NCBI RefSeq assembly: GCF_028737215.1
Contig: NZ_JAQZAM010000005.1
Coordinates: 1-64,000, forward strand
DNA: 64,000 nt
Reading direction: 5' to 3'
DNA from: Actinomycetospora chibensis
GTDB lineage: Bacteria > Actinomycetota > Actinomycetes > Mycobacteriales > Pseudonocardiaceae
How positions within the stretch are numbered: the stretch's first letter is position 1; each line of letters starts with the position of its first letter. Below the pieces are notes generated by a model. It made no database searches. It had not been told where the DNA came from and was given only the letters and a program-made list of their open reading frames with translations. The position numbers and the translations under genes were made by a program. Positions 1 through 64,000 of the stretch are shown here, one piece after another.

Positions 1-26
1 CGGTGGTCCGGATTCCCGGACCACCG
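1..26 (-). terminator. Perfect hairpin terminator downstream of mIHF
   Basis: Two 11-base arms (1-11 CGGTGGTCCGG and 16-26 CCGGACCACCG) are perfect complements around a 4-base loop (ATTC). The hairpin lies 36 bases after the mIHF stop codon on the minus strand. No T-tract can be judged because the window ends at base 1. The sequence shows the hairpin; terminator function is inferred from its position. Confidence 0.75.
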
Positions 27-62
27 GCCGCCCCGGTGTCGTTCGTGTCTGGCTCGCGTGCT

Positions 63-374
63 CTAGCCGAGCGCGCTGACCAGCGCCTCACGCTGACGGG
101 ATCCGAGGCCGGCGACGCGCCGGTCCTCGGGGATGCCGGCCTGCTCGAGCACGGCGGACGCCTTGGCCGGGCCGTAGCCCGGGAGCGCCCGCACGAGCTG
201 CGAGACCTTGGTCTTGCCGGCGATCGGGTCGCTCTTGCCGCGGTCGAGCACCGCGGGAATCGTCTCGTCGCCGCTCTTGATGCCGGCGAGGAGGGCGGAG
301 CGGGCCTGGCGGGCCTCGCGCGACTTGGCCTGGGCGGCCTCGCGCTGCTCGGGGGTCAACGTCGGGAGGGCCAT
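63..374 (-). CDS. mihF: Integration host factor, actinobacterial type (mIHF)
   Basis: A 103-residue basic protein starting MALPTLTPEQREAA, the hallmark of mycobacterial/Streptomyces integration host factor. The family is a small nucleoid-associated protein unrelated to the alpha/beta IHF of proteobacteria. It has an N-terminal helix and a helix-two-turn-helix DNA-binding fold around residues 60-103 (LVRALPGYGPAKASAVLEQA, then IPEDRRVAGLG). It bends DNA and acts in chromosome organisation and phage integration. The open frame runs upstream to base 632, but the start at 374 matches the family N terminus and is preceded by GGGGAG about 8 nt away. It is transcribed alone and ends at the hairpin at 1-26. 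Confidence 0.95.
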   Translation of the reverse strand: MALPTLTPEQREAAQAKSREARQARSALLAGIKSGDETIPAVLDRGKSDPIAGKTKVSQLVRALPGYGPAKASAVLEQAGIPEDRRVAGLGSRQREALVSALG

Positions 375-673
375 CGCGGTGTCTCCCCTCTCTGTGGTGC
401 GTGTCGTCACGGGGGACCCGCAACGTCGGTCGGACCGGTCGCACCGACGGTCACACGGACGGTCGGTCGGCACCGCGCGCCACGCCGCGGCCTCGCCGCG
501 AACCGGTCGCCCGGGCCGATGGTTGCGGGACGGTACACCAACCTCGCGGGCGTCCCGTCCCTGACCTGGGCGGATCGTCACGCGCCGGTCGCCGGGAGCC
601 GCGTGCGAACCCCCGGTGAGCGGTATCCTCACCCTCTCGCGTCCCTCTGACGCTCAGCGTCACCGCGGGGATC
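375..673. other. Intergenic region upstream of mihF
   Basis: About 300 bases without a supportable gene. The part next to mihF should hold its promoter and is rich in CGGTCGG-like short repeats around 425-475. The far end carries a small palindrome at 648-662 (separate entry), just downstream of the methyltransferase stop. Open frames on both strands here are GC-bias shadows. Confidence 0.5.
648..662 (-). repeat. 3'-end element A0 (core only, doubtful member)
   Basis: The 15-base palindrome TGACGCT-C-AGCGTCA fits the TGAC-N7-GTCA core of the dispersed 3'-end element family. It lies 12 bases after the stop of the minus-strand methyltransferase, in the sense orientation. The preceding long hairpin seen in better copies is not recognisable, so membership rests on core, position and orientation. 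Confidence 0.4.
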
Positions 674-1315
674 TCATCGCCGCGGACCGGACGCCCGGTG
701 GACGACGGCCGGGGGCAGGTTGCGCCACACCACCGACGAGGTCTCCACCTGCTCGAAGCACTCGCCGAGCTCCGCGCGCAGGGCGCGCGCCGGCGCGGCC
801 CAGGACGTCGCGCAGTAGGCGAACTGCACCAGGACGCCGTCGTCGGTCAGCGCGCGGGCCACCCCGGGCACCAGCGAGTCCTCGCGCCCCGGTCGCGTCG
901 CCGACCAGCCGAGGCCGCTGACCACCACGTCGGCCCCGGTGATACCGCGCAGGGCGAGCAGGGCGGGCAGCTCCGCGACGTCGGCGGGCACGACCTCGAC
1001 GTGGGCGAAGCGCTCGGCGAGACGGTGCGCGAGCACCGGGTTGATCTCCACCGCGAGCTGGCGTCCCCGTCCCGCGAGGCGGCGGGCGAGCAGGCCGGTG
1101 AACGCCCCGCTGCCCGCGCCGAGCTCGACCACGACCGGCGACGGGCGGGCGCTGCGCAGGGCCGCGTCGGCCATCGCCCGGGCGAGCGCGGTGCTGCTCG
1201 GCCACACCGACGCCGTGGCCACCGGGGCGCGCACGAACTGCGCGGCGAACACCGCCCGGTCGGCCAGCGAGGCCTCGCGCGGGGCCTCGCCGGGGACGGG
1301 CGGGTCAGGCGGCAT
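674..1315 (-). CDS. SAM-dependent methyltransferase, phospholipid N-methyltransferase-like
   Basis: 213 residues. The AdoMet-binding motif I is VVVELGAGSGAFTG (residues 61-74), followed by an acidic loop AVEINP and the motif ADVAELP. The N-terminal layout (VFAAQFVRAPVATASVWPSS, then the Rossmann core) resembles the PmtA/rRNA-dimethylase-like family that methylates phosphatidylethanolamine-type headgroups or related amines. The start at 1315 overlaps the end of the upstream acyltransferase by 11 nt, so the two are probably co-translated. With an OlsB-like and an OlsA-like gene ahead of it, a lipid-headgroup substrate is the best guess, but this is inference; a generic class I methyltransferase remains possible. 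Confidence 0.7.
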   Translation of the reverse strand: MPPDPPVPGEAPREASLADRAVFAAQFVRAPVATASVWPSSTALARAMADAALRSARPSPVVVELGAGSGAFTGLLARRLAGRGRQLAVEINPVLAHRLAERFAHVEVVPADVAELPALLALRGITGADVVVSGLGWSATRPGREDSLVPGVARALTDDGVLVQFAYCATSWAAPARALRAELGECFEQVETSSVVWRNLPPAVVHRASGPRR

Positions 1316-2231
1316 GCTCGAGCTCCGGGCGTCGAACGGGCTCCGGACCCCGGCGCGTGGCGGCGGCATGGCCCCCGACGTCGGCGGGCAGCGCCGCGGT
1401 GATCGCCGCGGCCGCGGCCCGGGCGAGGGCGCGTCGGGCGTCGGCGCGGGCGGGACCGGTCGGGACCGCCCGGGTGTCGAGGGCCGGGCGGACGTCGACA
1501 TCGACGACGAGGTCGCGGGCGGCGAGGACCCGCAGCAACGACGACGCGAGGGTGTCGTCGCCCACGAAGGCGGCCGTGGCATCGACGGGCTCCTCGCCCC
1601 GGCGCCGGTACCGCACGGCCACCGGCACCACGGGCGCGCCGGCGTCGTGGGCGGCCTGGAAGGCGGCCGGGCGGAAGGGACCGAGGTCGCGGCCGCAGCG
1701 GGTCGTGCCCTCGGCGAACACGCCGACGGTGGCGCCGGCGCGCAGCGCCGCGGCCAGGCCGGCGACGGCGTCGGGCAGGGTCCGCAGGCGATCGCGGTCG
1801 AGGAAGACCGTCCCAGCGCTGGCCGCCAGGACGCCGAGCAGCGGCCACCGGCGGACCTCGCGCTTGGCGAGCATCCGGACCGGGGCCACGGCGTGCAGGG
1901 CCATGACGTCGAGCCAGGAGACGTGGTTGGCGACGACGAGCGCCCCGGGTGGCGCCATCGGGCCGCGGCGCCGCACGCGGACCCCGCACGCGGCGAGGAC
2001 CGCACCCGTCCAGCGGGTCTGCAGCCGCCCCAGTGCCGCCGGCCCGAGCAGGGGGAGCACGACGGCCACGGCGAGGCCGGCGAGCAGCACGGCCACGAGC
2101 GCGACGGAGCGGACGGTCAGCCGGGCGAGGCGACGGGCGCGGCGCCCGCCCCGCAGGACCTCGGGGACCGGTAGGCAGCCCGGGTCGCAGGGCGAGGTGG
2201 GGGCGTAGGGGTGGACCCGCCCGCCCGTCAC
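1305..2231 (-). CDS. 1-acyl-glycerol-3-phosphate acyltransferase family protein (OlsA-like)
   Basis: 308 residues from a GTG start that overlaps the upstream stop (GTGA). There is one hydrophobic segment (about 42-66). Acyltransferase motif 1 is NHVSWLD (HX4D, His103/Asp108), motif 2 lies near FLDRDR (133-138), motif 3 is EGTT (164-167) and motif 4 is the VVPVAV region (191-196). This is the PlsC fold, which transfers an acyl chain from acyl-CoA or acyl-ACP to a lyso-lipid at the membrane. The coupled OlsB-like gene immediately upstream suggests it acylates lyso-ornithine lipid, but a phosphatidic-acid role cannot be excluded. Confidence 0.8.
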   Translation of the reverse strand: MTGGRVHPYAPTSPCDPGCLPVPEVLRGGRRARRLARLTVRSVALVAVLLAGLAVAVVLPLLGPAALGRLQTRWTGAVLAACGVRVRRRGPMAPPGALVVANHVSWLDVMALHAVAPVRMLAKREVRRWPLLGVLAASAGTVFLDRDRLRTLPDAVAGLAAALRAGATVGVFAEGTTRCGRDLGPFRPAAFQAAHDAGAPVVPVAVRYRRRGEEPVDATAAFVGDDTLASSLLRVLAARDLVVDVDVRPALDTRAVPTGPARADARRALARAAAAAITAALPADVGGHAAATRRGPEPVRRPELEHAA

Positions 2232-3139
2232 ACGCCCTCCCCGAACAGGTAGCGCCGCCACCGCGGGTCGATCGCGGGCTGGTCGAGCAGGATGAACAGG
2301 TCGGCGACCCCGAAGTCCGGGTCCAGCGCCGGCGGACCGCCGATCTCGGCGCCGAGGCGCAGGTAGCCGCGCAGCAGGGGCGGGAGCGCGGCACGGGCGG
2401 CGCGTCCGGCGCCGGGCGCCTCCGGGTCGTACGGCCCGACCGGGGCCTCGCGCCACGGGCGCACCCGTCGCGGGGCCGGGGCCAGGTGGCGCGACGCGAC
2501 CATCGACCACACCCCGCCGGGCAGGGCGCCCTGCGGGGTCAACGGGACGCTCGCGCAACCGACGACCCAGCGCCGGCCGGTGAGCATCATGTAGCGCCCG
2601 ATCCCCGACCACACCAGCGAGAGCACGACGCCGTGGCGGTGGTCGGGGTGCACGCAGGAGCGGCCGACCTCGACGGTCTCGGGGCGCAGGGGGTCGAGGG
2701 CGGAGAGGTCGAACTCGGTGTCGGAGTAGAGGCCGCCGGCCGCCCGGGCGCCCTCGGGGGTGAGCATCCGGTAGGTCCCGACGATCGCACCGGTCGCGTC
2801 CTCGCGGACCACGAGGTGGTCGCAGTGATCGTCGAACGCGTCGGCGTCGCGGCCCTCGGCGGCGGCCGCCACGGCCACCGGGTCGGTGGTGGACGGGCGC
2901 GCCCCCTGCTCGCCGGCGAACACGGCGTGGCGCAGCCGCTGGGCGGCGAGGACGTGGTCGGGATCGCGGGTCAGCAGCAGGCTGTAGCGCCCGGCCGCCT
3001 CGGCGGGGGCGACCTCCCCGCGGTCGACCGCCGGCGCGGGGCCGGTGGGCGGAAGGGTGGACGTGGCGACGGGACCGTGCCCGTCGTGGCTCTCGGGGGC
3101 GGGTCCGGTCGACCGCGCCAGCATCTGGGAAGTGGCCAT
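2228..3139 (-). CDS. GNAT-fold N-acyltransferase, OlsB/hemolysin-like
   Basis: 303 residues. After a low-complexity N terminus of about 45 residues comes an Acetyltransf_5-type domain: RLRHAVFAGEQG, then LVVREDATGAIVGTYRML, then VEVGRSCVHPDHRHG, then a long C terminus ending in DFGVADLFILLD. This is the OlsB family, which makes the first intermediate of ornithine lipids by 3-hydroxyacylating an amino acid. Its stop overlaps the GTG of the PlsC-like gene, the classic olsB-olsA order. The ribosome-binding site before ATG 3139 is weak, and a start at a later Met is possible. An acyl-homoserine-lactone-synthase-like activity is a less likely alternative. Confidence 0.75.
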   Translation of the reverse strand: MATSQMLARSTGPAPESHDGHGPVATSTLPPTGPAPAVDRGEVAPAEAAGRYSLLLTRDPDHVLAAQRLRHAVFAGEQGARPSTTDPVAVAAAAEGRDADAFDDHCDHLVVREDATGAIVGTYRMLTPEGARAAGGLYSDTEFDLSALDPLRPETVEVGRSCVHPDHRHGVVLSLVWSGIGRYMMLTGRRWVVGCASVPLTPQGALPGGVWSMVASRHLAPAPRRVRPWREAPVGPYDPEAPGAGRAARAALPPLLRGYLRLGAEIGGPPALDPDFGVADLFILLDQPAIDPRWRRYLFGEGV

Positions 3140-3245
3140 GGAGCGGTGTCTACGGGCCGAGATCGCCCGGGGGCCCACCCCGGCGTGACGGTCGGGTGTG
3201 ATGCGGATGAACTCGGTGCTCCGCCGAATGCCGACGGCCGCCCGA

Positions 3246-4403
3246 TCAGGCCGCGCGGGGCGTCTCCGGGGTGCGCGGCAGGGGGGCGTCGCCGTGCAGC
3301 ACGGCCGCGTAGTGCCCCAGCAGCTCGTCGCAGACCGAGGGCCAGGTCCGGTCGGCCACGGCCGCACGGCCCGCGGCGCCGACGGCCCGCCGGGCGCCCG
3401 GGTCGTCGCGCCAGGCGGCGATCCGCCCGGCGATCTCCGCCCCGGCCGTCGCCGACGTGGGGTCGTAGAGCCAGCCGGTGCGTCCCGGCGCCACGAGGTC
3501 GGCGACCCCGCCCGCGTCCGGCGCGAGCACCGGCAGGCCCGAGGCCTGGGCCTCCTGCACGGCCTGGCAGAAGGTCTCGTGCGGGCCGGTGTGCACGAAG
3601 GCGTCGAACGAGGCGTACGCACGGGCCAGGTCGGTGCCGCCGCGGAAGCCGAGGAAGTGCGCGGTGGGCAGCAGCTCGCCCAGGCGCCCGCGCGCGGGTC
3701 CGTCGCCGACGACGACGACGCGCACCCCGGGCAGGCCCTCGAGGGCCGCCAGCCGCTCGACCTGCTTCTCCGCGGCGAGCCGGCCGACGTAGCCGACGAG
3801 CATCTCGCCGTGCGGGGCGAGCTCGGCGCGCAGGTCCTCGTCCCGGCGTCCCGGGTGGAAGCGCGCGGTGTCGACGCCGCGTCCCCAGCGGTGCACGCGC
3901 GGCACGCCGTGGTCGCGCAGCGCGTCCACCGCCCACCGCGACGGCGCCAGGGTGCGTGCGGCCCCGCTGTGCAGACGGCGGATCCAGCGCCAGGCCGCCC
4001 GTGCGGTCAGCCCGACCCCGTACGACGAGGCGAAGCCGGCGACGTCGGTCTGGTAGACGGCGACGGCCGGCACGTCCAGGCGGCGGGCGACGGTCAGCGC
4101 CCGCGCGCCCAGCACGAACGGCGAGGCGAGGTGCACGACGTCGGGGCGGTACTCCGCGAGCGCGGCCCGCACGGCCGGGGTCGGCACGCCCACGGGCAGC
4201 GAGTCGACGACGGGGAGGTCCACGGCGGGCACGCGGACGACGGGGACGTCGGGGGCACCGGGCACCTCGTCGGGGCCGGCGCCCGGGGCGATGACCATCG
4301 CGCCGTGCCCGCGGCGCCGGAGGTGGGCGACCACCTGGAGCACGGAGTTGGTGACGCCGTTGACGGCGGGGAGGAACGACTCGGTCACGACGGCGACGCG
4401 CAC
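3246..4403 (-). CDS. mgtA: GT4-family glycosyltransferase, GDP-mannose-dependent mannosyltransferase type
   Basis: 385 residues with GT-B fold. The N terminus MRVAVVTESFLPAVNGVTNS is typical of actinobacterial MgtA (Rv0557-like) proteins, which mannosylate glycolipid acceptors on the cytoplasmic face of the membrane. The sugar-nucleotide site is seen as YVGRLAAEKQVERL and as the EX7E motif (HETFCQAVQEAQASGLPV). The gene lies 106 nt upstream of the OlsB-like gene and may lead the same transcript, which would make the block a membrane-lipid operon. The GDP-mannose assignment rests on family resemblance. Confidence 0.8.
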   Translation of the reverse strand: MRVAVVTESFLPAVNGVTNSVLQVVAHLRRRGHGAMVIAPGAGPDEVPGAPDVPVVRVPAVDLPVVDSLPVGVPTPAVRAALAEYRPDVVHLASPFVLGARALTVARRLDVPAVAVYQTDVAGFASSYGVGLTARAAWRWIRRLHSGAARTLAPSRWAVDALRDHGVPRVHRWGRGVDTARFHPGRRDEDLRAELAPHGEMLVGYVGRLAAEKQVERLAALEGLPGVRVVVVGDGPARGRLGELLPTAHFLGFRGGTDLARAYASFDAFVHTGPHETFCQAVQEAQASGLPVLAPDAGGVADLVAPGRTGWLYDPTSATAGAEIAGRIAAWRDDPGARRAVGAAGRAAVADRTWPSVCDELLGHYAAVLHGDAPLPRTPETPRAA

Positions 4404-4760
4404 GAGCGCACCGTTCCCGGCCCGGGAGCCCCGTCGGTCGACGACGACGTGTCGCCCGTCCTAACACCGACCCAACACTGAGCCCGGCCGTCGGGGCGCC
4501 CGTTGTGGGCGGGATCCCTGAAAGTCACCCACCGTCAGCAACAGGCCGGACGATGCGGAACAGGCGGCGTGTCACCCCTGCTCGCTCCGGCGTGGCGACC
4601 ACGGAGGGTCGAGATCCTGTCCGGCACTGGGATGGTCGGGGGAACCGCGCGTATTGACAGGCGTCGCCGACTGTCGGCTACTGGACATCTCCGGCGGGCA
4701 TCGGGCGGCCGCCGGCCCGTCCGTACTGCCCGGACGGGGGCCGAGCCGGGAGGGAGGACC
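4404..4760. other. Intergenic region between divergent genes
   Basis: About 357 bases between the divergent mgtA-like and DUF574 genes. No small gene is supported. It contains a candidate promoter at 4654-4682 for the plus-strand methyltransferase and the strong ribosome-binding site just before 4761. A TCACCCACCGTCAG string near 4520 was compared with the 3'-end element family and rejected. Confidence 0.5.
4654..4682 (+). promoter_or_regulatory. Candidate sigma-70 promoter for the DUF574 methyltransferase
   Basis: TTGACA (4654-4659) is a perfect -35 hexamer, followed after 17 bases by GCTACT (4677-4682), a poor -10. It lies 79 bases upstream of the GTG start. Only the -35 is convincing. Confidence 0.35.
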
Positions 4761-5597
4761 GTGGTCGTCGACCCCTTCCCGCGCCGCCTGACCAGGTCGG
4801 TCCCCGCGGTCCCGGACGTCGACCGCCCGAGCTCGGCCCGCGTCTACGACTTCATGCTCGGCGGGACGTCCCACGGGGCCGTCGACCGCCGCCTCGGTCG
4901 GGAGATGATCGACGCCGTCCCGCTCGTGATCCCGATCGCGCGCGAGAACCGGTCGTTCCTCCGCAGAGTCGTCACCTACCTCGTGCACGCGGGCATCGAC
5001 CAGTTCCTCGACCTCGGCTCGGGAATCCCGACCATGGGCAGCACCCACGAGGTCGCCCGTCGCGTCGATCCCGAGGTGCGCGTCGCCTACGTCGACGTCG
5101 ACCTGGTGGCTGTCGCCCACGGTGAGCTGCTGCTCGGGAACGAGAAGGGCGTGTCGGTCTCCTGGGCCGACCTGACCCGCCCCGAGACCGTGCTCGAGGC
5201 CCCCGGCGTCACCGACCTGCTCGACCTGTCGCGGCCGGTCGGGGTCCTGATGTTCTCGGTGCTCCAGCACGTGCCCGACGCCCAGGACCCCGTCGGGGTG
5301 GTCGCCCGCTACGTGTCCCAGGTCGTGCCCGGGAGCGCGCTGGCGGTCTCCCACCTCTCCGGGGACGACCCCCGCGTCGACGTGGACGCGCTGCAGACGC
5401 TCAGCGGCGCCTACCCGCGTGGCGAGGTCACCCCCCGGTCGGGGGCCGAGCTCGCGGCCATGGTCGAGGGGGTCGACCTCGTCGACCCCGGACTCGTCTA
5501 CGCGGCGCAGTGGCGACCGGAGCCCCGCCGCTCCGGCCAGCCCGAGGGCGAGCTCTGCTGCGGGCACCGCGCGGCGGTCGGGTTCGTGCCGGGCTGA
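4761..5597 (+). CDS. SAM-dependent methyltransferase of the DUF574 / Methyltransf_19 family
   Basis: 278 residues, close to the usual 260-280. Family signatures are SSARVYDFMLGG near the N terminus, the Rossmann motif FLDLGSGIPT with VAYVDVDLVA, and ARYVSQVVPGSALAVSH. The family is greatly expanded in actinomycetes and mostly of unknown substrate. The frame is open back to 4503, but GTG 4761 has the very strong ribosome-binding site GGGAGGGAGGACC directly before it and matches the family length. It stands alone, divergent from the mgtA-like gene. Confidence 0.85.
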   Translation: MVVDPFPRRLTRSVPAVPDVDRPSSARVYDFMLGGTSHGAVDRRLGREMIDAVPLVIPIARENRSFLRRVVTYLVHAGIDQFLDLGSGIPTMGSTHEVARRVDPEVRVAYVDVDLVAVAHGELLLGNEKGVSVSWADLTRPETVLEAPGVTDLLDLSRPVGVLMFSVLQHVPDAQDPVGVVARYVSQVVPGSALAVSHLSGDDPRVDVDALQTLSGAYPRGEVTPRSGAELAAMVEGVDLVDPGLVYAAQWRPEPRRSGQPEGELCCGHRAAVGFVPG

Positions 5598-5749
5598 GGG
5601 ATCCGTAGCGGGACCCGCCAAACACGGTTCAGCCCGATGCCGTCACGGCTCGACGCACCGTTCGGAGCAACGCTTGACGGCTACTACTAGGCCGTTCGCC
5701 GTCCGACGCGGCATGTCGACCATTCACCGCGACGCAGCGCGAGCTGGCG

Positions 5750-5764
5750 GTCACGGCTCGTCAC
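5750..5764 (+). promoter_or_regulatory. Direct repeat GTCAC-N5-GTCAC upstream of the Rpf-like gene (possible MtrA site)
   Basis: GTCAC occurs at 5750-5754 and 5760-5764, a 10-base period, about 120 bases before the start. A further GTCACGGCTCG copy lies near 5642. In mycobacteria and Streptomyces the response regulator MtrA binds direct GTCAC/GTAAC-type repeats and controls rpf genes. The repeat is seen; the regulator is inferred. Confidence 0.35.
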
Positions 5765-5883
5765 AAAAGGTCTCGGTTCGGTTACGGTCCCTGCCGCGTC
5801 GTCCCGCTCCCCAGCACCACCCCGGCCGACGTACGGGTCACCTCTCAGGTCCCGTCCCGCCCTTCGATGAACCGGAGCCCCCG

Positions 5884-6264
5884 ATGTCTGGTCGCCACGC
5901 CGCCCCGTCCGCCTCCCGCCCCCTGCTCAAGGTCGGGGTCGTCGCCGCCGCCGCGGTCACCGGTCCGCTGGCGATCACCGGCACGGCCATGGCGGCACCG
6001 TCGGTCTCGCCCGAGTCGAACGCGACCTGGGACCGCCTCGCCATGTGCGAGAGCACCCAGAACTGGGAGGCCGACACCGGCAACGGCTTCAAGGGCGGCC
6101 TGCAGTTCACCGACTCGACCTGGAGCGAGTTCGGCGGCGAGCGCTTCGCCTCCTCGCCCGACGAGGCCTCCCGCGAGGAGCAGATCCGCGTGGCCAAGAA
6201 GGTCCAGGACGAGCAGGGCTGGAACGCCTGGCCGACCTGCTCGGAGAAGCTCGGCCTGCAGTAG
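5884..6264 (+). CDS. Resuscitation-promoting-factor-like secreted transglycosylase
   Basis: 126 residues. There is an N-terminal signal peptide (about 1-37, hydrophobic LLKVGVVAAAAVTGPLAI, cleavage near AMA-AP). The single Rpf domain covers about 45-126: WDRLAMCESTQNW holds the catalytic Glu56 next to Cys55, then GGLQFTDSTWSEFGG, and a second Cys in WPTC that pairs with Cys55 in Rpf structures. Rpf proteins are lysozyme-like enzymes that cleave peptidoglycan at septa and during exit from dormancy. This is a minimal version without LysM, G5 or long linker domains. The upstream region of about 280 bases contains GTCAC repeats. Confidence 0.9.
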   Translation: MSGRHAAPSASRPLLKVGVVAAAAVTGPLAITGTAMAAPSVSPESNATWDRLAMCESTQNWEADTGNGFKGGLQFTDSTWSEFGGERFASSPDEASREEQIRVAKKVQDEQGWNAWPTCSEKLGLQ

Positions 6265-6269
6265 GACCT

Positions 6270-6320
6270 GTCAGCCCGGGGGTCATGCTGACGTTCGACG
6301 TCAGGAAATCCCCCAGCTCG
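6270..6320 (+). repeat. 3'-end element A1
   Basis: It starts 5 bases after the Rpf-like stop, in sense orientation. It carries GTCAGC...GCTGAC, the palindrome TGACGT-TCG-ACGTCA, and the conserved tail AGGAAATCCCCCAGCTCG shared with A3 and A4. The upper hairpin is degraded to about 6 bp in this copy. Confidence 0.75.
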
Positions 6321-6381
6321 ACCAGGCCAGGCGCCACGAAGGGCAGCGGAGCTGCCGCGCCGAAGGCCGCGCGCTGACACG

Positions 6382-8034
6382 ATGTCCGGCATGTCCGACG
6401 CCGACGTCATCGTCGTCGGGGCCGGCCTGGCCGGTCTCGTCGCCACCGCCGAGCTCGCCGACGCAGGACGCCGGGTGATCCTGCTCGACCAGGAGCCCGA
6501 GGCGTCGCTCGGCGGGCAGGCGTGGTGGTCGTTCGGCGGGCTGTTCCTCGTCGACAGCCCCGAGCAGCGCCGCCTGCGCGTGCGCGACTCGTTCGACCTC
6601 GCCTGGTCCGACTGGACCTCCAGTGCCGGCTTCGACCGCCCCGACGAGGACCGCTGGGGCCGCGAGTGGGCCCGCGCCTATGTCGAATGGGCCGCCGGCG
6701 AGAAGCGCCCGTGGCTCCACGCGATGGGGGTGCGCTTCTTCCCCGTCGTCGGGTGGGCCGAGCGCGGCGGGGCCTCGGCCACCGGCCACGGCAACTCGGT
6801 CCCCCGCTTCCACATCGTCTGGGGCACCGGTCCCGGCATCCTCGAGCCGTTCCTGCGCCGCGTGCAGCAGGCCGTCGACGACGGTCGGGTGACGATCCGC
6901 TTCCGTCACCGCGTCGACGCGCTCGACGTGACGGCCGGCGCGGTGACCGGCGTGTCCGGTTCGGTCCTCGAGCCCTCCGACGTCGCCCGCGGCGAGTCGA
7001 GCTCGCGCACGGCGGTCGACACGTTCAGCCTCGGCGCACCCAGCGTCGTCGTCACCTCCGGCGGCATCGGCGGGAACCACGACGCCGTCCGCGCGGCCTG
7101 GCCGGAGCGCCTCGGCCCGCCGCCACAGGACATGATCTCCGGCGTCCCGGCCCACGTCGACGGCCGCATGATCGGCATCAGCGAGGACGCCGGTGGGCGC
7201 GTCGTCAACCGCGACCGGATGTGGCACTACACCGAGGGGATCGTCAACCACTCCCCCGTGTGGCCGCTGCACGGCATCCGGATCCTGCCCGGGCCCTCGT
7301 CACTGTGGTTCGACGCGGAGGGCCACCGGCTGCCCGCGCCGCTGTGGCCCGGCTTCGACACGCTCGCGACGCTCGGGCACATCCGGCGCACCGGGCACGA
7401 CCACACGTGGTTCGTGCTCACCCAGCGGATCCTCGAGAAGGAGTTCGCCCTCTCCGGCTCCGAGCAGAACCCCGACTTCACCGGCCGCGACATTCGCCTG
7501 ACGCTGCAGCGCGTCCGCCCCGGGCCCACCGAGCCGGTCGCGGCGTTCCAGCGCTCCGGGGAGGACTTCGTGCAGGCCGACGACCTGGCCACCCTCGTCG
7601 ACCGCATGAACGCCCTCACCCCGACGCCGCTGCTGGACGCGGCGAACGTCGAGCGCGAGGTCCTCGCCCGCGACGCCGAGCTCGCGAACCCGTACGGCAA
7701 GGACGGCCAGCTCGCCGCCGTCCGCAACGCGCGCGCCTACCTCGGCGACCGCCTCGTCCGCACCGCCCCGCCGCACCGGATCCTCGATCCCGCGGCCGGG
7801 CCGCTCGTCGCGGTCAAGCTGCACATCCTGACGCGCAAGACGCTCGGCGGGCTGTGGACCGACCTCGACGGCCGTGTGCTGCGCGCCGACGGGTCCCCGC
7901 TGCCGGGGCTGTACGCGGCGGGCGAGGCCGCGGGCTTCGGCGGCGGCGGGGTGCACGGCTACCGGTCGCTCGAGGGGACGTTCCTCGGCGGCTGCCTGTT
8001 CTCGGGGCGTCAGGTGGGACGCGCGCTGGCCTGA
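6382..8034 (+). CDS. FAD-binding dehydrogenase, fumarate reductase / 3-ketosteroid dehydrogenase-like flavoprotein
   Basis: 550 residues. The dinucleotide-binding motif [21 protein letters not shown] is at the N terminus, followed by an acidic [16 protein letters not shown] stretch. The C terminus [17 protein letters not shown], then [13 protein letters not shown], closes the FAD site. This is the FAD_binding_2 family of electron-bifurcation-independent flavin dehydrogenases, most similar in layout to the large cytosolic FAD-binding dehydrogenases of actinomycetes. The oxidised substrate is not evident. ATG 6391 (MSDADV) is an alternative start; neither has a clear ribosome-binding site. It stands alone between two 3'-end elements. 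Confidence 0.8.
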
Positions 8035-8046
8035 GCGCGCCTCATG

Positions 8047-8098
8047 ATCGACGCGGCTTTCCTGGCGTTCAGTGTCAGCGTGGACGCAGGGCCGGCAC
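8047..8098 (-). repeat. 3'-end element A2 (degenerate)
   Basis: On the minus strand, TGACACTGAACGCCAGGAAA follows directly on the stop of the wall-protein gene. It aligns with the core and tail of A1, A3 and A5. The upstream arm is reduced to a short GCG-T-CCA-CGC-like stem. Confidence 0.55.
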
Positions 8099-8545
8099 TC
8101 AGCGAGTGAGCCGCCGGCGGCGCTGGAGCAGCAGCATCGCCGCGACGATCACGAGCAGCACCGCCGCGCCGCCCAGGACGCGCAGGGTGGTGGCGCCCGA
8201 GCCGGTGTCGGCGACAGTGAGGGTCGCCTGCAGCGGGCGTCCTCCACAGGTCGCGGTGACGGTGACGGGGCCCGGGGCCGCGTCGGCGGCGACGGTCAGG
8301 GTCGAGGACACCGACCAGGGCTGGTGGCCCTCGGGGTCGCGCTGCCACGGGCCGCCCGTCACGCCGGGCCCGCCGGCCGGGGTCGTCGCCTCCTCCTCGC
8401 AACCCATCTGCGCGGCGACGGTGGCGCCGGGCGCGACCGGGGTGCCGTCGCCGATCACCAGGCCGGGGTCGGCCAGCGCCGTCCCGGCCCCCAGCGACAG
8501 GAGGGCCACCACCAGCATCGTCAGCACCAGGCGCACACCGGTCAC
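8099..8545 (-). CDS. Secreted, membrane- or wall-anchored small protein with LPxTG-like sorting region
   Basis: 148 residues from GTG 8545. A signal peptide (about 1-25, ending TALA-DP) is followed by an Ig-like region of about 80 residues with two cysteines. The end is a sorting-signal layout: VADTG, a hydrophobic stretch [20 protein letters not shown], and the basic tail [13 protein letters not shown] resembles the LAxTG signal of class E sortases of high-GC Gram-positives, so the protein may be covalently attached to the cell wall; plain membrane anchoring is the alternative. Function unknown. It is convergent with the FAD dehydrogenase. Confidence 0.65.
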
Positions 8546-8624
8546 CGTGCCACCCGCAGCGCGTCCGGTGGGTCTGCGTCACCGCACACGTTCAGGGCAC
8601 CGTGGCCCGGGGCAGCCAGCTCCC

Positions 8625-9617
8625 ATGGAGCATCGCACTCTCGGCAGTCAGGGCCTGCGCGTGTCCGCGCTGGGCCTGGGCTGCATGGGCATGACCTTCG
8701 CCTACGGCGGCCAGGACGACACCGAGTCGCGCGCGACCATCGAGCGCGCGCTCGAGCTGGGCGTCACCTTCCTCGACACCGCCGACATGTACGGCCCGCA
8801 CACGAACGAGGAGCTCCTCGGTTCGGTGCTCGCGGGACGGCGTGACGAGGTCACCCTCGCCACCAAGTTCGGCAACGAGATCGGCGCCGACGGCAGGGGC
8901 ACCGGGCGCGTCAACGGCCGTCCCGACTACCTGCGCGGCCAGATCGACGGCTCCCTGCGACGCCTCGGCACCGACCACGTGGACCTCTACTACCAGCACC
9001 GCGTCGACCCCGGCGTGCCGATCGAGGAGACCTGGGGCGCGCTCGGCGAGCTCGTCGACGCCGGCAAGGTGCGCTACCTCGGCATCTCCGAGGCGGCGCC
9101 GGAGACCATCCGCCGTGCGCACGCCACCGCCCCGGTCAGCGCGGTGCAGACCGAGTACTCGCTGTTCACCCGGGACGTCGAGGACGACGGGGTCCTCGCG
9201 ACGTGCCGCGAGCTGGGCATCGGCTTCGTGCCGTACAGCCCGATCGGCCGCGGCTTCCTCTCCGGCACGATCCGCTCGACCGACGACCTCCCCGAGGGCG
9301 ACTGGCGACGCAACTCGCCCCGCTTCCAGGGCGAGGCGCTGGCGGCGAACCTGCGGGTGCTCGACGAGGTGAACGCGCTGGCCGAGCGCAAGGGCGTCTC
9401 ACCGACCCAGCTCGCGCTCGCGTGGGTGCTGGCCCAGGGTGACGACATCGTCCCGATCCCCGGCACCAAGCGACGCCGCTACCTCGAGGAGAACGCGGGC
9501 GCGGTGGACGTCCGGCTCTCCGCCGAGGAGCTCGCGGCCATCGAGGAGGTCGCCCCGGTGGGCGTCGCGTCCGGCGAGCGCTATCCCGCCGCCGCGATGA
9601 CGATGCTGCGCCGCTGA
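8625..9617 (+). CDS. Aldo/keto reductase (YakC/AKR13-like)
   Basis: 330 residues, a TIM-barrel NADPH-dependent oxidoreductase. The catalytic tetrad is visible: Asp51 and Tyr56 in DTADMYG, Lys81 in LATKFG and His125 in LYYQHRVD. The NADP-binding end is [17 protein letters not shown]. Its typical activity is carbonyl reduction of aldehydes or detoxification of reactive carbonyls. The frame is open for 2 kb upstream through other genes, but ATG 8625 gives the family N terminus ([16 protein letters not shown]). Substrate unknown. Confidence 0.88.
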
Positions 9618-9651
9618 CCTGCACGTGGGCACCTTCCGGGGCGGACAGTGC

Positions 9652-10728
9652 TCACAAGGAGTCGGCCAGGCGCTCCCGCGTCGTCGTCAGCGCCAGGCCC
9701 GCGCGCAGGGCGGAGGCGGCGTCGAGGACGGCGTCGCGGGCGGTCGGGACGATGCCCGCGAAGCCCGCGTAGCCGTGCACGAGGCCCGGGAACCGGCGGG
9801 CCACCACGGGCACGCCCGCCACGCGCAGCGCCCCGGCGAGCTCCTCGCCCTCGTCGCGCAGCGGGTCGAAGCCGGCCGTCGCGACGTAGCAGGGCGGCAT
9901 GATCGCGAGGTCGCCCACCTCGAGCAGCCCGGTCGGCCGGACCGGCTCGATCCCGTCGGGCAGGTAGTAGCGCTCGAACACCTCGATGTCGACGGTCCGC
10001 AGCCCGAACCCCTCGGCGAAGGTCTCCCGGGAGCCGCCCTGACGTCCCGCGTCGGTGACCGGGTAGAGCGCGAGCACGAACGACGCCGTCTCGTGGTCGC
10101 GGCGGGCGAGCTGGTGCGCCGCGGTCAGGGCGAGGTTCGCACCGGCCGAGTCGCCGCCGACCGCGACGGTCGTCGCGCGGAACTCGTCGCGGTGGGTGAG
10201 CACGTGGTGCAGCGCCGACGCCGCGTCGGCCAGGCCCGCCGGAAACGGGTGCTCGGGGGCGAGCCGGTACTCCACCGACAGCACCCGCACGCCCGCCTGG
10301 TGCGCCAGCGCCCGGCACAGCGGCGCGCTCGAGGCGATGCTGCCCAGGGCGAAACCGCCGCCGTGGAAGTGCACGAGCAGGCCTCCCGGGGCGTCGCCCA
10401 CCTCGGCCGGCTCGTAGAGGCACGCCGCGACGGCACCCGGCACGTCCCGGCCGGGGCCCGCGGGGACGGGGACGGTGGTCGGGCGGGCCGCCACCCCGGA
10501 GGTCGTGGCCACGGACAGGGCCGCCGCCTCGTCGGTCGCGCGGCGCTGGTCGACCAGCGAGGGCTCCTCGCCCCGGGCGAGCAGTCCGAGCAGGCGCAGC
10601 ACGACCTGCACGTCGAGGTCGAGGGTCTGGCCGTCACGGGTGATCTCGGGGCCGGCCAGCCGCCTCTTGAGGGGACGGGGGAGCGCGAGGAGGGCGGCCA
10701 GGACGCGCCGCAGCACACGGAACACCAC
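9652..10728 (-). CDS. Alpha/beta hydrolase, hormone-sensitive-lipase family (class IV) esterase
   Basis: 358 residues. The oxyanion motif HGGGF (122-126) and nucleophile motif GDSAG (Ser194) define the HSL family. The rest of the triad is Asp288 in FDPLRDEG and His318 in LVHGYAGF. The first 20 residues are basic and hydrophobic and may associate with the membrane. These enzymes hydrolyse short- to medium-chain esters and acylglycerols, and mycobacterial LipH/LipI are comparable. It is convergent with the aldo/keto reductase and monocistronic, starting just upstream of repeat A3. Confidence 0.87.
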   Translation of the reverse strand: MVFRVLRRVLAALLALPRPLKRRLAGPEITRDGQTLDLDVQVVLRLLGLLARGEEPSLVDQRRATDEAAALSVATTSGVAARPTTVPVPAGPGRDVPGAVAACLYEPAEVGDAPGGLLVHFHGGGFALGSIASSAPLCRALAHQAGVRVLSVEYRLAPEHPFPAGLADAASALHHVLTHRDEFRATTVAVGGDSAGANLALTAAHQLARRDHETASFVLALYPVTDAGRQGGSRETFAEGFGLRTVDIEVFERYYLPDGIEPVRPTGLLEVGDLAIMPPCYVATAGFDPLRDEGEELAGALRVAGVPVVARRFPGLVHGYAGFAGIVPTARDAVLDAASALRAGLALTTTRERLADSL

Positions 10729-10773
10729 GCGGGGATCCTAGGGGCGGGCGACGATCACGTCTGGTCCGTGGCC

Positions 10774-10824
10774 CGAGATGGGGGATTTCCTGACGGTGGG
10801 TGTCAGCCTGGTCCCCAGGCTGAC
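10774..10824 (-). repeat. 3'-end element A3
   Basis: A 10-bp perfect hairpin (arms GTCAGCCTGG and CCAGGCTGAC, 3-base loop) at 10802-10824 is followed on the minus strand by TGAC-N7-GTCA and the tail AGGAAATCCCCCATCTCGGG. The element contains the stop codon and last codons of the DUF3253 gene and is read in sense. Confidence 0.85.
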
Positions 10825-11081
10825 GCGCCGCCGCCCGCCCGACGCAGCCGCACCGGCCCTCGGGCCGTGGCCGGGTCGACGACGATGCCACGCTGGGTCA
10901 TCTCGACCGTCCCCTCGTCGACCAGCCGGGCGGCGGCGGCGCGGGCGTCGGGCATGAGGTCGCGCCACGACTCCGGGGCGACACGCCTCGCGGCCTCCGA
11001 CGGGCAGATGGTCGCACCGTCGGTCCGCTGGCCGAGCAGCCCCACGATCGCATCGGCGAGAGCCCGCTCGGTGTCAGCCAC
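10803..11081 (-). CDS. DUF3253 family protein
   Basis: 92 residues from GTG 11081. The core GATICPSEAARRV, ESWRDLMPDARAAAARL and TQRGIVVDPATARGPVRLR is the complete DUF3253 domain, a small winged-helix-like family of unknown function. The last residues, SAWGPG followed by stop, are encoded by repeat A3, so the repeat has supplied a new C terminus. It is divergent from the SRPBCC gene with an 82-base shared promoter region. Confidence 0.85.
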   Translation of the reverse strand: MADTERALADAIVGLLGQRTDGATICPSEAARRVAPESWRDLMPDARAAAARLVDEGTVEMTQRGIVVDPATARGPVRLRRAGGGASAWGPG

Positions 11082-11163
11082 GCCACCGGATACCCACCCG
11101 CACGGGCGGGTACCGGGCAGTGGACGCGCGATGGCACCCTGCTCCGTCGCCGGAAGGAGTGTC

Positions 11164-11598
11164 GTGAGCGCACCGGTGACGAGGACCGTGGAGATCGCCG
11201 CGCCCGTGCCCCGGGTGATCGAGGTGATCTCCGATCTGGAGAACACCGATCGCTGGGCCAACGAGGCGAAGCAGGCGAAGGTCCAGGAGCACGACGAGCA
11301 GGGCCGGCCGACCACGATCGCGGTGACCCTCGGCGCGCTGACCTTCACGACGACGGCCACCTACACCGTGGCCTACACCGACTCGTCGGTGACGCTGACC
11401 TGCGTCGACGCCAAGCTGATCCGCGAGAGCACGATCGCCTACACCGCGAGCGACGCCGGCGACGGGAACACCCACCTCGAGATGGCCTCGACGATGGAGG
11501 TCACCGTCAAGGGCGTCCCGCGCTGGGGCCTGGAGCGCGCGATGGGCTCGAGCGCCGAGAAGAACCTGCAGTCGATCAAGAAGGACGCGGAAGGCTAG
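11164..11598 (+). CDS. SRPBCC (START-like) family protein
   Basis: 144 residues from GTG 11164, with ribosome-binding site GGAAGGAG 5 bases upstream. The beginning TRTVEIAAPVPRVIEVISDLENTDRWAN is typical of polyketide-cyclase/START-like helix-grip proteins that bind hydrophobic ligands. The C terminus carries the long helix (WGLERAMGSSAEKNLQSIKK). Ligand and role are unknown. It is convergent with the CoA-transferase gene. Confidence 0.8.
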   Translation: MSAPVTRTVEIAAPVPRVIEVISDLENTDRWANEAKQAKVQEHDEQGRPTTIAVTLGALTFTTTATYTVAYTDSSVTLTCVDAKLIRESTIAYTASDAGDGNTHLEMASTMEVTVKGVPRWGLERAMGSSAEKNLQSIKKDAEG

Positions 11599-11620
11599 AT
11601 CGCGCCGAAGAGACCGCATG

Positions 11621-12817
11621 TCAGATCGTCTTCTCGTCGGCGAGCGCCGCGATCTCGTCCCCCGACAGCCCCAGCTCGCCGAAGACCTCGGCGTTGTGGT
11701 GCCCGGGCACCGGCGGGCCCGCCCAGCGCACCGCCCCCGGGGTGGCCGAGAACGTCGGCACGACGCCGGGCCCCAGCACGTCCTCGTCGAACCGCTCGTC
11801 GTGGTGCTCGACGAGCATCCCGCGCGCCCGGAACTGCGGGTCGGCGACGACCTCGGCCGCGGTGTTGATCGGCCCGCAGATCACGCCGGCCTCGTCGAGG
11901 ATGCGCCGCACCTCGGACGCGGGCAGCGAGCCCACCCACGCGCCGACGATCTCGTCGAGCTCGTCCTGGTGCACGCCGCGGGCGCGGTGGTCGGCGTAGC
12001 GGGGGTCCTCCGCGAGCTCCGGGCGTCCCATCGCGCCGCAGAGCCGCCGGAACACCGTGTCCTGGTTGGCCGCGACCACGAGCCACAGCCCGTCGCCGGT
12101 CCTGTAGACGTTGGACGGCGCGATCCCGTCGAGCCGCGTGCCGCCGGGCTGGCGGACGCGCCCGAGCTTGTCGTACTCCGGGATCACCGACTCGAGCACC
12201 GACAGGCACGCCTCGGTGAGCGCGACGTCGACGACCTGGCCCTCGCCGGTCACCGACTTGCGGTGCAGCGCGGCGAGGACGCCCTGGACGGCGACCATCC
12301 CCGCCAGCGAGTCACCCAGCGAGATCGCCATCCGCGGCGGCGCCTCCCCCGGGTAGCCGTTGATGTACCGCAGGCCCGAGAGCGCCTCGGCCACCGACGC
12401 GTAGCCGGCCTTGTCCGCGTACGGCCCGGTCTGCCCGTAGCCCGACACCCGCGCGAGCACGAGCCCCGGGTTCACCGCGGACAGCCGGTCCCAGCCGAGG
12501 TTCCAGCGCTCGAGGGTGCCGGGACGGAAGTTCTCGACGACGACGTCGGCACCCTCGACGAGGCGCAGGAAGAGCTCCTGGCCCCGCTCGGCGCGCAGGT
12601 CGAGGGTGATGCAGCGCTTGTTGCGGGCGTGGACGGTCCACCACAGCCGGTGGCCCCGGTAGGACTCCTGGCCCCAGTCGCGCATGGGGTCCTGGCCGCC
12701 CGGCGGCTCGATCTTGACGACGTCGGCGCCGTAGTCGGCGAGCAGCCGCCCCGCGAACGGGCCGGCGACGATCGTGCCGAGCTCGAGGACCCGGACGTCG
12801 TCGAGCGGTCCGCTCAC
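11621..12817 (-). CDS. CaiB/BaiF-type (family III) CoA-transferase
   Basis: 398 residues. The signature DVRVLELGTIVAGPFAGRLLADYGADVVKIEP opens the protein, split here by description only. NFRPG (96-100) and the catalytic Asp159 in ISLGDSLAG follow. Family III enzymes move CoA between carboxylic acids. The GTG start overlaps the stop of the upstream flavin reductase, so both are one transcript, divergent from the catechol genes. An aromatic acid activated as CoA ester before hydroxylation is a reasonable guess; the sequence does not give the substrate. Confidence 0.85.
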   Translation of the reverse strand: MSGPLDDVRVLELGTIVAGPFAGRLLADYGADVVKIEPPGGQDPMRDWGQESYRGHRLWWTVHARNKRCITLDLRAERGQELFLRLVEGADVVVENFRPGTLERWNLGWDRLSAVNPGLVLARVSGYGQTGPYADKAGYASVAEALSGLRYINGYPGEAPPRMAISLGDSLAGMVAVQGVLAALHRKSVTGEGQVVDVALTEACLSVLESVIPEYDKLGRVRQPGGTRLDGIAPSNVYRTGDGLWLVVAANQDTVFRRLCGAMGRPELAEDPRYADHRARGVHQDELDEIVGAWVGSLPASEVRRILDEAGVICGPINTAAEVVADPQFRARGMLVEHHDERFDEDVLGPGVVPTFSATPGAVRWAGPPVPGHHNAEVFGELGLSGDEIAALADEKTI

Positions 12818-13308
12818 TCGCCCGCCCCGACGGGGCTGGTGCGGGCGTAGCCGCCGCGGTGGAACACCAGCGGCGGGCTCCCGGGCGCGCCGAGGTCGTG
12901 CACCGCGCCGACGACGATGAGGTGGTCGCCGCCGTCGTGCACGGCGTGCAGGGTGCAGTCGATCCAGGCGGTCGCCCCGCCGAGGATCGGCGAGCCCAGG
13001 CGGGAGGCGCTCCACTCGACACCCGCGAACTTGTCGCCGCCCGAGACGGCGAAGGTCGTCGAGAGCTCCTCCTGCTCCTCCGAGAGCACGTTGACGACGA
13101 ACCGGCCCGTCGCCTCGATCTTCGGCCAGCTCGACGACGAGCGGCCCGGCAGCACGAGCACCAGCGGCGGATCGAGCGAGAGCGAGGAGAACGACTGACA
13201 CGTGAAGCCTGCCGGCCCGTCCGGGGTCGTGCCGGTGACGATGGTGACGCCGCTGGGGAAGTGCCCCAGCACCTGGCGCATCGTCGAGGAGTCCGTGCCC
13301 TCGCTCAT
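12814..13308 (-). CDS. NAD(P)H:flavin oxidoreductase, HpaC/FMN-reductase family
   Basis: 164 residues, split-barrel flavin reductase. Family motifs are FPSGVTIVTGTTPDGPAGFT and SFSSLSLDPPLVLV near the N terminus, then GRFVVNVLSEEQ. It supplies reduced FMN or FAD to a partner two-component monooxygenase. The start at 13308 has GGAGGG 7 bases upstream. Its coupling to the CoA-transferase and placement opposite the aromatic catabolism genes suggest service to an aromatic monooxygenase; the oxygenase partner is not in this window. Confidence 0.88.
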   Translation of the reverse strand: MSEGTDSSTMRQVLGHFPSGVTIVTGTTPDGPAGFTCQSFSSLSLDPPLVLVLPGRSSSSWPKIEATGRFVVNVLSEEQEELSTTFAVSGGDKFAGVEWSASRLGSPILGGATAWIDCTLHAVHDGGDHLIVVGAVHDLGAPGSPPLVFHRGGYARTSPVGAGE

Positions 13309-13541
13309 GTCCTGCCCTCCCGATCGGTGCCGCGCTGCGGACGACGCCGACGACGGTATTGCTCCCGCGAGGGGGCGGCACATCGTCCGTGGCCTCGCTC
13401 TCTCCCCGACGCCCCGTCGACCAGCCGCCGATTCAGACGCAGAGTCGCTCAATCGATCTGCATTTGCCCCTTTCTCGTCCAGGATGGCTCATGTCACGCT
13501 CGACAGCAGACGTTCGGAGCGGAGCGGAGGTGAAGCACGAC
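13309..13541. promoter_or_regulatory. Divergent promoter region of the aromatic catabolism island
   Basis: The 233 bases between the flavin reductase and the monooxygenase must drive both directions. Around 13433-13455 ATTCAGACGC...GTCGCTCAAT is an imperfect inverted repeat of the size LysR regulators use. The perfect ribosome-binding site GGAGGTGA sits 8 bases before ATG 13542. Operator assignment is inference. Confidence 0.4.
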
Positions 13542-14732
13542 ATGACTCGCGTCGTCGTCGTAGGAGCCGGGATCGGCGGCCTCACCCTCGGCATCGCCCT
13601 GGCGCGTGCGGGGATGGAGGTCGACCTCTACGAGCAGGCCGACGAGCTGCGCGAGGTGGGCGCGGCCGTCGCGCTGTCGGCCAACGGCACCCGCGAGCTC
13701 TACCGGCTCGGCGTCGGGGAGGCCCTCGACGCGGTCTCCACCGAGCCCACCGAGCTGATCTACCGCGACGGGCGCAGCGGCGCGCGGATCGCCGCGCACC
13801 CGGGCGCCGACGCCTACCGTGGGCGCTTCGGTGCGCCCTACTGGGGCGTGCACCGCGTCGACCTTCAGCAGACGCTCGCCGGCGCGTTCACGGCGGCGGC
13901 GGGCGAGGAGCGCCTGCACCTCGGGCGGGCCGTGACGGCCGTCGACGCCGCGGCCGGCAACCTGACCCTCGACGATGGCGTGGCAGTGACCGGCGACGTC
14001 GTCGTCGGCGCCGACGGCGTGCACTCGACGGTGCGCGACGCCGTCACCGGACCCGGCTCGGGGCCCGTCTACTCGGGCACCAGCGCCTTCCGCGGCCTCG
14101 TGCCCGTCGACGCGCTGCCGAGCCTGCCCGACCCGCACGCGATCCAGTTCTGGGCCGGCGACGGCGCGCACCTCCTGCACTACGCGCTCGGCCGCGACGA
14201 CGACACCGTCAACTTCTTCGCCGTGCTCTGCGGCCCGGCCACCTGGGAGGGCGGCAACCGCCCGGCCGCGGAGAACGAGCTGCTCGACGGCTTCGCCGGC
14301 TGGCACCCCGCGGTGCGCGAGATGCTCGGCGCGGTGCCGCAGAGCCCGCGCTGGCCCCTGCTCTCCCAGCCGCCACTGACGCGCTGGACGCGTGGTCGGG
14401 CCGTCCTGATCGGCGACGCCGTCCACGCGATGCTGCCCCACCACGGGCAGGGCGCGAACCAGTCGATCGAGGACGCGGTGACGCTGGCCCAGCTGCTCGT
14501 GCGCCGCGATCCCGCCGACGCCCTGGCCGCCTATCCCCGGCTCCGGCGGGCCCGCACCCGCGCGGTCGCCGCGAGCGCCTGGGAGACCGGCACCCTGCTC
14601 CACCTCGCCGACGACCACCCGCGGATCGCCGAGCGCGACAAGCGCTTCGCCGGCTATGCGGCCGACAACGCCTGGGTCCACGACCACGACGTCGCCGACC
14701 CGTCCACCACCACCCTGAAGAGGACGCGATGA
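13542..14732 (+). CDS. FAD-dependent aromatic monooxygenase, salicylate 1-hydroxylase-like
   Basis: 396 residues. The FAD-binding GXGXXG is VVVVGAGIGGLTLGIALARAG, the middle motif is DVVVGADGVHSTVR, and the third is RAVLIGDAVHAMLPHHGQGA. This is the group A flavoprotein hydroxylase family, which uses NAD(P)H and O2. Its stop overlaps the catA start (ATGA), so its product is probably catechol, which favours salicylate (or a similar ortho-substituted aromatic) as the substrate; 3-hydroxybenzoate 6-hydroxylase is the main alternative. ATG 13542 was chosen for the GGAGGTGA site; GTG 13530 overlaps that site. Confidence 0.82.
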   Translation: MTRVVVVGAGIGGLTLGIALARAGMEVDLYEQADELREVGAAVALSANGTRELYRLGVGEALDAVSTEPTELIYRDGRSGARIAAHPGADAYRGRFGAPYWGVHRVDLQQTLAGAFTAAAGEERLHLGRAVTAVDAAAGNLTLDDGVAVTGDVVVGADGVHSTVRDAVTGPGSGPVYSGTSAFRGLVPVDALPSLPDPHAIQFWAGDGAHLLHYALGRDDDTVNFFAVLCGPATWEGGNRPAAENELLDGFAGWHPAVREMLGAVPQSPRWPLLSQPPLTRWTRGRAVLIGDAVHAMLPHHGQGANQSIEDAVTLAQLLVRRDPADALAAYPRLRRARTRAVAASAWETGTLLHLADDHPRIAERDKRFAGYAADNAWVHDHDVADPSTTTLKRTR

Positions 14733-15601
14733 CCACCACCTCCGACCAGTCGGTCTCCGACGCCGTCACCGCCGGCGCCCACGCCACCGAGATCGCCCGC
14801 TCCGGCGCGTCGAACCTGCGCGGCGCCGCGGGCGGCGGCGCCGACCCCGCCCGTGTCTCCGCCGTCGTCGGCGCCGCCCTCGAGGGCATCCGCGCCGCCA
14901 TCCGCGACCACAAGGTCACCTACGAGGAGTTCGACGCCTTCAAGCAGTGGCTGATCGCGGTCTCCGACACCGGCGAGTGGCCGCTGTTCCTCGACGTCTA
15001 CCTCGAGTTCGAGGTCGAGAAGGTCGCCGCCGCCACCCAGCAGGGCTCGATCGGCACCATCCTCGGCCCGTTCTGGCTCGACGGGCAGGCCCAGCTCGAC
15101 TCGCCCGCCACGCTGCCGATGCGCGACGACGAGCCCGGCACCCCGATGATCCTCGCGGGCCAGGTCATCGCCACCGACGGCACACCGCTGGCCGGCGCCA
15201 CGGTCGACATCTGGCACACCGACGCCGACGGCTGGTACTCCGGGTTCGCCTCCAAGCCCCCGGCCGGGAACCTGCGCGGCGTCGTGCGCTGCGACGACCA
15301 GGGCCGCTACGAGATCCACACCCGCAAGCCCGCCCCGTACACGATCCCCCTCGACGGGCCCACCGGGCAGATGACCCAGGCCGCCGGCTGGAGCCCGTGG
15401 CGCCCCGCCCACATCCACCTGCTCGTCAGCGCGCCCGGGCACCGCACCCTGACCAGCCAGCTCTTCTTCACCGGCGACCCCTACCTGGGCAACGACGTCG
15501 CCTCGGCCGACAAGCCCGAGCTCACCCTCGACCCCCAGCCCACCGGCAACGGTGACCAGGTGCGTTCCGACCGCGACTTCGTGCTGGAGCCGGAAGCCTG
15601 A
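14729..15601 (+). CDS. catA: Catechol 1,2-dioxygenase
   Basis: 290 residues, normal for the intradiol dioxygenases. The four Fe(III) ligands are visible: Tyr170 (DGWYSGF), Tyr194 (GRYEIHTRKP), His228 and His230 (AHIHLLV). The N-terminal helical domain (about 40-100, VTYEEFDAFKQWL) mediates dimerisation. It cleaves catechol between the hydroxyl carbons to cis,cis-muconate. It is translationally coupled to the monooxygenase and followed after 15 bases by the LysR gene. Hydroxyquinol 1,2-dioxygenase is the close alternative; the catB and catC genes next door support catechol. Confidence 0.9.
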   Translation: MTTTSDQSVSDAVTAGAHATEIARSGASNLRGAAGGGADPARVSAVVGAALEGIRAAIRDHKVTYEEFDAFKQWLIAVSDTGEWPLFLDVYLEFEVEKVAAATQQGSIGTILGPFWLDGQAQLDSPATLPMRDDEPGTPMILAGQVIATDGTPLAGATVDIWHTDADGWYSGFASKPPAGNLRGVVRCDDQGRYEIHTRKPAPYTIPLDGPTGQMTQAAGWSPWRPAHIHLLVSAPGHRTLTSQLFFTGDPYLGNDVASADKPELTLDPQPTGNGDQVRSDRDFVLEPEA

Positions 15602-15616
15602 GAGGAGGACCGACGG

Positions 15617-16567
15617 ATGGAGACGCGCCAGCTGCGCTACTTCGTGGCGGTCGCCGAGACCCGGCACTTCGGGCGGGCGGCCGAGGCGCTGCGCATCGCC
15701 CAGTCGCCGCTGTCCCAGGCGATCCGGCAGCTGGAGTCGCAGCTCGGTGCGCCGCTGTTCGAGCGCACGACCCGCCGGGTGGACCTCACCCCCGCCGGTG
15801 AGGCCCTGCTGCCCGAGGCCGTGCGCATCCTCGCCTCGCTCGACGCGGCCCGCGACCAGGTGGGCCGCGTCGCGGCGGGGGCCCTCGGACGGCTACGGGT
15901 CGGGGCGACGGGCCTCGCGACGTACCGGCACGTCCCCGACCTGGTCCGGCGGCTGACCGCCGAGCTGCCCGGCCTCGCGCTGACGTTCACCACCGACATG
16001 CTCACCCCGGGCCTGGAGACGGCCCTGGCGGAGCACCGCATCGACCTCGCGGTCCTACGCCCGCCCGTGTCCGACCCCGCGCTCGACCACCACCTGCTCG
16101 CCCGCGAGCACCTGGTCCTCGCCGTGCCGTCGGGGCACCGGCTCGCGGGGAGCGAGGGACGCCCCGCCTGCGTGGGGGGCAGCGAGGGACGCCCTCGCTC
16201 CCCGCGTCGCGTGCCGCTCGCCGACCTCGCCGACGACGACTTCGTCGTCTACGCACCGCCGGGGTCCGTGGTCGGCGAGGCGGCGGCGCGCGCGTGCCGG
16301 GCCGCAGGGTTCACGCCCCGGCACACCCACGAGGCCGACCAGACCTCGATCGTGCTCGCGCTCGTGGCCGCCGGCGTGGGCGTGGCCCTGCTCCCGTCGT
16401 CGGTGCTCGCCGTCGCCGTCGAGGGCGTGCGGTACGTCGAGCTCGAGGACCCCGACCCCGTGACCACCGACGTCGCCCTCGCCTGGCGGCGCGACGACCC
16501 GCAGCCCGCCCTCGCCCGGGCGCTCGCCGTCCTGTGCCGTACCGACCCGCACCGGGAGACAGCGTGA
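15617..16567 (+). CDS. LysR-family regulator of the catechol cluster, with an in-frame palindromic insertion
   Basis: 316 residues. The winged helix-turn-helix is at 1-60 (METRQLRYFVAVAETRHFGR, then QSPLSQAIRQLE), and the inducer-binding domain at about 92-300 follows (CatR/BenM type; the expected inducer is muconate). The ribosome-binding site GAGAGGAGG precedes ATG 15617. Residues 179-196 (SEGRPACVGG, then SEGRPRSP) have no place in the fold between GHRLAG and RRVPLADL. They are encoded by a palindromic element with two copies of a 14-nt unit (separate entry). The gene lies inside the operon in the same direction as its targets, which is unusual for a LysR regulator. Confidence 0.87.
   Translation: METRQLRYFVAVAETRHFGRAAEALRIAQSPLSQAIRQLESQLGAPLFERTTRRVDLTPAGEALLPEAVRILASLDAARDQVGRVAAGALGRLRVGATGLATYRHVPDLVRRLTAELPGLALTFTTDMLTPGLETALAEHRIDLAVLRPPVSDPALDHHLLAREHLVLAVPSGHRLAGSEGRPACVGGSEGRPRSPRRVPLADLADDDFVVYAPPGSVVGEAAARACRAAGFTPRHTHEADQTSIVLALVAAGVGVALLPSSVLAVAVEGVRYVELEDPDPVTTDVALAWRRDDPQPALARALAVLCRTDPHRETA
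16147..16203 (+). repeat. Palindromic element C inserted in frame in the LysR gene
   Basis: The unit AGCGAGGGACGCCC occurs at 16151-16164 and 16181-16194, a 30-base period. The second copy forms a hairpin GCGAGGG-ACG-CCCTCGC, and GGGGAGCGA at the left end is mirrored by TCGCTCCCC at the right end. It adds about 18 codons without breaking the frame. The layout matches element B in the ferredoxin oxidoreductase gene. Confidence 0.75.
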
Positions 16568-16580
16568 GGATCCACCCCAC

Positions 16581-17681
16581 ATGAAGATCACCACCGTCGA
16601 GGCGATCCCCCTCGCCATCCCCTACCGGCGTCCCTTCACCTTCGCCAGCGGGAAGGTCACCGCGGCCGACCACGTCCTCGTGCGGATCACCACCGACGAC
16701 GGGCTCGTCGGGCACGGCGAGGCGCCGCCGCGCCCCTACACCTACGGCGAGACCGCGGCGTCGATCGTCGCCGCGGTGCGCGACCTGTTCAGCCCCGTGC
16801 TCGTCGGCGCCGATCCCTTCGCCCGCGAGCGCATCCGCGCCGACCTGGCCCGCACCGTCGCCAACAACGCCGCCCGCGGCGCGATCGACGTCGCGCTCTG
16901 GGACCTCGTCGGCCAGGCGTGCGGCCAGCCCGTGCACGTGCTGCTCGGGCACGCCGCCGACGACGTCCGCGTCGCCCACATGATCGGGCTCGGGACGCCG
17001 GCGGAGATGGTCGCCGACGCCGTCGAGATGAGCGACGAGTACGGCGTCGACGCGTTCAAGGTCAAGGTCGGCCGGGACCTCGGCCACGACCTCGTCGCGG
17101 TGCGGGAGCTGCGCCGCGAGCTCGGCGACGCGGTCGAGCTCTACGCCGACGCGAACCGGGGCTGGGACGCCGACACCGCCATCGTGGCCGCCCGCCGGCT
17201 CGACGACCTCGCAGTGACCATGCTCGAGGAGCCCAACCCCGCCGACGACGTCCTCGGCCGGCGCCGGATCGTGCGCGAGAGCCCGATCCCGATCGTCGGC
17301 GACGAATCGACGATCACCCTGGGCGGCGTCGCCCGCTCGCTGCTCGACGGCGACTCCCAGTCCATCAGCGTCAAGGTCGCGCGCACGGGGTTCACCGACT
17401 CCGCCAAGATCGTGGGGCTGTGCGAGGGCCTCGGCGTCACCACGATGGTCGGCAACCAGATCGACGGCATGCTCGGCAGCGTCGCCTCCACCGCGCTCGG
17501 CTGCGGCCTGCGGGCCCTCGCCCACCACCCGGTCGAGGTCACGAACCACCTGCTCATGACCGACGACGTCATCGCCGAACCTCCGGTGATCGCCGAAGGC
17601 CGCGCCGCCGCACGCCAGGCCCCCGGGCTCGGTGTCACGATCGACCCCGACAAGCTCGCGCACTACCGCGTCGACCGGTAG
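16581..17681 (+). CDS. catB: Muconate cycloisomerase
   Basis: 366 residues, enolase superfamily. Catalytic Lys pair K160/K162 (FKVKVG), metal ligands Asp190 (YADANRG), Glu216/217 (LEEPNP) and Asp241 (VGDEST), and Lys265 (SISVKVAR) on the other face of the barrel are all present. It converts cis,cis-muconate to muconolactone. Dipeptide epimerases and o-succinylbenzoate synthases share the fold, but the catA-catB-catC order settles the role. It starts 13 bases after the LysR stop. Confidence 0.9.
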   Translation: MKITTVEAIPLAIPYRRPFTFASGKVTAADHVLVRITTDDGLVGHGEAPPRPYTYGETAASIVAAVRDLFSPVLVGADPFARERIRADLARTVANNAARGAIDVALWDLVGQACGQPVHVLLGHAADDVRVAHMIGLGTPAEMVADAVEMSDEYGVDAFKVKVGRDLGHDLVAVRELRRELGDAVELYADANRGWDADTAIVAARRLDDLAVTMLEEPNPADDVLGRRRIVRESPIPIVGDESTITLGGVARSLLDGDSQSISVKVARTGFTDSAKIVGLCEGLGVTTMVGNQIDGMLGSVASTALGCGLRALAHHPVEVTNHLLMTDDVIAEPPVIAEGRAAARQAPGLGVTIDPDKLAHYRVDR

Positions 17682-17690
17682 GCACCTCAC

Positions 17691-17719
17691 GGTGCAAGCC
17701 GTGCGGCCTCGCTTGCACC
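17691..17719. repeat. Inverted repeat between catB and catC
   Basis: GGTGCAAGC (17691-17699) and GCTTGCACC (17711-17719) are perfect 9-bp arms around an 11-base GC-rich loop. It starts 9 bases after the catB stop. It could be a processing hairpin or a partial terminator that sets relative levels of catB and the downstream genes. Confidence 0.6.
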
Positions 17720-17760
17720 CAGCGCCAGGACATCCGCATCCTCGATCCCCTGGAGACCCC

Positions 17761-18042
17761 GTGCAGTTCCTCGTCCGCATGGACGTCCGCCTCCCCCACG
17801 ACATACCCGCCGAGGTCGCCGACGACCTCCGCGCCCGGGAGCGCGAGCGGGCCCACGAGATCCAGCGCTCCGGCAAGTGGCCCGAGCTGTGGCGGGTCGT
17901 CGGGCGCTACGCGAACGTCAGCCGCTTCGACGTCGACTCGGGCGACGAGCTCCACCAGCTGCTCTCGAGCCTGCCGCTCTTCCCGTACATGGACGTCGAG
18001 GTGACGGCGCTGACCGTGCACCCGTCGAAGCTGGAGTCCTGA
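17761..18042 (+). CDS. catC: Muconolactone delta-isomerase
   Basis: 93 residues from GTG 17761, the exact size of the family (92-96). MQFLVRMDVRLPHDIPAEVADDL-like N terminus, the WRVVGRYANVSRFDVDS core and LFPYMDVEVTALTVHPS end are characteristic. It moves the double bond of muconolactone to give 3-oxoadipate enol-lactone. The longer frame from 17632 overlaps catB and is not used. Confidence 0.92.
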   Translation: MQFLVRMDVRLPHDIPAEVADDLRARERERAHEIQRSGKWPELWRVVGRYANVSRFDVDSGDELHQLLSSLPLFPYMDVEVTALTVHPSKLES

Positions 18043-18110
18043 ATGACCCGACTCCTGATGAACGGAAGCGCGCGGTTCACCGGCCACGGCCACCGGGCAC
18101 GGTGGGGGAC

Positions 18111-18875
18111 GTGAAGCTGCACCACGTCCTCGAGGGTCCCGACGACGGTCCGCCGCTGGTCCTGCTCTGCTCGCTCGGCAGCACGGCCGAGATGTGGGCG
18201 CCCCAGCGCCGCGAGCTGGCCGACGAGTACCGGGTGATCACACTCGACACCCGCGGCCACGGCGGCTCGCCGGTGCCCGACGGCCCGTACCGCGTCGAGG
18301 ACCTCGCCCGCGACGTCCTCGAGACCCTCGACGACCGGGGCGTCGAGCGCGCCGCGTTCGCCGGCGTCTCCCTGGGCGGGGCGATCGCCCAGTGGATCGG
18401 CCGCTACGCCCCGGAGCGCGCGAGCACACTCGCCCTGCTCTGCACGTCCGCCCGCTTCGGCGACCCCGACCCCTGGGTCGAGCGCGCCGCCACGGTGCGC
18501 GACGGCGGGACGCAGGCCGTCGCCGACGCCGTCGTCGCGCGCTGGTTCACCGACGACTTCGCCCGGGCGCAGCCCGACACCGTCGCCCGCATGCGCGACC
18601 TCATCGCGTCCACCCCGGCCGAGGGCTACGCCGGGTGCTGCGAGGCGATCTCCGTGTGGGACGTCGTCGACGAGCTCGGCGCCATCGCCGTCCCGACGCT
18701 CGTGGTCAGCGGTGTCGACGACCCGGCCACACCGCCGGAGCACCAGCAGCTGCTCGCCGACGGCATCCCCGGCGCGCGCCTCGAGTCCGTCACCGGCGCG
18801 GCGCACCTGGCGTCGTTCCAGCGCCCCGAGATCGTGACGCCGCTGCTGCGCGAGCACGCGAAGGGAGCACTGTGA
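18111..18875 (+). CDS. pcaD: 3-oxoadipate enol-lactonase
   Basis: 254 residues, alpha/beta hydrolase. Nucleophile Ser97 in FAGVSLGG, acid in VVSGVDDPATP and His in GAAHLASFQRPE. The N terminus LHHVLEGPDDGPPLVLLCSLG, with the STAEMW motif, is typical of PcaD. It hydrolyses 3-oxoadipate enol-lactone to 3-oxoadipate. GTG 18111 follows GGTGGGGGAC; GTG 18102 is an alternative. The stop overlaps the pcaI start (GTGA). Confidence 0.88.
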   Translation: MKLHHVLEGPDDGPPLVLLCSLGSTAEMWAPQRRELADEYRVITLDTRGHGGSPVPDGPYRVEDLARDVLETLDDRGVERAAFAGVSLGGAIAQWIGRYAPERASTLALLCTSARFGDPDPWVERAATVRDGGTQAVADAVVARWFTDDFARAQPDTVARMRDLIASTPAEGYAGCCEAISVWDVVDELGAIAVPTLVVSGVDDPATPPEHQQLLADGIPGARLESVTGAAHLASFQRPEIVTPLLREHAKGAL

Positions 18876-19696
18876 GCACCTCGGGGAGGACGATCGACAA
18901 GACCGTGGCCACGGCCGACGAGGCCGTGGCCGACGTGCACGACGGCGCCTCGCTGGCGGTCGGCGGGTTCGGCCTGTCCGGGGTGCCGATCGTGCTCATC
19001 GACGCGCTGTCGCGGACCTCGGTGAGCGGGCTGCACGTCGCGTCGAACAACTGCGGCACCGACGGCTGGGGCCTGGGCATCCTGCTCGAGCAGCACCGGA
19101 TCGCGCGGGTCGTGGCGTCCTACATCGGCGAGAACAAGGAGTTCGGCCGCCAGTACCTGGCCGGTGAGCTGGAGGTCGAGCTGACCCCGCAGGGCACGCT
19201 GGCCGAACGGCTGCGCGCCGCCGGCTCGGGCGTGCCGGCGTTCTACACCCCGGCCGGGGTCGGCACCTGGGTCGCCGACGGGGCGATGCCCTGGCGCTAC
19301 GCCGCCGACGGGTCGGTGGCGGTGTCGTCGCCGCCGAAGGAGGTCCGGGAGTTCGAGGTGGCCCAGGCCGACGGCACGACCGAGAGGACCCCCTTCGTCC
19401 TCGAACGCTCGCTGGTCTGCGACTTCGGCCTGGTGCGCGCGGCGAAGGGCGACCGGCACGGCAACCTGGTGTTCCACCGCTCCGCGCGCAACTTCAACCC
19501 GCTCGCCGCGATGGCCGGGCGCACGACGATCGCCGAGGTCGAGGAGCTCGTCGAGCCCGGGGAGATCGACCCCGACGACGTCCACGTGCCTGGCATCTTC
19601 GTCCACCGCGTCGTGGAGCTGACCGCCGAGCAGGTCGCCAACAAGCACATCGAGAAGCGAACGCTGCGTCCGACTTCTGGGAAGGAGAACACGTGA
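18872..19696 (+). CDS. pcaI: 3-oxoadipate CoA-transferase, subunit A
   Basis: 274 residues, family I CoA-transferase alpha subunit. The CoA-binding loop is [17 protein letters not shown], and [12 protein letters not shown] and [20 protein letters not shown] are family motifs. It activates 3-oxoadipate with CoA from succinyl-CoA together with PcaJ. The GTG start overlaps the pcaD stop, and its own stop overlaps the pcaJ start. Succinyl-CoA:acetoacetate transferase (ScoA) is very similar in sequence; the operon decides for PcaI. Confidence 0.88.
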
Positions 19697-20355
19697 GTCT
19701 CACCCGCGACCAGATGGCCGCCCGCGCGGCGCGCGAGCTCACCCACGGCGCCTACGTGAACCTCGGCATCGGGCTGCCCACCCTGATCCCCAACTACATG
19801 CCCGACGACGTCGACGTCTTCCTGCACTCGGAGAACGGGCTGCTCGGCGTGGGCCCGTACCCGACCGAGGACGAGGTCGACCCCGACCTCATCAACGCGG
19901 GCAAGGAGACGGTGACCGTCAGCCCCGGCGGCTCGTTCTTCGACTCCGCACTGTCGTTCGGGATGATCCGCGGCGGCAAGGTCGACATCGCGGTCCTCGG
20001 GGCCATGCAGGTCGCGGTCAACGGCGACATCGCCAACTGGGCCGTGCCCGGCGCGATGGTCAAGGGCATGGGCGGCGCGATGGACCTCGTCCACGGCGCC
20101 CGCCGGGTGCTCGTGGTGATGGAGCACGTCACCAAGAAGGGCGCGCCCAAGCTCGTCGAGACCTGCGCGCTGCCCCTGACCGGCCGCGGCGTCGTCTCCC
20201 GCATCATCACCGACCTCGCCGTCGTCGACGTGACGCCGAACGGCTTCGTCCTGCGTGAGCTCGCCCCCGGCGTCACCACCGACGAGGTCCGCGAGCAGAC
20301 CGGCGCGCCCCTCGCCGACGCCGACGACCTCGCGGAGATGCCCGTCCCCGCCTGA
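19693..20355 (+). CDS. pcaJ: 3-oxoadipate CoA-transferase, subunit B
   Basis: 220 residues. The catalytic Glu47 lies in the invariant SENG motif ([10 protein letters not shown]), which forms the glutamyl-CoA thioester. [16 protein letters not shown] and [15 protein letters not shown] are further signatures. It is the last gene of the nine-gene plus-strand run. No thiolase (pcaF) follows, so the final cleavage to succinyl-CoA and acetyl-CoA must be encoded elsewhere. Confidence 0.9.
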
Positions 20356-20541
20356 CGCCTGTTGATTCGATCTCGGCCGACGGGGACAGTCGCACCCAGC
20401 ACGAGGGTCCGTTCCCGTCGCCCGGCCCCGGCAACGGTATCGCGGCTCCGTCCCGAGCCTCGGACGTGTCCGAACGAGGGTGCCGATGACGCCACCACGT
20501 CCCCGATCCCGACCCACCCCGGCCGCTCGGCGGGTGATCCC

Positions 20542-21042
20542 GTGATCACCAGCCGCGACCTGGCCGCGATCCCCCGGGACACCGCCGGCACGCTGGTCGA
20601 CCCGGTCGGCGCCGGCCGGCCCGTCGAGACCGCGCTGCTGGACGGCGCCGGGGTCGTCGTCTGGGTCGACGACGCGTGGGTCGCGTTCTGCCGGGCCAAC
20701 GGCGGCGACCCGGCCCGGGCCGGGATCGGGTGCTCCTACCTGGCGCTGTGCGACGCCGCCGCGGCCACCGACCGGCACAGCGCCATCGTCGCGTCGGCGA
20801 TCCGCGCCGCGCTGCGCGGCGACCTCCCCGCCCCGGCGCGCATCGAGGTCCCGTGCGACGCCCCGACGCACCCGCGCGTCTTCGACGTCCTGGTCTCCTC
20901 GCGCCGCGACGACCGGGGCCGCGTGCTCGGCGCGACGGTCACCCTGTCGGAGACCGAGCCCGCGGAACCCCTCCTGGTCAGTCCCGGGCCCGCGCCACCA
21001 CGTCCTCCAACGCCTCGGGGTTGCGCAGGGCGTCCTTGCTGA
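20542..21042 (+). CDS. PAS-domain protein
   Basis: 166 residues from GTG 20542. Residues about 30-130 form one PAS domain of the type found at the head of actinobacterial signalling proteins: VVVWVDDAWVAFCRANGG, GCSYLALCDAA and VFDVLVSSRRDDRGRVLGAT. No kinase, GGDEF or DNA-binding output domain follows. The last 65 bases overlap the 3' end of the convergent acetoacetyl-CoA synthetase, and the proline-rich tail there looks like read-through, so an intact output domain may have been lost. Sensed signal unknown. Confidence 0.6.
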   Translation: MITSRDLAAIPRDTAGTLVDPVGAGRPVETALLDGAGVVVWVDDAWVAFCRANGGDPARAGIGCSYLALCDAAAATDRHSAIVASAIRAALRGDLPAPARIEVPCDAPTHPRVFDVLVSSRRDDRGRVLGATVTLSETEPAEPLLVSPGPAPPRPPTPRGCAGRPC

Positions 21043-22969
21043 CGGCCTTCTCGGGGGCGGTGCCGGCGAGGATGCGCTTGACCGGCACCTCGGACTTCTT
21101 GCCGTTGAGCGTGCGCGGGATGTCGTCGACCACCAGGAAGCGGTCGGGGACGTGACGCGGCGAGAGCTGGCTGCGCAGGGCCTTCTTGAGCTGCGGCGCG
21201 ACGTCCTCGAAATCCACGCCCTCGCCGAGCACGAGGAAGCACAACAGCTCGCCGCCCTCGCGGGCGCCCTCGACGCCGGACGTGTCGATGACCAGCGAGT
21301 CGACCACCTCGTCGAAGGACTCGACGACCTCGTAGAACTCCGCGGTGCCCATCCGGACGCCGCCGCGGTTGAGCGTCGAGTCGCTGCGCCCGCGGATGAC
21401 GAGGGAGCCCCGCGGCGTGATCTGGACCCAGTCACCGTGGCGCCAGATGCCGGGGAAGTCCTCGAAGTACGACTCCCGCATCCGACTGCCGTCGGGGTCG
21501 TTCCACAGCATCACCGGCATCGACGGCGTGGGCCGGGTGATGACGAGCTCGCCGACCTCGTCGATCACGGGCTGCCCGGTGGGATCGAACGCCTCGACGG
21601 AGGCCCCGAGCGCACGGCAGGAGATCTCACCCCGCCAGACGGGGACGGTCGGGGCCACGCCGACGAACGCCGCGCAGACGTCGGTGCCGCCGGAGACCGA
21701 CGCGATCTGGATCTTCTCGCCCACCGCGTCCTGCAGCCAGTCGAAGCCCTCCGGCGACAGCGGCGATCCGGTGGAGCCGACCGAGCGGATCGCGGAGAGG
21801 TCGAACGCGTCGCGCGGGCGCAGGCCGGCCTTGAGGCACGACTGCACGAACGACGCCGACGTCCCGAACAGCGTGACGCCCTCGTCGGCGGCCATCCGCC
21901 AGAGCACGTCGAGGTCGGGGTGGCCCGGGCTCCCGTCGAAGGCGACGACGGTGGCACCGACCAGCAGTCCCGAGATCAGCAGGTTCCACATCATCCAGCC
22001 GGTGGTGGTGAACCAGAAGAACCGGTCACCGGGCCCGAGGTCGTGCTGCAGGGCCAGCGACGCGAGGTGCTGGACGACGATGCCGCCGTGCGAGTGCACG
22101 ATCCCCTTCGGCAGCCCGGTGGTGCCCGACGAGTAGAGGATCCACAGCGGGTGGTCGAACGGCACGGGGTCGAACGCGAGCCCCGCGTCGGCGTGGTCGG
22201 TGAACGACGACCAGCCGACGACGTCGTCGTGCTCGGCCCACGCCCCCTCGGCGACGTAGTCGATGCCGACCGTCGCGCGTAGCGTCGGGAGCTGCTCGCG
22301 CAGCTCGGCGACCGTCGTGCGGATGTCGTAGGACTTGCCGTTGTAGAGGTAGCCGTCGACGACGACGAGCACGGACGGCTCGATCTGGGCGAAGCGGTCG
22401 ACCACGGCGCGCGCGCCGAAGTCGGGCGAGCACGACGACCACGTCGCCCCCAGCGAGGCGGCGCCGAGGAAGGCGACGAGGGTCTCGATGCAGTTCGGGG
22501 CGAGGGCGACGACCCGGTCGCCGCGCCCGACCCCGAGCGCCTCGAGCCCGGCCCGGGCGCGGGCGACGTCGGCCCGCAGCTCGCCGTAGGTGCGCTGCTC
22601 GCGCCGGCCGTCCTCGCGGACCGCGACGATCGCGAGGTCGTCGTCGGCGCCGCCCTCGGCGGGGCGCAGCGCGTGCTCGGCGTAGTTGAGGGTGCTGCCC
22701 GGGAACCAGCTCGCTCCCGGCATGTCCTCGGAGGCGAGAACCTCGCTCGGGGCGTCGTGGAACCGCACGCCGAGGTGGTCGGCGACCGTGCCCCAGAACG
22801 CCCGGAGGTCGGTCGTGGACCACCGCCACAGATCCTCGTAGCCCTCGACGGTGATGCCGTGCTCCTGCGCGGCGCGCTCCGCGAACGCGGTGATCCGCGC
22901 GTTCCGTACCGTCTCCTCGTCCGGCTGCCAGAGGATCTCGGGTTCCGTGCTGTCGGAGGGGGCGCTCAT
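20978..22969 (-). CDS. Acetoacetate-CoA ligase (acetoacetyl-CoA synthetase)
   Basis: 663 residues, ANL superfamily. The N-terminal ACAS_N region (WGTVADHLGVRFHDAPSEVL) precedes the adenylation motif LYSSGTTGLPKGIVHSHGG. VTLFGTSASFVQ and GGTDVCAAF follow, and the C-terminal hinge/lysine region is IRGRSDSTLNRGGVR, then GKKSEVPVKRIL with the acylated Lys. It makes acetoacetyl-CoA from acetoacetate and ATP. The gene is convergent with the PAS protein and 16 bases downstream of the methyltransferase start side, as a probable two-gene transcript. Confidence 0.9.
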   Translation of the reverse strand: MSAPSDSTEPEILWQPDEETVRNARITAFAERAAQEHGITVEGYEDLWRWSTTDLRAFWGTVADHLGVRFHDAPSEVLASEDMPGASWFPGSTLNYAEHALRPAEGGADDDLAIVAVREDGRREQRTYGELRADVARARAGLEALGVGRGDRVVALAPNCIETLVAFLGAASLGATWSSCSPDFGARAVVDRFAQIEPSVLVVVDGYLYNGKSYDIRTTVAELREQLPTLRATVGIDYVAEGAWAEHDDVVGWSSFTDHADAGLAFDPVPFDHPLWILYSSGTTGLPKGIVHSHGGIVVQHLASLALQHDLGPGDRFFWFTTTGWMMWNLLISGLLVGATVVAFDGSPGHPDLDVLWRMAADEGVTLFGTSASFVQSCLKAGLRPRDAFDLSAIRSVGSTGSPLSPEGFDWLQDAVGEKIQIASVSGGTDVCAAFVGVAPTVPVWRGEISCRALGASVEAFDPTGQPVIDEVGELVITRPTPSMPVMLWNDPDGSRMRESYFEDFPGIWRHGDWVQITPRGSLVIRGRSDSTLNRGGVRMGTAEFYEVVESFDEVVDSLVIDTSGVEGAREGGELLCFLVLGEGVDFEDVAPQLKKALRSQLSPRHVPDRFLVVDDIPRTLNGKKSEVPVKRILAGTAPEKAVSKDALRNPEALEDVVARARD

Positions 22970-22985
22970 GGCCCCCGTTCTATCC

Positions 22986-23633
22986 TCAGCGCGCGGTGAG
23001 CACCAGCATCCGGGCCTCGACACCGACTCCGGAGCGGTAGGGCGTCACGTCGGCCGACACCAGCTCCGCGACGCCCGCGTCGACGAGCCGGTCGGTCTCC
23101 GCGCGGTAGCCCCCGGACTCCCAGACGTCGTCGAGCACCGTGGCCACGATCGCTCCGCCCGGACGGGTCAGCCGGACGAACTCGGCGAGGGCCTCGGGAC
23201 CGACGTGGCCGTGGGTGAGGGTGCCGACGCAGATGACGGCGTCGTAGGCGTCGGCGGGGGTGGGCAGCGGGCGGGTGAGGTCGGCGGGCTCGAGGGAGCG
23301 GTAGGCGCCGGTGGCCCGTGCCCGCTCGAGCATCCCCGGGGAGACGTCCACGCCGTCGATGACGCCGACGCCCCGCTGCGCCAGCGCCGCCCCGACCAGA
23401 CCCGTCCCGCACCCGGCGTCGAGGACGGTGACGCCCGTGCCGGCGACGCGGACGAGCGTCTCGGCGGCGAGCTCCGGGGCGACGTAGCCCTGGGCGTCGT
23501 CAGCGAGGTCGGCGTCGTACTCCGCGGCCCACTCGTCGTAGAACTCCCGGGCGTCGTCCGGCCCGCGCAGGCCGTAGGCACGCTTGAGGTACGGGTTGCC
23601 GCCGGTCGGCGTCGTGGGCTCGTCGGACGTCAT
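22986..23633 (-). CDS. Class I SAM-dependent methyltransferase
   Basis: 215 residues. Motif I VTVLDAGCGTGLVGAALAQRG, then VDVSPGMLERAR, and DAVICVGTLTHGHVGPEAL are clear. The N-terminal FYDEWAAEYDADLADDAQGYVAPELAAETL layout resembles Williams-Beuren-region-like small-molecule methyltransferases. Substrate unknown. It lies directly upstream of the acetoacetyl-CoA synthetase in the same direction. Confidence 0.8.
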   Translation of the reverse strand: MTSDEPTTPTGGNPYLKRAYGLRGPDDAREFYDEWAAEYDADLADDAQGYVAPELAAETLVRVAGTGVTVLDAGCGTGLVGAALAQRGVGVIDGVDVSPGMLERARATGAYRSLEPADLTRPLPTPADAYDAVICVGTLTHGHVGPEALAEFVRLTRPGGAIVATVLDDVWESGGYRAETDRLVDAGVAELVSADVTPYRSGVGVEARMLVLTAR

Positions 23634-23704
23634 GCGCGCGAGTCTCCTCTGCGCGCAGTCTTCGGAGCTATACCTCAGAAGATCACGCACGTAAGCTCGA
23701 CGAC

Positions 23705-23731
23705 GTGCAGAACCGCTTCCGCCGACGCTGA
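23705..23731 (+). other. Short ORF VQNRFRRR at the 5' end of the MFS gene (lost N terminus or leader peptide)
   Basis: GTG 23705 begins an 8-codon frame ended by TGA 23729, in the same frame as the MFS gene downstream. A -10-like TAAGCT (23692-23697) lies 7 bases before the GTG, the spacing of a leaderless start. The codons after the TGA (RVPRGFGARVVAVEALGQF) continue into the MFS first helix but contain no start codon. Either the TGA is a nonsense mutation or this is a leader ORF. Confidence 0.5.
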
Positions 23732-23809
23732 CACCCGGCCCCGCCTCCGTCGCGGGTCCCCCGCGGGTTCGGCGCACGGGTCGTCGCCGTCGAGGCGCTC
23801 GGCCAGTTC

Positions 23810-24913
23810 GTGCCGCTCTACCCGCTCTACGCGCTGCTCTTCGCCGACCACGGCCTCTCCGACGCCGCGATCTCCGCGCTGTTCGCGCTCTGGTCGGTGA
23901 CGACGCTGGTCCTCGAGGTGCCCTCGGGCGCCTGGGCCGACGTGACCTCCCGGCGCCGGATGCTCGCCGCGTCCGGCACCCTCGCGGCGGCCGCGTTCGC
24001 CCTGTGGGTGCTGGTCCCGGGCACGTGGGTGTTCGCGGTGGGCTTCGTGCTCTGGGGCGTCGGCACCGCGCTGGGCTCCGGCACCCTCGAGGCGCTGACC
24101 TACGACGCACTCGCCGGCTGGGACGCCACCGATCGCTACGCCACGCTCATGGGCCGGGCGCGCTCGGGCTATCTCGCGAGCACGCTCGTCGCCACCGCGC
24201 TCGCCGCGCCGCTGGTGGAGGTCGGCGGCTACGTCCTGCCCGGTCTCGTCGGGGCCGCCGCCGCGCTGGTCGCCGGCCTCCTGGCGCTCACCCTGCCCGA
24301 GGAGGAACGGACGCCGACCGCACGGACGACGTCGCGCGACGCCCTCGCCGAGTGGTGGACCACGCTGCGCGACGGGCTCGCCGACGTGTCCCGGACGGCG
24401 CTGCTGCGGCGCGCGGTGCTCGTCACGGCGCTGCTCACCGGGCTCATGGCGTTCGACGAGTACCTGCCCCTGCTCGCCGCCGACCGGGGCGCCTCGCCGG
24501 CGACGACCGCGCTCGCCCTCGTCGGGGTGGGCGTCGCGGAGACGCTCTGCGTCGCGCTCGCCGGCCGGGTGGCCCGCGCCCGCGGGCCGGTGCTCGGCGC
24601 GCTGCTGGGCCTCGCCTCGGTGACGGTCGGGGCGGGGGCGCTGCTGCCGCTCGGGCCCGGGTTCGCGGCGATCGCGCTCGGGTGGGGCGTGCTGCAGATG
24701 CTGCTGGTCGTCGTCGAGACCCGGGTGCAGGACGAGGTGACCGGTGACGCCCGTGCCACGGTCACCTCGGTCGCCGGCCTGGGGTCCGAGGGGGTGGCGC
24801 TCGGGGTGCTCGCGGTCGTCGGCACCGGGTCGGTCTGGGTCGGCCTGCCGGCGCTCGTGGCCGCGCTCGCGGCGCCGCTGCTGGGAGTGGGCGTGCTCCT
24901 GGCCCGGTCATGA
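23810..24913 (+). CDS. Major facilitator superfamily transporter (5' end disturbed)
   Basis: 367 residues from the first available start, GTG 23810, with about 11-12 hydrophobic segments and an intracellular loop GAWADVTSRRRML matching the MFS loop-2 motif. The type is the drug/unknown exporter family with PLYPLYALLFADHGLSDAAIS in helix 1. Starting here removes the upstream half of helix 1 (GARVVAVEALGQF), which is in frame behind a TGA at 23729. The gene may therefore be a pseudogene, use a non-canonical start, or be reinitiated after the short ORF. Substrate unknown. Confidence 0.65.
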   Translation: MPLYPLYALLFADHGLSDAAISALFALWSVTTLVLEVPSGAWADVTSRRRMLAASGTLAAAAFALWVLVPGTWVFAVGFVLWGVGTALGSGTLEALTYDALAGWDATDRYATLMGRARSGYLASTLVATALAAPLVEVGGYVLPGLVGAAAALVAGLLALTLPEEERTPTARTTSRDALAEWWTTLRDGLADVSRTALLRRAVLVTALLTGLMAFDEYLPLLAADRGASPATTALALVGVGVAETLCVALAGRVARARGPVLGALLGLASVTVGAGALLPLGPGFAAIALGWGVLQMLLVVVETRVQDEVTGDARATVTSVAGLGSEGVALGVLAVVGTGSVWVGLPALVAALAAPLLGVGVLLARS

Positions 24914-24988
24914 CCGTCCGGGTCTGGCCGAACCCGGACGGTTCCTGCCATTCTCGGAACCGTCGCGAACCCGACGAAGGGACCGGCC

Positions 24989-25417
24989 ATGCGCATCGCG
25001 GACCTCATCGCGCGCAAGGGATCAGCCGTGCTCACCGTGCCGCCCGACGCCCCGGTGTCGAACCTCCTGGAGGTGCTCGCCGAGCGCAACGTCGGCGCGG
25101 CGGTCGTGTGCGAGGGCGACCGACTGGCCGGGATCGTCTCCGAGCGCGACGTGGTGCGCCACCTGCACCAGCGGGGCGCGAGCCTCCTCGACGCGCCCGT
25201 CTCCGAGATCATGACGACGGTCGTGGCCACCTGCCGGTTCGAGGACGACGTCCAGACGCTGAGCCGCACCATGACCGAGCGGCGGATCCGCCACATCCCG
25301 GTGGTGGACGAGCAGGAGAGGCTGAGGGGGATCGTCAGCATCGGCGACGTCGTGAAGTCCCGGATCGACCAGCTCGAGGAGCACCGCAACCAGCTCGAGG
25401 CCTACATCTCGGGGTGA
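24989..25417 (+). CDS. CBS-domain pair protein
   Basis: 142 residues made of two CBS motifs: about 8-62 (GSAVLTVPPDAPVSNLLEVL to GIVSERDVVRHL) and 75-133 (MTTVVATCRFEDDVQTLSRT to GIVSIGDVVKSRIDQ), plus a short C-terminal helix. Free-standing CBS pairs bind adenosyl ligands (AMP, ATP, NAD) and often sense energy status; in actinobacteria the class is close to hypoxia-induced Hrp1-like proteins. It sits between the MFS gene and an aldo/keto reductase. Confidence 0.87.
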   Translation: MRIADLIARKGSAVLTVPPDAPVSNLLEVLAERNVGAAVVCEGDRLAGIVSERDVVRHLHQRGASLLDAPVSEIMTTVVATCRFEDDVQTLSRTMTERRIRHIPVVDEQERLRGIVSIGDVVKSRIDQLEEHRNQLEAYISG

Positions 25418-25482
25418 CCCACGCCCCGGCACGCGTCGTTCGTCCATCGTTCAACCGCTTCGGGAGCGGGTACGCGACGGGC

Positions 25483-26457
25483 ATGGAGATGACGAGACTG
25501 GGCAAGACCGAGCTGCAGGTGTCGCGGATCGCGTTCGGCACCTGGCAGGTCTCGGGCGAGTGGGGTTCCTATGACGCCGACCAGGCGCAGCGCGCCATCC
25601 GCCACGCGCTGGACCTGGGTGTGAACTTCTTCGACACCGCCCAGGCCTACGGGTTCGGCGAGTCCGAGGAGGTCCTGGCCAACGCGCTGCGCGGCGAGCT
25701 CGATCGCGACCGGGACTCGGTGGTCATCGCGACCAAGGGCGGTATCAACCCCGGCACCGACCGGCCGCGGGACTCGCGCCGGGAGTGGCTGCGCTCGGGC
25801 GTCGAGTCCTCGCTGAAGGCGATGAAGATCGACCACATCGACCTCTACCAGGTGCACTGGCCCGACGAGCAGACGCCGTTCGAGGACACCGCCGGGTACC
25901 TGCAGGAGCTCGTCGACGAGGGCAAGATCCGCCACGTCGGCGTGTCGAACTACGACGCCGACCAGATGGCGGCGTTCGACCGGCGTCGCCCGGTGGAGAC
26001 CCTGCAGCCGCCGTACCACCTGTTCCGCCGCCACATCGAGGACGGCGTGCTCCCCTACGTGCGCGAGCAGGACATCGGCACGCTCGTCTACTCGCCGCTG
26101 GGCTCGGGACTGCTGACCGGCTCGATGGACGAGAACACCACGTTCGAGGACTCCGACTGGCGCGCGCAGGCCTCGGCGTTCCAGGGCGAGAAGTTCCGGC
26201 AGAACCTCGAGGTCATCGAGCGGCTGACGTCGTTCGCCGCGGACAAGGGCGTCGAGGTCTCGCAGCTGGCGATCGCCTGGGTGCTCGCGCAGGACGGGAT
26301 CGACGTCGCCATCGTCGGCGCCCGGTCGGAGAAGAACATCGAGCGCTCGCTGGCTGCGGTCGACGTGCAGCTGTCCGCCGACGACCTCGCCGAGATCGAG
26401 AAGATCACCGCCGACGGCGTCCAGGTCACCGGCGCGGCTCCCGAGGGCGTGTCCTGA
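25483..26457 (+). CDS. Aldo/keto reductase
   Basis: 324 residues. The tetrad is Asp51 and Tyr56 (DTAQAYG), Lys85 (IATKGG) and His125 (YQVHWPD). The phosphate-binding end VAIVGARSEKNIERSL is typical of NADP(H) enzymes of the YajO/Tas-like group. It differs clearly from the other aldo/keto reductase at 8625-9617. The start may be ATG 25483 or 25489. It ends at the large inverted repeat at 26470-26597. Confidence 0.88.
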   Translation: MEMTRLGKTELQVSRIAFGTWQVSGEWGSYDADQAQRAIRHALDLGVNFFDTAQAYGFGESEEVLANALRGELDRDRDSVVIATKGGINPGTDRPRDSRREWLRSGVESSLKAMKIDHIDLYQVHWPDEQTPFEDTAGYLQELVDEGKIRHVGVSNYDADQMAAFDRRRPVETLQPPYHLFRRHIEDGVLPYVREQDIGTLVYSPLGSGLLTGSMDENTTFEDSDWRAQASAFQGEKFRQNLEVIERLTSFAADKGVEVSQLAIAWVLAQDGIDVAIVGARSEKNIERSLAAVDVQLSADDLAEIEKITADGVQVTGAAPEGVS

Positions 26458-26469
26458 GCGGAGCCCTGA

Positions 26470-26526
26470 TGTCAGCGGAGTGCCGTCGCAGACACTGAAC
26501 GTCCGTATTCTTCCGTCGATCACCGG
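26470..26526 (+). repeat. 3'-end element A6 (left arm of a 57-bp inverted pair)
   Basis: Starts 12 bases after the aldo/keto reductase stop, sense to it. It carries TGTCAGCG, AGTGCCGTC, AGAC-N7-GTCC and CGTAT and pairs with A7: 47 of 57 positions are complementary across a 14-base loop. Confidence 0.75.
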
Positions 26527-26540
26527 GGCGCCCGCGCCGG

Positions 26541-26597
26541 CCGGTGATCGACGTACCGATACGGACACTCAACGTCTGTGACGGCACTTCGCTGACA
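26541..26597 (-). repeat. 3'-end element A7 (right arm of the inverted pair)
   Basis: Mirror copy of A6, 5 bases after the glycosyltransferase stop and sense to that gene. The innermost 13 bp (GTCGATCACCGG region) are perfect. Together A6 and A7 can form a large cruciform or a bidirectional terminator between two convergent genes. Confidence 0.75.
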
Positions 26598-26602
26598 CTG
26601 CA

Positions 26603-27769
26603 CTACCGCGCGAGCTCCGCCTCCACGATGTCGGCGGCGGCCGGGGCCCCGCCGCCGCGGCGTATCACCTCGCGCTGCTCGACCAGGCGCGCGGCCACGT
26701 CGGGCGAGGACGTGAGCTCCCGCAGGGCCTCCCGGAGCCGGTCGGCCGTGATCTCCTCCGACGGGATCGTCCGCGCCACCCCCAGCTCCTCGAGCATCGC
26801 GGCGTTGCCGAACTGGTCGACCGCACGCGGCACGGCGATCATCGGCACGCCCTGGAAGAGCCCCTCGGCGCACCCGCCCATGCCGGCATGGGTGACGAAC
26901 GCGCTCGCGCGCCCGAGCACCCCGAGCTGTGGCACCCACCGGTGCGCGGTGACGTTCGGCGGCAGCTCGCCCAGCGCGTCGAGGTCGACGTGCGGGCCGA
27001 CGGCCAGCACCACTTCCCACGGCAGCGGACCGAACGCCTCGGCGCAGACCCGGAAGTCGTCGGGGTGGTCGTGGTACGCCGAGCCGAACGAGACGAGGAC
27101 GAGCGGCCGCGCGGGCTCCGGCCACTGCTCCTGCGCCGCCCGCCGCGCGAGGTCGGGCCCGACGAAGGTGTAGATCGCCTGGTCGACGCGGTCGGCGAAC
27201 GGCTGCAACGCCCGGGGGATCTCGACGATCGACCGGCGCGGCCGCCCGACGAGATGCTCGGGCTCGTCGTCGATCCCGAACTCCGCGAGCCACGCCGAGA
27301 ACCGCGCGAGGTACGCCCGGTACTCCGGTGTCCGGCGGTACACCAGGTCGTCGGCGAGGTCGGACTCGAAACCGTCCCAGGCCACCATCGCCGGCGAGAG
27401 CTGCACCGCGGGGATGCCCCAACGCCGGGCGAGCACGATCGCGGGGTAGCCGCCGATGTCGTAGAGCGCGACGTCCGGGACGTCGTCACCCAGCGCCGCC
27501 TCGATCTGCGGCGACGTGTGCACCGCCTCGTCGAGGAACAGCGCGGTGCCGGCGACGGGGTCGGTGGGCCACTGCTCGCCGCGACCCTGGTCGGGCAGCA
27601 CGGAGGTGTGGACGAGCGGCGTGGCGCCCGTGGCCGCGACCATCTCGGCGAAGGGCGCGGGGATCGCGTAGGTCACCCGGTGACCGCGCGCGACGAGCTC
27701 GGCGATGACGGGCAGATGGGGATGGGTGTGGCCGTGCGCGCCGGCGCCGACCATCAGGACATGGGCCAT
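26603..27769 (-). CDS. Macrolide-type glycosyltransferase (MGT family, GT1)
   Basis: 388 residues, GT-B fold. The N-terminal acceptor domain starts MAHVLMVGAGAHGHTHPHLP. The nucleotide-sugar motif is THAGMGGCAEGLFQGVPMIA, then VPRAVDQFGNA, the GT1 signature. The length and sequence layout match the MGT family that includes macrolide-inactivating OleD/OleI-type and Mgt enzymes, which transfer glucose from UDP-glucose to the 2'-OH of macrolides. No biosynthetic genes surround it, so self-protection or xenobiotic detoxification fits best. Upstream lies a leaderless short ORF and a hairpin that may make it antibiotic-inducible (separate entries). Confidence 0.83.
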   Translation of the reverse strand: MAHVLMVGAGAHGHTHPHLPVIAELVARGHRVTYAIPAPFAEMVAATGATPLVHTSVLPDQGRGEQWPTDPVAGTALFLDEAVHTSPQIEAALGDDVPDVALYDIGGYPAIVLARRWGIPAVQLSPAMVAWDGFESDLADDLVYRRTPEYRAYLARFSAWLAEFGIDDEPEHLVGRPRRSIVEIPRALQPFADRVDQAIYTFVGPDLARRAAQEQWPEPARPLVLVSFGSAYHDHPDDFRVCAEAFGPLPWEVVLAVGPHVDLDALGELPPNVTAHRWVPQLGVLGRASAFVTHAGMGGCAEGLFQGVPMIAVPRAVDQFGNAAMLEELGVARTIPSEEITADRLREALRELTSSPDVAARLVEQREVIRRGGGAPAAADIVEAELAR

Positions 27770-27809
27770 GGGGACTCCCGCAGCAGGAGGAACGAGGGGC
27801 AGGGCTGGT

Positions 27810-27834
27810 CACCGCCGGTCGAGAACCGGCGGTG
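27810..27834 (-). terminator. Perfect hairpin in the leader of the glycosyltransferase gene (candidate attenuator)
   Basis: Arms CACCGCCGGT and ACCGGCGGTG (10 bp, perfect) enclose a 5-base loop. It lies 20 bases after the stop of the short leader ORF and about 40 bases before the glycosyltransferase start. There is no T-tract, as is common for high-GC terminators. Confidence 0.6.
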
Positions 27835-27854
27835 CCGCGAGAAGGGGCCGCTCG

Positions 27855-27878
27855 TCAGCCGTAGAGCTGCTGGATCAC
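27855..27878 (-). CDS. Candidate leader peptide (7 residues) upstream of the glycosyltransferase
   Basis: GTG ATC CAG CAG CTC TAC GGC TGA encodes (M)IQQLYG. The GTG lies 7 bases after a TAGCCT -10 hexamer, so transcription should begin at the GTG itself and the ORF would be leaderless, a common mode in actinobacteria. Position between promoter and hairpin is that of a ribosome-stalling leader peptide as used by erm and WhiB7-type resistance genes. Coding function is inferred from this arrangement only. Confidence 0.45.
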   Translation of the reverse strand: MIQQLYG

Positions 27879-27885
27879 GCCGCGG

Positions 27886-27891
27886 AGGCTA
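27886..27891 (-). promoter_or_regulatory. Candidate -10 hexamer of the glycosyltransferase leader
   Basis: TAGCCT on the minus strand fits TANNNT, 7 bases before the leader GTG. No TTGACA-like -35 is present. The only A/T-rich patch (GAAAT) lies about 25 bases further upstream, which is reminiscent of WhiB7-dependent promoters with weak -35 boxes, but the match is loose. Confidence 0.4.
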
Positions 27892-27949
27892 GAGCCTTCG
27901 GCGGCGTGCGGGCGACCGATTTCCCGGCCGGCCGAGTCGAGTGCGTGGC

Positions 27950-27990
27950 GATACGGACACTCGACGTCTGCGGCGCCACGCCGCCGACAG
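27950..27990 (-). repeat. 3'-end element A8
   Basis: Same subfamily as A6 and A7: on the minus strand TGTCGGCG, CAGACGTCGAGTGTCC and CGTATC. About 80 % identical to A7. It begins 7 bases after the Dabb-protein stop and is sense to it. Confidence 0.7.
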
Positions 27991-27997
27991 CTCCGGA

Positions 27998-28294
27998 TCA
28001 GTCCGGTAGCGCGAACTGGATCCGCTCGATCGACGCCGAGATCGGCGCGAAGAGCTCCCGGCGGATGCGGTTGTGCTCCGGGTCGGCGTCGTAGATCCGG
28101 TAGGCCTCGTCGGAGACGAAGTCGGCCGTCAGCGCGTAGGACGCGTTGCCCTCGCGCAGCCCGCGGTCCCGACCCCCGACCAGGCGGAACTCGACGCCCT
28201 CGACCGTCAGGTCCCGCAGGGCCTGGATCGCGGCCTCGACCTGCTCGGCCGGCACGCCCTCACGGACCCGGCCCACCACCACGTTGCGGATCAT
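27998..28294 (-). CDS. Dabb-family (stress-responsive alpha/beta barrel) protein
   Basis: 98 residues forming a single dimeric ferredoxin-like Dabb domain: MIRNVVVGRVREGVPAEQVE, then LRDLTVEGVEFRLVGGRD and YALTADFVSDEAYRIYDADP with the conserved H near EHNRIR. Members include polyketide cyclases and stress proteins; no catalytic role is evident here. It may be co-transcribed with the downstream end of the ABC operon, from which it is 21 bases away. Confidence 0.82.
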   Translation of the reverse strand: MIRNVVVGRVREGVPAEQVEAAIQALRDLTVEGVEFRLVGGRDRGLREGNASYALTADFVSDEAYRIYDADPEHNRIRRELFAPISASIERIQFALPD

Positions 28295-28315
28295 CTGCCG
28301 ATGGTCCCGCGACGC

Positions 28316-29407
28316 TCAGTCCAGGCGCTCGCCGCTCTCGACGTCGAACACGTGCAGCGCCTCGGCGGTGGGACGCACCGCGATCGGGTCACCGAAGCGG
28401 ACCTTCACGCGGCCCGGGCCCCGGACCACGATCTTGGTGGCGGTGTCCTCGGCGAGGTGGGCGTAGAGGTAGGACTCGCTGCCGAGCTCCTCGACGACGT
28501 CGACGACCGCCTTGACCACCGAGCCCGCGTCCGCGTCGGTGCTCTCCAGCACCCAGTCCTCGGGCCGGATGCCGATGGTCAGCTTGTCCCGGGAGCCGAC
28601 GGCGTTCGTGACCTCGCGGGTCAGCGGGATCTCGATGCCGCCGAGGGTGACCCCGCTCGACGAGCGCGGCAGCTCGAGCAGGTTCATCGCCGGGGAGCCG
28701 ATGAACCCCGCGACGAAGGCGTTGGCCGGACGGTCGTAGAGCTCCGGGGGCGTCGCGTACTGCTGCAGCTTGCCGTCGGCGAGCACGGCGACCTTGTCGC
28801 CCATCGTCATCGCCTCGACCTGGTCGTGGGTGACGTAGACCGTCGACACCGCCAGGCGGTTCTGCATCTCGGCGATCTGCGCGCGGGTCTGCACGCGCAT
28901 CTTCGCGTCGAGGTTGGACAGCGGCTCGTCCATGAGGAAGACCTGGGGCTCGCGGACGATCGCCCGGCCCATCGCGACGCGCTGGCGCTGGCCGCCGGAG
29001 AGCGCCTTCGGCTTGCGGTCGAGGTACTCGGTGAGCCCGAGCATGTCCGCGGCCTCGCGGACGCGCTTCGCCCGCTCCTCCTTCTCCACCCCGCGCATCT
29101 TCAGCGGGAAGGCCATGTTCTCCGCGACCGTCTTCGACGGGTAGAGCGCGTAGTTCTGGAACACCATCGCGATGTCCCGGTCCTTCGGCTGGACGTCGAC
29201 GACGTCGCGCCCGTTGATGCGCACCGAACCCGCGTCGATCGGCTCGAGCCCGGCCAGCATCCGCAGCGCCGTCGACTTCCCCGAGCCCGAGGGCCCCACG
29301 AGGACGACGAGATCGCCGTCGGCGACGGTCAGGCTGAGCTTGTCGACCGCCGGCTTCGCGCCCGGGGTGTAGATGCGCGAGGCCTGGTCGAACACCACTT
29401 CGGCCAT
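28316..29407 (-). CDS. Carbohydrate ABC transporter ATPase (UgpC/MsmK/SugC type)
   Basis: 363 residues. Walker A GPSGSGKST (38-46), signature LSGGQRQR (136-143), Walker B VFLMDEP, D-loop SNLDAK and switch His in VTHD are all intact. The C-terminal about 120 residues form the regulatory TOBE/MalK-like domain (LTIGIRPEDWVLE). It energises the two permeases and lipoprotein encoded upstream. It is the last gene of the transporter operon, 25 bases after the second permease. Confidence 0.92.
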   Translation of the reverse strand: MAEVVFDQASRIYTPGAKPAVDKLSLTVADGDLVVLVGPSGSGKSTALRMLAGLEPIDAGSVRINGRDVVDVQPKDRDIAMVFQNYALYPSKTVAENMAFPLKMRGVEKEERAKRVREAADMLGLTEYLDRKPKALSGGQRQRVAMGRAIVREPQVFLMDEPLSNLDAKMRVQTRAQIAEMQNRLAVSTVYVTHDQVEAMTMGDKVAVLADGKLQQYATPPELYDRPANAFVAGFIGSPAMNLLELPRSSSGVTLGGIEIPLTREVTNAVGSRDKLTIGIRPEDWVLESTDADAGSVVKAVVDVVEELGSESYLYAHLAEDTATKIVVRGPGRVKVRFGDPIAVRPTAEALHVFDVESGERLD

Positions 29408-29432
29408 GTCTGAAGACTCCCCTACTCGACCG

Positions 29433-30320
29433 CTACTTGACCGCGCCGAACGACAGGCCCTGCACCAGCTTGTTCTGCGCCACCCAGCCCGCGAGGACGA
29501 CGGGCAGCGCGGCCAGGGTCGCCGCCGCGGAGAGCTGGGCCCAGTAGAGGCCCTCCGAGGTGATGAACCCGACCAGGAAGACCGGCACGGTGCCGGCGTT
29601 GGCGGCGGTGAGGTTCACCGCGAAGAAGAACTCGTTCCACGCGAAGATCACGCAGATCAGCGCGGTGGCGAAGATTCCGGGCGAGATGATCGGCAGGACG
29701 ATCTCGCGCAGCGTCCGCCACAGCGGGGCACCGTCGATGCTGGCCTGCTCGAGCAGCTCGCCGGGGACCTCGAGGAAGAACGAGCGCATCATCCACACCG
29801 CGATCGGCAGGTTCATGCCGGTGTAGAGGATGATCAGCGTCCAGATGTTGTCCAGCATGCCGATCTGGTTGACCACGACGTAGATCGGCACGATGGCCGC
29901 GACCACCGGCAGCATCTTCGTCGAGATGAAGAAGAACAGGACGTCGGTCGTCTTCTGCACCGGGCGCAACGACAGCGCGAACGCGGCCGGGACGCCGAGC
30001 AGCAGCACCAGGATCGTCGAGATCACCGTGGCGGCCACCGAGTTCGCCAGGTAGGGCCCGATCCCCGCGGCGAACACGCCCTCGTACTGCTCGAGCGTGG
30101 GCTCGAAGATGATCTTCGGCGTGGTCGTGTAGGCGTCGGCCTCCGTCTTGAAGGACGTCAGCACCATCCAGAACACGGGGAAGAAGAACGCGATGCCCAC
30201 GATCCAGGCGATCACCCCGAACCAGACGTTCGCCCCGCTGGTGCGCTGCTTGCGCGGGACCTGGGCCTCGTCCGTCGCCGTCGTGCGCTCGTCGCTGGCA
30301 GTGTCCGTCGTGACCGCCAT
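29433..30320 (-). CDS. Carbohydrate ABC transporter permease, MalG type
   Basis: 295 residues, six membrane segments after a 30-residue cytoplasmic head. The EAA loop that contacts the ATPase is EQASIDGAPLWRTLREIVLPI, at about 190-210. ATG 30320 overlaps the stop of the first permease by one base (TGATG). With its partner it forms the membrane channel of a CUT1 importer. Confidence 0.9.
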   Translation of the reverse strand: MAVTTDTASDERTTATDEAQVPRKQRTSGANVWFGVIAWIVGIAFFFPVFWMVLTSFKTEADAYTTTPKIIFEPTLEQYEGVFAAGIGPYLANSVAATVISTILVLLLGVPAAFALSLRPVQKTTDVLFFFISTKMLPVVAAIVPIYVVVNQIGMLDNIWTLIILYTGMNLPIAVWMMRSFFLEVPGELLEQASIDGAPLWRTLREIVLPIISPGIFATALICVIFAWNEFFFAVNLTAANAGTVPVFLVGFITSEGLYWAQLSAAATLAALPVVLAGWVAQNKLVQGLSFGAVK

Positions 30321-31264
30321 CAGATCCCCTCCTCCACGCTGAAGCTGCGGAACAGCAGGCGCAGCGCGAAGCTCGCCGCGATCAGCGTGATGATCACGAC
30401 CACGACGCCCATCGCGGCCGACTGGCCGATGTCGAAGCCGAGGAACGCGCGCTGGTAGATGTAGAACGGCAGGTTCGCGCTGGCCACGCCCGGGCCGCCC
30501 TGCGTCATCATGTAGACGGTGTCGAACGTGTTGACCAGGTAGATCGTCCCGAGCACCACACCGAGCTCGATGAACCGGCGCAGGTGCGGCAGCGTCAGCT
30601 CCCGGAACACCGACCACGCGCTCGCACCGTCCACCCGCGCCGCCTCGAGCTGGTCGGACGGTTGGCTCTGCAGGCCCGCGAGCAGCAGCAGCATCATGAA
30701 CGGCGTCCACTGCCACACCAGCGCGGCCATCACCGAGGCCAGCGGGAACTGGCTGATCCACTCGGTGCCCGACGCCCCGAACGGCGAGAGCACGAAGTTC
30801 ACGAGCCCGAGCGTCGGGTCGAGCAGCACCGTGCGCCACAGCAGCGCCGCTGCCACCGGCGTGATGAGGAACGGCGTGATCAGCAGCGTGCGCACCACGC
30901 CGCGCCCGACGAACTGCCGGTTGAGCAGCAGCGCCAGGAGGAGGCCGAGCACCACGGCGATGAGCACCGAGCCCAGCGTCATGACGATGGTGTTGATCGC
31001 GACCTGGCGGAACTGGCTGTCGGTGAAGACGTCGACGTAGTTCGCGAACCAGACGAAGCTCTGCGAGCCCGGCCGCACGAGGTTCCAGGACTGGACCGAG
31101 TAGAAGAGCGTCAGCAGGAACGGGATCTGCGTGACGATGATCGTGAAGACCAGCGCGGGCAGCAGCGGCGCGCGGCGCCGCCAACCCTCGGCGCGGTCGA
31201 TCATCGCCGCGCCGCCGATGTTGGCCGGTGGTGCGGAACGTTCTTCTTCCACTGTGGCGGTCAT
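30320..31264 (-). CDS. Carbohydrate ABC transporter permease, MalF type
   Basis: 314 residues, six or seven membrane segments. The EAA loop is EAARVDGASAWSVFRELTLPH. The ATG at 31264 overlaps the stop of the binding-protein gene by four bases. Sequence layout resembles sorbitol/mannitol (SmoF-like) and related polyol permeases, in line with a xylulokinase gene nearby; the substrate is inferred. Confidence 0.9.
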   Translation of the reverse strand: MTATVEEERSAPPANIGGAAMIDRAEGWRRRAPLLPALVFTIIVTQIPFLLTLFYSVQSWNLVRPGSQSFVWFANYVDVFTDSQFRQVAINTIVMTLGSVLIAVVLGLLLALLLNRQFVGRGVVRTLLITPFLITPVAAALLWRTVLLDPTLGLVNFVLSPFGASGTEWISQFPLASVMAALVWQWTPFMMLLLLAGLQSQPSDQLEAARVDGASAWSVFRELTLPHLRRFIELGVVLGTIYLVNTFDTVYMMTQGGPGVASANLPFYIYQRAFLGFDIGQSAAMGVVVVIITLIAASFALRLLFRSFSVEEGI

Positions 31265-32634
31265 CGCTGGTAGCTCTCCCCCACCGTCTCCGCGTAGTTC
31301 TGGGACTGTTCGAGCGCCTCGTCCACGGTGATCTGACCGGCGATGGCCGCGCTGACCTGCTGACTCACCCGGGTGCCGAGGTCCTGGAACTCGGGGATGC
31401 GGACGAACTGCACGCCCTGGTACGGCACCGGCTGCACGGTCGGCTGCTGCGGGTTCGCCCGCTGCAGGCCCTGCAGGATCAGCGGGCCGTAGGCGCCCGA
31501 CACCTGCTGGTACTGGGGGATGGTGTAGGTCGACTGACGGGAGCCCGGCGGCACCGACGTCCACCCGACCTCCTGGCCGGCCCGCTCGATGTACTGCTTG
31601 TTCGTCATCCAGGACATGAACTTCCACGCCGCGTCCTTGCGCGGGGAGGTCTCCGGGATGGCGAGGGACCAGGAGTACAGCCAGCCCGACGCCGGCGTCG
31701 CCACGACGGGGGCGGGCGCGTACCCGATCTGCCCGGCGACGGTCGACTCCGCGGGGTCCTCGACGGTGCCGGCGGCGGACGTCGCGTCGTACCACATGGC
31801 GACCTGGCCCTGGCCGAACTGCGTCGCGCACTCGGAGAAGCCGGACTGCGAGGCGCCGGGCTGGCCGTGCTGACGGACGAGGTCGACGTAGAACTGGACG
31901 GCCTGGCGCACCTCGGGGGAGGTGAGCTGCGCGCGCCACTCCGGGTCGAACCAGCGGCCGCCGAAGGTGTTGATCACAGTGTCGAGCGGGGCCATGACCT
32001 CGCCCCAGCCCGGCTTGCCGCGCAGGCAGATGCCGCGTCGCTGACCCTCGCCCTGGTCGAGCCGGGCGGCGAACTCGGCGACCTGCGGCCACGTCGGCTG
32101 CGCGGGCATCTGGATGCCGGCCTGCTGGAACAGGTCCTTGCGGTACATGAGGAAGGACGACTCGCCGTAGAACGGCACCGAGTACATCGACCCCTGGTAC
32201 GACAGCGAGTCGCGCACCGTCGGGATGAAGTCGGCGGCGTCGTAGCCGGGCGTGGCGTCGATGTAGGGCTGGAGGTTGGTCAGCCAGCCGTTCTGCGCCC
32301 ACTGCGGGGTCTCGTAGTTCGAGATCATGACGATGTCGAACTCGCCGCCGCCCGTGGCCACCGACGCGGTGATCTTGGCGCGGGCCTCGTTCTCGGAGAG
32401 CGAGACGAAGCGCAGCCGGATCCCGGGGTTCTCCGCCTCGAACTGCGGCGAGAGCGAGATCGCGTCCTCCATCTGCGGGTTGGACACGATCGCGACGGTG
32501 ACGGTCTCGACGCCCTCCTCGGCGCCGAGTGCACCCGCCCCCGAGCAGCCGGCCACCAACGCCAGACTCGCCAGCAGCGCCGCGAGCACCACCGGGCCCC
32601 TCCGGAGTCCCCGTCCTCGCGCCGCGCCCCGCAT
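31261..32634 (-). CDS. Extracellular sugar/polyol-binding lipoprotein
   Basis: 457 residues, family 1 solute-binding protein. The signal peptide ends in lipobox LVAGC with Cys30 as lipidation site, so the protein is tethered outside the membrane. Core regions FDIVMISNYETPQWAQNGWL, YKDL-like MYRKDLFQQAGI and PSGWLYSWSLAIPE are typical of the sorbitol/mannitol/trehalose cluster. ATG 32634 has GGGAGG 8 bases upstream. Its promoter carries a LacI operator across the -35 box. Confidence 0.88.
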   Translation of the reverse strand: MRGAARGRGLRRGPVVLAALLASLALVAGCSGAGALGAEEGVETVTVAIVSNPQMEDAISLSPQFEAENPGIRLRFVSLSENEARAKITASVATGGGEFDIVMISNYETPQWAQNGWLTNLQPYIDATPGYDAADFIPTVRDSLSYQGSMYSVPFYGESSFLMYRKDLFQQAGIQMPAQPTWPQVAEFAARLDQGEGQRRGICLRGKPGWGEVMAPLDTVINTFGGRWFDPEWRAQLTSPEVRQAVQFYVDLVRQHGQPGASQSGFSECATQFGQGQVAMWYDATSAAGTVEDPAESTVAGQIGYAPAPVVATPASGWLYSWSLAIPETSPRKDAAWKFMSWMTNKQYIERAGQEVGWTSVPPGSRQSTYTIPQYQQVSGAYGPLILQGLQRANPQQPTVQPVPYQGVQFVRIPEFQDLGTRVSQQVSAAIAGQITVDEALEQSQNYAETVGESYQR

Positions 32635-32704
32635 CCGCCGCCTCCCGCCCCGTCGCCGACCCCTGCCGCCGGGCACCGTGACGTGGACCACTAGCGGTCT
32701 GGTG

Positions 32705-32739
32705 ACCGTAAAGGCACCCTCCGTCAGTAGCAAGCGCTT
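32705..32739 (-). promoter_or_regulatory. Promoter of the ABC operon with LacI-family operator
   Basis: On the minus strand TTGCTA (32733-32728), a 17-base spacer and TACGGT (32710-32705) form a good sigma-70 promoter. The 8-bp palindrome AAGCGCTT (32732-32739) with its central CG, the standard LacI/CcpA-type half-site, overlaps the -35 box. A repressor here would block polymerase directly; the adjacent divergent lacI-type gene is the obvious candidate. Confidence 0.7.
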
Positions 32740-32869
32740 AACCGCGTCAGATCCGGGCCGGAACCGTGCCGATTTCGCACAGGAGCGACGACGGGTCGTT
32801 CGGGGTACAACTCTCCGATGAACGGACGGCCCCTCGCGAGCGCGGCGGGCCGGAGGACGGGAGCCGGGC

Positions 32870-33874
32870 ATGGCCACGATGGCGGATGTCGCGCGCATGG
32901 CGGGCGTCTCCACCGCGACCGTCTCTCACGTGCTCAACGGGACACGGCCGGTCCGTGCCTCGACCCGTGAGCAGGTGCTCTCGGCGGTGGCGGCGACGCA
33001 CTACACGCCGAACACGGTCGCGCGGTCCCTCGCGACGGCGCGCACCACGACGATGGGCCTGGTGCTCTCGGCGATCTCGAACCCGTACTTCGGCGAGCTG
33101 CTCAGCGCGGCCGAGTCGGCGGCCGCCGCGGCCGGATACACGCTCCTGCTCGTCGACCCCCACGAGGACCCGGACTACGAGCTGACCGTCGTGACCCGGC
33201 TGCACCACCACCGCGTCGACGGCGTGGTCCTCGCCCCGAGCGCACGCCCCGACGACACCCTGGCCTATCTCGCCCGCCACCAGGTGCCGACGGTGCTGCT
33301 CGACCGGCTCATCGACGCCGGGCACGACCAGGTGGGCCCGGAGAACCGGGCGTCCACCGCGGGGCTCACCGACCACCTGGCGGATCACGGACACACCCGG
33401 ATCGGGCTGGTGGCCGGCCTGGAGGGGCTGTCGACGACCACCGAACGCCGCGAGGGCTACCGCGACGCTCTGCGCTCCCGGGGCCTGCCCGTCGACCCCG
33501 AACTGGAGGTCGGCGGCGCCTCCGAGACGGTCGCGGCGCGCCGGGCGACGCACCGCCTGCTCGCGCTCGACGACCGGCCGACCGCGATCGTCGCCGGCAA
33601 CAACAGCATGACCATCGGGGTGATGCAGGCCCTGCGCGACGCCGGCCTGGTGGTGCCCCGTGACGTCGCGGTCGCCGCGTTCGACGACTTCGCGTGGGCC
33701 GACCTGTTCGCGCCCCGGCTCACCGTCGCCGCCCAGCCCTTCGACGAGATCGCCACGACCGCGGTGCGGCTGCTCCTCGACCGCATCGCCGAGCCGGACG
33801 CCCCGCCGACCACGCGCCGCCTGCTGCCCCGGCTCGTCGTCCGGGAGTCCTGCGGGTGTCCCGGCTCTACCTAG
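32870..33874 (+). CDS. LacI-family transcriptional regulator of the ABC operon
   Basis: 334 residues. The helix-turn-helix and hinge are at 4-57 (MADVARMAGVSTATVSHVLN, then NTVARSLATART). The sugar-binding domain (60-330) has the usual GLVLSAISNPYFGELL, GLVAGLEGLSTTTERREGY and VAVAAFDDFAWADLF motifs. It is divergent from the transporter operon with one AAGCGCTT operator between them, so it most likely represses transport genes until the sugar binds. The C terminus overlaps the next gene tail to tail by 8 bases. Confidence 0.9.
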   Translation: MATMADVARMAGVSTATVSHVLNGTRPVRASTREQVLSAVAATHYTPNTVARSLATARTTTMGLVLSAISNPYFGELLSAAESAAAAAGYTLLLVDPHEDPDYELTVVTRLHHHRVDGVVLAPSARPDDTLAYLARHQVPTVLLDRLIDAGHDQVGPENRASTAGLTDHLADHGHTRIGLVAGLEGLSTTTERREGYRDALRSRGLPVDPELEVGGASETVAARRATHRLLALDDRPTAIVAGNNSMTIGVMQALRDAGLVVPRDVAVAAFDDFAWADLFAPRLTVAAQPFDEIATTAVRLLLDRIAEPDAPPTTRRLLPRLVVRESCGCPGST

Positions 33875-34361
33875 CGCCCTCGGCGAGTGCCGCGAGGTTG
33901 TCCAGCGACCGGGTCAGGTGGTCCTCGCCGAAGGGCGGGAACGCGATGTGGTCGCGCAGGAAGGCCGGCACGGCCGACCAGTCGTAGGTCAGCGTCGCCC
34001 GGCAGGCGCCCGCGCCCTCCTCGGCGAGATCGTAGCGCCACGACCAGCCGCCGTAGCCGATCTCGCCGTCCGGCCCGTACTGGCCCGGCTGCCAGGCGAT
34101 GCTCCGCGGCGGGTCGAGCACCTCGACCCGGTTGTGCATGCGGTAGTCGCCGTCGGGGTGGTTGGCGTGGTACATCCCCATGCCGAAGATCTGCCCGACC
34201 TCGGTGAGGGCGGCCGCGGGCTCCAGCGGCTCGCGCACCCACCCGGTGCCGTCGATCGCAGCGTGGTGGGCCGGGTCGGCGAGCACCCCGAACACCGTCC
34301 CGACCGGCGCGTCGATCGTCCTCGACACCGCCAGGACCTCGGTCGTCGTCTCCGTGCTCAT
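33867..34361 (-). CDS. SRPBCC family protein
   Basis: 164 residues. VLAVSRTIDAPVGTVFGVLADPAHHAAIDG is the normal N-terminal strand-helix of START-like proteins, and RATLTYDWSAVPAFLRDHIAFPPFG the C-terminal part. A hydrophobic ligand is expected but cannot be named. It is convergent with the LacI gene. Upstream of its start a TACCGTACCGATAAG stretch near 34400 may hold a promoter. Confidence 0.78.
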   Translation of the reverse strand: MSTETTTEVLAVSRTIDAPVGTVFGVLADPAHHAAIDGTGWVREPLEPAAALTEVGQIFGMGMYHANHPDGDYRMHNRVEVLDPPRSIAWQPGQYGPDGEIGYGGWSWRYDLAEEGAGACRATLTYDWSAVPAFLRDHIAFPPFGEDHLTRSLDNLAALAEGAR

Positions 34362-34431
34362 CGTCGGCACTCCTTCGTCCGGGCTGTAGTCCTGATACCG
34401 TACCGATAAGTTGCAGAGAGATACAAGTCGC

Positions 34432-35554
34432 TCAGTGCGACGTCCTCGCCGCGCAGCGGGCGTGCACCTCGGCGAGGCCCGTGCGGGTGACCGCGACGAC
34501 CAGGCGGTCGCCCACCTTGAGGCGGCGCTGCGGGCGGGGCGGGGAGTCGAGCACCGCGTCGTGGGCGGCGCCCCGGTAGACCCCGACCACCCGCACCTCG
34601 CCCTCGCTCTCGGCCGCCGACGCGGGCAGGCCCGCGAGGAGCGCGCTGCGCCCGATCGGCACGTCGGCGAGCCGCCTGGACCGTGCGGGCCACGGCCGAG
34701 ACGTGGGTGTCGGGGTCGGCGGCGCCCGCGGAGTCGAGCACCGTCAGGTAGATCGCGTCGCCCCACGAGAGGCCGGCGAGCGTCGCGAACGCGACGGTTC
34801 CGAGCACGAGGAGCGCCAGCAGCCCGAGGGTCGCGCGGGCCAGCGAGCGGGTCATCGAGGCCCGCGTCCGGCGCCACATCAGCGTCAGCACCCGCCGCCA
34901 CGCGGCCCGGCGCGTGCCGACGAGGCGGCCCTGGCGGTGCCGGGCGACGCGGGCGAGCACCAGGTCGGCGACGGCATGGTGGGTGGGCAGCAATTCCGGG
35001 GCGCCGCGGTCGGGGCGTCGGGCGAGGCCGGTGACGATCGCCGTCGGCCGCACGTCCGCGCGGTCGGCGACGACCATCGGGTAGCCGGGCAGGTCGACGC
35101 TCTGGCGGGTGCGGGCGCCGATCGCCGCGGTGACGAACGCCGGCGCGGCGGTCGCCGACACCGACAGCACGGTGGCCGTCGGCAGCAGCATCCGGATCCG
35201 CCCCGAGAGCGCCGGCGCGTGGAGCCGGACGACGAGGCGCACCGACGGCGCGAGCTCCTGGACCGCCAGCGCGCGGTGGATGTTGACGACGTCCTCGCGG
35301 TGAACGAACGCCACGCACGTCGCGCTCCCGACGTCGATGGCACGGAAGGTCTCGTCGTCGGGCTCCGCGACCTCCACGACCTCGACCCCGTGGATCGCCC
35401 GCAGACGGTCGACGACCGCACTCCCGGGTGCGGTCAGGACGACGACGTCGGTCGCCCCGCGACGCGACTGTCGCAGCAGCGCCTCGACCATCCGCAAGGA
35501 GAGCATGTCCTCGCCGCAGACCACGAACCGCTCCCGGAACCCCCCGAAGGTCAC
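34432..35554 (-). pseudogene. NAD-binding (TrkA/RCK-type) ion transport protein, internal deletion and frameshift
   Basis: Starting at GTG 35554, one frame encodes a Rossmann-type NAD-binding domain (FVVCGEDMLSLRMVEALLRQ), an MSV-like second half, and a membrane segment LGLLALLVLGTVAFATLAGL with WGDAIYLTVLDSAGAADPD. Related actinobacterial proteins then continue with another membrane helix, a second NAD-binding domain and a TrkA-C domain. Here, near 34680-34690, the frame breaks and a different frame continues with RLADVPIGRSALL and the TrkA-C end VRVVGVYRG to VGDRLVVAVTRTGLAEV. Roughly 200 residues are missing. It is most likely a decayed gene; an assembly collapse is the alternative. Confidence 0.75.
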
Positions 35555-35588
35555 GGACGTGGACCCTAATCCTGGGGATACTGCGGCC

Positions 35589-36986
35589 ATGGCGGGTTCA
35601 GCGCGGTACGTCGCCGGGGTCGATTCCTCCACCCAGGCCACCAAGGTCCTCGTCGTCGATCCGGAGGACGGGCGGGTGGTGCGGGAGGCACGCCGTCCGC
35701 ACCCGGACGGCACGGAGGTCGATCCCCGGGCGTGGTGGGACGCGCTGGCGGGCGCGCTCGGCGAGGTGGGCACCAGCGACGTCGCGGCGATCGGGGTCGC
35801 GGGCCAGCAGCACGGGATGGTGCTGCTCGACGAGCACGGCGAGCCGGTGCGCGACGCGCTGCTGTGGAACGACACCCGGTCCGCGCCGGACGCCACGGCG
35901 CTGATCGAGGAGCTCGGCGGGGCCGCCGCGTGGGCCGAGGCGGTCGGCACGGTCCCGGTCGCGAGCATCACCGCCACCAAGCTGCGCTGGACCTCCCGCG
36001 CCGAGCCGGACGTCGCCGCCCGTGCGCGCCGGGTCATGCTGCCCCACGACTGGCTCACCTGGCGGCTGCGCGGCTCCCCCGCCGACGCGACCACCGACCG
36101 CGGCGACGCCTCGGGCACCGGCTACTGGTCGACGGTCACCGGCGAGTACCGCCCCGACCTGCTCGAGATGGCGTTCGGGCGCGCGCTCGACGTGCCGCGG
36201 GTCGCGGAGCCGGGCGAGGTCGTCGGGCACACGCCGGACGGGCTCGCGGTCTCGGCGGGCACCGGGGACAACGCGGGCGCGGCGCTGGCGATCGCCCCGG
36301 CGGAGGGCGAGGTGGTCATCTCCATCGGCACCTCGGGCGCGGTGTTCACGGGCCACGACCGGCCGAGCACCGACGCCTCGGGGCTCGTCGCCGGGTTCGC
36401 CGACGCCCGCGGCGGCTACCTGCCGCTGCTCGCGACCCTCAACGCCGCCCGGGTGCTCGGGGTCGGCGCGGCGCTGCTGGGCGTGGAGCCGGACGAGTTC
36501 GACGCGCTGGCCCGCGCCGCCTCGCCGGGCGCCGACGGCCTGGTGCTGCTGCCCTACCTCGACGGCGAGCGCACCCCCGACCGCCCCGACGCCCAGGGCC
36601 GCTACGTCGGGCTGACGACGGCCAACGGCACCCGCGAGAACCTCGCCCGCGCCACCGTCGAGGGGATGCTGTGCGGGCTGGCCGACTGCGTCGACGCGCT
36701 GATCGACCAGGGGGTGCCGGTGCGCCGGGCCCTGCTGATCGGTGGCGGCTCGCGCTCCGGGGCCGTGGCGGACCTCGCCCCCGAGGTGCTCGGCCTGCCC
36801 GTCGAGGTGCTCTCGCCGCAGGAGTACGTCGCCCTCGGCGCGGCGCGGCAGGCCGCCTGGGCCCTGCGGGGCGAGGAGCCGGGCTGGACCGTGGCCCGCG
36901 AGACCAGCCGCGACGTCACCGACGCCTCGATCTCCGAGCAGGTCCGCGCCCGCTACGCCGACGTCCGCGACGGCCACGCGCCGTAG
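35589..36986 (+). CDS. xylB: Xylulokinase
   Basis: 465 residues, FGGY carbohydrate kinase. The phosphate-1 loop is GVDSSTQATKVLVVD, the substrate loop IGVAGQQHGMVLLD and WNDTRS, and the adenosine-site GTGDNAGAALAI and VVISIGTSGAVFTG motifs are intact. It phosphorylates D-xylulose, the common entry point of xylose, xylitol and arabitol catabolism. No isomerase or polyol dehydrogenase is present in the window. The neighbouring polyol-type ABC importer and LacI regulator suggest one catabolic unit split by the decayed gene. It is divergent from that pseudogene. Confidence 0.9.
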   Translation: MAGSARYVAGVDSSTQATKVLVVDPEDGRVVREARRPHPDGTEVDPRAWWDALAGALGEVGTSDVAAIGVAGQQHGMVLLDEHGEPVRDALLWNDTRSAPDATALIEELGGAAAWAEAVGTVPVASITATKLRWTSRAEPDVAARARRVMLPHDWLTWRLRGSPADATTDRGDASGTGYWSTVTGEYRPDLLEMAFGRALDVPRVAEPGEVVGHTPDGLAVSAGTGDNAGAALAIAPAEGEVVISIGTSGAVFTGHDRPSTDASGLVAGFADARGGYLPLLATLNAARVLGVGAALLGVEPDEFDALARAASPGADGLVLLPYLDGERTPDRPDAQGRYVGLTTANGTRENLARATVEGMLCGLADCVDALIDQGVPVRRALLIGGGSRSGAVADLAPEVLGLPVEVLSPQEYVALGAARQAAWALRGEEPGWTVARETSRDVTDASISEQVRARYADVRDGHAP

Positions 36987-36990
36987 GTGG

Positions 36991-37042
36991 GTCAGCCTGG
37001 GAGCCAGGCTGACGTCCAACGTCATGAAGGCCCCCAGCTCGG
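36991..37042 (+). repeat. 3'-end element A4
   Basis: Begins 4 bases after the xylB stop, sense. The 10-bp perfect hairpin has arms GTCAGCCTGG and CCAGGCTGAC with loop GAG. It is followed by TGACGT-CCA-ACGTCA and the tail GAAGGCCCCCAGCTCGG. Confidence 0.85.
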
Positions 37043-37059
37043 TTCGCTCCTCCTCGGGA

Positions 37060-37079
37060 ATTGAGCGTGGTCGGCTCAT
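37060..37079 (+). promoter_or_regulatory. HAIR-like box (HspR binding site) upstream of hsp20
   Basis: ATTGAGC-N7-GCTCATG fits the HspR-associated inverted repeat CTTGAGT-N7-ACTCAAG. It lies 61 bases before the hsp20 start, and its first half TTGAGC could double as a -35 box. HspR repression and heat induction are the expected regulation. Confidence 0.7.
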
Positions 37080-37139
37080 GTTGCATGAGTCGAGGGCCCG
37101 CAAGGTCGGGCCGCCTTCAGCCACCGAGGAAGAACCACC

Positions 37140-37619
37140 ATGAGCACGCTCGTCCCCTGGGGCCCACGCTTCGTCGACCCGTTCGCCGTCGCCCCGGCCC
37201 TGTTCCGCCGCGCCACCCCGAGCCGCGGGACCACCTGGTACGCCCCGACCACCGACGTGGTGCGCGAGGGTGACGACGCCGTCGTCCGCCTCGAGCTCCC
37301 GGGGGTGGACGTGGCGAAGGACGTCACCGTCGAGGTCCACGGCGACCGCCTGTCCGTCCGCGGCGAGCGCCGCGACGAGCAGGCCGGCGAGGGCTACCGC
37401 CAGAGCCGCTACGGCTCGTTCCGTCGCAGCTTCACGCTGCCCGGGCACGTCGACGCCGACGCGGTCTCCGCGTCGTACGACGCCGGCGTCCTGACGGTGC
37501 GCGTCACCGGCGCCCACGCCGAGGCCACCGAGCCCGGCGCCCGCCGCATCACGATCGACGGCGTCCCGGCGCCGGAGGAGACGGAGTCCACCGAGACCCC
37601 GGAGGCCCCGGCCGCCTGA
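37140..37619 (+). CDS. Small heat-shock protein, Hsp20/alpha-crystallin family
   Basis: 159 residues. The alpha-crystallin domain (about 38-130) runs from APTTDVVREGDDAVVRLELPG to the conserved ASYDAGVLTVRV motif (A-x-x-x-n-GVL). VEVHGDRLSVRGERRDEQ is the second signature. N- and C-terminal extensions are flexible, the latter Pro/Glu-rich. Hsp20 proteins hold unfolding proteins in large oligomers. The HAIR-like box upstream and a strong hairpin downstream bound it as a single-gene unit. Confidence 0.93.
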   Translation: MSTLVPWGPRFVDPFAVAPALFRRATPSRGTTWYAPTTDVVREGDDAVVRLELPGVDVAKDVTVEVHGDRLSVRGERRDEQAGEGYRQSRYGSFRRSFTLPGHVDADAVSASYDAGVLTVRVTGAHAEATEPGARRITIDGVPAPEETESTETPEAPAA

Positions 37620-37696
37620 CGCACGCCGACCGGGGCAGCGACCCCGCTGTTTCGCTGTCCGGACGCACGACATCCCCGTTGATCACGGGGCGCGAC

Positions 37697-37724
37697 GCCC
37701 GCGGGACCACGAGGTCTCGCGGGC
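37697..37724 (+). terminator. Hairpin terminator downstream of hsp20
   Basis: GCCCGCG-g-GACC (37697-37708) pairs with GGTC-t-CGCGGGC (37713-37724) around the loop ACGA: 11 pairs with one mismatch. It lies 78 bases after the hsp20 stop and is the strongest hairpin before the convergent operon. Confidence 0.65.
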
Positions 37725-37750
37725 ATCGTCGTGTCAGAGTCCCGCGAGCG

Positions 37751-37799
37751 GGGGGATCGATCTCCTGACGGTGAACGTCAGCGTGGCCCCCACGCTGAC
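37751..37799 (-). repeat. 3'-end element A5
   Basis: The hairpin arms on the plus strand are GTCAGCGTGG and CCACGCTGAC (loop CCC). Relative to A3 and A4, the seventh pair changes from C-G to G-C on both sides, a compensatory change. Core TGACG-N5-CGTCA and a tail AGGAGATCGATCCCCC follow on the minus strand. It includes the stop codon of the SCO6045-like gene. Confidence 0.85.
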
Positions 37800-38119
37800 C
37801 ACCACCGGCGTCGTCCCCGCCCGAGCACACCGGCGGCGCGCAGGTGCGCGACGAAGGCGTCGGCGTCGGCGTGCATCGACGTCCCGGTCCGCCGGGGGTT
37901 CGCGCTGATCCACGCGTCGAGGCGCGGGGTGAGGTCGGCGCCGAGGCGCTCGTGGACCTCGACCGGGAGCAGGCGCGCGAGCACCCGGCGCCGCTTCGCG
38001 CGCAGCGCCGAGGCCTCCAGCGCCACCCGCGACGCGTCGATTCCCGCCGGCGCCGGGCCGCCGGCGACCAGGGCCGCGAGCAGCGCCGCCTGGCGCTCCG
38101 CCAGCTCGGACCGGCTCAT
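37778..38119 (-). CDS. SCO6045-like protein, partner of the DUF692 enzyme
   Basis: 113 residues. It starts [20 protein letters not shown] and continues [21 protein letters not shown], then [28 protein letters not shown], the conserved core of the small proteins encoded next to DUF692 genes in Streptomyces and relatives (SCO6045-type). A role as recognition partner, like MbnC or TglI beside their DUF692 enzymes, is inference. The ATG overlaps the DUF692 stop (ATGA). The last residues, SAWGPR, and the stop are encoded by repeat A5. Confidence 0.75.
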
Positions 38120-38940
38120 ACCCGCACCCGCGCATGCACCGCCCGCAGCGCCGCCAGCTCGGCGGCGAGCTCGTCGTCCGGCGGGTAGCGGTCGTCGCGC
38201 TCGAGCAGCACCGCCGGCGGACGGTGCCGCGCGCACAGCGCCTCGAGCAGGTCGAGCACCGGCCGGGTCAGGGCGTGGGCGTGCGTGTCGTGGTAGACGC
38301 CATCGCGCTCGACCCCGCCCGCGGCGTGCACGTAGACGACGCGCTCCAGCGGCAGCTCGTCGAGCACCCGCTCGGGATCCTGACCGAGATTGACCGCGCT
38401 CGCGTGCAGGTTGGCGACGTCGAGCAGCAGCCAGGCCCCGGTGCGCGCGCAGAGCTCGGCGAGGAACGCGCCCTCGCTCATCTCCGCGTCCGGCCAGGCG
38501 AGCAGCGGTGCGATGTTCTCCAGCGCCAGCGGGACCCCGAGCGTCGCGTGTGCGGCGCGGACGTTGTCGACGAGCACCCCCAGCGCCTCCCGGGTGCGCG
38601 GCACCGGCAGCAGGTGCCCGGACTCGAGCCCGCCCGCCCGCACGAACGCCACGTGGTCGCTGGCCACCGGCGCGCCGAGGGCGTCGGCGACGGCCGCGAG
38701 GTGCTCGACGCGGTCGTGACGCAGCGGCTCCGCACCACCGAGCGACAGCGACACCGCATGCGCCACGACCGGGACGCCGCGGGCGCGCAGCGTCTCCAGC
38801 GACGCGGGCAGCGCCCCGGGGTGCAGGTCCTCCGCGACCGCCTCGACGAAGTCGACGCCGGGCAGGCGTTCGACGGTCAGGTCGATCTCGCGGCGCCAGC
38901 CGATGCCGACGCCGCGGGGGCCACCGGCGATCGGGCTCAT
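38116..38940 (-). CDS. DUF692 family protein, multinuclear non-heme iron oxidase (MNIO)
   Basis: 274 residues, TIM-barrel. Candidate metal ligands of the family are visible in order: His in [12 protein letters not shown], His in ASDHVAFVR, Glu/Asn in LALENIAP, Asp/Asn/His in [11 protein letters not shown], His in VYVHAAGG, Asp/His in HDTHAHALT and Glu in LLERDD. Characterised members (MbnB, TglH, ChrH) use a mixed-valent iron centre to modify cysteine residues of ribosomal peptides. It lies between the Cys-tailed TIGR04222-like gene and the SCO6045-like gene, with ATGA overlaps on both sides. The open frame upstream to 38985 belongs to the overlapping gene. Confidence 0.88.
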
Positions 38941-39825
38941 CCGCCGCACCCGCCCCCGCCACCACAGGAGGACCCGCCGCCGCACGACGACCCGCCACCG
39001 CAGGAGGAGCCCCCGTCGGAGCCACCCCCGCCGCCTCCCGACGGCGCGGCGAGCAGGGTCGAGAGCTGGGCGTCGGGGTACATCGCGAACCCACCGACCG
39101 CGACGAGCCCGGCCACCCCGAGCGCACCGACGAGGACGGGGCCCTGCGCCCGCGACGACGGCGAGTACATCGCGGTCCGCGCGGCCGCGAGCGTCGCCCG
39201 GCCCTTGAGCGTCGGACGCCGCACGGAGAACAGGACGATCGACAGGGCCGCGCAGGACCCGAACACGATCAGGATCACCAGCAGGACGATGGGGGCCCCG
39301 CGGGCGATCCCGGCGGCCAGCCGGGCCAGCCCGAGCACCTCGACGGCGCCCACCACGGCGAACGCGAGGTTCTTGCGGCGCGTGACGGCGGCCGGGTCGT
39401 GGAACAGGCCCCGCCGCTCTGCCGCAGCCTGCAGGTCGCGGACGACCGCGGCGTCACGCATCCGCATCGTCACGACCGCCGTGCCGGCCGTCGCCGGGTG
39501 CTCGGTCGCGGCGTCGAGGACGGCCTCGTCCAGCTCACCGATGGCGGGGCGGCCGGTGGCGCTGAGCGACCGGTCGTGGGCGACGCGCAGGACGCCCCCC
39601 CTCGACGAGGCGGGCGATCGCGGCGTGGATCAGCCGGACCTGGCCCCCGGCGAGCAGGGCGAGGTCCTCCACGGTGACGTCCGGTGCCGGCGCATCACCG
39701 TCGGCGCGGGCGACCCGTCGGTCGAGCGCCCGCAACGCCAGGGGCGCCACGAGCAGGCTGAGGACGATGAGCCAGAAGTAGATCATCACGAACGTCGGGC
39801 CGGGGATGCCCCACGTGTCTCCCAC
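38937..39825 (-). pseudogene. TIGR04222-like membrane protein with Cys/Gly-rich tail, frameshifted in a G7 run
   Basis: GTG 39825 (ribosome-binding site GGAGG) starts MGDTWGIPGPTFVMIYFWLI and continues to LIHAAIARLVEGG. There a run of seven G on the minus strand (39595-39601) shifts the frame; with six G it would read on as GVLRVAHDRSLSATGRPAIG into the second frame. That frame then gives helices [40 protein letters not shown] and [17 protein letters not shown]. The end is low complexity: repeated SSCGGG units and a final GGCGG with four cysteines. TIGR04222 proteins end in such tails and occur with DUF692 genes, so this is the probable substrate. Real frameshift, phase variation or sequencing error cannot be told apart here. 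Confidence 0.72.
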
Positions 39826-39964
39826 GACGACCTCCGGGCGTGAGCACCAGGGTCACGCACGGCCGTGCGTGTCGACGCACTGTTGCCCGGACTGACCGCG
39901 CACAGCAAGCAGAGCCACTCGTTCGGCCCAGCATTCAGCTACACACGGTGAGAAGCGCCCAAAT

Positions 39965-41635
39965 CTAGCGGGCGCCGCCCCGGCCACGACCCGCGCCCGA
40001 GCGAGCCGAGTGCGCCGCCGCGGAGTGCGACGACGAGGACGGGCCGCCGCTCGAGGCGACTGTGCGCCGGCCACCGTCGCCGCCCGAGCCGCCCGAGCCG
40101 CCGGTCGCGCCGGAGCCACGACCGCCCGAGCCACCGCGCCCGCCGGAGCCACCGGGAGCACCGCCACCGCGACCCCGACCGGAGCCGCCACGAGCGCCGG
40201 CACCCGAGCCGCCGGGAGCACCGCCGCCACCGCGACCGCGACCGGAGCCGCCGCCGCGGCGCGACCCGCCCGAGCCACCGGACCCACCGGCCGCCTGCGG
40301 CGCGGGCTTGCGCGACGCGGCCGCCGGGCCGTCCTCGGGCGCGACGCGGGGCGCCGGCTCGCCGACCAGCGCCACGATCTCGCGCGCGCCGGGGCCGACG
40401 TCGACCGGCTTGGCCTTGATCCCGGCCTTGCGCGTCATCGACGCGACCTCGGCCCGCTCGGCCGGCGGCACCAGCGTGACCACGTCACCGGCCGAGCCGG
40501 CGCGGGCCGTGCGCCCGGACCGATGGGTGTACGCCTTGTGCTCGGCGGGCGGGTCGACGTGCACCACGAGGGCGACGTCGTCGACGTGGATGCCGCGCGC
40601 GGCGATGTCGGTGGCGACCAGCACGCGGACGTCGCCAGCGGAGAAGCCCGCCAGGTTCCGGTCACGGGCGGGCTGCGAGAGGTTGCCGTGCAGCTCGGTG
40701 GCCGGGATGCCCGCGGCCGTGAGCTGGCGCGAGAGCTTGCGCGCGGCGTGCTTGGTGCGGGTGAACATCATGCTGCGGCCGTGGCCGGACGCCAGCTCCT
40801 GCACCACGGCGTTGCGGTCCGCGGGCGCCACCGTGAAGAGGTGGTGCGTCATGTCGGGCACGGGCTCCTCGGCCGCGTCGACGCTGTGCGTCACCGCGTC
40901 GTGGAGGAACTCGCGCACCAGCCGGTCGACCTCGCCGTCGAGGGTCGCCGAGAACAGCATCCGCTGCCCGTCGCGGGGCGTGCGGCGCAGCAGGCGGCGG
41001 ACCGCCGGGAGGAAGCCGAGGTCGCTCATGTGGTCGGCCTCGTCGAGCACCGTCACCTCGACGCGGTCGAGGTCGACGAGACCCTGGCCGATGAGGTCCT
41101 CGAGACGGCCGGGGCAGGCGATCAGCAGGTCGACGCCCTGGCGGAGCGCGTCGGCCTGACGACCCTGGCCGACGCCGCCGTAGACGACGGTCTGGCGCAG
41201 GCCGAGGATCTCGGCGAGCGGGGCCAGCGCGTCGCGGACCTGGCTGGCGAGCTCGCGCGTCGGCAGCAGCACCAGGCCGCGCGGGCGCTTCGAGATGGTG
41301 CGACCGCTGGTCAGGCGCGTGAGCAGCGGCAGACCGAACGCGAGGGTCTTGCCGCTGCCGGTGCGGCCGCGACCGAGCACGTCGCGGCCGGCCAGCGCGT
41401 CGGCGATCGCTGCGCGCTGGATGGGGGTGGGCTCGGTAATGTCGCGCGCGGCCAACGCGTCCACGACGTCGCGGGGGACGCCGAGGTCGGTGAAGGTCGG
41501 GGCGGAACGGGGAGCAGACGTCGTCGGGATGTCGGGGAACCTTCCACGGGAGCGGGGGGCCGCGAGCGTCGGCCCGTCCGTCGTGGAGGGGGGACCGCGC
41601 GAGAAAGCGGTGTGCTGACGACCCACGGGCGCCAT
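39965..41635 (-). CDS. DEAD-box RNA helicase with RGG/GSG-rich C-terminal tail
   Basis: 556 residues. The Q motif (about 45-70, TEPTPIQ), motif I GRTGSGKT, PTRELA, motif II DEAD, motif III SAT, and in the second RecA domain ATDIAARGIHV and HRSGRTARAG are complete. After about 420 the protein becomes a 130-residue tail of GGSGG, RGRGGG and APGGSG repeats, which in this family binds RNA non-specifically. The role is RNA duplex unwinding, typically in ribosome assembly or cold adaptation. ATG 41635 was chosen, but the ribosome-binding site is weak and the first 40 residues are poorly conserved in type. The 287 bases to the divergent SMI1-type gene hold no other gene. Confidence 0.92.
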   Translation of the reverse strand: MAPVGRQHTAFSRGPPSTTDGPTLAAPRSRGRFPDIPTTSAPRSAPTFTDLGVPRDVVDALAARDITEPTPIQRAAIADALAGRDVLGRGRTGSGKTLAFGLPLLTRLTSGRTISKRPRGLVLLPTRELASQVRDALAPLAEILGLRQTVVYGGVGQGRQADALRQGVDLLIACPGRLEDLIGQGLVDLDRVEVTVLDEADHMSDLGFLPAVRRLLRRTPRDGQRMLFSATLDGEVDRLVREFLHDAVTHSVDAAEEPVPDMTHHLFTVAPADRNAVVQELASGHGRSMMFTRTKHAARKLSRQLTAAGIPATELHGNLSQPARDRNLAGFSAGDVRVLVATDIAARGIHVDDVALVVHVDPPAEHKAYTHRSGRTARAGSAGDVVTLVPPAERAEVASMTRKAGIKAKPVDVGPGAREIVALVGEPAPRVAPEDGPAAASRKPAPQAAGGSGGSGGSRRGGGSGRGRGGGGAPGGSGAGARGGSGRGRGGGAPGGSGGRGGSGGRGSGATGGSGGSGGDGGRRTVASSGGPSSSSHSAAAHSARSGAGRGRGGAR

Positions 41636-41922
41636 CGGCGGCGCCCTGTACGACTCCAGTGTCCCAGAGACGGTGTGTGCGGGTGCGACACCGGGGCCGA
41701 ACGCGGCTCGGAACGCCCGGTGTCCTCCGGCACACCGACCGACGTGAACCGCCGCCGGGGCGCGATCACACCGCGCTTTCTGCTGCTGATGGCGGCCGAG
41801 CAGGGCGAGGCCGGGACGCGGCCCTGCGGCGCACTTGCTCACGGTCGCGCGGCGCCGCCCGGCGCGGGCGCGCCGGTGACGTGGGTGCTCGACGGCCCGC
41901 ACGTCCGTCGGAGGATGGGCCG

Positions 41923-42525
41923 GTGACCGTCGAGGACCTGTGGTGGCGCTGGGTGGACCGGCTCGAGGAGCGGGGCTGGGGAGCGCGGAGGGTGTTGCGT
42001 CCGCCGGCCGGACAGGACGTGCTGGTCGCGGCGTTCGAGCCGGTGGGTGGCGTGCCCCCCGAGCTCGCCGCGGTGTACCGCCTCGCCGACGGCCAGATCG
42101 GGATCCGCGACGCCGGAGGCGTGAGCACCAACCTCTTCCCCGGCTACGAGTTCCTCTCCCTCGCCGGGGCGCGGCGGGCCTGGCAGGGGTGGGCGGACAT
42201 CCGCGCGTCGTACGCGCCGGAGGACTTCGACGACATGATCACGGTCCGTGGCGACGACCCGGTGCACCGCTCCTACACGCGCGCCGCGTGGTGGCCGTTC
42301 GCCGAGGACGGGGGCGGCAACCACCTCCTGCTCGACCTCGACCCCGCTCCCGGGGGCACGGTCGGCCAGGTGATCGTCGCGGGGCCCGACGAGGACGAGC
42401 GACGCGTGCTGGCGCCGGGGTTCGTTGCCTATCTTGCAGCGCTGCTCGACGCCGACCTCGACGACCCCGACCCGGGCGCGCTCGCCGAGGGCGTCGCGTG
42501 GTGGGACGCCCCCGGCCTGCGCTGA
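41923..42525 (+). CDS. SMI1/KNR4 (SUKH) family protein
   Basis: 200 residues from GTG 41923, with GGAGG upstream. The SUKH core PPELAAVYRLADGQIG, then FPGYEFLSLAGARRAWQGW and RAAWWPFAEDGGGNHLLLDLDP is complete. In bacteria the SUKH fold is mostly an immunity protein against contact-dependent or polymorphic toxins, but stand-alone members are common. No toxin gene is adjacent, so the role is open. It is convergent with the DUF1542 protein, 1 base apart. Confidence 0.8.
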   Translation: MTVEDLWWRWVDRLEERGWGARRVLRPPAGQDVLVAAFEPVGGVPPELAAVYRLADGQIGIRDAGGVSTNLFPGYEFLSLAGARRAWQGWADIRASYAPEDFDDMITVRGDDPVHRSYTRAAWWPFAEDGGGNHLLLDLDPAPGGTVGQVIVAGPDEDERRVLAPGFVAYLAALLDADLDDPDPGALAEGVAWWDAPGLR

Positions 42526-42526
42526 C

Positions 42527-43297
42527 TCACCAGCCGTCGAAGAAGCCGCCGCCGTCGAAGCCGCCGCCGTCGAAGCCCCCGCCGTCGAAGCCCCCGGGGT
42601 CCATGCCCGGATCCATGCCCGGGTCCGTGCCGCCGTCGAACCCGCCGCCCATGTCCCCGGCGAACGCGTCCCCACCGACCGCGGCGGCGCCGAAGCCCGA
42701 GAACAGGGCGCTCGCGACCATCATCCCGCCGACGGCGCCGACGCCGCCGAGGAGCATCGGCTTCCACCACGGCTCGGAGTACCAGCCGGCGGGCACGGGC
42801 CGTCCGCCGACCCTGCCGCCCGGGTAGTAGTGGTTGTTCTGCGCCGAGGGCTGGGGCGAGCCGGTGACGCTGCGACCGTCGACGTCCACCTCGCTCGTGG
42901 ACGCGAGCTCGCCGGCCCGGGCCCGCTCGGCGGATCCGGGGAGCTCGGGGCCGGGGTCCATGCCCATCGCGGTGCGGGCGGCGCGCACGTAGTAGAGGCC
43001 CTCGAGGGCGGTGTCGGTGACCAGGCGGTACTGCGGCGCGCTCGTCGCCTGGTCGAGCTGCGAGCCGGCGGCCGTGTAGCGCTCCGCGGCGTCGGCGAGC
43101 GCCTGCTTCGAGGGCTCGTCGGACCCGACGAGGTTGAGCACCTGGCCGCCCAGGCGCTCGTACCAGCGCCGGGCCTCGGCCTCGGCGTCGCCGAGCTGGT
43201 TCGCGGCGGTGGTCCCCCGGCCGCGCCCGCGCGTGGCCATGAGCGCGATGAGTCCGCCGACGACGAGCAGGATGAGCAGGATCTCCACGCCCTCCAC
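42527..43297 (-). CDS. DUF1542-type membrane protein with Gly/Asp/Phe-rich tail
   Basis: 256 residues. An N-terminal membrane helix (ILLILLVVGGLIALMA) is followed by a helical domain (LGDAEAEARRWYERLGGQVLNL, then SKQALADAAERYTAAGSQLDQA, GLYYVRAARTAMGMDPGPE). After that come the conserved HYYPGGRVGGRPVPAGWYSEPWW, a second hydrophobic stretch and a tail of FDGGG repeats. This combination is known from conserved mycobacterial and actinobacterial proteins of unknown function. The tail DNA is a tandem 15-base repeat at 42535-42597. GTG 43288 is an alternative start. Confidence 0.78.
   Translation of the reverse strand: MEGVEILLILLVVGGLIALMATRGRGRGTTAANQLGDAEAEARRWYERLGGQVLNLVGSDEPSKQALADAAERYTAAGSQLDQATSAPQYRLVTDTALEGLYYVRAARTAMGMDPGPELPGSAERARAGELASTSEVDVDGRSVTGSPQPSAQNNHYYPGGRVGGRPVPAGWYSEPWWKPMLLGGVGAVGGMMVASALFSGFGAAAVGGDAFAGDMGGGFDGGTDPGMDPGMDPGGFDGGGFDGGGFDGGGFFDGW
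42535..42597 (-). repeat. Tandem 15-base repeat encoding the FDGGG tail
   Basis: About four copies of CCGTCGAAGCCGCCG-like units (plus strand) encode GFDGG repeats at the C terminus of the DUF1542-type protein. Copy number is expected to vary between strains. Confidence 0.7.
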
Positions 43298-43344
43298 AGT
43301 GCGCGCGGGTCCTGAGAACGGGCTGTGAGCAGGCTGGACGCCCG

Positions 43345-43404
43345 ATGTTGTTCCGGCGAAGGGAGTTCCTCGCCGCTCTATCGGGGTGATGGTGCCCTTC
43401 GCGC
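43345..43404 (-). repeat. Palindromic element B1 (intergenic copy)
   Basis: On the minus strand GTTTCGCGCGAAGGGCACC, then ATC, matches the copy inside the ferredoxin oxidoreductase gene (55649-55662). The other end, GGCGAAGGGAGTTCC on the plus strand, forms the opposite arm (GCGAAGGG against CCCTTCGCG). It lies between the DUF1542-type and ElaA-like genes. Confidence 0.6.
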
Positions 43405-43420
43405 GAAACGGCCCGGGCGC

Positions 43421-43837
43421 TCAGGTGCGCCGCATGGGGACGTGCGGGATGCCGTCCTCGTCGTAGCCCGGGCCGTCGACGGCGAAGCCGAGGCGTGCGT
43501 AGAACCCCTGCGCCTGCACCTGGGCCCCGAGGACGACCGGTCCCTCGATCTCCGCGAGCACGACCCGCACCAACGCCGCCCCGGCGCCCGTGCCGCGGTG
43601 CTCGGGTGCGGTGACGATGCGCCCGATCCGCGTCTCACCCCCGCTCTCGAGGATCCGCAGGTACGCCACGACCTCGCCCGCCGGGCCCCGCGTCCACACG
43701 TGCTCGGCCTCGGCGTCCAGGCCGTCGAGCTCCTGGAACGCGCACTCCTGCTCGACGACGAACACCCGGACCCGCAGGGCGAGCAGGTCGTAGAGGTCGC
43801 GCGGGGTCAGGTCGTCGAAGCGGGCCCGTTCAGTCAA
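43421..43837 (-). CDS. GNAT acetyltransferase, ElaA family
   Basis: 138 residues from a TTG start. [29 protein letters not shown] is the ElaA-type N terminus, and [19 protein letters not shown] is the acetyl-CoA loop (motif A, R/Q-x-x-G-x-G/A). No ATG or GTG is available upstream; TTG 43837 gives the right family length and overlaps the ilvD stop by 8 bases, which implies translational coupling. Acceptor unknown. Confidence 0.8.
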
Positions 43838-45515
43838 AGCCCACGACGGCGCCCTCGGCCGCCGAGCCGACGAGGCGGGCGTACTTGCCGAGGACGCCGG
43901 TGCGGTGCTTGGGCGGCGGCGGGGTCCAGCCGGCCGACCGCTCGGACAGCTCCTCGTCCGAGACCAGCAGGTCCAGGGTGCGCGCCGTGAGATCGAGGCG
44001 GATCCGGTCGCCCTCGCGCACGAACGCGATCGGTCCGCCGTGCGCGGCCTCGGGGGCGACGTGCCCGACGCAGAGGCCCGTGGTGCCGCCGGAGAAGCGG
44101 CCGTCGGTGAGCAGCAGGACGTCCTTGCCGAGCCCGGCACCCTTGATCGCCCCGGTGACCGCGAGCATCTCGCGCATCCCGGGCCCGCCGCGCGGTCCCT
44201 CGTCGCGGATGACGACGACGTCGCCGGGGTTCAGGTCGTTGCTCGACACCGCGTCCATGGCGCCCTGCTCGCCGTCGAAGACGCGCGCGGTGCCCTCGAA
44301 CGAGGCGGTGTCGAAGCCCGCCGACTTGACCACGGCGCCGTCGGGCGCGAGCGAGCCGCGCAGGATCGTCAGCCCGCCGGTGGGGTGGATCGGGTTCGAC
44401 AGCGGCCGCAGGATGTCGCCGTCGAGGGGGCCGGGCGCGAGCGCGTCGAGGTTCTCGGCGACGGTGCGCCCGGTGACGGTGAGGGCGTCGCCGTGCAGCA
44501 GGCCCGCGTCGAGCAGGGCACGCATGACCACCGGGACGCCGCCGACCTTGTCGACGGTCGTCATCATGTGCCGCCCGAACGGCTTGACGTCGGCGAGGTG
44601 GGGGACCTTGTCGCCGATGCGGTTGAAGTCGTCGAGCACGAGGTCGACGCCGGCCTCGCGGGCGATCGCGAGCAGGTGCAGCACCGCGTTGGTGGAGCCG
44701 CCGAACGCCATCACCACGGCGATCGCGTTCTCGAACGCCTCGCGCGTCATGACGTCGCGGGCGGTGTGGCCGCGGCTCAGCATCCCGACCACCGCGTCGC
44801 CGGACTGCCGCGCGAACCCGTCGCGACGGCGGTCGGCGCTCGGCGGCGACGACGAGCCGGGCAGCGCCATGCCCATCGCCTCGGCCGCGCAGGCCATGGT
44901 GTTGGCGGTGTACATGCCGCCGCAGGCGCCCTCGCCGGGGCAGATGGCGCGCTCGATCTCGTCGACCTTCTCGCGGGTGATCAGCCCGCGGGCGCAGGCA
45001 CCGACGGCCTCGAAGGCGTCGATGATCGACACCTCCTTGCCGTCCACGGTGCCGGGCATGATCGAGCCGGCGTAGAGGAAGACCGACGCGAGGTCGAGCC
45101 GGGCGGCCGCCATCAGCATGCCGGGCAGGGACTTGTCGCAGCCCGCCAGCGTGATGGTCCCGTCGAGGCGCTCGGCGGACACCACCGTCTCCACCGAGTC
45201 GGCGATGACCTCGCGGCTGACCAGCGAGTAGTGCATCCCGACGTGGCCCATGGAGATCCCGTCCGAGACGGAGATCGTGCCGAACTCCATCGGGAAGCCG
45301 CCGGCGTGGTGCACGCCCTCCTTGGCCGCGGTGGCCAGGCGGTCCAGGGACAGGTTGCAGGGGGTGATCTCGTTCCACGACGACGCGATGCCGATCTGGG
45401 GCTTCGCGAAGTCGTCGTCGGTCATCCCGACCGCGCGCAGCATCCCGCGGGCGGCGGCCCGCTCCATCCCGTCCGTGACGTCGCGGCTGCGGGGCTTGAG
45501 GTCGGCGGACTCCAT
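43830..45515 (-). CDS. ilvD: Dihydroxy-acid dehydratase
   Basis: 561 residues, IlvD/Edd family. Iron-sulfur ligands lie in [10 protein letters not shown] and [12 protein letters not shown], and the third cluster region is in the N-terminal half (TPCN). [15 protein letters not shown] and the C-terminal [20 protein letters not shown] are signatures. It dehydrates 2,3-dihydroxy acids in valine, leucine and isoleucine synthesis. A -10-like TACCTT (45527-45522) lies 6 bases before the ATG, so the mRNA is probably leaderless. The ElaA-like gene follows in the same transcript. Confidence 0.95.
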
Positions 45516-45567
45516 GAGGCGAAGGTAACGCTTGTCCCTCCCCGGGGGTCGGGGCAGACTCCCGCGC

Positions 45568-45639
45568 ATGTCCGGGGAGACGCTCGAGCGGTTCTGGCCG
45601 AGCCGTCGCCTCGACAGCTTCGACGAGCTCTGTCGCTAG
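45568..45639 (+). CDS. Candidate leaderless small ORF (23 residues) ending in Cys-Arg
   Basis: ATG TCC GGG ... TGT CGC TAG encodes [10 protein letters not shown], then [19 protein letters not shown], a 17-base spacer and CAGACT end 7 bases before the ATG, the spacing for a leaderless transcript. It sits 130 bases upstream of a luciferase-like gene. Short ORFs with a cysteine near the end precede sulfur-metabolism genes in actinobacteria as attenuator peptides. This one does not match the common leader motif closely. Confidence 0.35.
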
Positions 45640-45769
45640 GACGCCGCAGGCAGGAGCCGGATCCGTCTCCACGACGCTCCCGCCCGCGCGTCCGCCGGTG
45701 CCCGCCTGCGCCCCTGTCCGGCGCTCCCCCCGCGATCCCCGGATCGATCACTGCCTGGAGCTCGTCACC

Positions 45770-46201
45770 GTGACCACCATCGCCCCACCCCGCGTCGTGC
45801 GCCTCGACCCCGTCCTGCACGGCCTCGTCGATCCCGCGGGAGGCACGCGCGACCTCGACGCGATGCTCGCGCAGGCCCGGGCCGCCGAGCTCGGCGGCGC
45901 CGCGGCCGTCACCATCCCCGCCGGCTCCGCGCCCGGGGGCCGCCAGTGGCCGAGCACCGCCCAGGCGCTCGCCGTCCTGCTCGCGACGAGCACCGTGCAC
46001 GTCGTCGTCGAGGTGAGCGCCGAGGCCTGGACGCCCGACGCCCTCGCCCGCTTCGCCGCGAGCGCCACCGGCCTCGCGGGACGGCGCCTCGCCGTGCGGG
46101 TGCTCGGCCCGGGCTCGGCGACCCTCGCCGCCGCCCTGTCGGCCCGCTGGGCGGGCCCGGTCGCCACCGCCGACACCGATCTCGCCACGCTCGTCGCCTG
46201 A
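45770..46201 (+). CDS. Luciferase-like (LLM) protein fragment-sized paralogue
   Basis: 143 residues from GTG 45770. VLHGLVDPAGGTRDLDAMLAQARAAELGGAAAV, then ALAVLLATSTVHVVVEVSAEAWTPDALARFAASATGLAGRRLAVRVL resembles the first half of the TIM barrel of flavin-dependent luciferase-like monooxygenases (SsuD type), split here only for description. The usual 330-380 residues are not reached and no second half follows in any frame. It may be a truncated paralogue or a regulatory half-barrel. Function unknown. Confidence 0.55.
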   Translation: MTTIAPPRVVRLDPVLHGLVDPAGGTRDLDAMLAQARAAELGGAAAVTIPAGSAPGGRQWPSTAQALAVLLATSTVHVVVEVSAEAWTPDALARFAASATGLAGRRLAVRVLGPGSATLAAALSARWAGPVATADTDLATLVA

Positions 46202-46240
46202 CGCCCTCCAGGCGAGACCCCAGTCACAGCACCGAGCAAT

Positions 46241-46294
46241 AGTTGACGCCTCAACCTTGAGTGCTAGAGTCTGCGTTGACAGTTGATGCTTCAA
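46241..46294 (+). promoter_or_regulatory. Promoter of the YceI gene with two TTGA-N5-TCAA operators
   Basis: TTGACG (46243-46248), a 16-base spacer and TAGAGT (46265-46270) form the promoter. The palindrome AGTTGACGCCTCAA (46241-46254) overlaps the -35 box and the near-identical AGTTGATGCTTCAA (46281-46294) covers the start of transcription, exactly 40 bases later. MarR-family repressors use such sites in front of yceI genes; no marR gene is adjacent here. Confidence 0.65.
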
Positions 46295-46314
46295 GTCTCC
46301 CTTCGGAGGACGAC

Positions 46315-46869
46315 ATGACCGAGACCGCCGCGCCGACCCTCGAGCTCGCGGGTGAGTACCAGATCGACCCCGCGCACACGCGCATCGGTTTCACCGCCCG
46401 CCACGCCATGGTCACGAAGGTGCGGGGCACGTTCGGCGAGTTCCGTGGCAACGCCAGCATCGGCGAGGACCCGGCCCGCTCGGGCGTCGAGATCATCATC
46501 GCGGCCAACAGCCTGAACACGGGCCAGGAGCAGCGTGACGGGCACGTCCAGGGCGACGACTTCCTCGCCGTGAACGTCTACCCGGAGATCACCTTCCGCT
46601 CCACCTCGGTCGAGAAGAACGGCGACACCTTCACGATCACCGGTGACCTCACGATCCGCGACACCACCAGGCCGGTCACCGTGCCCTTCGAGTTCACCGG
46701 CCTCGCCAAGGACCCGTTCGGCAACGTCCGCGCCGGCTTCGAGGGCGCCACCACGATCAACCGCAAGGACTGGGGCATCACCTTCAACGCCGCGCTCGAG
46801 ACCGGTGGTGTGCTCGTCTCCGAGAAGATCGGCCTCGAGTTCGACATCTCGGCCATCAAGCAGGCCTGA
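46315..46869 (+). CDS. YceI family protein
   Basis: 184 residues, lipocalin-like beta barrel. [28 protein letters not shown] is the family start, followed by [20 protein letters not shown] and [20 protein letters not shown]. There is no signal peptide, so unlike the periplasmic E. coli protein it is cytoplasmic. YceI barrels bind isoprenoid-type ligands. It is expressed from a well-defined promoter with two operators and ends before a strong hairpin. Confidence 0.93.
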
Positions 46870-46889
46870 TCAGCACGGTCACGCCCGAC

Positions 46890-46926
46890 ACGGCCCGCGC
46901 TCCCCTCTGAGGGGAACGCGGGCCGT
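46890..46926. terminator. Bidirectional hairpin terminator between yceI-type and BrkB-type genes
   Basis: ACGGCCCGCG (46890-46899) pairs with CGCGGGCCGT (46917-46926) and TCCCC with GGGGA inside it: 15 pairs with one mismatch and a 5-base loop. It lies between two convergent stops (46869 and 46934). Confidence 0.8.
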
Positions 46927-46933
46927 CGTGCGT

Positions 46934-47917
46934 CTACCCGGACGCGCCCGGCTCCTCGAACTTCACGTCGACCGACTGGTGGTCCTTCTGCCGCTCGGAC
47001 TCGGCGTAGGACGCGTAGGCCCGCAGGTCGGCCGCGGTGGTGTCGCGGTCGTCGGGATACATGCTGAACAGGCTGCGCGGGTGCAGCCTGCGCACGAGGA
47101 CGGCGTCGAGCTCGGCGCAGAGCACGAACACCGACGCCAAGAGGTAGATCCAGGCCAGCAGACCGATCACGATCCCGAAGAACCCGTACGTCGCGCTCGC
47201 GCCCTGCAGGCGGGTCCCGACGAGCCAGGTGCCGACCGACAGCAGCACCTGCCAGGCGATCCCGGCGGAGACCGCCGCGACGAGGCGGTCGCGCAGGCGC
47301 CCCGGCCGGGCGGGCAGCAGGTGGTAGGCCAGCAGGAACAGGCCGATGTTGACGAGGGTGCCGGCGACCGTCGCGACCGCGCGGCCGAGCGCCCCGAGCC
47401 CGGTGGTGGCGCCGGCGGCGGTCGCCAGGGTCGAGAGGCCGGCAGTGACCATCACGCCGCAGCCGACCAGCACCACGACCAGCACACCCTTGCCGTAGGC
47501 GACCCCGATGCTCACGCGCTCGGCCTTCGGCACCGCCCAGACCTCGTCGAGCGCGTGCTGCGCGGCGTGGGTGACCCCGAGGGCGCCGTACACGGCCAGC
47601 ACCACGCCGACGACGAGACCGGCCACGCTCCCGCTCAGCGTGTGCACGTTGTCGCGGATCTGGTCGCCGATCACCGGCACGTTGCGCAGCGCCGAGGACA
47701 GCACCGCCTGCTGGGCGGCGGGGTCGTCGTGGAGCACGTAGCCGAGACCGGTGACCCCGAGCAGCAGCAGCGGGAACAGCGACACCAGGCCGTAGTAGGT
47801 CAGGAGGGCGGCCAGGTAGGTGCCCTGGTCGTCGACGAACTTGTAGATGACGGCGAGGGGCAGCGCGGCCCACCGGTGTCGGCGCTGGAACGCGTCGAAC
47901 CGCCTCGAGACGCCCAT
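46934..47917 (-). CDS. YihY/BrkB family membrane protein
   Basis: 327 residues with six membrane segments. The family motifs [19 protein letters not shown] and [20 protein letters not shown], then [11 protein letters not shown], are present. The cytoplasmic tail is polar. YihY proteins are conserved multi-pass proteins without an agreed function, once called ribonuclease BN by error. GGGGGAGGTGG lies 5 bases before ATG 47917, which is preferred to GTG 47926. Confidence 0.88.
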
Positions 47918-48079
47918 CGGCGCCACCTCCCCCGACCCTCACGTCACGTATACCCCCTTCCCGCGGTCCACAGCGGGGCCCGGAGCGCGGTCGCCGGCAC
48001 GGCCGATCGGGGCCCGGGGTGGGCGCCGGGCACCCGGACGCGACACACTGGCCGCCCGACGACGGCGAGGGAGCAGCTG

Positions 48080-48574
48080 GTGGAGTTCGACGTGCTGGTC
48101 GAGGTGCCTCAGGGCAGCCGCAACAAGTACGAGATGGACCACGAATCGGGGCGCCTGCGCCTCGACCGGACGCTGTTCACGGCGACGCGGTATCCCGCCG
48201 ACTACGGCTATATCGAGAACACCCTCGGCCAGGACGACGATCCGCTGGACGCCCTCGTCCTCGTCCAGCAGCCGACGTTCCCCGGCTGCCTCGTGCGCAG
48301 CCGCGCGATCGGGATGTTCCGCATGACCGACGAGGCCGGTGGCGACGACAAGGTGCTGTGCGTCCCCAGCGACGACCCGCGCCTCGAGCACCTGCGCGAC
48401 ATCCACCACCTCGACGAGTACCACCGCATGGAGATCCAGCACTTCTTCGAGGTCTACAAGGCGCTGGAGCCCGACAAGAAGGTCGAGGGCCACGAGTGGG
48501 TGGGCCGCGCGGAGGCCGAGAAGGAGGTCCGCGCGTCCCTGGAGCGGGCCGAGAAGGCCGGCTACACGACGTGA
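48080..48574 (+). CDS. ppa: Inorganic pyrophosphatase
   Basis: 164 residues from GTG 48080, the length of actinobacterial class I enzymes. [44 protein letters not shown] with the Mg-binding aspartates (D-x-D-P-x-D), and [11 protein letters not shown] are invariant signatures. It hydrolyses pyrophosphate to drive polymer synthesis. The frame is open far upstream through other genes; this start has GGGAGC before it. Confidence 0.95.
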
Positions 48575-48587
48575 CCGGAGTGCGCGC

Positions 48588-49058
48588 ATGACCGAGCCTC
48601 CGGACCCGCCGCCCACCATCGCGACGATGCGCACGATCGGGTACGTGTGGATCGCCGTGGGTGTGCTGGCGATCCTCGGGGGCGCCGTCGCGACGGTGTT
48701 CGCGGTGGCGGTGTTCGGTGTGCTCGCCGCACTGCTGGGTGCCGGGCTCGTGGGCATCCAGCATGTGCGGGCGCGCTCGGCGATCCGTGCCTCGCGCACC
48801 CTCACCAACGCGCCCGCGCCGCCGGCGGATCCCCCGTCGGCCAACCCGGGTCCGCCCGCCGGTCCTCCTCCCGTCGGCGGCCCGCACGACGACGGCCCCG
48901 CCGGGCAGGTCGACGACGAGCAGGACGACGACGGCGGCGTCGAGGCCCCCGTCGGGTCGCCCGGCGGGGACGAGGAGGAGCTCTCGATCTCCGAGGAGGA
49001 GGACGGCACGGGCTCGCGGACGGCCGACGACGAGGACTCCGGCGGACGCCGGGACTGA
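48588..49058 (+). CDS. Hypothetical membrane protein with acidic Pro-rich tail
   Basis: 156 residues. Two closely spaced hydrophobic segments (about 19-60, IGYVWIAVGVLAILGGAVAT, then VFGVLAALLGAGLVGIQHV) are followed by a disordered cytoplasmic or exposed tail of Pro, Gly, Asp and Glu. It begins 13 bases after the pyrophosphatase stop and is probably co-transcribed with it. No family recognised. Confidence 0.6.
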   Translation: MTEPPDPPPTIATMRTIGYVWIAVGVLAILGGAVATVFAVAVFGVLAALLGAGLVGIQHVRARSAIRASRTLTNAPAPPADPPSANPGPPAGPPPVGGPHDDGPAGQVDDEQDDDGGVEAPVGSPGGDEEELSISEEEDGTGSRTADDEDSGGRRD

Positions 49059-49116
49059 CCGGCGCGTGGCCCGGGTAGTGATCACGGGACGTTGACGTCC
49101 ACCCCGGGGAGACTCC

Positions 49117-49443
49117 GTGCCGACACCCACCGACGACGACCGCACCCTGCTGACGGTCATCGCGCGCATGACCGCGCTGCCCGGCAAGGAGCAGCAGCTG
49201 CGCTCCGAGCTCGAGCAGTTGGTCGAGCCGACGCTGGCCGAGGACGGCTGCGTCAACTACGACCTGCACGTCGCGGTCGATGACCCGGCCACGTTCTTCT
49301 TCTACGAGAACTGGACGAGCCCTGGGCACCTCGAGGCGCACCTGGGCAACAGCCACCTGGTGGAGTTCGCCGGTAAGCTCGACGAGTACCTCGTCGGCGG
49401 TGCCGACGGGCTGGTGATCACTCAGCTGCAGCGGATCAAGTGA
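49117..49443 (+). CDS. Antibiotic biosynthesis monooxygenase (ABM) domain protein
   Basis: 108 residues from GTG 49117 (GGGGAGA upstream). LLTVIARMTALPGKEQQLRSEL, GCVNYDLHVAVDDPATFFFYENW and HLGNSHLVEFAGKL form the complete dimeric alpha/beta ABM fold. Members act as quinol or polyketide monooxygenases or as signalling-molecule (LsrG-like) isomerases. It heads a run of overlapping genes (DUF3500, carboxylesterase). Confidence 0.88.
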   Translation: MPTPTDDDRTLLTVIARMTALPGKEQQLRSELEQLVEPTLAEDGCVNYDLHVAVDDPATFFFYENWTSPGHLEAHLGNSHLVEFAGKLDEYLVGGADGLVITQLQRIK

Positions 49444-50585
49444 GTTCCACCGCCACCCCGCGCACGGTCGCCTCGGCCATGGCCGAGGCGGCCGCAGCGT
49501 GGATCGAGGGTCTCGACGACGAGCAGCGCGCCCTCGGTGCGTGGGCCTGGCCGGGGTCGAACGCCGCCGACGCCGAGCGGGTGCGCTGGTACTACACGCC
49601 CACCGACCACGGCGGCCTGACGATCCACCAGCAGCGGCCCCACCAGCAGCGCGCGGCGATGCGCCTGCTCGCGACGGGGCTGTCCGAGGCGGCCTACGTC
49701 AGCGCCTCGACGATCATGGGCCTGGAGAACGTCCTCGACCGCACCGAGGGGTTCACCGCCGGCTTCGCCCGCGAGCGCGGCCGTGATCCCGGGATGTACC
49801 ACCTGCGGGTCTTCGGCGATCCGACCGGCGCCGGCCCCTGGTCGTGGCGCTTCGGCGGCCACCACGTGTCGGTGCACCACCTCGTCGTCGACGGCGAGGC
49901 CGTCGCCGGGAGCCCGTGCTTCCTCGGCGCCGACCCGATGGTCTCGCCGCTGCTCGGCGGGCGGGAGCTGCGCCCGCTCGGCGGCGTCGAGGACACCGCG
50001 CGCGACCTGCTGCACGCCCTCGACGCCGACCAGCGCCACCGCGCGGTCCTCACGGCCACCGCGCCGGCCGACATCATCGGCGCCAACCGCGTCCGCCCGG
50101 CCGCGGGCGACCGGCTGATCCCGCTGCCCGACCTGTGGCGCGGGCATTTCGAGCAGGACCTCGAGGACCGTCTCTGGTCGATGCACGAGAGCCTGGAGGC
50201 CCAGCTGGGCGTCACCGAGGCCGACCGCGCGGCCACCGAGCTGACCGCGACGCCGCGGGGCCTGCCGGCCGCCGAGATGACCGCCGACCAGCAGGCGATG
50301 CTGCGCGAGGTGCTGGAGACCTACGTCGGGCGCATGCCGCCCGGAATCGTGGAGCGCGAGAGGGCTCGCTTCGACGGGGACGCCCTGGACGGCGTCGCGT
50401 TCGCCTGGGCCGGCGGCGTGGAGCGCGGCGAGCCGCACTACTACCGGCTGCAGGGTCCGCGCCTGCTCGCGGAGTGGGACAACACCCAGCGCGGGGTCAA
50501 CCACGCCCACTCGGTGTGGCGCGACCCCGGCCACGACTTCGGTCTCGACCTGCTGGGCGAGCACCTCACGGAGCACCACGCGTGA
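49440..50585 (+). CDS. DUF3500 family protein
   Basis: 381 residues, the usual length. ADAERVRWYYTPTDHGGLTI, SASTIMGLENVLDR, FGGHHVSVHHLVVDG and HYYRLQGPRLLAEWDNTQ, then ANHAHSVWRDPGHDFG, are the family landmarks. The conserved His/Asp/Asn set suggests a metal enzyme, but no activity is established. The GTG start overlaps the ABM stop and the stop overlaps the esterase start, so the three proteins may act on one compound. Confidence 0.88.
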   Translation: MSSTATPRTVASAMAEAAAAWIEGLDDEQRALGAWAWPGSNAADAERVRWYYTPTDHGGLTIHQQRPHQQRAAMRLLATGLSEAAYVSASTIMGLENVLDRTEGFTAGFARERGRDPGMYHLRVFGDPTGAGPWSWRFGGHHVSVHHLVVDGEAVAGSPCFLGADPMVSPLLGGRELRPLGGVEDTARDLLHALDADQRHRAVLTATAPADIIGANRVRPAAGDRLIPLPDLWRGHFEQDLEDRLWSMHESLEAQLGVTEADRAATELTATPRGLPAAEMTADQQAMLREVLETYVGRMPPGIVERERARFDGDALDGVAFAWAGGVERGEPHYYRLQGPRLLAEWDNTQRGVNHAHSVWRDPGHDFGLDLLGEHLTEHHA

Positions 50586-51985
50586 GCACGCCCGTCGCCG
50601 ACCCGACGGTCACGCTGCCCGACGGCGTGCTGCGCGGTCGGCGGCGTGGTGACGTCGTGGAGTTCCTCGGCATCCGCTACGCCACAGCGGCGCGCTTCGC
50701 CCCGCCGCGGGCGCCGGAGCCGTGGACCGGCGTCCGCGAGGCCGTGGAGCGCGGCCCGACCGCGCCACAGCTGCCCGCGCGGGTCGCCGCCGTCACCGGG
50801 CCCTCCCCCGACGACGGCGCGCCGCAGGACGAGGACTGCCTGCGCGTCGACGTCCGTGCCCCGGCCGCGGCGCTCGCCGACGGCGTGCCGCGCCCCGTGC
50901 TCGTGTGGCTGCACGGCGGCGCCTACGTCATCGGGTCGGCGGCCACGTCCTGGTACGACACCGCCCGGCTGGTGAGCGAGGGCACCGACGGCGGGGTCGT
51001 CACGGTCAACGTGGGCTACCGGCTCGGCGTGCTCGGGTGGCTCGCCGCGCCTGGGGTGTCCGACGGCAACCTCGGCCTGCTCGACCAGCTCGCCGCCCTG
51101 CGCTGGGTGCGCGACCGCATCGCGGCCTTCGGGGGCGACGCGGACCAGGTCACGGTGATGGGCCAGTCCGCGGGCGCGCACGCGATCGCCTGCCTCATGA
51201 CCGTCCCCGAGGCCCGGCCGCTGTTCCGGCGCGCGATCCTGCAGAGCGGCCAGCTCGGGCTCGGGCTGTCGTCCCCGCAGCGGGCCGCCCGCGTGGCGGG
51301 GTACGTGACCGAGGGCCTGCAGGGCGCCGACCCGGCGACGGCCGGGGTCGAGGACGTGCTCGCCGCCCAGCGCCACGCGATGATCCGCGCGGCCGGACCG
51401 GGCGGGCTCGACTCGTCGCCGGCCTTCGCGCCCGTCGACGGCGTCCCACCGCTGTCGGCCGGTGTCACCTGGGCCGACGCGGCGTCGGCGGGTCACGACG
51501 TGCTCGTCGGGTCGACCGCCGACGAGGCCGAGACGTTCGTGCGCATCAGCCCGGCCCTGTGGGGGCTCAAGCGGCTGCCGGTGCTCGGGCGGCTCACCTC
51601 GGTGGGCGCCGCGATGGCGACGCGGCGGGTGTTCGGCGCGCCGGCCGAGCGGTTCGCGGACGACGCGGCGACGGCCGGCGCGCACACGTTCAGCTACCGC
51701 TTCGCCTGGCGTGCGCCCGCGTCCGGGCTCGGGGCGTGCCACTGCATCGAGCTGCCGTTCCTGTTCGGGGCGCGCGACGCCTGGGTGGACGCCCCGATGC
51801 TGCGCGGTGCCGACTGGGACGCCGACGTCGAGCCGCTCGGTGCGGTGGTGCGCGCGGCGTGGCTGCGCTTCGTCCGGACCGGGAACCCCGCGACCGACGC
51901 CCTGCCCTGGCCGTCGCACGCGGCGGGCGGAGGGCCGACGGTGGTGCTCGACGCCTCCGTCGCCGGGAACGGGCACACTCGATGA
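50582..51985 (+). CDS. Type-B carboxylesterase
   Basis: 467 residues. VLVWLHGGAYVIGS carries the oxyanion hole, VTVMGQSAGAHAIA the nucleophile Ser and GACHCIELPFLFG the His; EDCLRVDV is the family box. FLGIRYATAARFAPP is the typical start. It hydrolyses carboxylic esters, and bacterial members accept p-nitrobenzyl or carbamate esters. It is translationally coupled to DUF3500. Confidence 0.9.
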   Translation: MSTPVADPTVTLPDGVLRGRRRGDVVEFLGIRYATAARFAPPRAPEPWTGVREAVERGPTAPQLPARVAAVTGPSPDDGAPQDEDCLRVDVRAPAAALADGVPRPVLVWLHGGAYVIGSAATSWYDTARLVSEGTDGGVVTVNVGYRLGVLGWLAAPGVSDGNLGLLDQLAALRWVRDRIAAFGGDADQVTVMGQSAGAHAIACLMTVPEARPLFRRAILQSGQLGLGLSSPQRAARVAGYVTEGLQGADPATAGVEDVLAAQRHAMIRAAGPGGLDSSPAFAPVDGVPPLSAGVTWADAASAGHDVLVGSTADEAETFVRISPALWGLKRLPVLGRLTSVGAAMATRRVFGAPAERFADDAATAGAHTFSYRFAWRAPASGLGACHCIELPFLFGARDAWVDAPMLRGADWDADVEPLGAVVRAAWLRFVRTGNPATDALPWPSHAAGGGPTVVLDASVAGNGHTR

Positions 51986-52013
51986 CGTCCCCCCGAACTC
52001 CGAGGAGAACACG

Positions 52014-52295
52014 ATGCCCCTGATGCGCAGGGTCGCGGCCGCCGGCGCGGCCATCGCCGCCGCGCGGCGCTACGCGCGGCAGAACCCCGAGAAGGTCAAC
52101 CGCTACGCGGACCAAGCTGCGGCGTTCGTCGACGGCAAGACCGGCGGGCGATACCGCAAGCACATCGACTCGGCGATGCGCCAGGTCCGCAAGCAGACCA
52201 GCGTCCCGGGCCGCACCACCCCCTTCCCGGAGCCGCAGTACTACGGGCCGCAGTCCGCGACGCGCTACCCGAGCCAGCGGACCGACCGGCCGTAG
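52014..52295 (+). CDS. Antitoxin-like small protein (MT0933/Rv0909 family)
   Basis: 93 residues. RRYARQNPEKVNRYADQAAAFVDGKTGGRYRKHIDSAMRQ (described, two helices around the KTGGRY turn) is the core of MT0933-type proteins. GAGGAGAAC lies before the ATG. In M. tuberculosis the relative is annotated as an antitoxin, but no toxin gene is next to it here and many family members are orphans. It follows the esterase by 28 bases. Confidence 0.65.
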   Translation: MPLMRRVAAAGAAIAAARRYARQNPEKVNRYADQAAAFVDGKTGGRYRKHIDSAMRQVRKQTSVPGRTTPFPEPQYYGPQSATRYPSQRTDRP

Positions 52296-52342
52296 GCGAT
52301 CTCGATGTGACGCCGGCGCCGGCAGTGGGCACTCCGACGACC

Positions 52343-52528
52343 ATGGGACTGAACTACCGCGGTCGTCGCAAGCTGGGCCCGCTGCCGGTGTGGCGCAACG
52401 TCTCGCGCTCCGAGGGCAACGGGAAGACCGTCTCCTGGACGGTCAAGCTCTTCGGCGTGAGCTGGAACAGCCGCACGAAGAAGAAGACCGTCGACCTGCC
52501 CGGTGGCTACTCCTACACCTCGGAGTGA
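52343..52528 (+). CDS. DUF4236-like small protein
   Basis: 61 residues. MGLNYRGRRKLGPLPVWRNV and SWTVKLFGVSWNSRTKKKTV, then the aromatic GGYSYTSE end, resemble the short DUF4236 proteins, which begin with the same RKR-type LGP motif. Basic, probably DNA or RNA associated, but function unknown. It overlaps nothing and ends 1 base before the SDR start. Confidence 0.6.
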   Translation: MGLNYRGRRKLGPLPVWRNVSRSEGNGKTVSWTVKLFGVSWNSRTKKKTVDLPGGYSYTSE

Positions 52529-52529
52529 C

Positions 52530-53357
52530 GTGCCTGCTCCCGTCGTCCTGATCACCGGCGCCACCGACGGCCTCGGCCGGGCCCTCGCGCACGACCTCGT
52601 CGGGCGCGGCGACGAGGTGCTCGTCCACGGCCGCGACCCCGAGCGGCTCGCCGCGACCGTCGACGAGATCCGCGCGGCGACCGGCGTCGAGGTCGCCTCG
52701 TACCGCGCCGACCTCGCCGAGCTGGCCCAGGTCCGCGAGCTGGCCGACCGCGTCGCCGCCGACCACCCGGCGCTCGACGTGCTTCTCAACAACGCCGGCA
52801 TCGGAGCCGACGTCCCCGGGGGCGGCGAGCGCCAGGAGAGCGTCGACGGGCACGAGCTCCGGTTCGCGGTGAACTACCTCGCGGGGCACCTGCTGACCCG
52901 GCGGCTGCTCCCGTCCCTGCGGGCGGCGGGCAGCGAGCGCGGCCCGGCGCGGATCGTCATGGTGTCGTCGGCCGGGCAGGCGGCGATCGACTTCGACGAC
53001 GTCATGCTGGAACGCGACTACTCGGGCTGGCGGGCCTACTGCCAGAGCAAGCTCGCGCAGATCCTCGACGTCTACGACCTCGCCGACGACCTCGACCCGG
53101 GCGTCGTCACGGCGACGGCCCTGCACCCGGCGACGTACATGCCCACGAAGATCGTGCCGTCGCCGATCAGCACGATCGCCGAGGGCGTGGCGGCGACGGC
53201 GCGGCTCGCGGTGGACCCGGAGCTCGCCGGTGTCACCGGCCGCTACTTCAACGGCGTGCGCGAGGCCCGTCCCGATCCACAGGCGCAGGACCCGCAGGCC
53301 CGGGCACGGCTGCGGGCGATCGCAGATGAGCTGGTCGGGGAGCTGACCCAACCCTGA
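52530..53357 (+). CDS. Short-chain dehydrogenase/reductase
   Basis: 275 residues from GTG 52530. NAD(P)-binding TGATDGLGRAL (TGxxxGxG), LLNNAGIG (NNAG), catalytic Ser in IVMVSSAG and YxxxK as YCQSK are all present, in a classical SDR. Substrate unknown. Its stop codon TGA is the first three bases of the 3'-end element A9. Confidence 0.9.
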   Translation: MPAPVVLITGATDGLGRALAHDLVGRGDEVLVHGRDPERLAATVDEIRAATGVEVASYRADLAELAQVRELADRVAADHPALDVLLNNAGIGADVPGGGERQESVDGHELRFAVNYLAGHLLTRRLLPSLRAAGSERGPARIVMVSSAGQAAIDFDDVMLERDYSGWRAYCQSKLAQILDVYDLADDLDPGVVTATALHPATYMPTKIVPSPISTIAEGVAATARLAVDPELAGVTGRYFNGVREARPDPQAQDPQARARLRAIADELVGELTQP

Positions 53358-53370
53358 CGGAAGGTGTCAG
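53355..53370 (+). repeat. 3'-end element A9 (core only)
   Basis: TGACGGAAGGTGTCAG fits TGAC-N7-GTCAG, in sense orientation directly on the SDR stop codon. No upper hairpin is present. Weak member. Confidence 0.4.
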
Positions 53371-53393
53371 CCTCTACCCGGCAGGATGATCGC

Positions 53394-53786
53394 GTGACCC
53401 ACCTCGAGAGCGCGTTCAGCATCGACCTCTGGGAGCCGGCGGAGGGTGACGCCCTGGCCGAGCCGGAGGGCCGGGGGCCGGCGACGGGTCGGGCGTTGAT
53501 CCGGAAGACCTACTCCGGACCCCTCCAGGGCACCGCGGTGGGCGAGATCCTCACGACCCAGGGCGAGGGTGGGGCCGCGTACCTCGCGCAGGAGCGCGTC
53601 GTCGGCGAGCTCGACGGCCGGACGGGCAGCTTCGTGCTCCAGCACGGCGCCGCCGGCGGGGACGGGCAGGAGATGCGCCAGTGGGCGTTCGTCGTCGCCG
53701 GGTCCGGTGCCGGCGACCTCACCGGCCTGCGCGGCACCGGCGTGGTGGCCCACGAGCTGCTGACCCTCGACTACGAGCTGCCCTGA
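53394..53786 (+). CDS. DUF3224 family protein
   Basis: 130 residues from GTG 53394. SFVLQHGAAGGDGQEMRQWAFVVAGSGAGDLTGLRGTG is the family hallmark (SFV-QHxG, with VVPGSGTGEL-like loop), on a small beta barrel of the allene-oxide-cyclase type; described without quoting it whole. Function unknown. Its stop overlaps the OsmC start by one base. Confidence 0.85.
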   Translation: MTHLESAFSIDLWEPAEGDALAEPEGRGPATGRALIRKTYSGPLQGTAVGEILTTQGEGGAAYLAQERVVGELDGRTGSFVLQHGAAGGDGQEMRQWAFVVAGSGAGDLTGLRGTGVVAHELLTLDYELP

Positions 53787-54268
53787 TGGCGTTCACCGAG
53801 GCGCCCGACGGCACCCACCGCTACCGCGCGACGTGCACGTGGTCGGGCTCTACCGGGGCCGGCTACGACGCCTACGAACGCGCCCACCGCGTGGAGGCGC
53901 CGCCGGCCGCCGCCGCGCTCGAACTCTCCAACGACCCGTCGCTCGGCGGCGACGCCTCCCGGCTCGACCCCGAGCAGCTGGTGCTGGCCGCGGCGTCGTC
54001 GTGCCAGCTGCTGTCGTTCCTGGCGATCGCGGCCCGCGCGCGGATCGACGTCACCGACTACCGCGACGACGCCGAGGCGGTGATGTCGCACGACGAGGGT
54101 CCGGCGCGGATCGCCGGGATCGTGCTGCGCCCGCAGATCACCGTGGCGCCGGGCCCGAGCGTTCCGCGCGTGGAACGGCTCGTGCACCTCGCCCACGGCG
54201 AGTGCTACGTCGCGAACAGCCTCGCGACCCCGGTGGCCGTGGAGCCCGCGATCACCTACTCCGTCTAG
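53786..54268 (+). CDS. OsmC family peroxiredoxin-like protein
   Basis: 160 residues. HRYRATCTWSGSTGAGY start, PEQLVLAAASSCQLLSFLAIAA containing the first catalytic Cys, and the second Cys in HLAHGECYVANSLATPV fit OsmC/Ohr-type organic hydroperoxide reductases. The pair of cysteines is intact. It is convergent with the ferredoxin oxidoreductase, sharing 4 bases. Confidence 0.88.
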   Translation: MAFTEAPDGTHRYRATCTWSGSTGAGYDAYERAHRVEAPPAAAALELSNDPSLGGDASRLDPEQLVLAAASSCQLLSFLAIAARARIDVTDYRDDAEAVMSHDEGPARIAGIVLRPQITVAPGPSVPRVERLVHLAHGECYVANSLATPVAVEPAITYSV

Positions 54269-57200
54269 GCAGCCAGCAGGTCGGCCAGCCGGGCGCGGTA
54301 GCGGGCGACGTTGTCGAGCTTGATCTGCTCGTAGCCCCGCACCATGTCCGGCAGGCCGGCGATCTCGACGGCGCGGTCCGTGTCGTCGAGGGTCAGCAAC
54401 GTGGGGACCAGCGAGCGGTACTCCGCCACCAGCTCCCGCTCGACGCGACGGACCTCGGCGACGCCGAACGGGTCGAGCCGCGTCCCGCGCAGGCGGCGCA
54501 TCGCCCGCAGGGTGCGGTAGCCCGGCCGGAACCAGCGGCCCAGCGTGATCTTGCGCTGCATCCCGACCGCCCGGAGCACCGGCGGGTGGAGCTTCCACGC
54601 GTACCGGGCGCCGTCGCCGAACTGCGCGCGCACCGAGGCCTCGAGCGCCGGGTCGAGCGAGAGGCGCGCGACCTCGTACTCGTCCTTGTACGCCATGAGC
54701 TTGTACAGCCCGGTGGCGATGGCCTCGGCGAGGCGCGGGTCGGCGCCCACCGTGCCCGCGACCACCGACGCGTACTGCCGCGCGTAGTCCCCGTCCTGGT
54801 ACGCGACGAGCTCGGGCACCCGGATGCCGACCAGGCGCGCCAGCTCGCTGCCCACCGGGGCACCGATCGACGCGACGATCTCCGCCGCCTCCGCGGCGCC
54901 GCGCGCGTCCAGCCCCGGGACTCCCGTGTCGGGGCCGGTACCCGTCGCCGCGGCGACGGCGGACGCGAACGCCGCCGGCTCCGCGACGGCCTGGCGGCCC
55001 CGCCGGAACGCCTGCAGGTTCTTCTCGACCGCCGCACCGTTGAGCGTGAACGCCTCCTCGACCGCCGAGGCGGGCAACGGCAGCGCGCCGGCCTGGAAGG
55101 CCGCGCCGAGCAGCAGCGTGAGCGCGAACTGGTCGTCCCCGAACAGCGCCTCGCTCAGCGCGCGGGCGTCGAGGACCACCCCGGCGTCCTTCCGGGTCCG
55201 CTCGGTGATCCGCTTCAGCACCGCGTCGGCGTCCGGGAACGAGACCGTCGGGTCGACGACCATCGCACCGGTCGCCACCTTCGCCGACGAGATCGCGGCG
55301 ACCGTGCGCCACGACGAGGTGGTGGCGAGGTTCGAGGGTTCCGCAGCGACCAGCAGGTCGGCGCCGAGGTAGAGGTCGCACTCGCCCTCGGCCGCCCGGC
55401 CCGCCGCCTCGCGCGGCGCCCGGCTGATCTTGACGTCGGAGACGACCGCGCCGCCCTTCTGCGCGAGACCCGTCTGGTCGAGCCCGCGCACGTGACGCCC
55501 GGCCACCAGCCCGGCGGTGGCGAGCACCTGGGACACCGTCGTCACGCCGGTGCCGCCGATCCCCGCGAGGCGCACGGTGAACGCGTCGGGGTCGACCAGC
55601 GCGGGCGGGGTCGCGAACGCGTCGGGGCCGAGCGGGGCGGCGTGTTCCGCGCGAAGGGCACCATCGCGCGCTCTAGGCGCGCGAAGGGCACCTTCGGCCG
55701 AATCCGCGGTGCCCGGCTCGACGGTCAGGAACGCCGGGCAGTCGCCGTCGAGGCAGGAGTAGTCCTTGTTGCACGAGGCCTGGTGGATGCGGGTCTTGCG
55801 GCCGAACTCGGTGTCGACCGGCGTGACCGACAGGCAGTTCGACGTCTGCCCGCAGTCGCCGCAGCCCTCGCAGACCCGCTCGTTGATCATCACGCGGGTG
55901 CTCGGGTCGGCGATCGTGCCGCGCTTGCGCTTGCGACGCTTCTGGGCCGCGCACTCCTGGTCGTGGATGAGGACGGTGACGCCCGGGGTGTCGGCGAGGA
56001 CCCGCTGCGCCTCCTCGTACCGCGACCGGTCCCAGACGTCGACGCCCCGGGCGAGGCGGACGCCCTTGTAGCGCTTCCGGTCCTCGGTGGTGACGATGAT
56101 CCGCGCGACGCCCTCGGCCTGGAGGCTCCGCGTGAGCGCCGGCATCGACAGCGCGCCCACGGCGTCCTGCCCGCCGGTCATCGCCGCGGCGCCGTTGTGG
56201 AGCAGGCGGAAGGTCAGGTGCGACCCGGCGGCGACGGCGGCGCGCACGGCGAGCGAGCCGGAGTGGTGGAACGTCCCGTCGCCCATGTTCTGCACGAAGT
56301 GGTCGGCGTCCACGAACGGCTCCATGCCCAGCCAGTGCGCGCCCTCGCCGCCCATCTGGCTCAGACCCGTGACCTCGCCGACCTGCTCCTCGGGCATCAG
56401 CAGCACCATCGTGTGGCAGCCGATCCCGGCGCCGACGAGGGAGCCCTCGGGGATCGCGGTGGTCGAGGTGTTGTGCGGGCAGCCCGAGCAGTAGAACGGG
56501 GTGCGGTGCGCGCCGTCGACGGGCGTCAGCGAGAGGTCGATCCGGCTTCTCTCCCGGGCCTGCCGGGCCTTCGCGTCGCGCCAGGCGACCACCGACGGGA
56601 ACGACCCGTGCGCCAGCAGCCGCGCACCGAGGCGGCGCGCGACGACGTCGGGGTCGAGGTCGCCGTGCTCGGCGAAGAGCGTGGCGCTCTCACCGGGGAT
56701 CTGGCCGGGGCCCCTCTTGCCGTGCACCGCCGGCGCACCGGCGCGGCCGTAGAGCTGCTCCTTGATCTGGGTCTCGAGGAACGCGCGCTTCTCCTCGACG
56801 ACGACGATCTCGTCGAGGCCGTCGGCGAAGCGGTCGACGATCCCGGGCTCGAGGGGCCAGGGCATGCCGACTCGCAGCAGGCGCACACCGCGCCGGGCGA
56901 GCTCGGCGTCGTCGAGACCGAGGGTGTCGAGGGCCTGGCGCAGGTCGAGCCAGCTCTTGCCGGCCGCGACGACGCCGATCCGCGCCGGTCCGTGGCCGAC
57001 GATGCGGTCGAGGCCGTTGGCGGCGGCGTAGCGGCGCGCGATCTCGAGCCGGGCGCGATAGAGGTCGCGCTCGATCGGCCCGAGGTGCGGCTGCAGGAGC
57101 GTCGCCGAGGGGGTGTGCACGTACTCGCGGCCGTCGATCGTCACGTCCGGGGCGACGATGCGCACGCGGTGCGGGTCGAGGTCGACGGTGCCGGAGCCGT

Positions 57201-57879
57201 CGGCCACCGCGGTGACCATCTTCAGCGCGGTCCACAGCCCGCTCGCGCGGGAGAGCGCGACGGCGTGGCGTCCGAGGTCGAGGACGTCCTGCGAGTCGGC
57301 GGGGTAGAGGACCGGGACGGCCATGTCGGCCAGCGCGGCCTCGGAGGCGCAGGGCACGCTCGACGACTTCGCCGCGGGGTCGTCGCCGACGAACGCGACG
57401 GCGCCGCCGCGCGAGTGGGTGCCGGTGAGGTTGGCGTGGCGCAGGGCGTCGGTGGCCCGGTCGAGGCCGGGCGCCTTGCCGTACCAGTAGCCGACGACCC
57501 CGTCGCGGGTGAGCGAGCCGGTGGCCGCGGCGAGCTGGGTGCCCTCCACCGCGGTGAGGGCGAGCTCCTCGTTGAGACCGGGCGCGAAGACGACGTCGTG
57601 CTCGGTGAGCAGGTCGCGGTGGCGGGCGAGCTCGAGGTCGTAGCCGGCGAGCGGCGAGCCCTCGTAGCCCGAGACGTAGCCCCCGGTGCGCAGGCCCGCG
57701 GCACGGTCGGCCCGGTGCTGGTCGAGTGGCAGGCGCACGAGGGCCTGGACGCCGGTGAGGTGCACGCGGCCGGTCGTCAGGGCGTAGCGGTCGCGCAGCG
57801 TCAGAGGGCGCTGCGGGCCGTCGCCCCGGTCGTCGCCGTGCGGGACGTCGAACGCAGGTGGGCGGACGTCGACGGTCAT
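54265..57879 (-). CDS. Indolepyruvate ferredoxin oxidoreductase, fused single-chain type
   Basis: 1204 residues. Order: pyruvate-ferredoxin-oxidoreductase-like domain, about 20-420 (GYEGSPLAGYDLEL, APGLNEELALTAVEG); TPP-binding domain, about 430-650 (GIGCHTMVLLMPEEQ, NMGDGTFHHSGSLAV); iron-sulfur region CEGCGDCGQTSNC and CNKDYSCLDGDCP; gamma domain LAGIGGTGVTTVSQVL; and a C-terminal helical part. The enzyme oxidatively decarboxylates aryl or branched-chain 2-oxo acids to acyl-CoA with ferredoxin as acceptor. Residues about 727-745 are an insertion of palindromic element B2 between the ferredoxin and gamma domains. GGAGGTGCCCC precedes the ATG. The divergent Lrp gene is its usual regulator. 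Confidence 0.92.
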   Translation of the reverse strand: MTVDVRPPAFDVPHGDDRGDGPQRPLTLRDRYALTTGRVHLTGVQALVRLPLDQHRADRAAGLRTGGYVSGYEGSPLAGYDLELARHRDLLTEHDVVFAPGLNEELALTAVEGTQLAAATGSLTRDGVVGYWYGKAPGLDRATDALRHANLTGTHSRGGAVAFVGDDPAAKSSSVPCASEAALADMAVPVLYPADSQDVLDLGRHAVALSRASGLWTALKMVTAVADGSGTVDLDPHRVRIVAPDVTIDGREYVHTPSATLLQPHLGPIERDLYRARLEIARRYAAANGLDRIVGHGPARIGVVAAGKSWLDLRQALDTLGLDDAELARRGVRLLRVGMPWPLEPGIVDRFADGLDEIVVVEEKRAFLETQIKEQLYGRAGAPAVHGKRGPGQIPGESATLFAEHGDLDPDVVARRLGARLLAHGSFPSVVAWRDAKARQARERSRIDLSLTPVDGAHRTPFYCSGCPHNTSTTAIPEGSLVGAGIGCHTMVLLMPEEQVGEVTGLSQMGGEGAHWLGMEPFVDADHFVQNMGDGTFHHSGSLAVRAAVAAGSHLTFRLLHNGAAAMTGGQDAVGALSMPALTRSLQAEGVARIIVTTEDRKRYKGVRLARGVDVWDRSRYEEAQRVLADTPGVTVLIHDQECAAQKRRKRKRGTIADPSTRVMINERVCEGCGDCGQTSNCLSVTPVDTEFGRKTRIHQASCNKDYSCLDGDCPAFLTVEPGTADSAEGALRAPRARDGALRAEHAAPLGPDAFATPPALVDPDAFTVRLAGIGGTGVTTVSQVLATAGLVAGRHVRGLDQTGLAQKGGAVVSDVKISRAPREAAGRAAEGECDLYLGADLLVAAEPSNLATTSSWRTVAAISSAKVATGAMVVDPTVSFPDADAVLKRITERTRKDAGVVLDARALSEALFGDDQFALTLLLGAAFQAGALPLPASAVEEAFTLNGAAVEKNLQAFRRGRQAVAEPAAFASAVAAATGTGPDTGVPGLDARGAAEAAEIVASIGAPVGSELARLVGIRVPELVAYQDGDYARQYASVVAGTVGADPRLAEAIATGLYKLMAYKDEYEVARLSLDPALEASVRAQFGDGARYAWKLHPPVLRAVGMQRKITLGRWFRPGYRTLRAMRRLRGTRLDPFGVAEVRRVERELVAEYRSLVPTLLTLDDTDRAVEIAGLPDMVRGYEQIKLDNVARYRARLADLLAA
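55649..55698 (+). repeat. Palindromic element B2 inserted in frame in the ferredoxin oxidoreductase gene
   Basis: The unit GCGCGAAGGGCACC occurs at 55649-55662 and 55679-55692, a 30-base period. The second copy closes a hairpin CGAAGG-GCA-CCTTCG. On the protein it gives two GALRA repeats ten residues apart. The frame is kept. The same sequence stands free at 43345-43404. Confidence 0.75.
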
Positions 57880-58003
57880 GGGGCACCTCCTCGGCGGGCG
57901 GACGTCCGGGCGGGTGGTCCCCGGCGTCCGGCCACGCTTCTCGCGGTGGCACGAAAGGTAGGGAGCTACTCTCCAGTGGTCTAGCCTCGTCCTGATCGAC
58001 TGA

Positions 58004-58053
58004 GCCAATGGTACAGCTCGGCGGTCCCCTGACTGATCCCCTTCGGCCAATGG
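58004..58053. promoter_or_regulatory. Two GCCAATGG sites in the divergent ior/lrp promoter region
   Basis: GCCAATGG at 58004-58011 and 58046-58053 are 42 bases apart, four helical turns, a spacing suitable for an Lrp octamer. Read on the minus strand the first contains TTGGCT, a possible -35 for the oxidoreductase, with TAGACC as -10 about 19 bases downstream. Lrp binding is inferred. Confidence 0.45.
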
Positions 58054-58060
58054 ACGACAC

Positions 58061-58546
58061 ATGGACCTCGACGACCTCGACCGCGCCCTGCTGCTCGCGC
58101 TGCTCGAACGCCCGCGGGCCGGCCTCCGCGAGCACGCGCGGGCGCTCGGCATCGCCCGCGGCACCGCCCAGGCGCGCTTCCTGCGGCTCCAGGAGCGCGG
58201 GGTGATCGTCGGGTTCGCCCCGCACGTGAACCCGGAGGCGCTGGGCTTCGACGTGCACGCCTTCGTCACCCTGCACATCACGCAGGGCCGCCTCGACGAC
58301 GTCGCCACCGGCCTGGAGGCCGTCGCCGAGGTCGTCGAGGTACACAGCATCACCGGCGACGGCGACCTCTGGGCCCGGGTGGTCGCCCGGACCAACGCGC
58401 ACCTGGAGCAGGTGGTCCAGGGGATCATCGGCACCCCGGGGGTGGAGCGCACCCGCACGGAGATCGCCCTCACCGAGCGGGTGGCCTACCGCGTCCTGCC
58501 GCTCGTGCGCGCCCTCCCCCGCGGACGCCGGGGCTCGGACACCTGA
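58061..58546 (+). CDS. Lrp/AsnC family transcriptional regulator
   Basis: 161 residues. The helix-turn-helix is at 4-55 (DLDRALLLALLERPRAGLREHARALGIARGTA, described) and the RAM ligand-binding domain at about 70-145 (VHAFVTLHITQGRLDDVATG, HSITGDGDLWARVVARTNAH). It is divergent from the indolepyruvate oxidoreductase gene, a pairing that recurs in actinomycetes, so it probably responds to aromatic or branched-chain amino acids and controls that gene and itself. Confidence 0.9.
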   Translation: MDLDDLDRALLLALLERPRAGLREHARALGIARGTAQARFLRLQERGVIVGFAPHVNPEALGFDVHAFVTLHITQGRLDDVATGLEAVAEVVEVHSITGDGDLWARVVARTNAHLEQVVQGIIGTPGVERTRTEIALTERVAYRVLPLVRALPRGRRGSDT

Positions 58547-58579
58547 CCACCCCACGTCCACCCTGATCTACTCCCCACC

Positions 58580-59383
58580 GTGATCAGTGAGCTCGCGCTG
58601 GACAGCGCGTCCGAGCGGGTGGCCGACGGGGTGCACGAGATCGTCCTGTCCGACCGCTGGGGCCTGGACGACGGACGCCTCAACGGCGGGTACCAGCTCA
58701 GCGTCGCGCTCCGCGCGCTCGCGGACGAGGTCCCGCTGCCCGACCCCGTCGTGGCCTCGGCGTCCTACCTGCGCCCGGCGATGCCCGGGCCGGCGCGGGT
58801 GCTCACGGAGGTGGTGCGGGCCGGGCGCCGCCTGGCCACGGGCACGTCGCGGATCGTGCAGCCCGGCCCGGACGGCGGGGAGCGCGACGTGCTGCGCATG
58901 GAGGCGACGTTCGCGGACCTCGCCGCGAGCCCGGCTGATCCGCACGACCTGACCGCGGCGCCCGAGCTCCCGCCGTTCGACGCGTGCACGACGTTCGGCG
59001 GTGCCGACGCGCCCGCGACCGTCGCGGCGGTCGGCCGGCGGATGCGGTACGGGGTGACGGAGATGCCGGGGTGGACCCGCGGCGAGCCGTCGGGCGATCC
59101 TCGCGCGGAGTTCTGGTTCGCCTTCGCCGACGGCTCGGACGCGACGCTGCTCGACCTCGCCTTCGTCGTCGACGGCGCGGCGCCGGTGGTGCTCGAGCTC
59201 GGCCGCGGCTCGAGCACCGCCCAGCTCACGGTGCACCTGCGCGAGCACCCGGCTCCCGGGCCACTGCGGTGCCGCACGGTGACGAACCACGTGGCCCACG
59301 GCCTGCACGAGGAGGACGTGGAGGTGTGGGACTCCGCGGGTCGGCTCGTCGCGCAGTCGCGGCAGCTGGCGCTGCTGCTGTAG
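58580..59383 (+). CDS. Acyl-CoA thioesterase, double-hotdog (TesB-like) family
   Basis: 267 residues from GTG 58580. The N-terminal hotdog has WGLDDGRLNGGYQLSVALRAL and ASYLRPAMPGPARVLTEVVR, and the second has EFWFAFADGSDATLLDLAFVVD and STAQLTVHLREHPAPGPLRC. It hydrolyses acyl-CoA esters. It starts 33 bases after the Lrp stop and may be co-transcribed. It is convergent with the broken DUF222 gene. Confidence 0.83.
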   Translation: MISELALDSASERVADGVHEIVLSDRWGLDDGRLNGGYQLSVALRALADEVPLPDPVVASASYLRPAMPGPARVLTEVVRAGRRLATGTSRIVQPGPDGGERDVLRMEATFADLAASPADPHDLTAAPELPPFDACTTFGGADAPATVAAVGRRMRYGVTEMPGWTRGEPSGDPRAEFWFAFADGSDATLLDLAFVVDGAAPVVLELGRGSSTAQLTVHLREHPAPGPLRCRTVTNHVAHGLHEEDVEVWDSAGRLVAQSRQLALLL

Positions 59384-59396
59384 GCGCGGTCGGCAG

Positions 59397-60891
59397 TCAG
59401 AACGGTGGGTCGCTGTCGTAGCGGCTGCGGGTCGGGATCGTGGCCGTGGGGCGGGCCTTCTGGGTGAGCTTCTGGAACCAGTCGGGGTCGATGTCGTCGT
59501 GGGTGTCGGTGCGGTGGTCGTCCCAGCCGTCGTCGGGCAGGGGCCGGGGCGCGGCGGCGGGTCGGGGTGTCGGGAGTGGGTCGGTGATCGGCTTCGGGTG
59601 GCTGGTGTCGGTGATGCCGGCGCGGGTGCGGAGGACGAAGGTGCCGGGGCTGGGTTGCACGACATTCGCCGTCGCGGCGCGCCATGATCATGGCCAGGGC
59701 GTCGGCGGCGTGGACGGTGCCGTAGCCGGGGACGCTGCCGGGGTGCTGGTCGAGCCCGAGGGCGGTGGTGAGCCGCAGTCGAATCTCCACGGTGCCCTCC
59801 CGGAGGCGCCCGGGACGACGTTCGACCACATCGAGCGGCCCGAGCAGCTCGGAGGTCGCGGGCAGGTCGGGGAGATCGAGCAGGCCCTGCTCCGACGGTG
59901 ACCGTGGTGCGGGGAGGTCGAGCGGAACGACCTCGTCGTCACCGGCGCCCGTGGCGCCTGGCCCGTCGTCGGGGCCCTCATCGTCGGGGCCCTCATCGTC
60001 GGGGCCCTCATCGTCGGGACCGCCGCCATCAGAACCGCCGACGGAGCCCTCGTCGGGGTCGTCGGGGGTGTTCTGCGCGTGGTACTCGGCGGCGAGCAGC
60101 AGCGCGATGGTGCGGTCGTCCATCCCGGCGGTGGAGCCGTCGAGCAGCCGCATCCCGACCTGCAGGCGCAGCACCCCGATCGGGGTCAGCACCCCGAGGT
60201 GGCGCACCGCGGCGGCGAGCGCGTCGATGCGCGCCTGGGAGGCGATCCCGTCCGGGGCCGGCGCATCACAGAACGACAGGTTCGCGGTCCCGGACGGGGT
60301 CGGCGTGAGGATCACCCGCGCCCGCGCCTCCGCCCGCCGGCGGCGCCGCTGGGCCCAGTCGGGGTCCAGCGCCGTCGCGACCTGCGCGATGCGCTCGATC
60401 ACCGCCCCGACCGGCAGCCCGGGCGCCTCGGGCAGCACCAGCCGGCACACCTCGTGGGCGTGGTCGTCGGCGAGGTCACGGGTCTGCTCGCAGAGCGTGC
60501 GGGCCTTCGGCTCGTCGAGCCACCCGGCGTACAGGGCGTCGCCGACCTCGGGCAGCCGCACGAGCAGGTCGTCGGCCAGGTCCAGCTTGCGCGAGGACAT
60601 GGTGCGCGACCAGCCCAGCAGCGCGGCGACCTCGTCGCCGCAGAACTCGTCGCACGACGCCAGGCGCTCGGTGCGCCCGGCCTGCGCGCGCCCCAGGTGG
60701 TGGATGCCCTCGAGCAGCTCCGCGCTCGCCCGGTTCAGCAACCGCCACCGGCCCCGCACGTAGGCGGCGAGATCCTCACCCGTCAACGCGGCCGGAGACA
60801 GGCGGTCCAGAGCAGCGGCCAGCTCCGCGCCCGGCGCGAGAGCATCCAGCCCGGCCCCCAGGCCGAACCGGACATCGTGGTCGATGCTCAC
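59397..60891 (-). pseudogene. DUF222/HNH endonuclease-type protein with deleted HNH core
   Basis: GTG 60891 opens a frame of about 400 residues that is a clear DUF222 domain (YVRGRWRLLNRASAELLEGI, LGWSRTMSSRKLDLADDLL, AGWLDEPKARTLCEQTRDL, then GYGTVHAADALAMIMAR). In intact relatives this is followed by the HNH nuclease core with CDLDH and CRRHH motifs. Here, near 59660-59690, the text jumps to VQPSPGTFVLRTRAG, the family's post-HNH segment, in another frame, and ends DPDWFQKLTQKARPTA. The whole nuclease core is absent and the frame is broken. DUF222 genes are multicopy in actinobacteria and decay often. An acidic tandem repeat (59961-60018) lies in the middle. Confidence 0.75.
59961..60018 (-). 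repeat. Tandem 15-base repeat in the DUF222 gene
   Basis: GCCCTCATCGTCGGG occurs three times in a row (59974-60018) with a partial fourth copy before it, encoding GPDDE repeats in the linker of the DUF222 protein. Confidence 0.8.
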
Positions 60892-60995
60892 AAGAACGAC
60901 GCTAGCCCCGCCCCCCGACAACGACGGCCGCTCAGAGGCCTCCAGACCCAAGACAAAAGGTCACAGCACGGTAACGATCCCCTGCTCGAAGGCCC

Positions 60996-62108
60996 CTAGG
61001 TCCAGTACAGGACCCGGGCCGCGGGCAGGCGCTCCGAGAGCTCGGAGGTCACGTGCGCGCGCAGGTCCGCCATCACGTCGTCGGGGTAGACGTGCTTCAC
61101 CGCGCCGAACTTCCCGCGCTTGGTGCGCCGCTGCTCGGGGTCCATCTCGAGGCGGGTGCGCGGGTACCAGGTCTCGAGGGTCTCCTTGCTGCCCGGCGTG
61201 AACCGGTGGGTGATGCACTCGGCGGTGAGATCGAGGTCGTCCACGCCCACGAGGGCCGTCGCGACCCGGGCGAGCAGGTCGGAGTACGCCGCCCGCCAGT
61301 CCCCGACGGGCATGATCGGCGCGATCGTCAGACCCACCGGCCAGCCGGCGCGGGCGAGCGTCGCGAGCGCGTCGATGCGCTTCCCGACGGGATCGGTCCC
61401 GCCCTCGAAGCGACCCACCACCGACTCCGGGCCGACGGAGAACCGCAGCCGCGTGCGACCGGCGTGCGGCAGGTCGAGCAGCCCCGCGACGTCGGCGAAC
61501 TTCGTCGTCGCCCGCAGCTGCACGGGCCCGCCGAAGTCGTGGGTGCCGACGTGGCGGATCGCGGCCGAGAGGCTGCCGGTGACGTGCTCGATGCCCAGCG
61601 GGTCGGTGTAGCAGGACGCCTCGAAGGTGGTCCCCTCCGCGGCGCGGTCGACGTTGGTCGAGGTGATCGTGCCGTGCCCGACGTAGACGTCGAGGCCGGC
61701 GAGGATCTCCTCGAGGTCGCCGTAGACGCGAGTCATGGGCGGCCCCGTCAGCGACCCGGCGAGGTAGCAGTACTGGCAGTGGGCCGGGCAGCCGCGGGCG
61801 AGGTCGACCCGCCAGTCGGCGCTCGGCGGGATCGGGTCGAGCTTCCGCGCCGACGCCGGGCTCGTGACCACCGCCAGCGTCGACTTCGCCCGGGCGTAGG
61901 TCTCGCGCTCGGTCTCCCCGCGCACGCCGGTGATCCGGTCGCCGCGCAGCAGCTCGACGTCGTCGACGCCGGCCGACGCGCACCGACGGAGGATCACGTC
62001 GGTGTGCGGGTGCTCCTGCGCGGAGCGGGTGACCAGGACGCGCTGCGGGATCCAGAGACGGGTGGTGGGCAGACCGGTCGTCTGCGGGGCCGGAAGGGAT
62101 CTCGTCAT
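60996..62108 (-). CDS. Spore photoproduct lyase family radical SAM protein
   Basis: 370 residues. The SAM-radical cluster motif CX3CX2C is CPAHCQYC (Cys107, 111, 114). Downstream, TSTNVDRAAEGTTFEASCYTDPLGIEH (described) and SLSAAIRH are typical of the SplB family, which splits the thymine dimer spore photoproduct back to two thymines. MVSVNPE-type LRFSVGPESVVGRFEGGT and TAECITHRFTPGSKETLETWYP further mark it. A substrate other than spore photoproduct is possible in organisms with actinomycete-type spores. ATG 62108 was chosen. Confidence 0.88.
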   Translation of the reverse strand: MTRSLPAPQTTGLPTTRLWIPQRVLVTRSAQEHPHTDVILRRCASAGVDDVELLRGDRITGVRGETERETYARAKSTLAVVTSPASARKLDPIPPSADWRVDLARGCPAHCQYCYLAGSLTGPPMTRVYGDLEEILAGLDVYVGHGTITSTNVDRAAEGTTFEASCYTDPLGIEHVTGSLSAAIRHVGTHDFGGPVQLRATTKFADVAGLLDLPHAGRTRLRFSVGPESVVGRFEGGTDPVGKRIDALATLARAGWPVGLTIAPIMPVGDWRAAYSDLLARVATALVGVDDLDLTAECITHRFTPGSKETLETWYPRTRLEMDPEQRRTKRGKFGAVKHVYPDDVMADLRAHVTSELSERLPAARVLYWT

Positions 62109-62243
62109 CGCATTCACGTCAACGCGCCGCACGTTCGGCGACTTCCGCCCGGACGGGGTGATTGCGCCCTCCGGGCGCGGGATACTCGGCCGCGTCCGGC
62201 AGTGGCGCCGGTCACATCCGCTCAGCCCCACTCGGGAGGTCCC

Positions 62244-62459
62244 GTGTCCGCCCCGTCCTCCGGTCCCGACCTGCGCCCCGCCGCGCTCGACGACGCCGCC
62301 CTCGCCGACCTGCGCCGCGTCGAGGAGCGCATCGGCACCCCGCTCGTCGCGTACGAGGCCGAGAGCCCCTACGCCGAGCTCACCGACGAGCAGCTCGCCG
62401 AGATCCGGCGCGCCGAGAGCGCCCTCGGCGTCCGGCTGCTGGCCTACCGCCCGGCCTGA
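62244..62459 (+). CDS. Small acidic hypothetical protein
   Basis: 71 residues from GTG 62244 behind an excellent ribosome-binding site (GGGAGG, 4 bases away). Composition is helical and acidic: two similar halves, DLRRVEERIGTPLVAYEAE and EIRRAESALGVRLLAYRPA, suggest an internal duplication of about 30 residues. No family recognised. It is divergent from the SPL-type gene. Confidence 0.65.
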   Translation: MSAPSSGPDLRPAALDDAALADLRRVEERIGTPLVAYEAESPYAELTDEQLAEIRRAESALGVRLLAYRPA

Positions 62460-63211
62460 TCAGACCCGCGCCTCGGCGACCGCCACGGTGCGGCCTCCGA
62501 ACCGCGCGACGTCCGGGTCCGCGAGCAGCGCGCACACCGCCCGGCCCGGCGCCTCGACGTCGTCCACGCCGGGTGGGAGCGCGTCACCCAGGGCCGCGAC
62601 GATCGCCTCGGTGGCCGTGAAGCCCGGGGAGAGGCACAGCGCCGTGCCTCCGTGCGGCGCGAGGTCGTGGTGCACCGAGCGCGCGAGACGCGAGATGCCG
62701 GTCATCGCGAGGTCGTAGACGGCGTGCCCGCCGAGGACCTCGTCGTCGTGACCCCCGTAGCCCGTCATCACGACGAGCCCGCCGCGCGCGAGCACGAGCG
62801 GCGTCGCGGCGCGCACCGTGTCGTCGTGGCTGCGCAGCCCGACGTCGATCATGTTCGTCCAGTGCGCGGGGTCGAGCTCCCAGAACGGGCTCGGCGCGAA
62901 GGGCAGCGCGTTGCCGTCGAAGGCGTTGGCGACGACGAGGTCGAGCCCGTCGTGCCGCTCCCGGACGGCGCCGAGGACCGGGTCGAGCGCCGCGGCCCCG
63001 TGGGCATGGTCGACGGCGTGTGCGACACCGCGGCCGCCGCGCTCGTCGACCTCCGCCGCCGTGTCCTCCACCGTCCCCGGCAGGGTCGGGTGCGGCCGGG
63101 CCTAGGTGTCGCGATCGGTGACGTGCACCGTCGCGCCGGTGTCGGCCAGCGCCAGCGCGATCCCCGGCCGACGCCCCGGGCGGCTCCCGTGACCAGCGCG
63201 ACCGTACTCAC
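62460..63211 (-). pseudogene. Short-chain dehydrogenase broken by a frameshift and an in-frame TAG
   Basis: GTG 63211 starts VSTVALVTGAARGVGRG, the SDR cofactor motif. Near 63163 a GGGG run has lost one G and the continuation IALALADTGATVHVTDRDT is in another frame. That frame meets TAG at 63103-63105, and behind it the rest follows in frame: TLPGTVEDTAAEVDERGG, LVVANAFDGNALP, VVMTGYGG with the catalytic region and the C terminus AVAEARV. Two separate lesions make function unlikely. The start overlaps the stop of the SRPBCC gene, so it was the third gene of the ArsR operon. Confidence 0.8.
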
Positions 63212-63714
63212 GACGCCGGGTCGGTCGCGGCGTAGCGCGGCGCGAGGGACTCCCAGGCGGCGAGGAACGTCGGCCCGTCGCAACCCGCGGACCCCACGTC
63301 ACGCCCGTCCAGGTGCACGGCGAGGTTGCCGAGGTGCACGTGCCACCCGGCTCCGTACTGCACGACGTCGACGTCGAGGCGAGTGTGGTCGAGCCGCAGC
63401 AGCGTGCCGTCGCCATCGGGGACGAGGCGCAGCACCAGCTCGGAGGGCGGCTCGCCCGTGTAGTCCCAGGTGAGACGCAGCTCGTGGGGCGGGTCCCAGG
63501 ACATGACGGTGCAGCGGGCGGTCTCGTCGCCGTTCATCCGCAGCACGAACGTCGCGTCGGGCCCCGGCGCGCCGGACTCGACCGGCGCCAGCCAGTCGCC
63601 CAGGCGTCCGGGCTGGGTGAGGGCCGCCCAGACGCGAGAGGCGGGCGAGGCCAGGCGGCGCTCGAGGTGGACGGTGCCGGCGGCCCGGTCCACGGTGCCG
63701 AGGAGGTCGGTCAC
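63208..63714 (-). CDS. SRPBCC/AHSA1-type protein of an ArsR operon
   Basis: 168 residues from GTG 63714. GTVHLERRLASPASRVWAALTQPGRLGDWL is the activator-of-Hsp90 / START-like start, ATFVLRMNGDETARCTVMSWDPPHELRLTW the following strands, and DGPTFLAAWESLAP the C-terminal helix. ArsR-SRPBCC pairs are very common in actinobacteria, often with a transport or resistance gene; ligand unknown. Both ends overlap neighbours (GTGA). Confidence 0.85.
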   Translation of the reverse strand: MTDLLGTVDRAAGTVHLERRLASPASRVWAALTQPGRLGDWLAPVESGAPGPDATFVLRMNGDETARCTVMSWDPPHELRLTWDYTGEPPSELVLRLVPDGDGTLLRLDHTRLDVDVVQYGAGWHVHLGNLAVHLDGRDVGSAGCDGPTFLAAWESLAPRYAATDPAS

Positions 63715-64000
63715 GGTGTACTCCCATCATGGTCGGTCTCGAGGTGGCGCTCGAGGGCGTCGAGACGCCCGGTCCAGAAGCTGGTCTGCCGTGACGCCCA
63801 GCCGGCCAGCTCGTCGAGCGGGCCGGGGTCGAGGCGGTAGACGCGGCGCTGCGCGTCGACGGTGCTGGTGACCAGCCCGGACTCGCGCAGCACCTTGAGG
63901 TGCTTGGACGCGGTGGGCTGACGGATCCCGAACCGCTCGGCGGCGAGGTCGGCGAGCTCGCCCGCCGTCACCTCGCCCCGAGCCAGCCGCTCGACCATCG
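63711..64000 (-). CDS. ArsR-family regulator (5' end cut by the window)
   Basis: At least 96 residues. The winged helix has ELADLAAERFGIRQPTASKHLKVLRESGLV as recognition region and VDAQRRVYRLDPGPLDEL as wing. The apparent Met at 63998 is probably internal, since family members begin with an extra DPTRR-A segment upstream, so the true start lies beyond base 64000. It is the first gene of a regulator-SRPBCC-SDR operon. No metal-binding CxC is visible, so it is of the non-metal subtype. Confidence 0.85.
   Translation of the reverse strand, partial: MVERLARGEVTAGELADLAAERFGIRQPTASKHLKVLRESGLVTSTVDAQRRVYRLDPGPLDELAGWASRQTSFWTGRLDALERHLETDHDGSTP

Follow-up and report, generated by a model that had tools for sequence, protein, structure and literature searches.

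A probable REP/RPE-like family of palindromic repeats in Actinomycetospora with differing subfamilies at orthologous sites

What are the short, hairpin-forming sequences that recur behind stop codons in the window, the whole stretch of 64,000 nucleotides of Actinomycetospora chibensis DNA analysed here? A first-pass annotation had listed about ten copies (A0 to A9), described all of them as sense to the gene they follow, set them apart from REP sequences and proposed a terminator, an RNA 3'-end protection element or a target of an RNA-binding protein. Because copies occur in frame within enzymes and differing versions occupy the same spot, we consider it probable that they form a family of REP/RPE-like palindromic repeats in Actinomycetospora, whose members are replaced in place via insertion and loss.

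The repeat family in the window and in the genus

Nine copies were found in the window, where genes were called by an in-house codon-usage caller and not taken from the annotation.

A1, 6268 to 6325, plus strand: type I, 3 nt past the stop of a transglycosylase-domain gene (5884-6264, plus); 73.9 bits
A2, 8041 to 8098, minus strand: type II, between convergent genes, flush with the stop of 8099-8545 (minus); 37.4 bits
A3, 10769 to 10826, minus strand: type I, covering the final 24 nt of 10803-11360 (minus); 60.0 bits
Further copy, 17692 to 17749, plus strand: type II, 10 nt past the stop of 16581-17681 (plus); profile match
A6, 26470 to 26526, plus strand: type IV, sense to 25414-26457 (plus); separate subfamily profile
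A7, 26541 to 26597, minus strand: type IV, sense to 26603-27769 (minus); separate subfamily profile
A8, 27938 to 27990, minus strand: type IV/VI, sense to 27998-28294 (minus); separate subfamily profile
A4, 36989 to 37046, plus strand: type I, 2 nt past the stop of an FGGY kinase gene (35337-36986, plus); 66.3 bits
A5, 37744 to 37801, minus strand: type I, between convergent genes, covering the final 24 nt of 37778-38119 (minus); 58.7 bits

The membership of A1 to A5 is thereby confirmed, and A6, A7 and A8 are related but belong to separate subfamilies. The first-pass list omitted the member at 17692-17749 and included two sequences which are missing both from the match list and from the nine window copies: A0, a 15-bp TGACGCTCAGCGTCA, and A9, which consists of a stop, a ribosome site and the GTG start of the next gene and is largely conserved across syntenic species. 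By our gene calls all nine copies are sense, four of them between convergent genes, a regularity that does not hold genome-wide. At element A3, the stop of the called gene is the TGA within the GCTGAC of the element itself.

In the 0.91 Mb of the A. chibensis genome that was read, profile searches found 82 distinct places, which after removal of two weak matches (L091:5001 and window:42031) leave at least 80 credible copies; at E<=1 there are at least 95 matches, some of which are second hits to a copy on its mirror strand. All counts are lower bounds, since 150 candidates were scored in this genome and 91 per genome in the wider survey, and L272 (overlapping L245), L128 (overlapping L104/L105) and mirror-strand hits of one copy were left out before counting. 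The elements measure 55-75 bp and fall into several subfamilies, of which types I, II, IV, V and VI are named here. The profiles of types II and V drifted into each other during iteration, so these two labels are loose, and sequence reading together with identity and rank tests was relied on instead. The suggestion of a lineage-specific, structured repeat was upheld; 18 of 18 Actinomycetospora genomes gave matches, compared with at least 6 of 43 others.

Within the window, Rfam returned no match at gathering score. With A1 as the query, neither the phage nor the plasmid collection gave a match at E<=0.01, and spread by phages or plasmids was rejected on this ground. Replication-strand polarity was likewise discarded, the strands being mixed on contig C51 (six plus, six minus). 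Among the matches listed, the literature that names this organism group and lies outside subscription papers does not describe the repeats.

Position, orientation and folding

The enrichment just past stop codons, biased to the sense orientation, that had been claimed at the outset was upheld in the A. chibensis genome: 40 of the 67 gap copies have a sense stop within -30 to +20 nt, compared with 22 if flipped and with a mean of 24.1 and a maximum of 33 in 2000 rounds of random placement. In same-direction gaps of this genome, 23 copies have the sense and 5 the antisense orientation. Twelve of the 80 copies lie inside called genes, and some of these in-gene placements probably reflect a wrong start or a spurious ORF. 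Random positions and orientations, which had been named as the outcome speaking against a dedicated element, were partly encountered: in four relatives the bias is weak, with 15 of 50 copies having a sense stop, compared with 9 after flipping and with 11.1 on average and at most 19 under random placement, and their same-direction gaps contain 15 copies in the sense against 5 in the antisense orientation. Where regions had not been selected for elements, the figures were 30 sense versus 1 antisense, a tally in which orthologous sites repeat and are not independent; regions selected for elements gave 20 versus 8.

Such a pattern could reflect a lineage-specific RNA 3'-end element selected in the sense orientation, that is, a terminator lacking a U-tract, a 3' protection element or a ribosome-gated hairpin switch. 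The sense bias and the spacing of 0-20 nt favour it, as does the retention of position while the sequence changes, and PMC12306157 reports ribosome stalling in E. coli at REPs that lie within 15 nt of a stop codon. The sense bias also counts against an explanation by tolerance, since passive tolerance predicts none. RNA function, however, cannot be read from orientation and 3'-end position alone, and several placements oppose it: the bias is weak in the four relatives, 10 of the 80 copies lie between divergent genes, and some orthologous gene ends hold no copy.

Folding bears on the same question. The element consists of two overlapping, mutually exclusive hairpins, in support of the first-pass annotation. 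The tail, which had been taken for single-stranded, base-pairs with GGGGG in the loop of the first hairpin, and a longer rival hairpin results. In a multiple alignment of 66 of the 80 copies (alignment A3, not to be confused with element A3; 12 longer copies, L077:5079 and L089:5001 are absent from it), the consensus by eye starts with GTG and ends at about TCGA, with CGTC inside the paired centre. Across subfamilies, covariation is seen in hairpin 1 (columns 4-24 and 5-23) and in the long hairpin (columns 11-47, 13-45 and 24-34); in both tests an excess over shuffles is seen for paired cells, for cells altered at both positions and for the covariation score, and none for the count of pairs altered at both positions. 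Among 21 mostly type I copies no covariation beyond shuffles was found, and the compensatory change previously noted in A5 is weak because columns 9-19 fail to form a standard pair in 45 of 66 copies.

The covariation of both exclusive hairpins across subfamilies would fit a functional RNA as well as a repeat. In a set of 140 distinct copies of 58 nt, taken from 163, G-U cells outnumber A-C cells (25 versus 10) in the inner stem once columns 26-27 are left aside, as an RNA fold would have it; over both hairpins, with pairs using columns 26-27 omitted, the relation is reversed (56 versus 85), so that selection on a sense-RNA fold, judged in this way, has a mixed outcome and is overall unsupported. 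In addition, the sense strand is the more stably folding one in just 29 of the 140, and the longest T run over the last 10 and next 10 nt is 1 in 68 of 80 copies and 2 in the other 12, never more. Together with the in-frame copies in enzymes, one sense and one antisense, these observations oppose the view that the element is in the main a terminator, a 3' protector or a target of an RNA-binding protein, and we judge an RNA 3'-end element to be unlikely. The copies look less like dedicated gene-end signals than like REP/RPE-like repeats.

The TGACGT-N3-ACGTCA dyad invites a further reading, a DNA site of a transcription factor or nucleoid protein, and it occurs 178 times versus 72 for a reversed control (both strands, at most two mismatches). 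Only 10 of the 66 copies with a gene on both sides lie between divergent genes, although, among gaps of at least 50 nt on contig C51, divergent ones account for 15.5 of 40.0 kb, and the arm sequence varies across subfamilies while pairing is conserved; we therefore regard a DNA site as very improbable.

An extra 5' hairpin between the upstream flank and the first arm was also considered and set aside, although in types II and V it had seemed persuasive on visual inspection. For the GTGCAAGC class its mean stem of 5.53 shows no clear excess over 5.42+-0.12 with upstreams swapped and 5.17+-0.27 shuffled (n=17); for the TCAG class it is slightly higher, at 5.97 versus 5.82+-0.13 and 5.62+-0.14 (n=64).

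In-frame copies and subfamily differences at orthologous sites

In-gene copies were compared among orthologues at two sites. In a GT2 glycosyltransferase gene, an in-frame copy is present in nine of nine near-clade loci, with subfamilies that differ by eye, and the site is empty in all five distant-clade loci compared. In the ATP-grasp region of a biotin carboxylase, whose Pfam domain spans the insert, 10 of 11 orthologues carry an in-frame copy; the site is empty in A. lutea and in two best hits of 54-55% identity that we take for paralogues. All in-frame segments compared are multiples of three. Of the terminal inverted repeats and target-site duplication that characterise a MITE, the inverted ends are imperfect, and by eye the filled and empty sites have diverged too far to display a duplication.

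The window sites differ between species in a similar way, as followed in synteny over about 64 kb in seven relatives. A. callitridis shares 93.8% nucleotide identity with A. chibensis over 28 kb, and between these two A1, A4 and A5 are switched, while A2, A3, 17692, A6 and A8 are not. The A1 site holds type II in A. callitridis, type V in A. cinnamomea and a type II-like copy in A. straminea, and none in NBRC 106375 and A. succinea. At 17692-17749, other subfamilies are found in NBRC 106375, A. lemnae, A. straminea and A. cinnamomea, with no copy in A. succinea and A. lutea. Directly behind the FGGY kinase gene (A4), a model match occurs in nine of nine near-clade loci (L157-L165), again with differing subfamilies, and in A. 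callitridis the A5 site holds type II. In the same species the type at A2 is unchanged, element A3 is nearly identical, A6 is a shortened single palindrome and A8 has an additional block of about 19 nt.

Over the nine window sites, the relative's copy is closer to another A. chibensis copy than to the same-site copy in 20 of 27 comparisons, a best-of-pool count that leans towards a switch; in the fairer rank test, the same-site copy has a median rank of 36 of 83 and comes top in 5 of 27. Gene conversion among ordinary dispersed palindromes that recombine ectopically could produce such differences, and the high copy number and copies which by eye blend type I and type II parts would suit it. 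Against it, the 5' flank often differs where the subfamily differs, and over about 55 bp the identity between switched same-site copies is 0.60-0.76 for 18 of the 20, with 0.82 and 0.88 for the remaining two, which makes a poor substrate for homologous recombination. Moreover, there are 21 neighbouring pairs at most 120 nt apart, 12 of which point in the same direction and are not duplications, since their mean identity is 0.70 compared with 0.74 for random pairs. These same-direction unlike pairs argue for insertion and against gene conversion, which we hold to be rather doubtful. The remaining pairs are eight tail-to-tail and one head-to-head whose two hits overlap; A6 and A7 in the window are arranged tail-to-tail.

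Under the preferred reading as replaceable REP/RPE-like repeats, the elements would propagate as small non-autonomous DNA and persist where insertion is tolerated, chiefly a few bases past a stop and also in frame in proteins; tolerance may thus explain the 3'-end preference. Copies of other subfamilies would land beside a resident element, in many cases with matching orientation, after which either the resident or the newcomer would be lost, an order of events that we infer. The site would be kept and its sequence swapped because the newcomer lands beside the old copy before one of them disappears. Spread driven by RAYT was rejected: none of the 18 genus genomes contained the Y1 transposase PF01797, the one transposase family searched, which was present in 5 of 14 controls. 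It is a tentative idea that an occupied site serves as a landing place for other subfamilies in a system that has no recognisable transposase, with in-frame cassettes swapped between species. If so, sites, including those in core enzymes, would last as long as a clade has existed, even as the encoded protein segment changes. The 18 genomes of the genus and the synteny in seven relatives open two matters to test: the spread of REPs without RAYT and a possible use of repeats as replaceable in-frame protein inserts.

Comparison with known repeats

PMC12306157 defines REPs as short similar palindromes, many per genome and mostly extragenic. The Actinomycetospora repeats agree with this in being palindromic and in their 80 copies, 67 of them in gaps, and are longer at 55-75 bp than the 14-40 nt given there for E. 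coli. Di Nocera et al. (2013; PMC3733652) describe REPs that lie less than 20 bp from 3' ends, favour convergent or same-direction genes, can supply stop codons with their termini, occur in some cases inside ORFs and form dimers. All of these traits are shared by the repeats described here, so the earlier separation from REP sequences does not stand. The same source describes CGTC REP families without a dedicated transposase and one similar case of same-site replacement, in recB of two Xanthomonas species. Assignment to the GTAG/CGTC superfamily failed, since by eye unpaired GTAG or CGTC is absent at the consensus ends. Further differences from REPs are the two overlapping exclusive hairpins, the direction bias relative to genes and the repeated subfamily replacement at orthologous sites.

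Rickettsia palindromic elements (RPEs), according to PMC10969869, comprise several families of about 150 bp in frame in unrelated protein genes. By description, not by sequence, the present repeats resemble them in having several families and in-frame copies, with filled and empty relatives for both enzymes, and differ in being mostly intergenic and in their host, an actinomycete of 74% GC. We read the Actinomycetospora repeats as a new REP/RPE-like family, which adds an actinomycete branch to this kind of repeat. With intrinsic terminators they share a GC-rich hairpin shortly past the stop in the sense direction, and they differ in the absence of a U-tract (0 of 80), in their coding copies and in family-wide sequence conservation. 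Other genera of the family have long near-perfect palindromes, seen by eye as single examples (L141 of G031 and L147 of G036), of similar size with a central dyad; their arms are almost fully complementary and their sequence is unrelated.

A repeat family of Actinomycetospora and its folds

The window has a G+C content of 74.1% and covers the opening 64 kb of a contig that is 351,533 bases long, in a genome of 6.18 Mb. It matches A. callitridis with 93.8% identity along a 28 kb stretch, and its FGGY kinase gene has its best named matches in Actinomycetospora, A. callitridis ranking first. The palindromic elements form a real repeat family. A search for their central dyad pattern (up to two mismatches, both strands) returned 178 matches, versus 72 for the reversed control, and a covariance model built on 21 copies had at least 95 matches in the window's own genome at E<=1. 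In the 0.91 Mb of that genome that was read, 82 distinct places were found, of which 80 were counted after two weak matches had been set aside. In a search of 61 genomes, all 18 Actinomycetospora genomes contained matches (from at least 5 to at least 86 each), versus 6 of 43 genomes outside the genus with any match (highest, at least 8). No Rfam family matched in the window. Six of the 12 model copies on the 351 kb contig lie inside the 64 kb window, a mild clustering.

The sense consensus is approximately GTGTCAGC-C/G-TGGGGGCCA-C/T-GCTGACGTTCAACGTCAGGAAATCCCCCA. In hairpin 1, the first 8-12 bases pair with alignment columns 16-27; in a long hairpin, CTGACGT pairs with ACGTCAG and, beyond an internal loop, GGGGG with CCCCC. 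The two are mutually exclusive, as the first-pass annotation had proposed, although the second is longer than described and takes in the 3' tail, which had been thought single-stranded and can form a stem through this CCCCC. Covariation, likewise offered as an argument for a fold, is found across types I and II and did not exceed shuffles among the 21 mostly type I copies. It involves columns 4-24 and 5-23 of hairpin 1 and 11-47, 13-45 and 24-34 of the long hairpin, column 24 covarying with both its partners, and its score lies above all 500 shuffles; pairs with substitutions at both positions were no more numerous than in shuffles for either hairpin. This cross-type signal represents few events seen many times.

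Searching 1.46 Mb with six iterated profiles recovered 134 copies at E<=0.001. Besides types I and II, type III has a block of about 17 nt within the inner loop, types IV/VI include the window elements A6-A8, and type V carries GCGAGCGATGC.... A nested block (..AGCACGCCGATAGGG.., about 17 nt) recurs in the inner loop of otherwise unlike subfamilies and looks, from its sequence, as if it were a module itself. Examples are:
L065:5001-5076
L068:5001-5076
L074:5001-5075
A. callitridis, at the A8 site

Position and direction relative to genes

The first-pass annotation had placed every copy in sense direction behind its gene. Antisense, divergent and in-gene copies exist, and the bias itself stands.

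Placement of copies relative to our own gene calls (sense and antisense refer to same-direction gaps; the second and third sets were found with the six profiles)
Own genome, 80 copies: 23 sense, 5 antisense, 28 convergent, 10 divergent, 12 within called genes, 2 at fragment ends
Window, rest of its contig and regions of nine relatives, without element-based choice, 56 copies (non-independent, as orthologous sites recur): 30 sense, 1 antisense, 12 convergent, 2 divergent, 10 within called genes, 1 at an end
Own element-chosen regions, 78 copies: 20 sense, 8 antisense, 26 convergent, 11 divergent, 11 within called genes, 2 at ends
Four relatives, 61 copies: 15 sense, 5 antisense, 20 convergent, 9 divergent, 12 within called genes

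Copies with a sense stop within -30..+20 were compared with random placement in the same gaps (2000 rounds, own copies). This was the case for 40 of 67 own copies (flipped, 22; random mean 24.1, maximum 33) and 9 of 21 syntenic copies (flipped, 1; mean 3.4, maximum 10), and for only 15 of 50 copies from the four relatives (flipped, 9; mean 11.1, maximum 19). The sense, 3'-end bias is thus real, but not a rule, being weak in the four-relative set.

Copies inside proteins and probable exchange at fixed sites

Two enzyme genes, whose identity is confirmed by Pfam, hold the repeat in frame, all in-gene segments compared being multiples of three in length. The GT2 glycosyltransferase gene of the own genome contains a type III copy, and eight more near-clade loci have a copy at the identical codon position; the site lacks the repeat in all five distant-clade loci compared, three fragmentary loci being left out and one genome having no match to the gene.

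Repeat types at the GT2 site (by eye)
A. callitridis: II
A. cinnamomea and NBRC 106375: V
Genome G007: I
A. straminea and A. lemnae: I/II mixtures
A. lutea and A. succinea: two in tandem

In biotin carboxylase, the repeat lies in reverse direction within the ATP-grasp domain, and the site is filled in 10 of the 11 orthologues compared (two, in G016 and G013, recognised by eye) and empty in A. lutea; the copies of NBRC 106375, A. lemnae and A. succinea carry extra internal sequence. It is also empty in two 54-55% identical best matches of other genomes, taken for paralogues. The sense frames S2, S1 and S0 are open in 138, 129 and 53 of 140 distinct 58-nt copies, and the antisense frames A0, A2 and A1 in 138, 123 and 18, counts that carry no chance control. 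CofH-like genes of the own genome (L071:4682-5767) and A. succinea (L284:2691-3773) each have an antisense copy in the called ORF.

Across the roughly 64 kb that seven species share in synteny with the window, the copy at a gene end is often of another subfamily or absent. Behind the kinase stop (A4), each of the nine near-clade loci (L157-L165) shows a match to the model, its kind varying from locus to locus, and none is listed for L166-L170. For 20 of the 27 comparisons, the copy in the relative was more than 5 points closer to another own copy than to the same-site one, which ranked first in five (median rank 36 of 83). Vertical inheritance also occurs, since A3, A6 and the copy at 17692-17749 rank first in A. 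callitridis. Twenty-one neighbouring pairs lie within 120 nt; the 12 same-direction pairs, with a mean identity of 0.70 versus 0.74 for random pairs, are therefore not duplications, and eight of the nine opposite-direction pairs are tail-to-tail, the two matches of the ninth overlapping.

Three places in the window drew attention:
26470-26597: A6/A7, a tail-to-tail dimer, represented in A. callitridis by one short palindrome, as though its middle had been deleted
36989-37801: A4 (+) and A5 (-), inverted copies on either side of an Hsp20 gene that is inverted in A. succinea and A. lutea; judged from sequence, these repeats may have been inversion break points
37055-37115: a block, GGGAATTGAGC...GGCTCATGTTGCATGAGTC, before Hsp20, kept in relatives with equal gene order, and possibly its promoter or operator

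RNA signals and known repeats

A lineage-specific terminator, one of the functions first suggested, is not supported as the main nature of the repeat, as a terminator would not be expected to lie in frame amid conserved enzymes; none of the 80 own copies has a T run longer than 2 around its end. The sense strand folds at a mean of -22.8 kcal/mol and the antisense strand at -25.5 kcal/mol, the sense value being lower in 29 of 140 copies. With pairs using columns 26-27 excluded, G-U versus A-C cells number 56 versus 85 over the two hairpins together, though 25 versus 10 when the inner stem is taken by itself. Behind genes, the repeat may have a secondary effect on transcripts or ribosomes: E. 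coli ribosomes stall at REPs that lie at most 15 nt from a stop, according to passages of one report (PMC12306157).

We read the repeat as a new REP/RPE-like family in which one copy takes the place of another at a given site. In the portions of the sources at hand, REPs adjoin the 3' ends of genes that converge or run in the same direction, supply stop codons and have some copies within ORFs, with CGTC families lacking a transposase (PMC3733652), and RPEs lie in frame within Rickettsia genes (PMC10969869); the Actinomycetospora repeat has these same habits. It differs in lacking REP tags, and a search of the 18 Actinomycetospora genomes gave no Y1 transposase. Against the same partial sources, its direction bias and repeated replacement at fixed sites are unusual, the one similar REP replacement described there being at recB of two Xanthomonas species (PMC3733652).

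Near-perfect palindromes of about 50-56 bp, judged by eye, occur in a second Actinomycetospora clade and two other genera of the family (L141 of G031, L144 of G002, L146 of G016 and L147 of G036).
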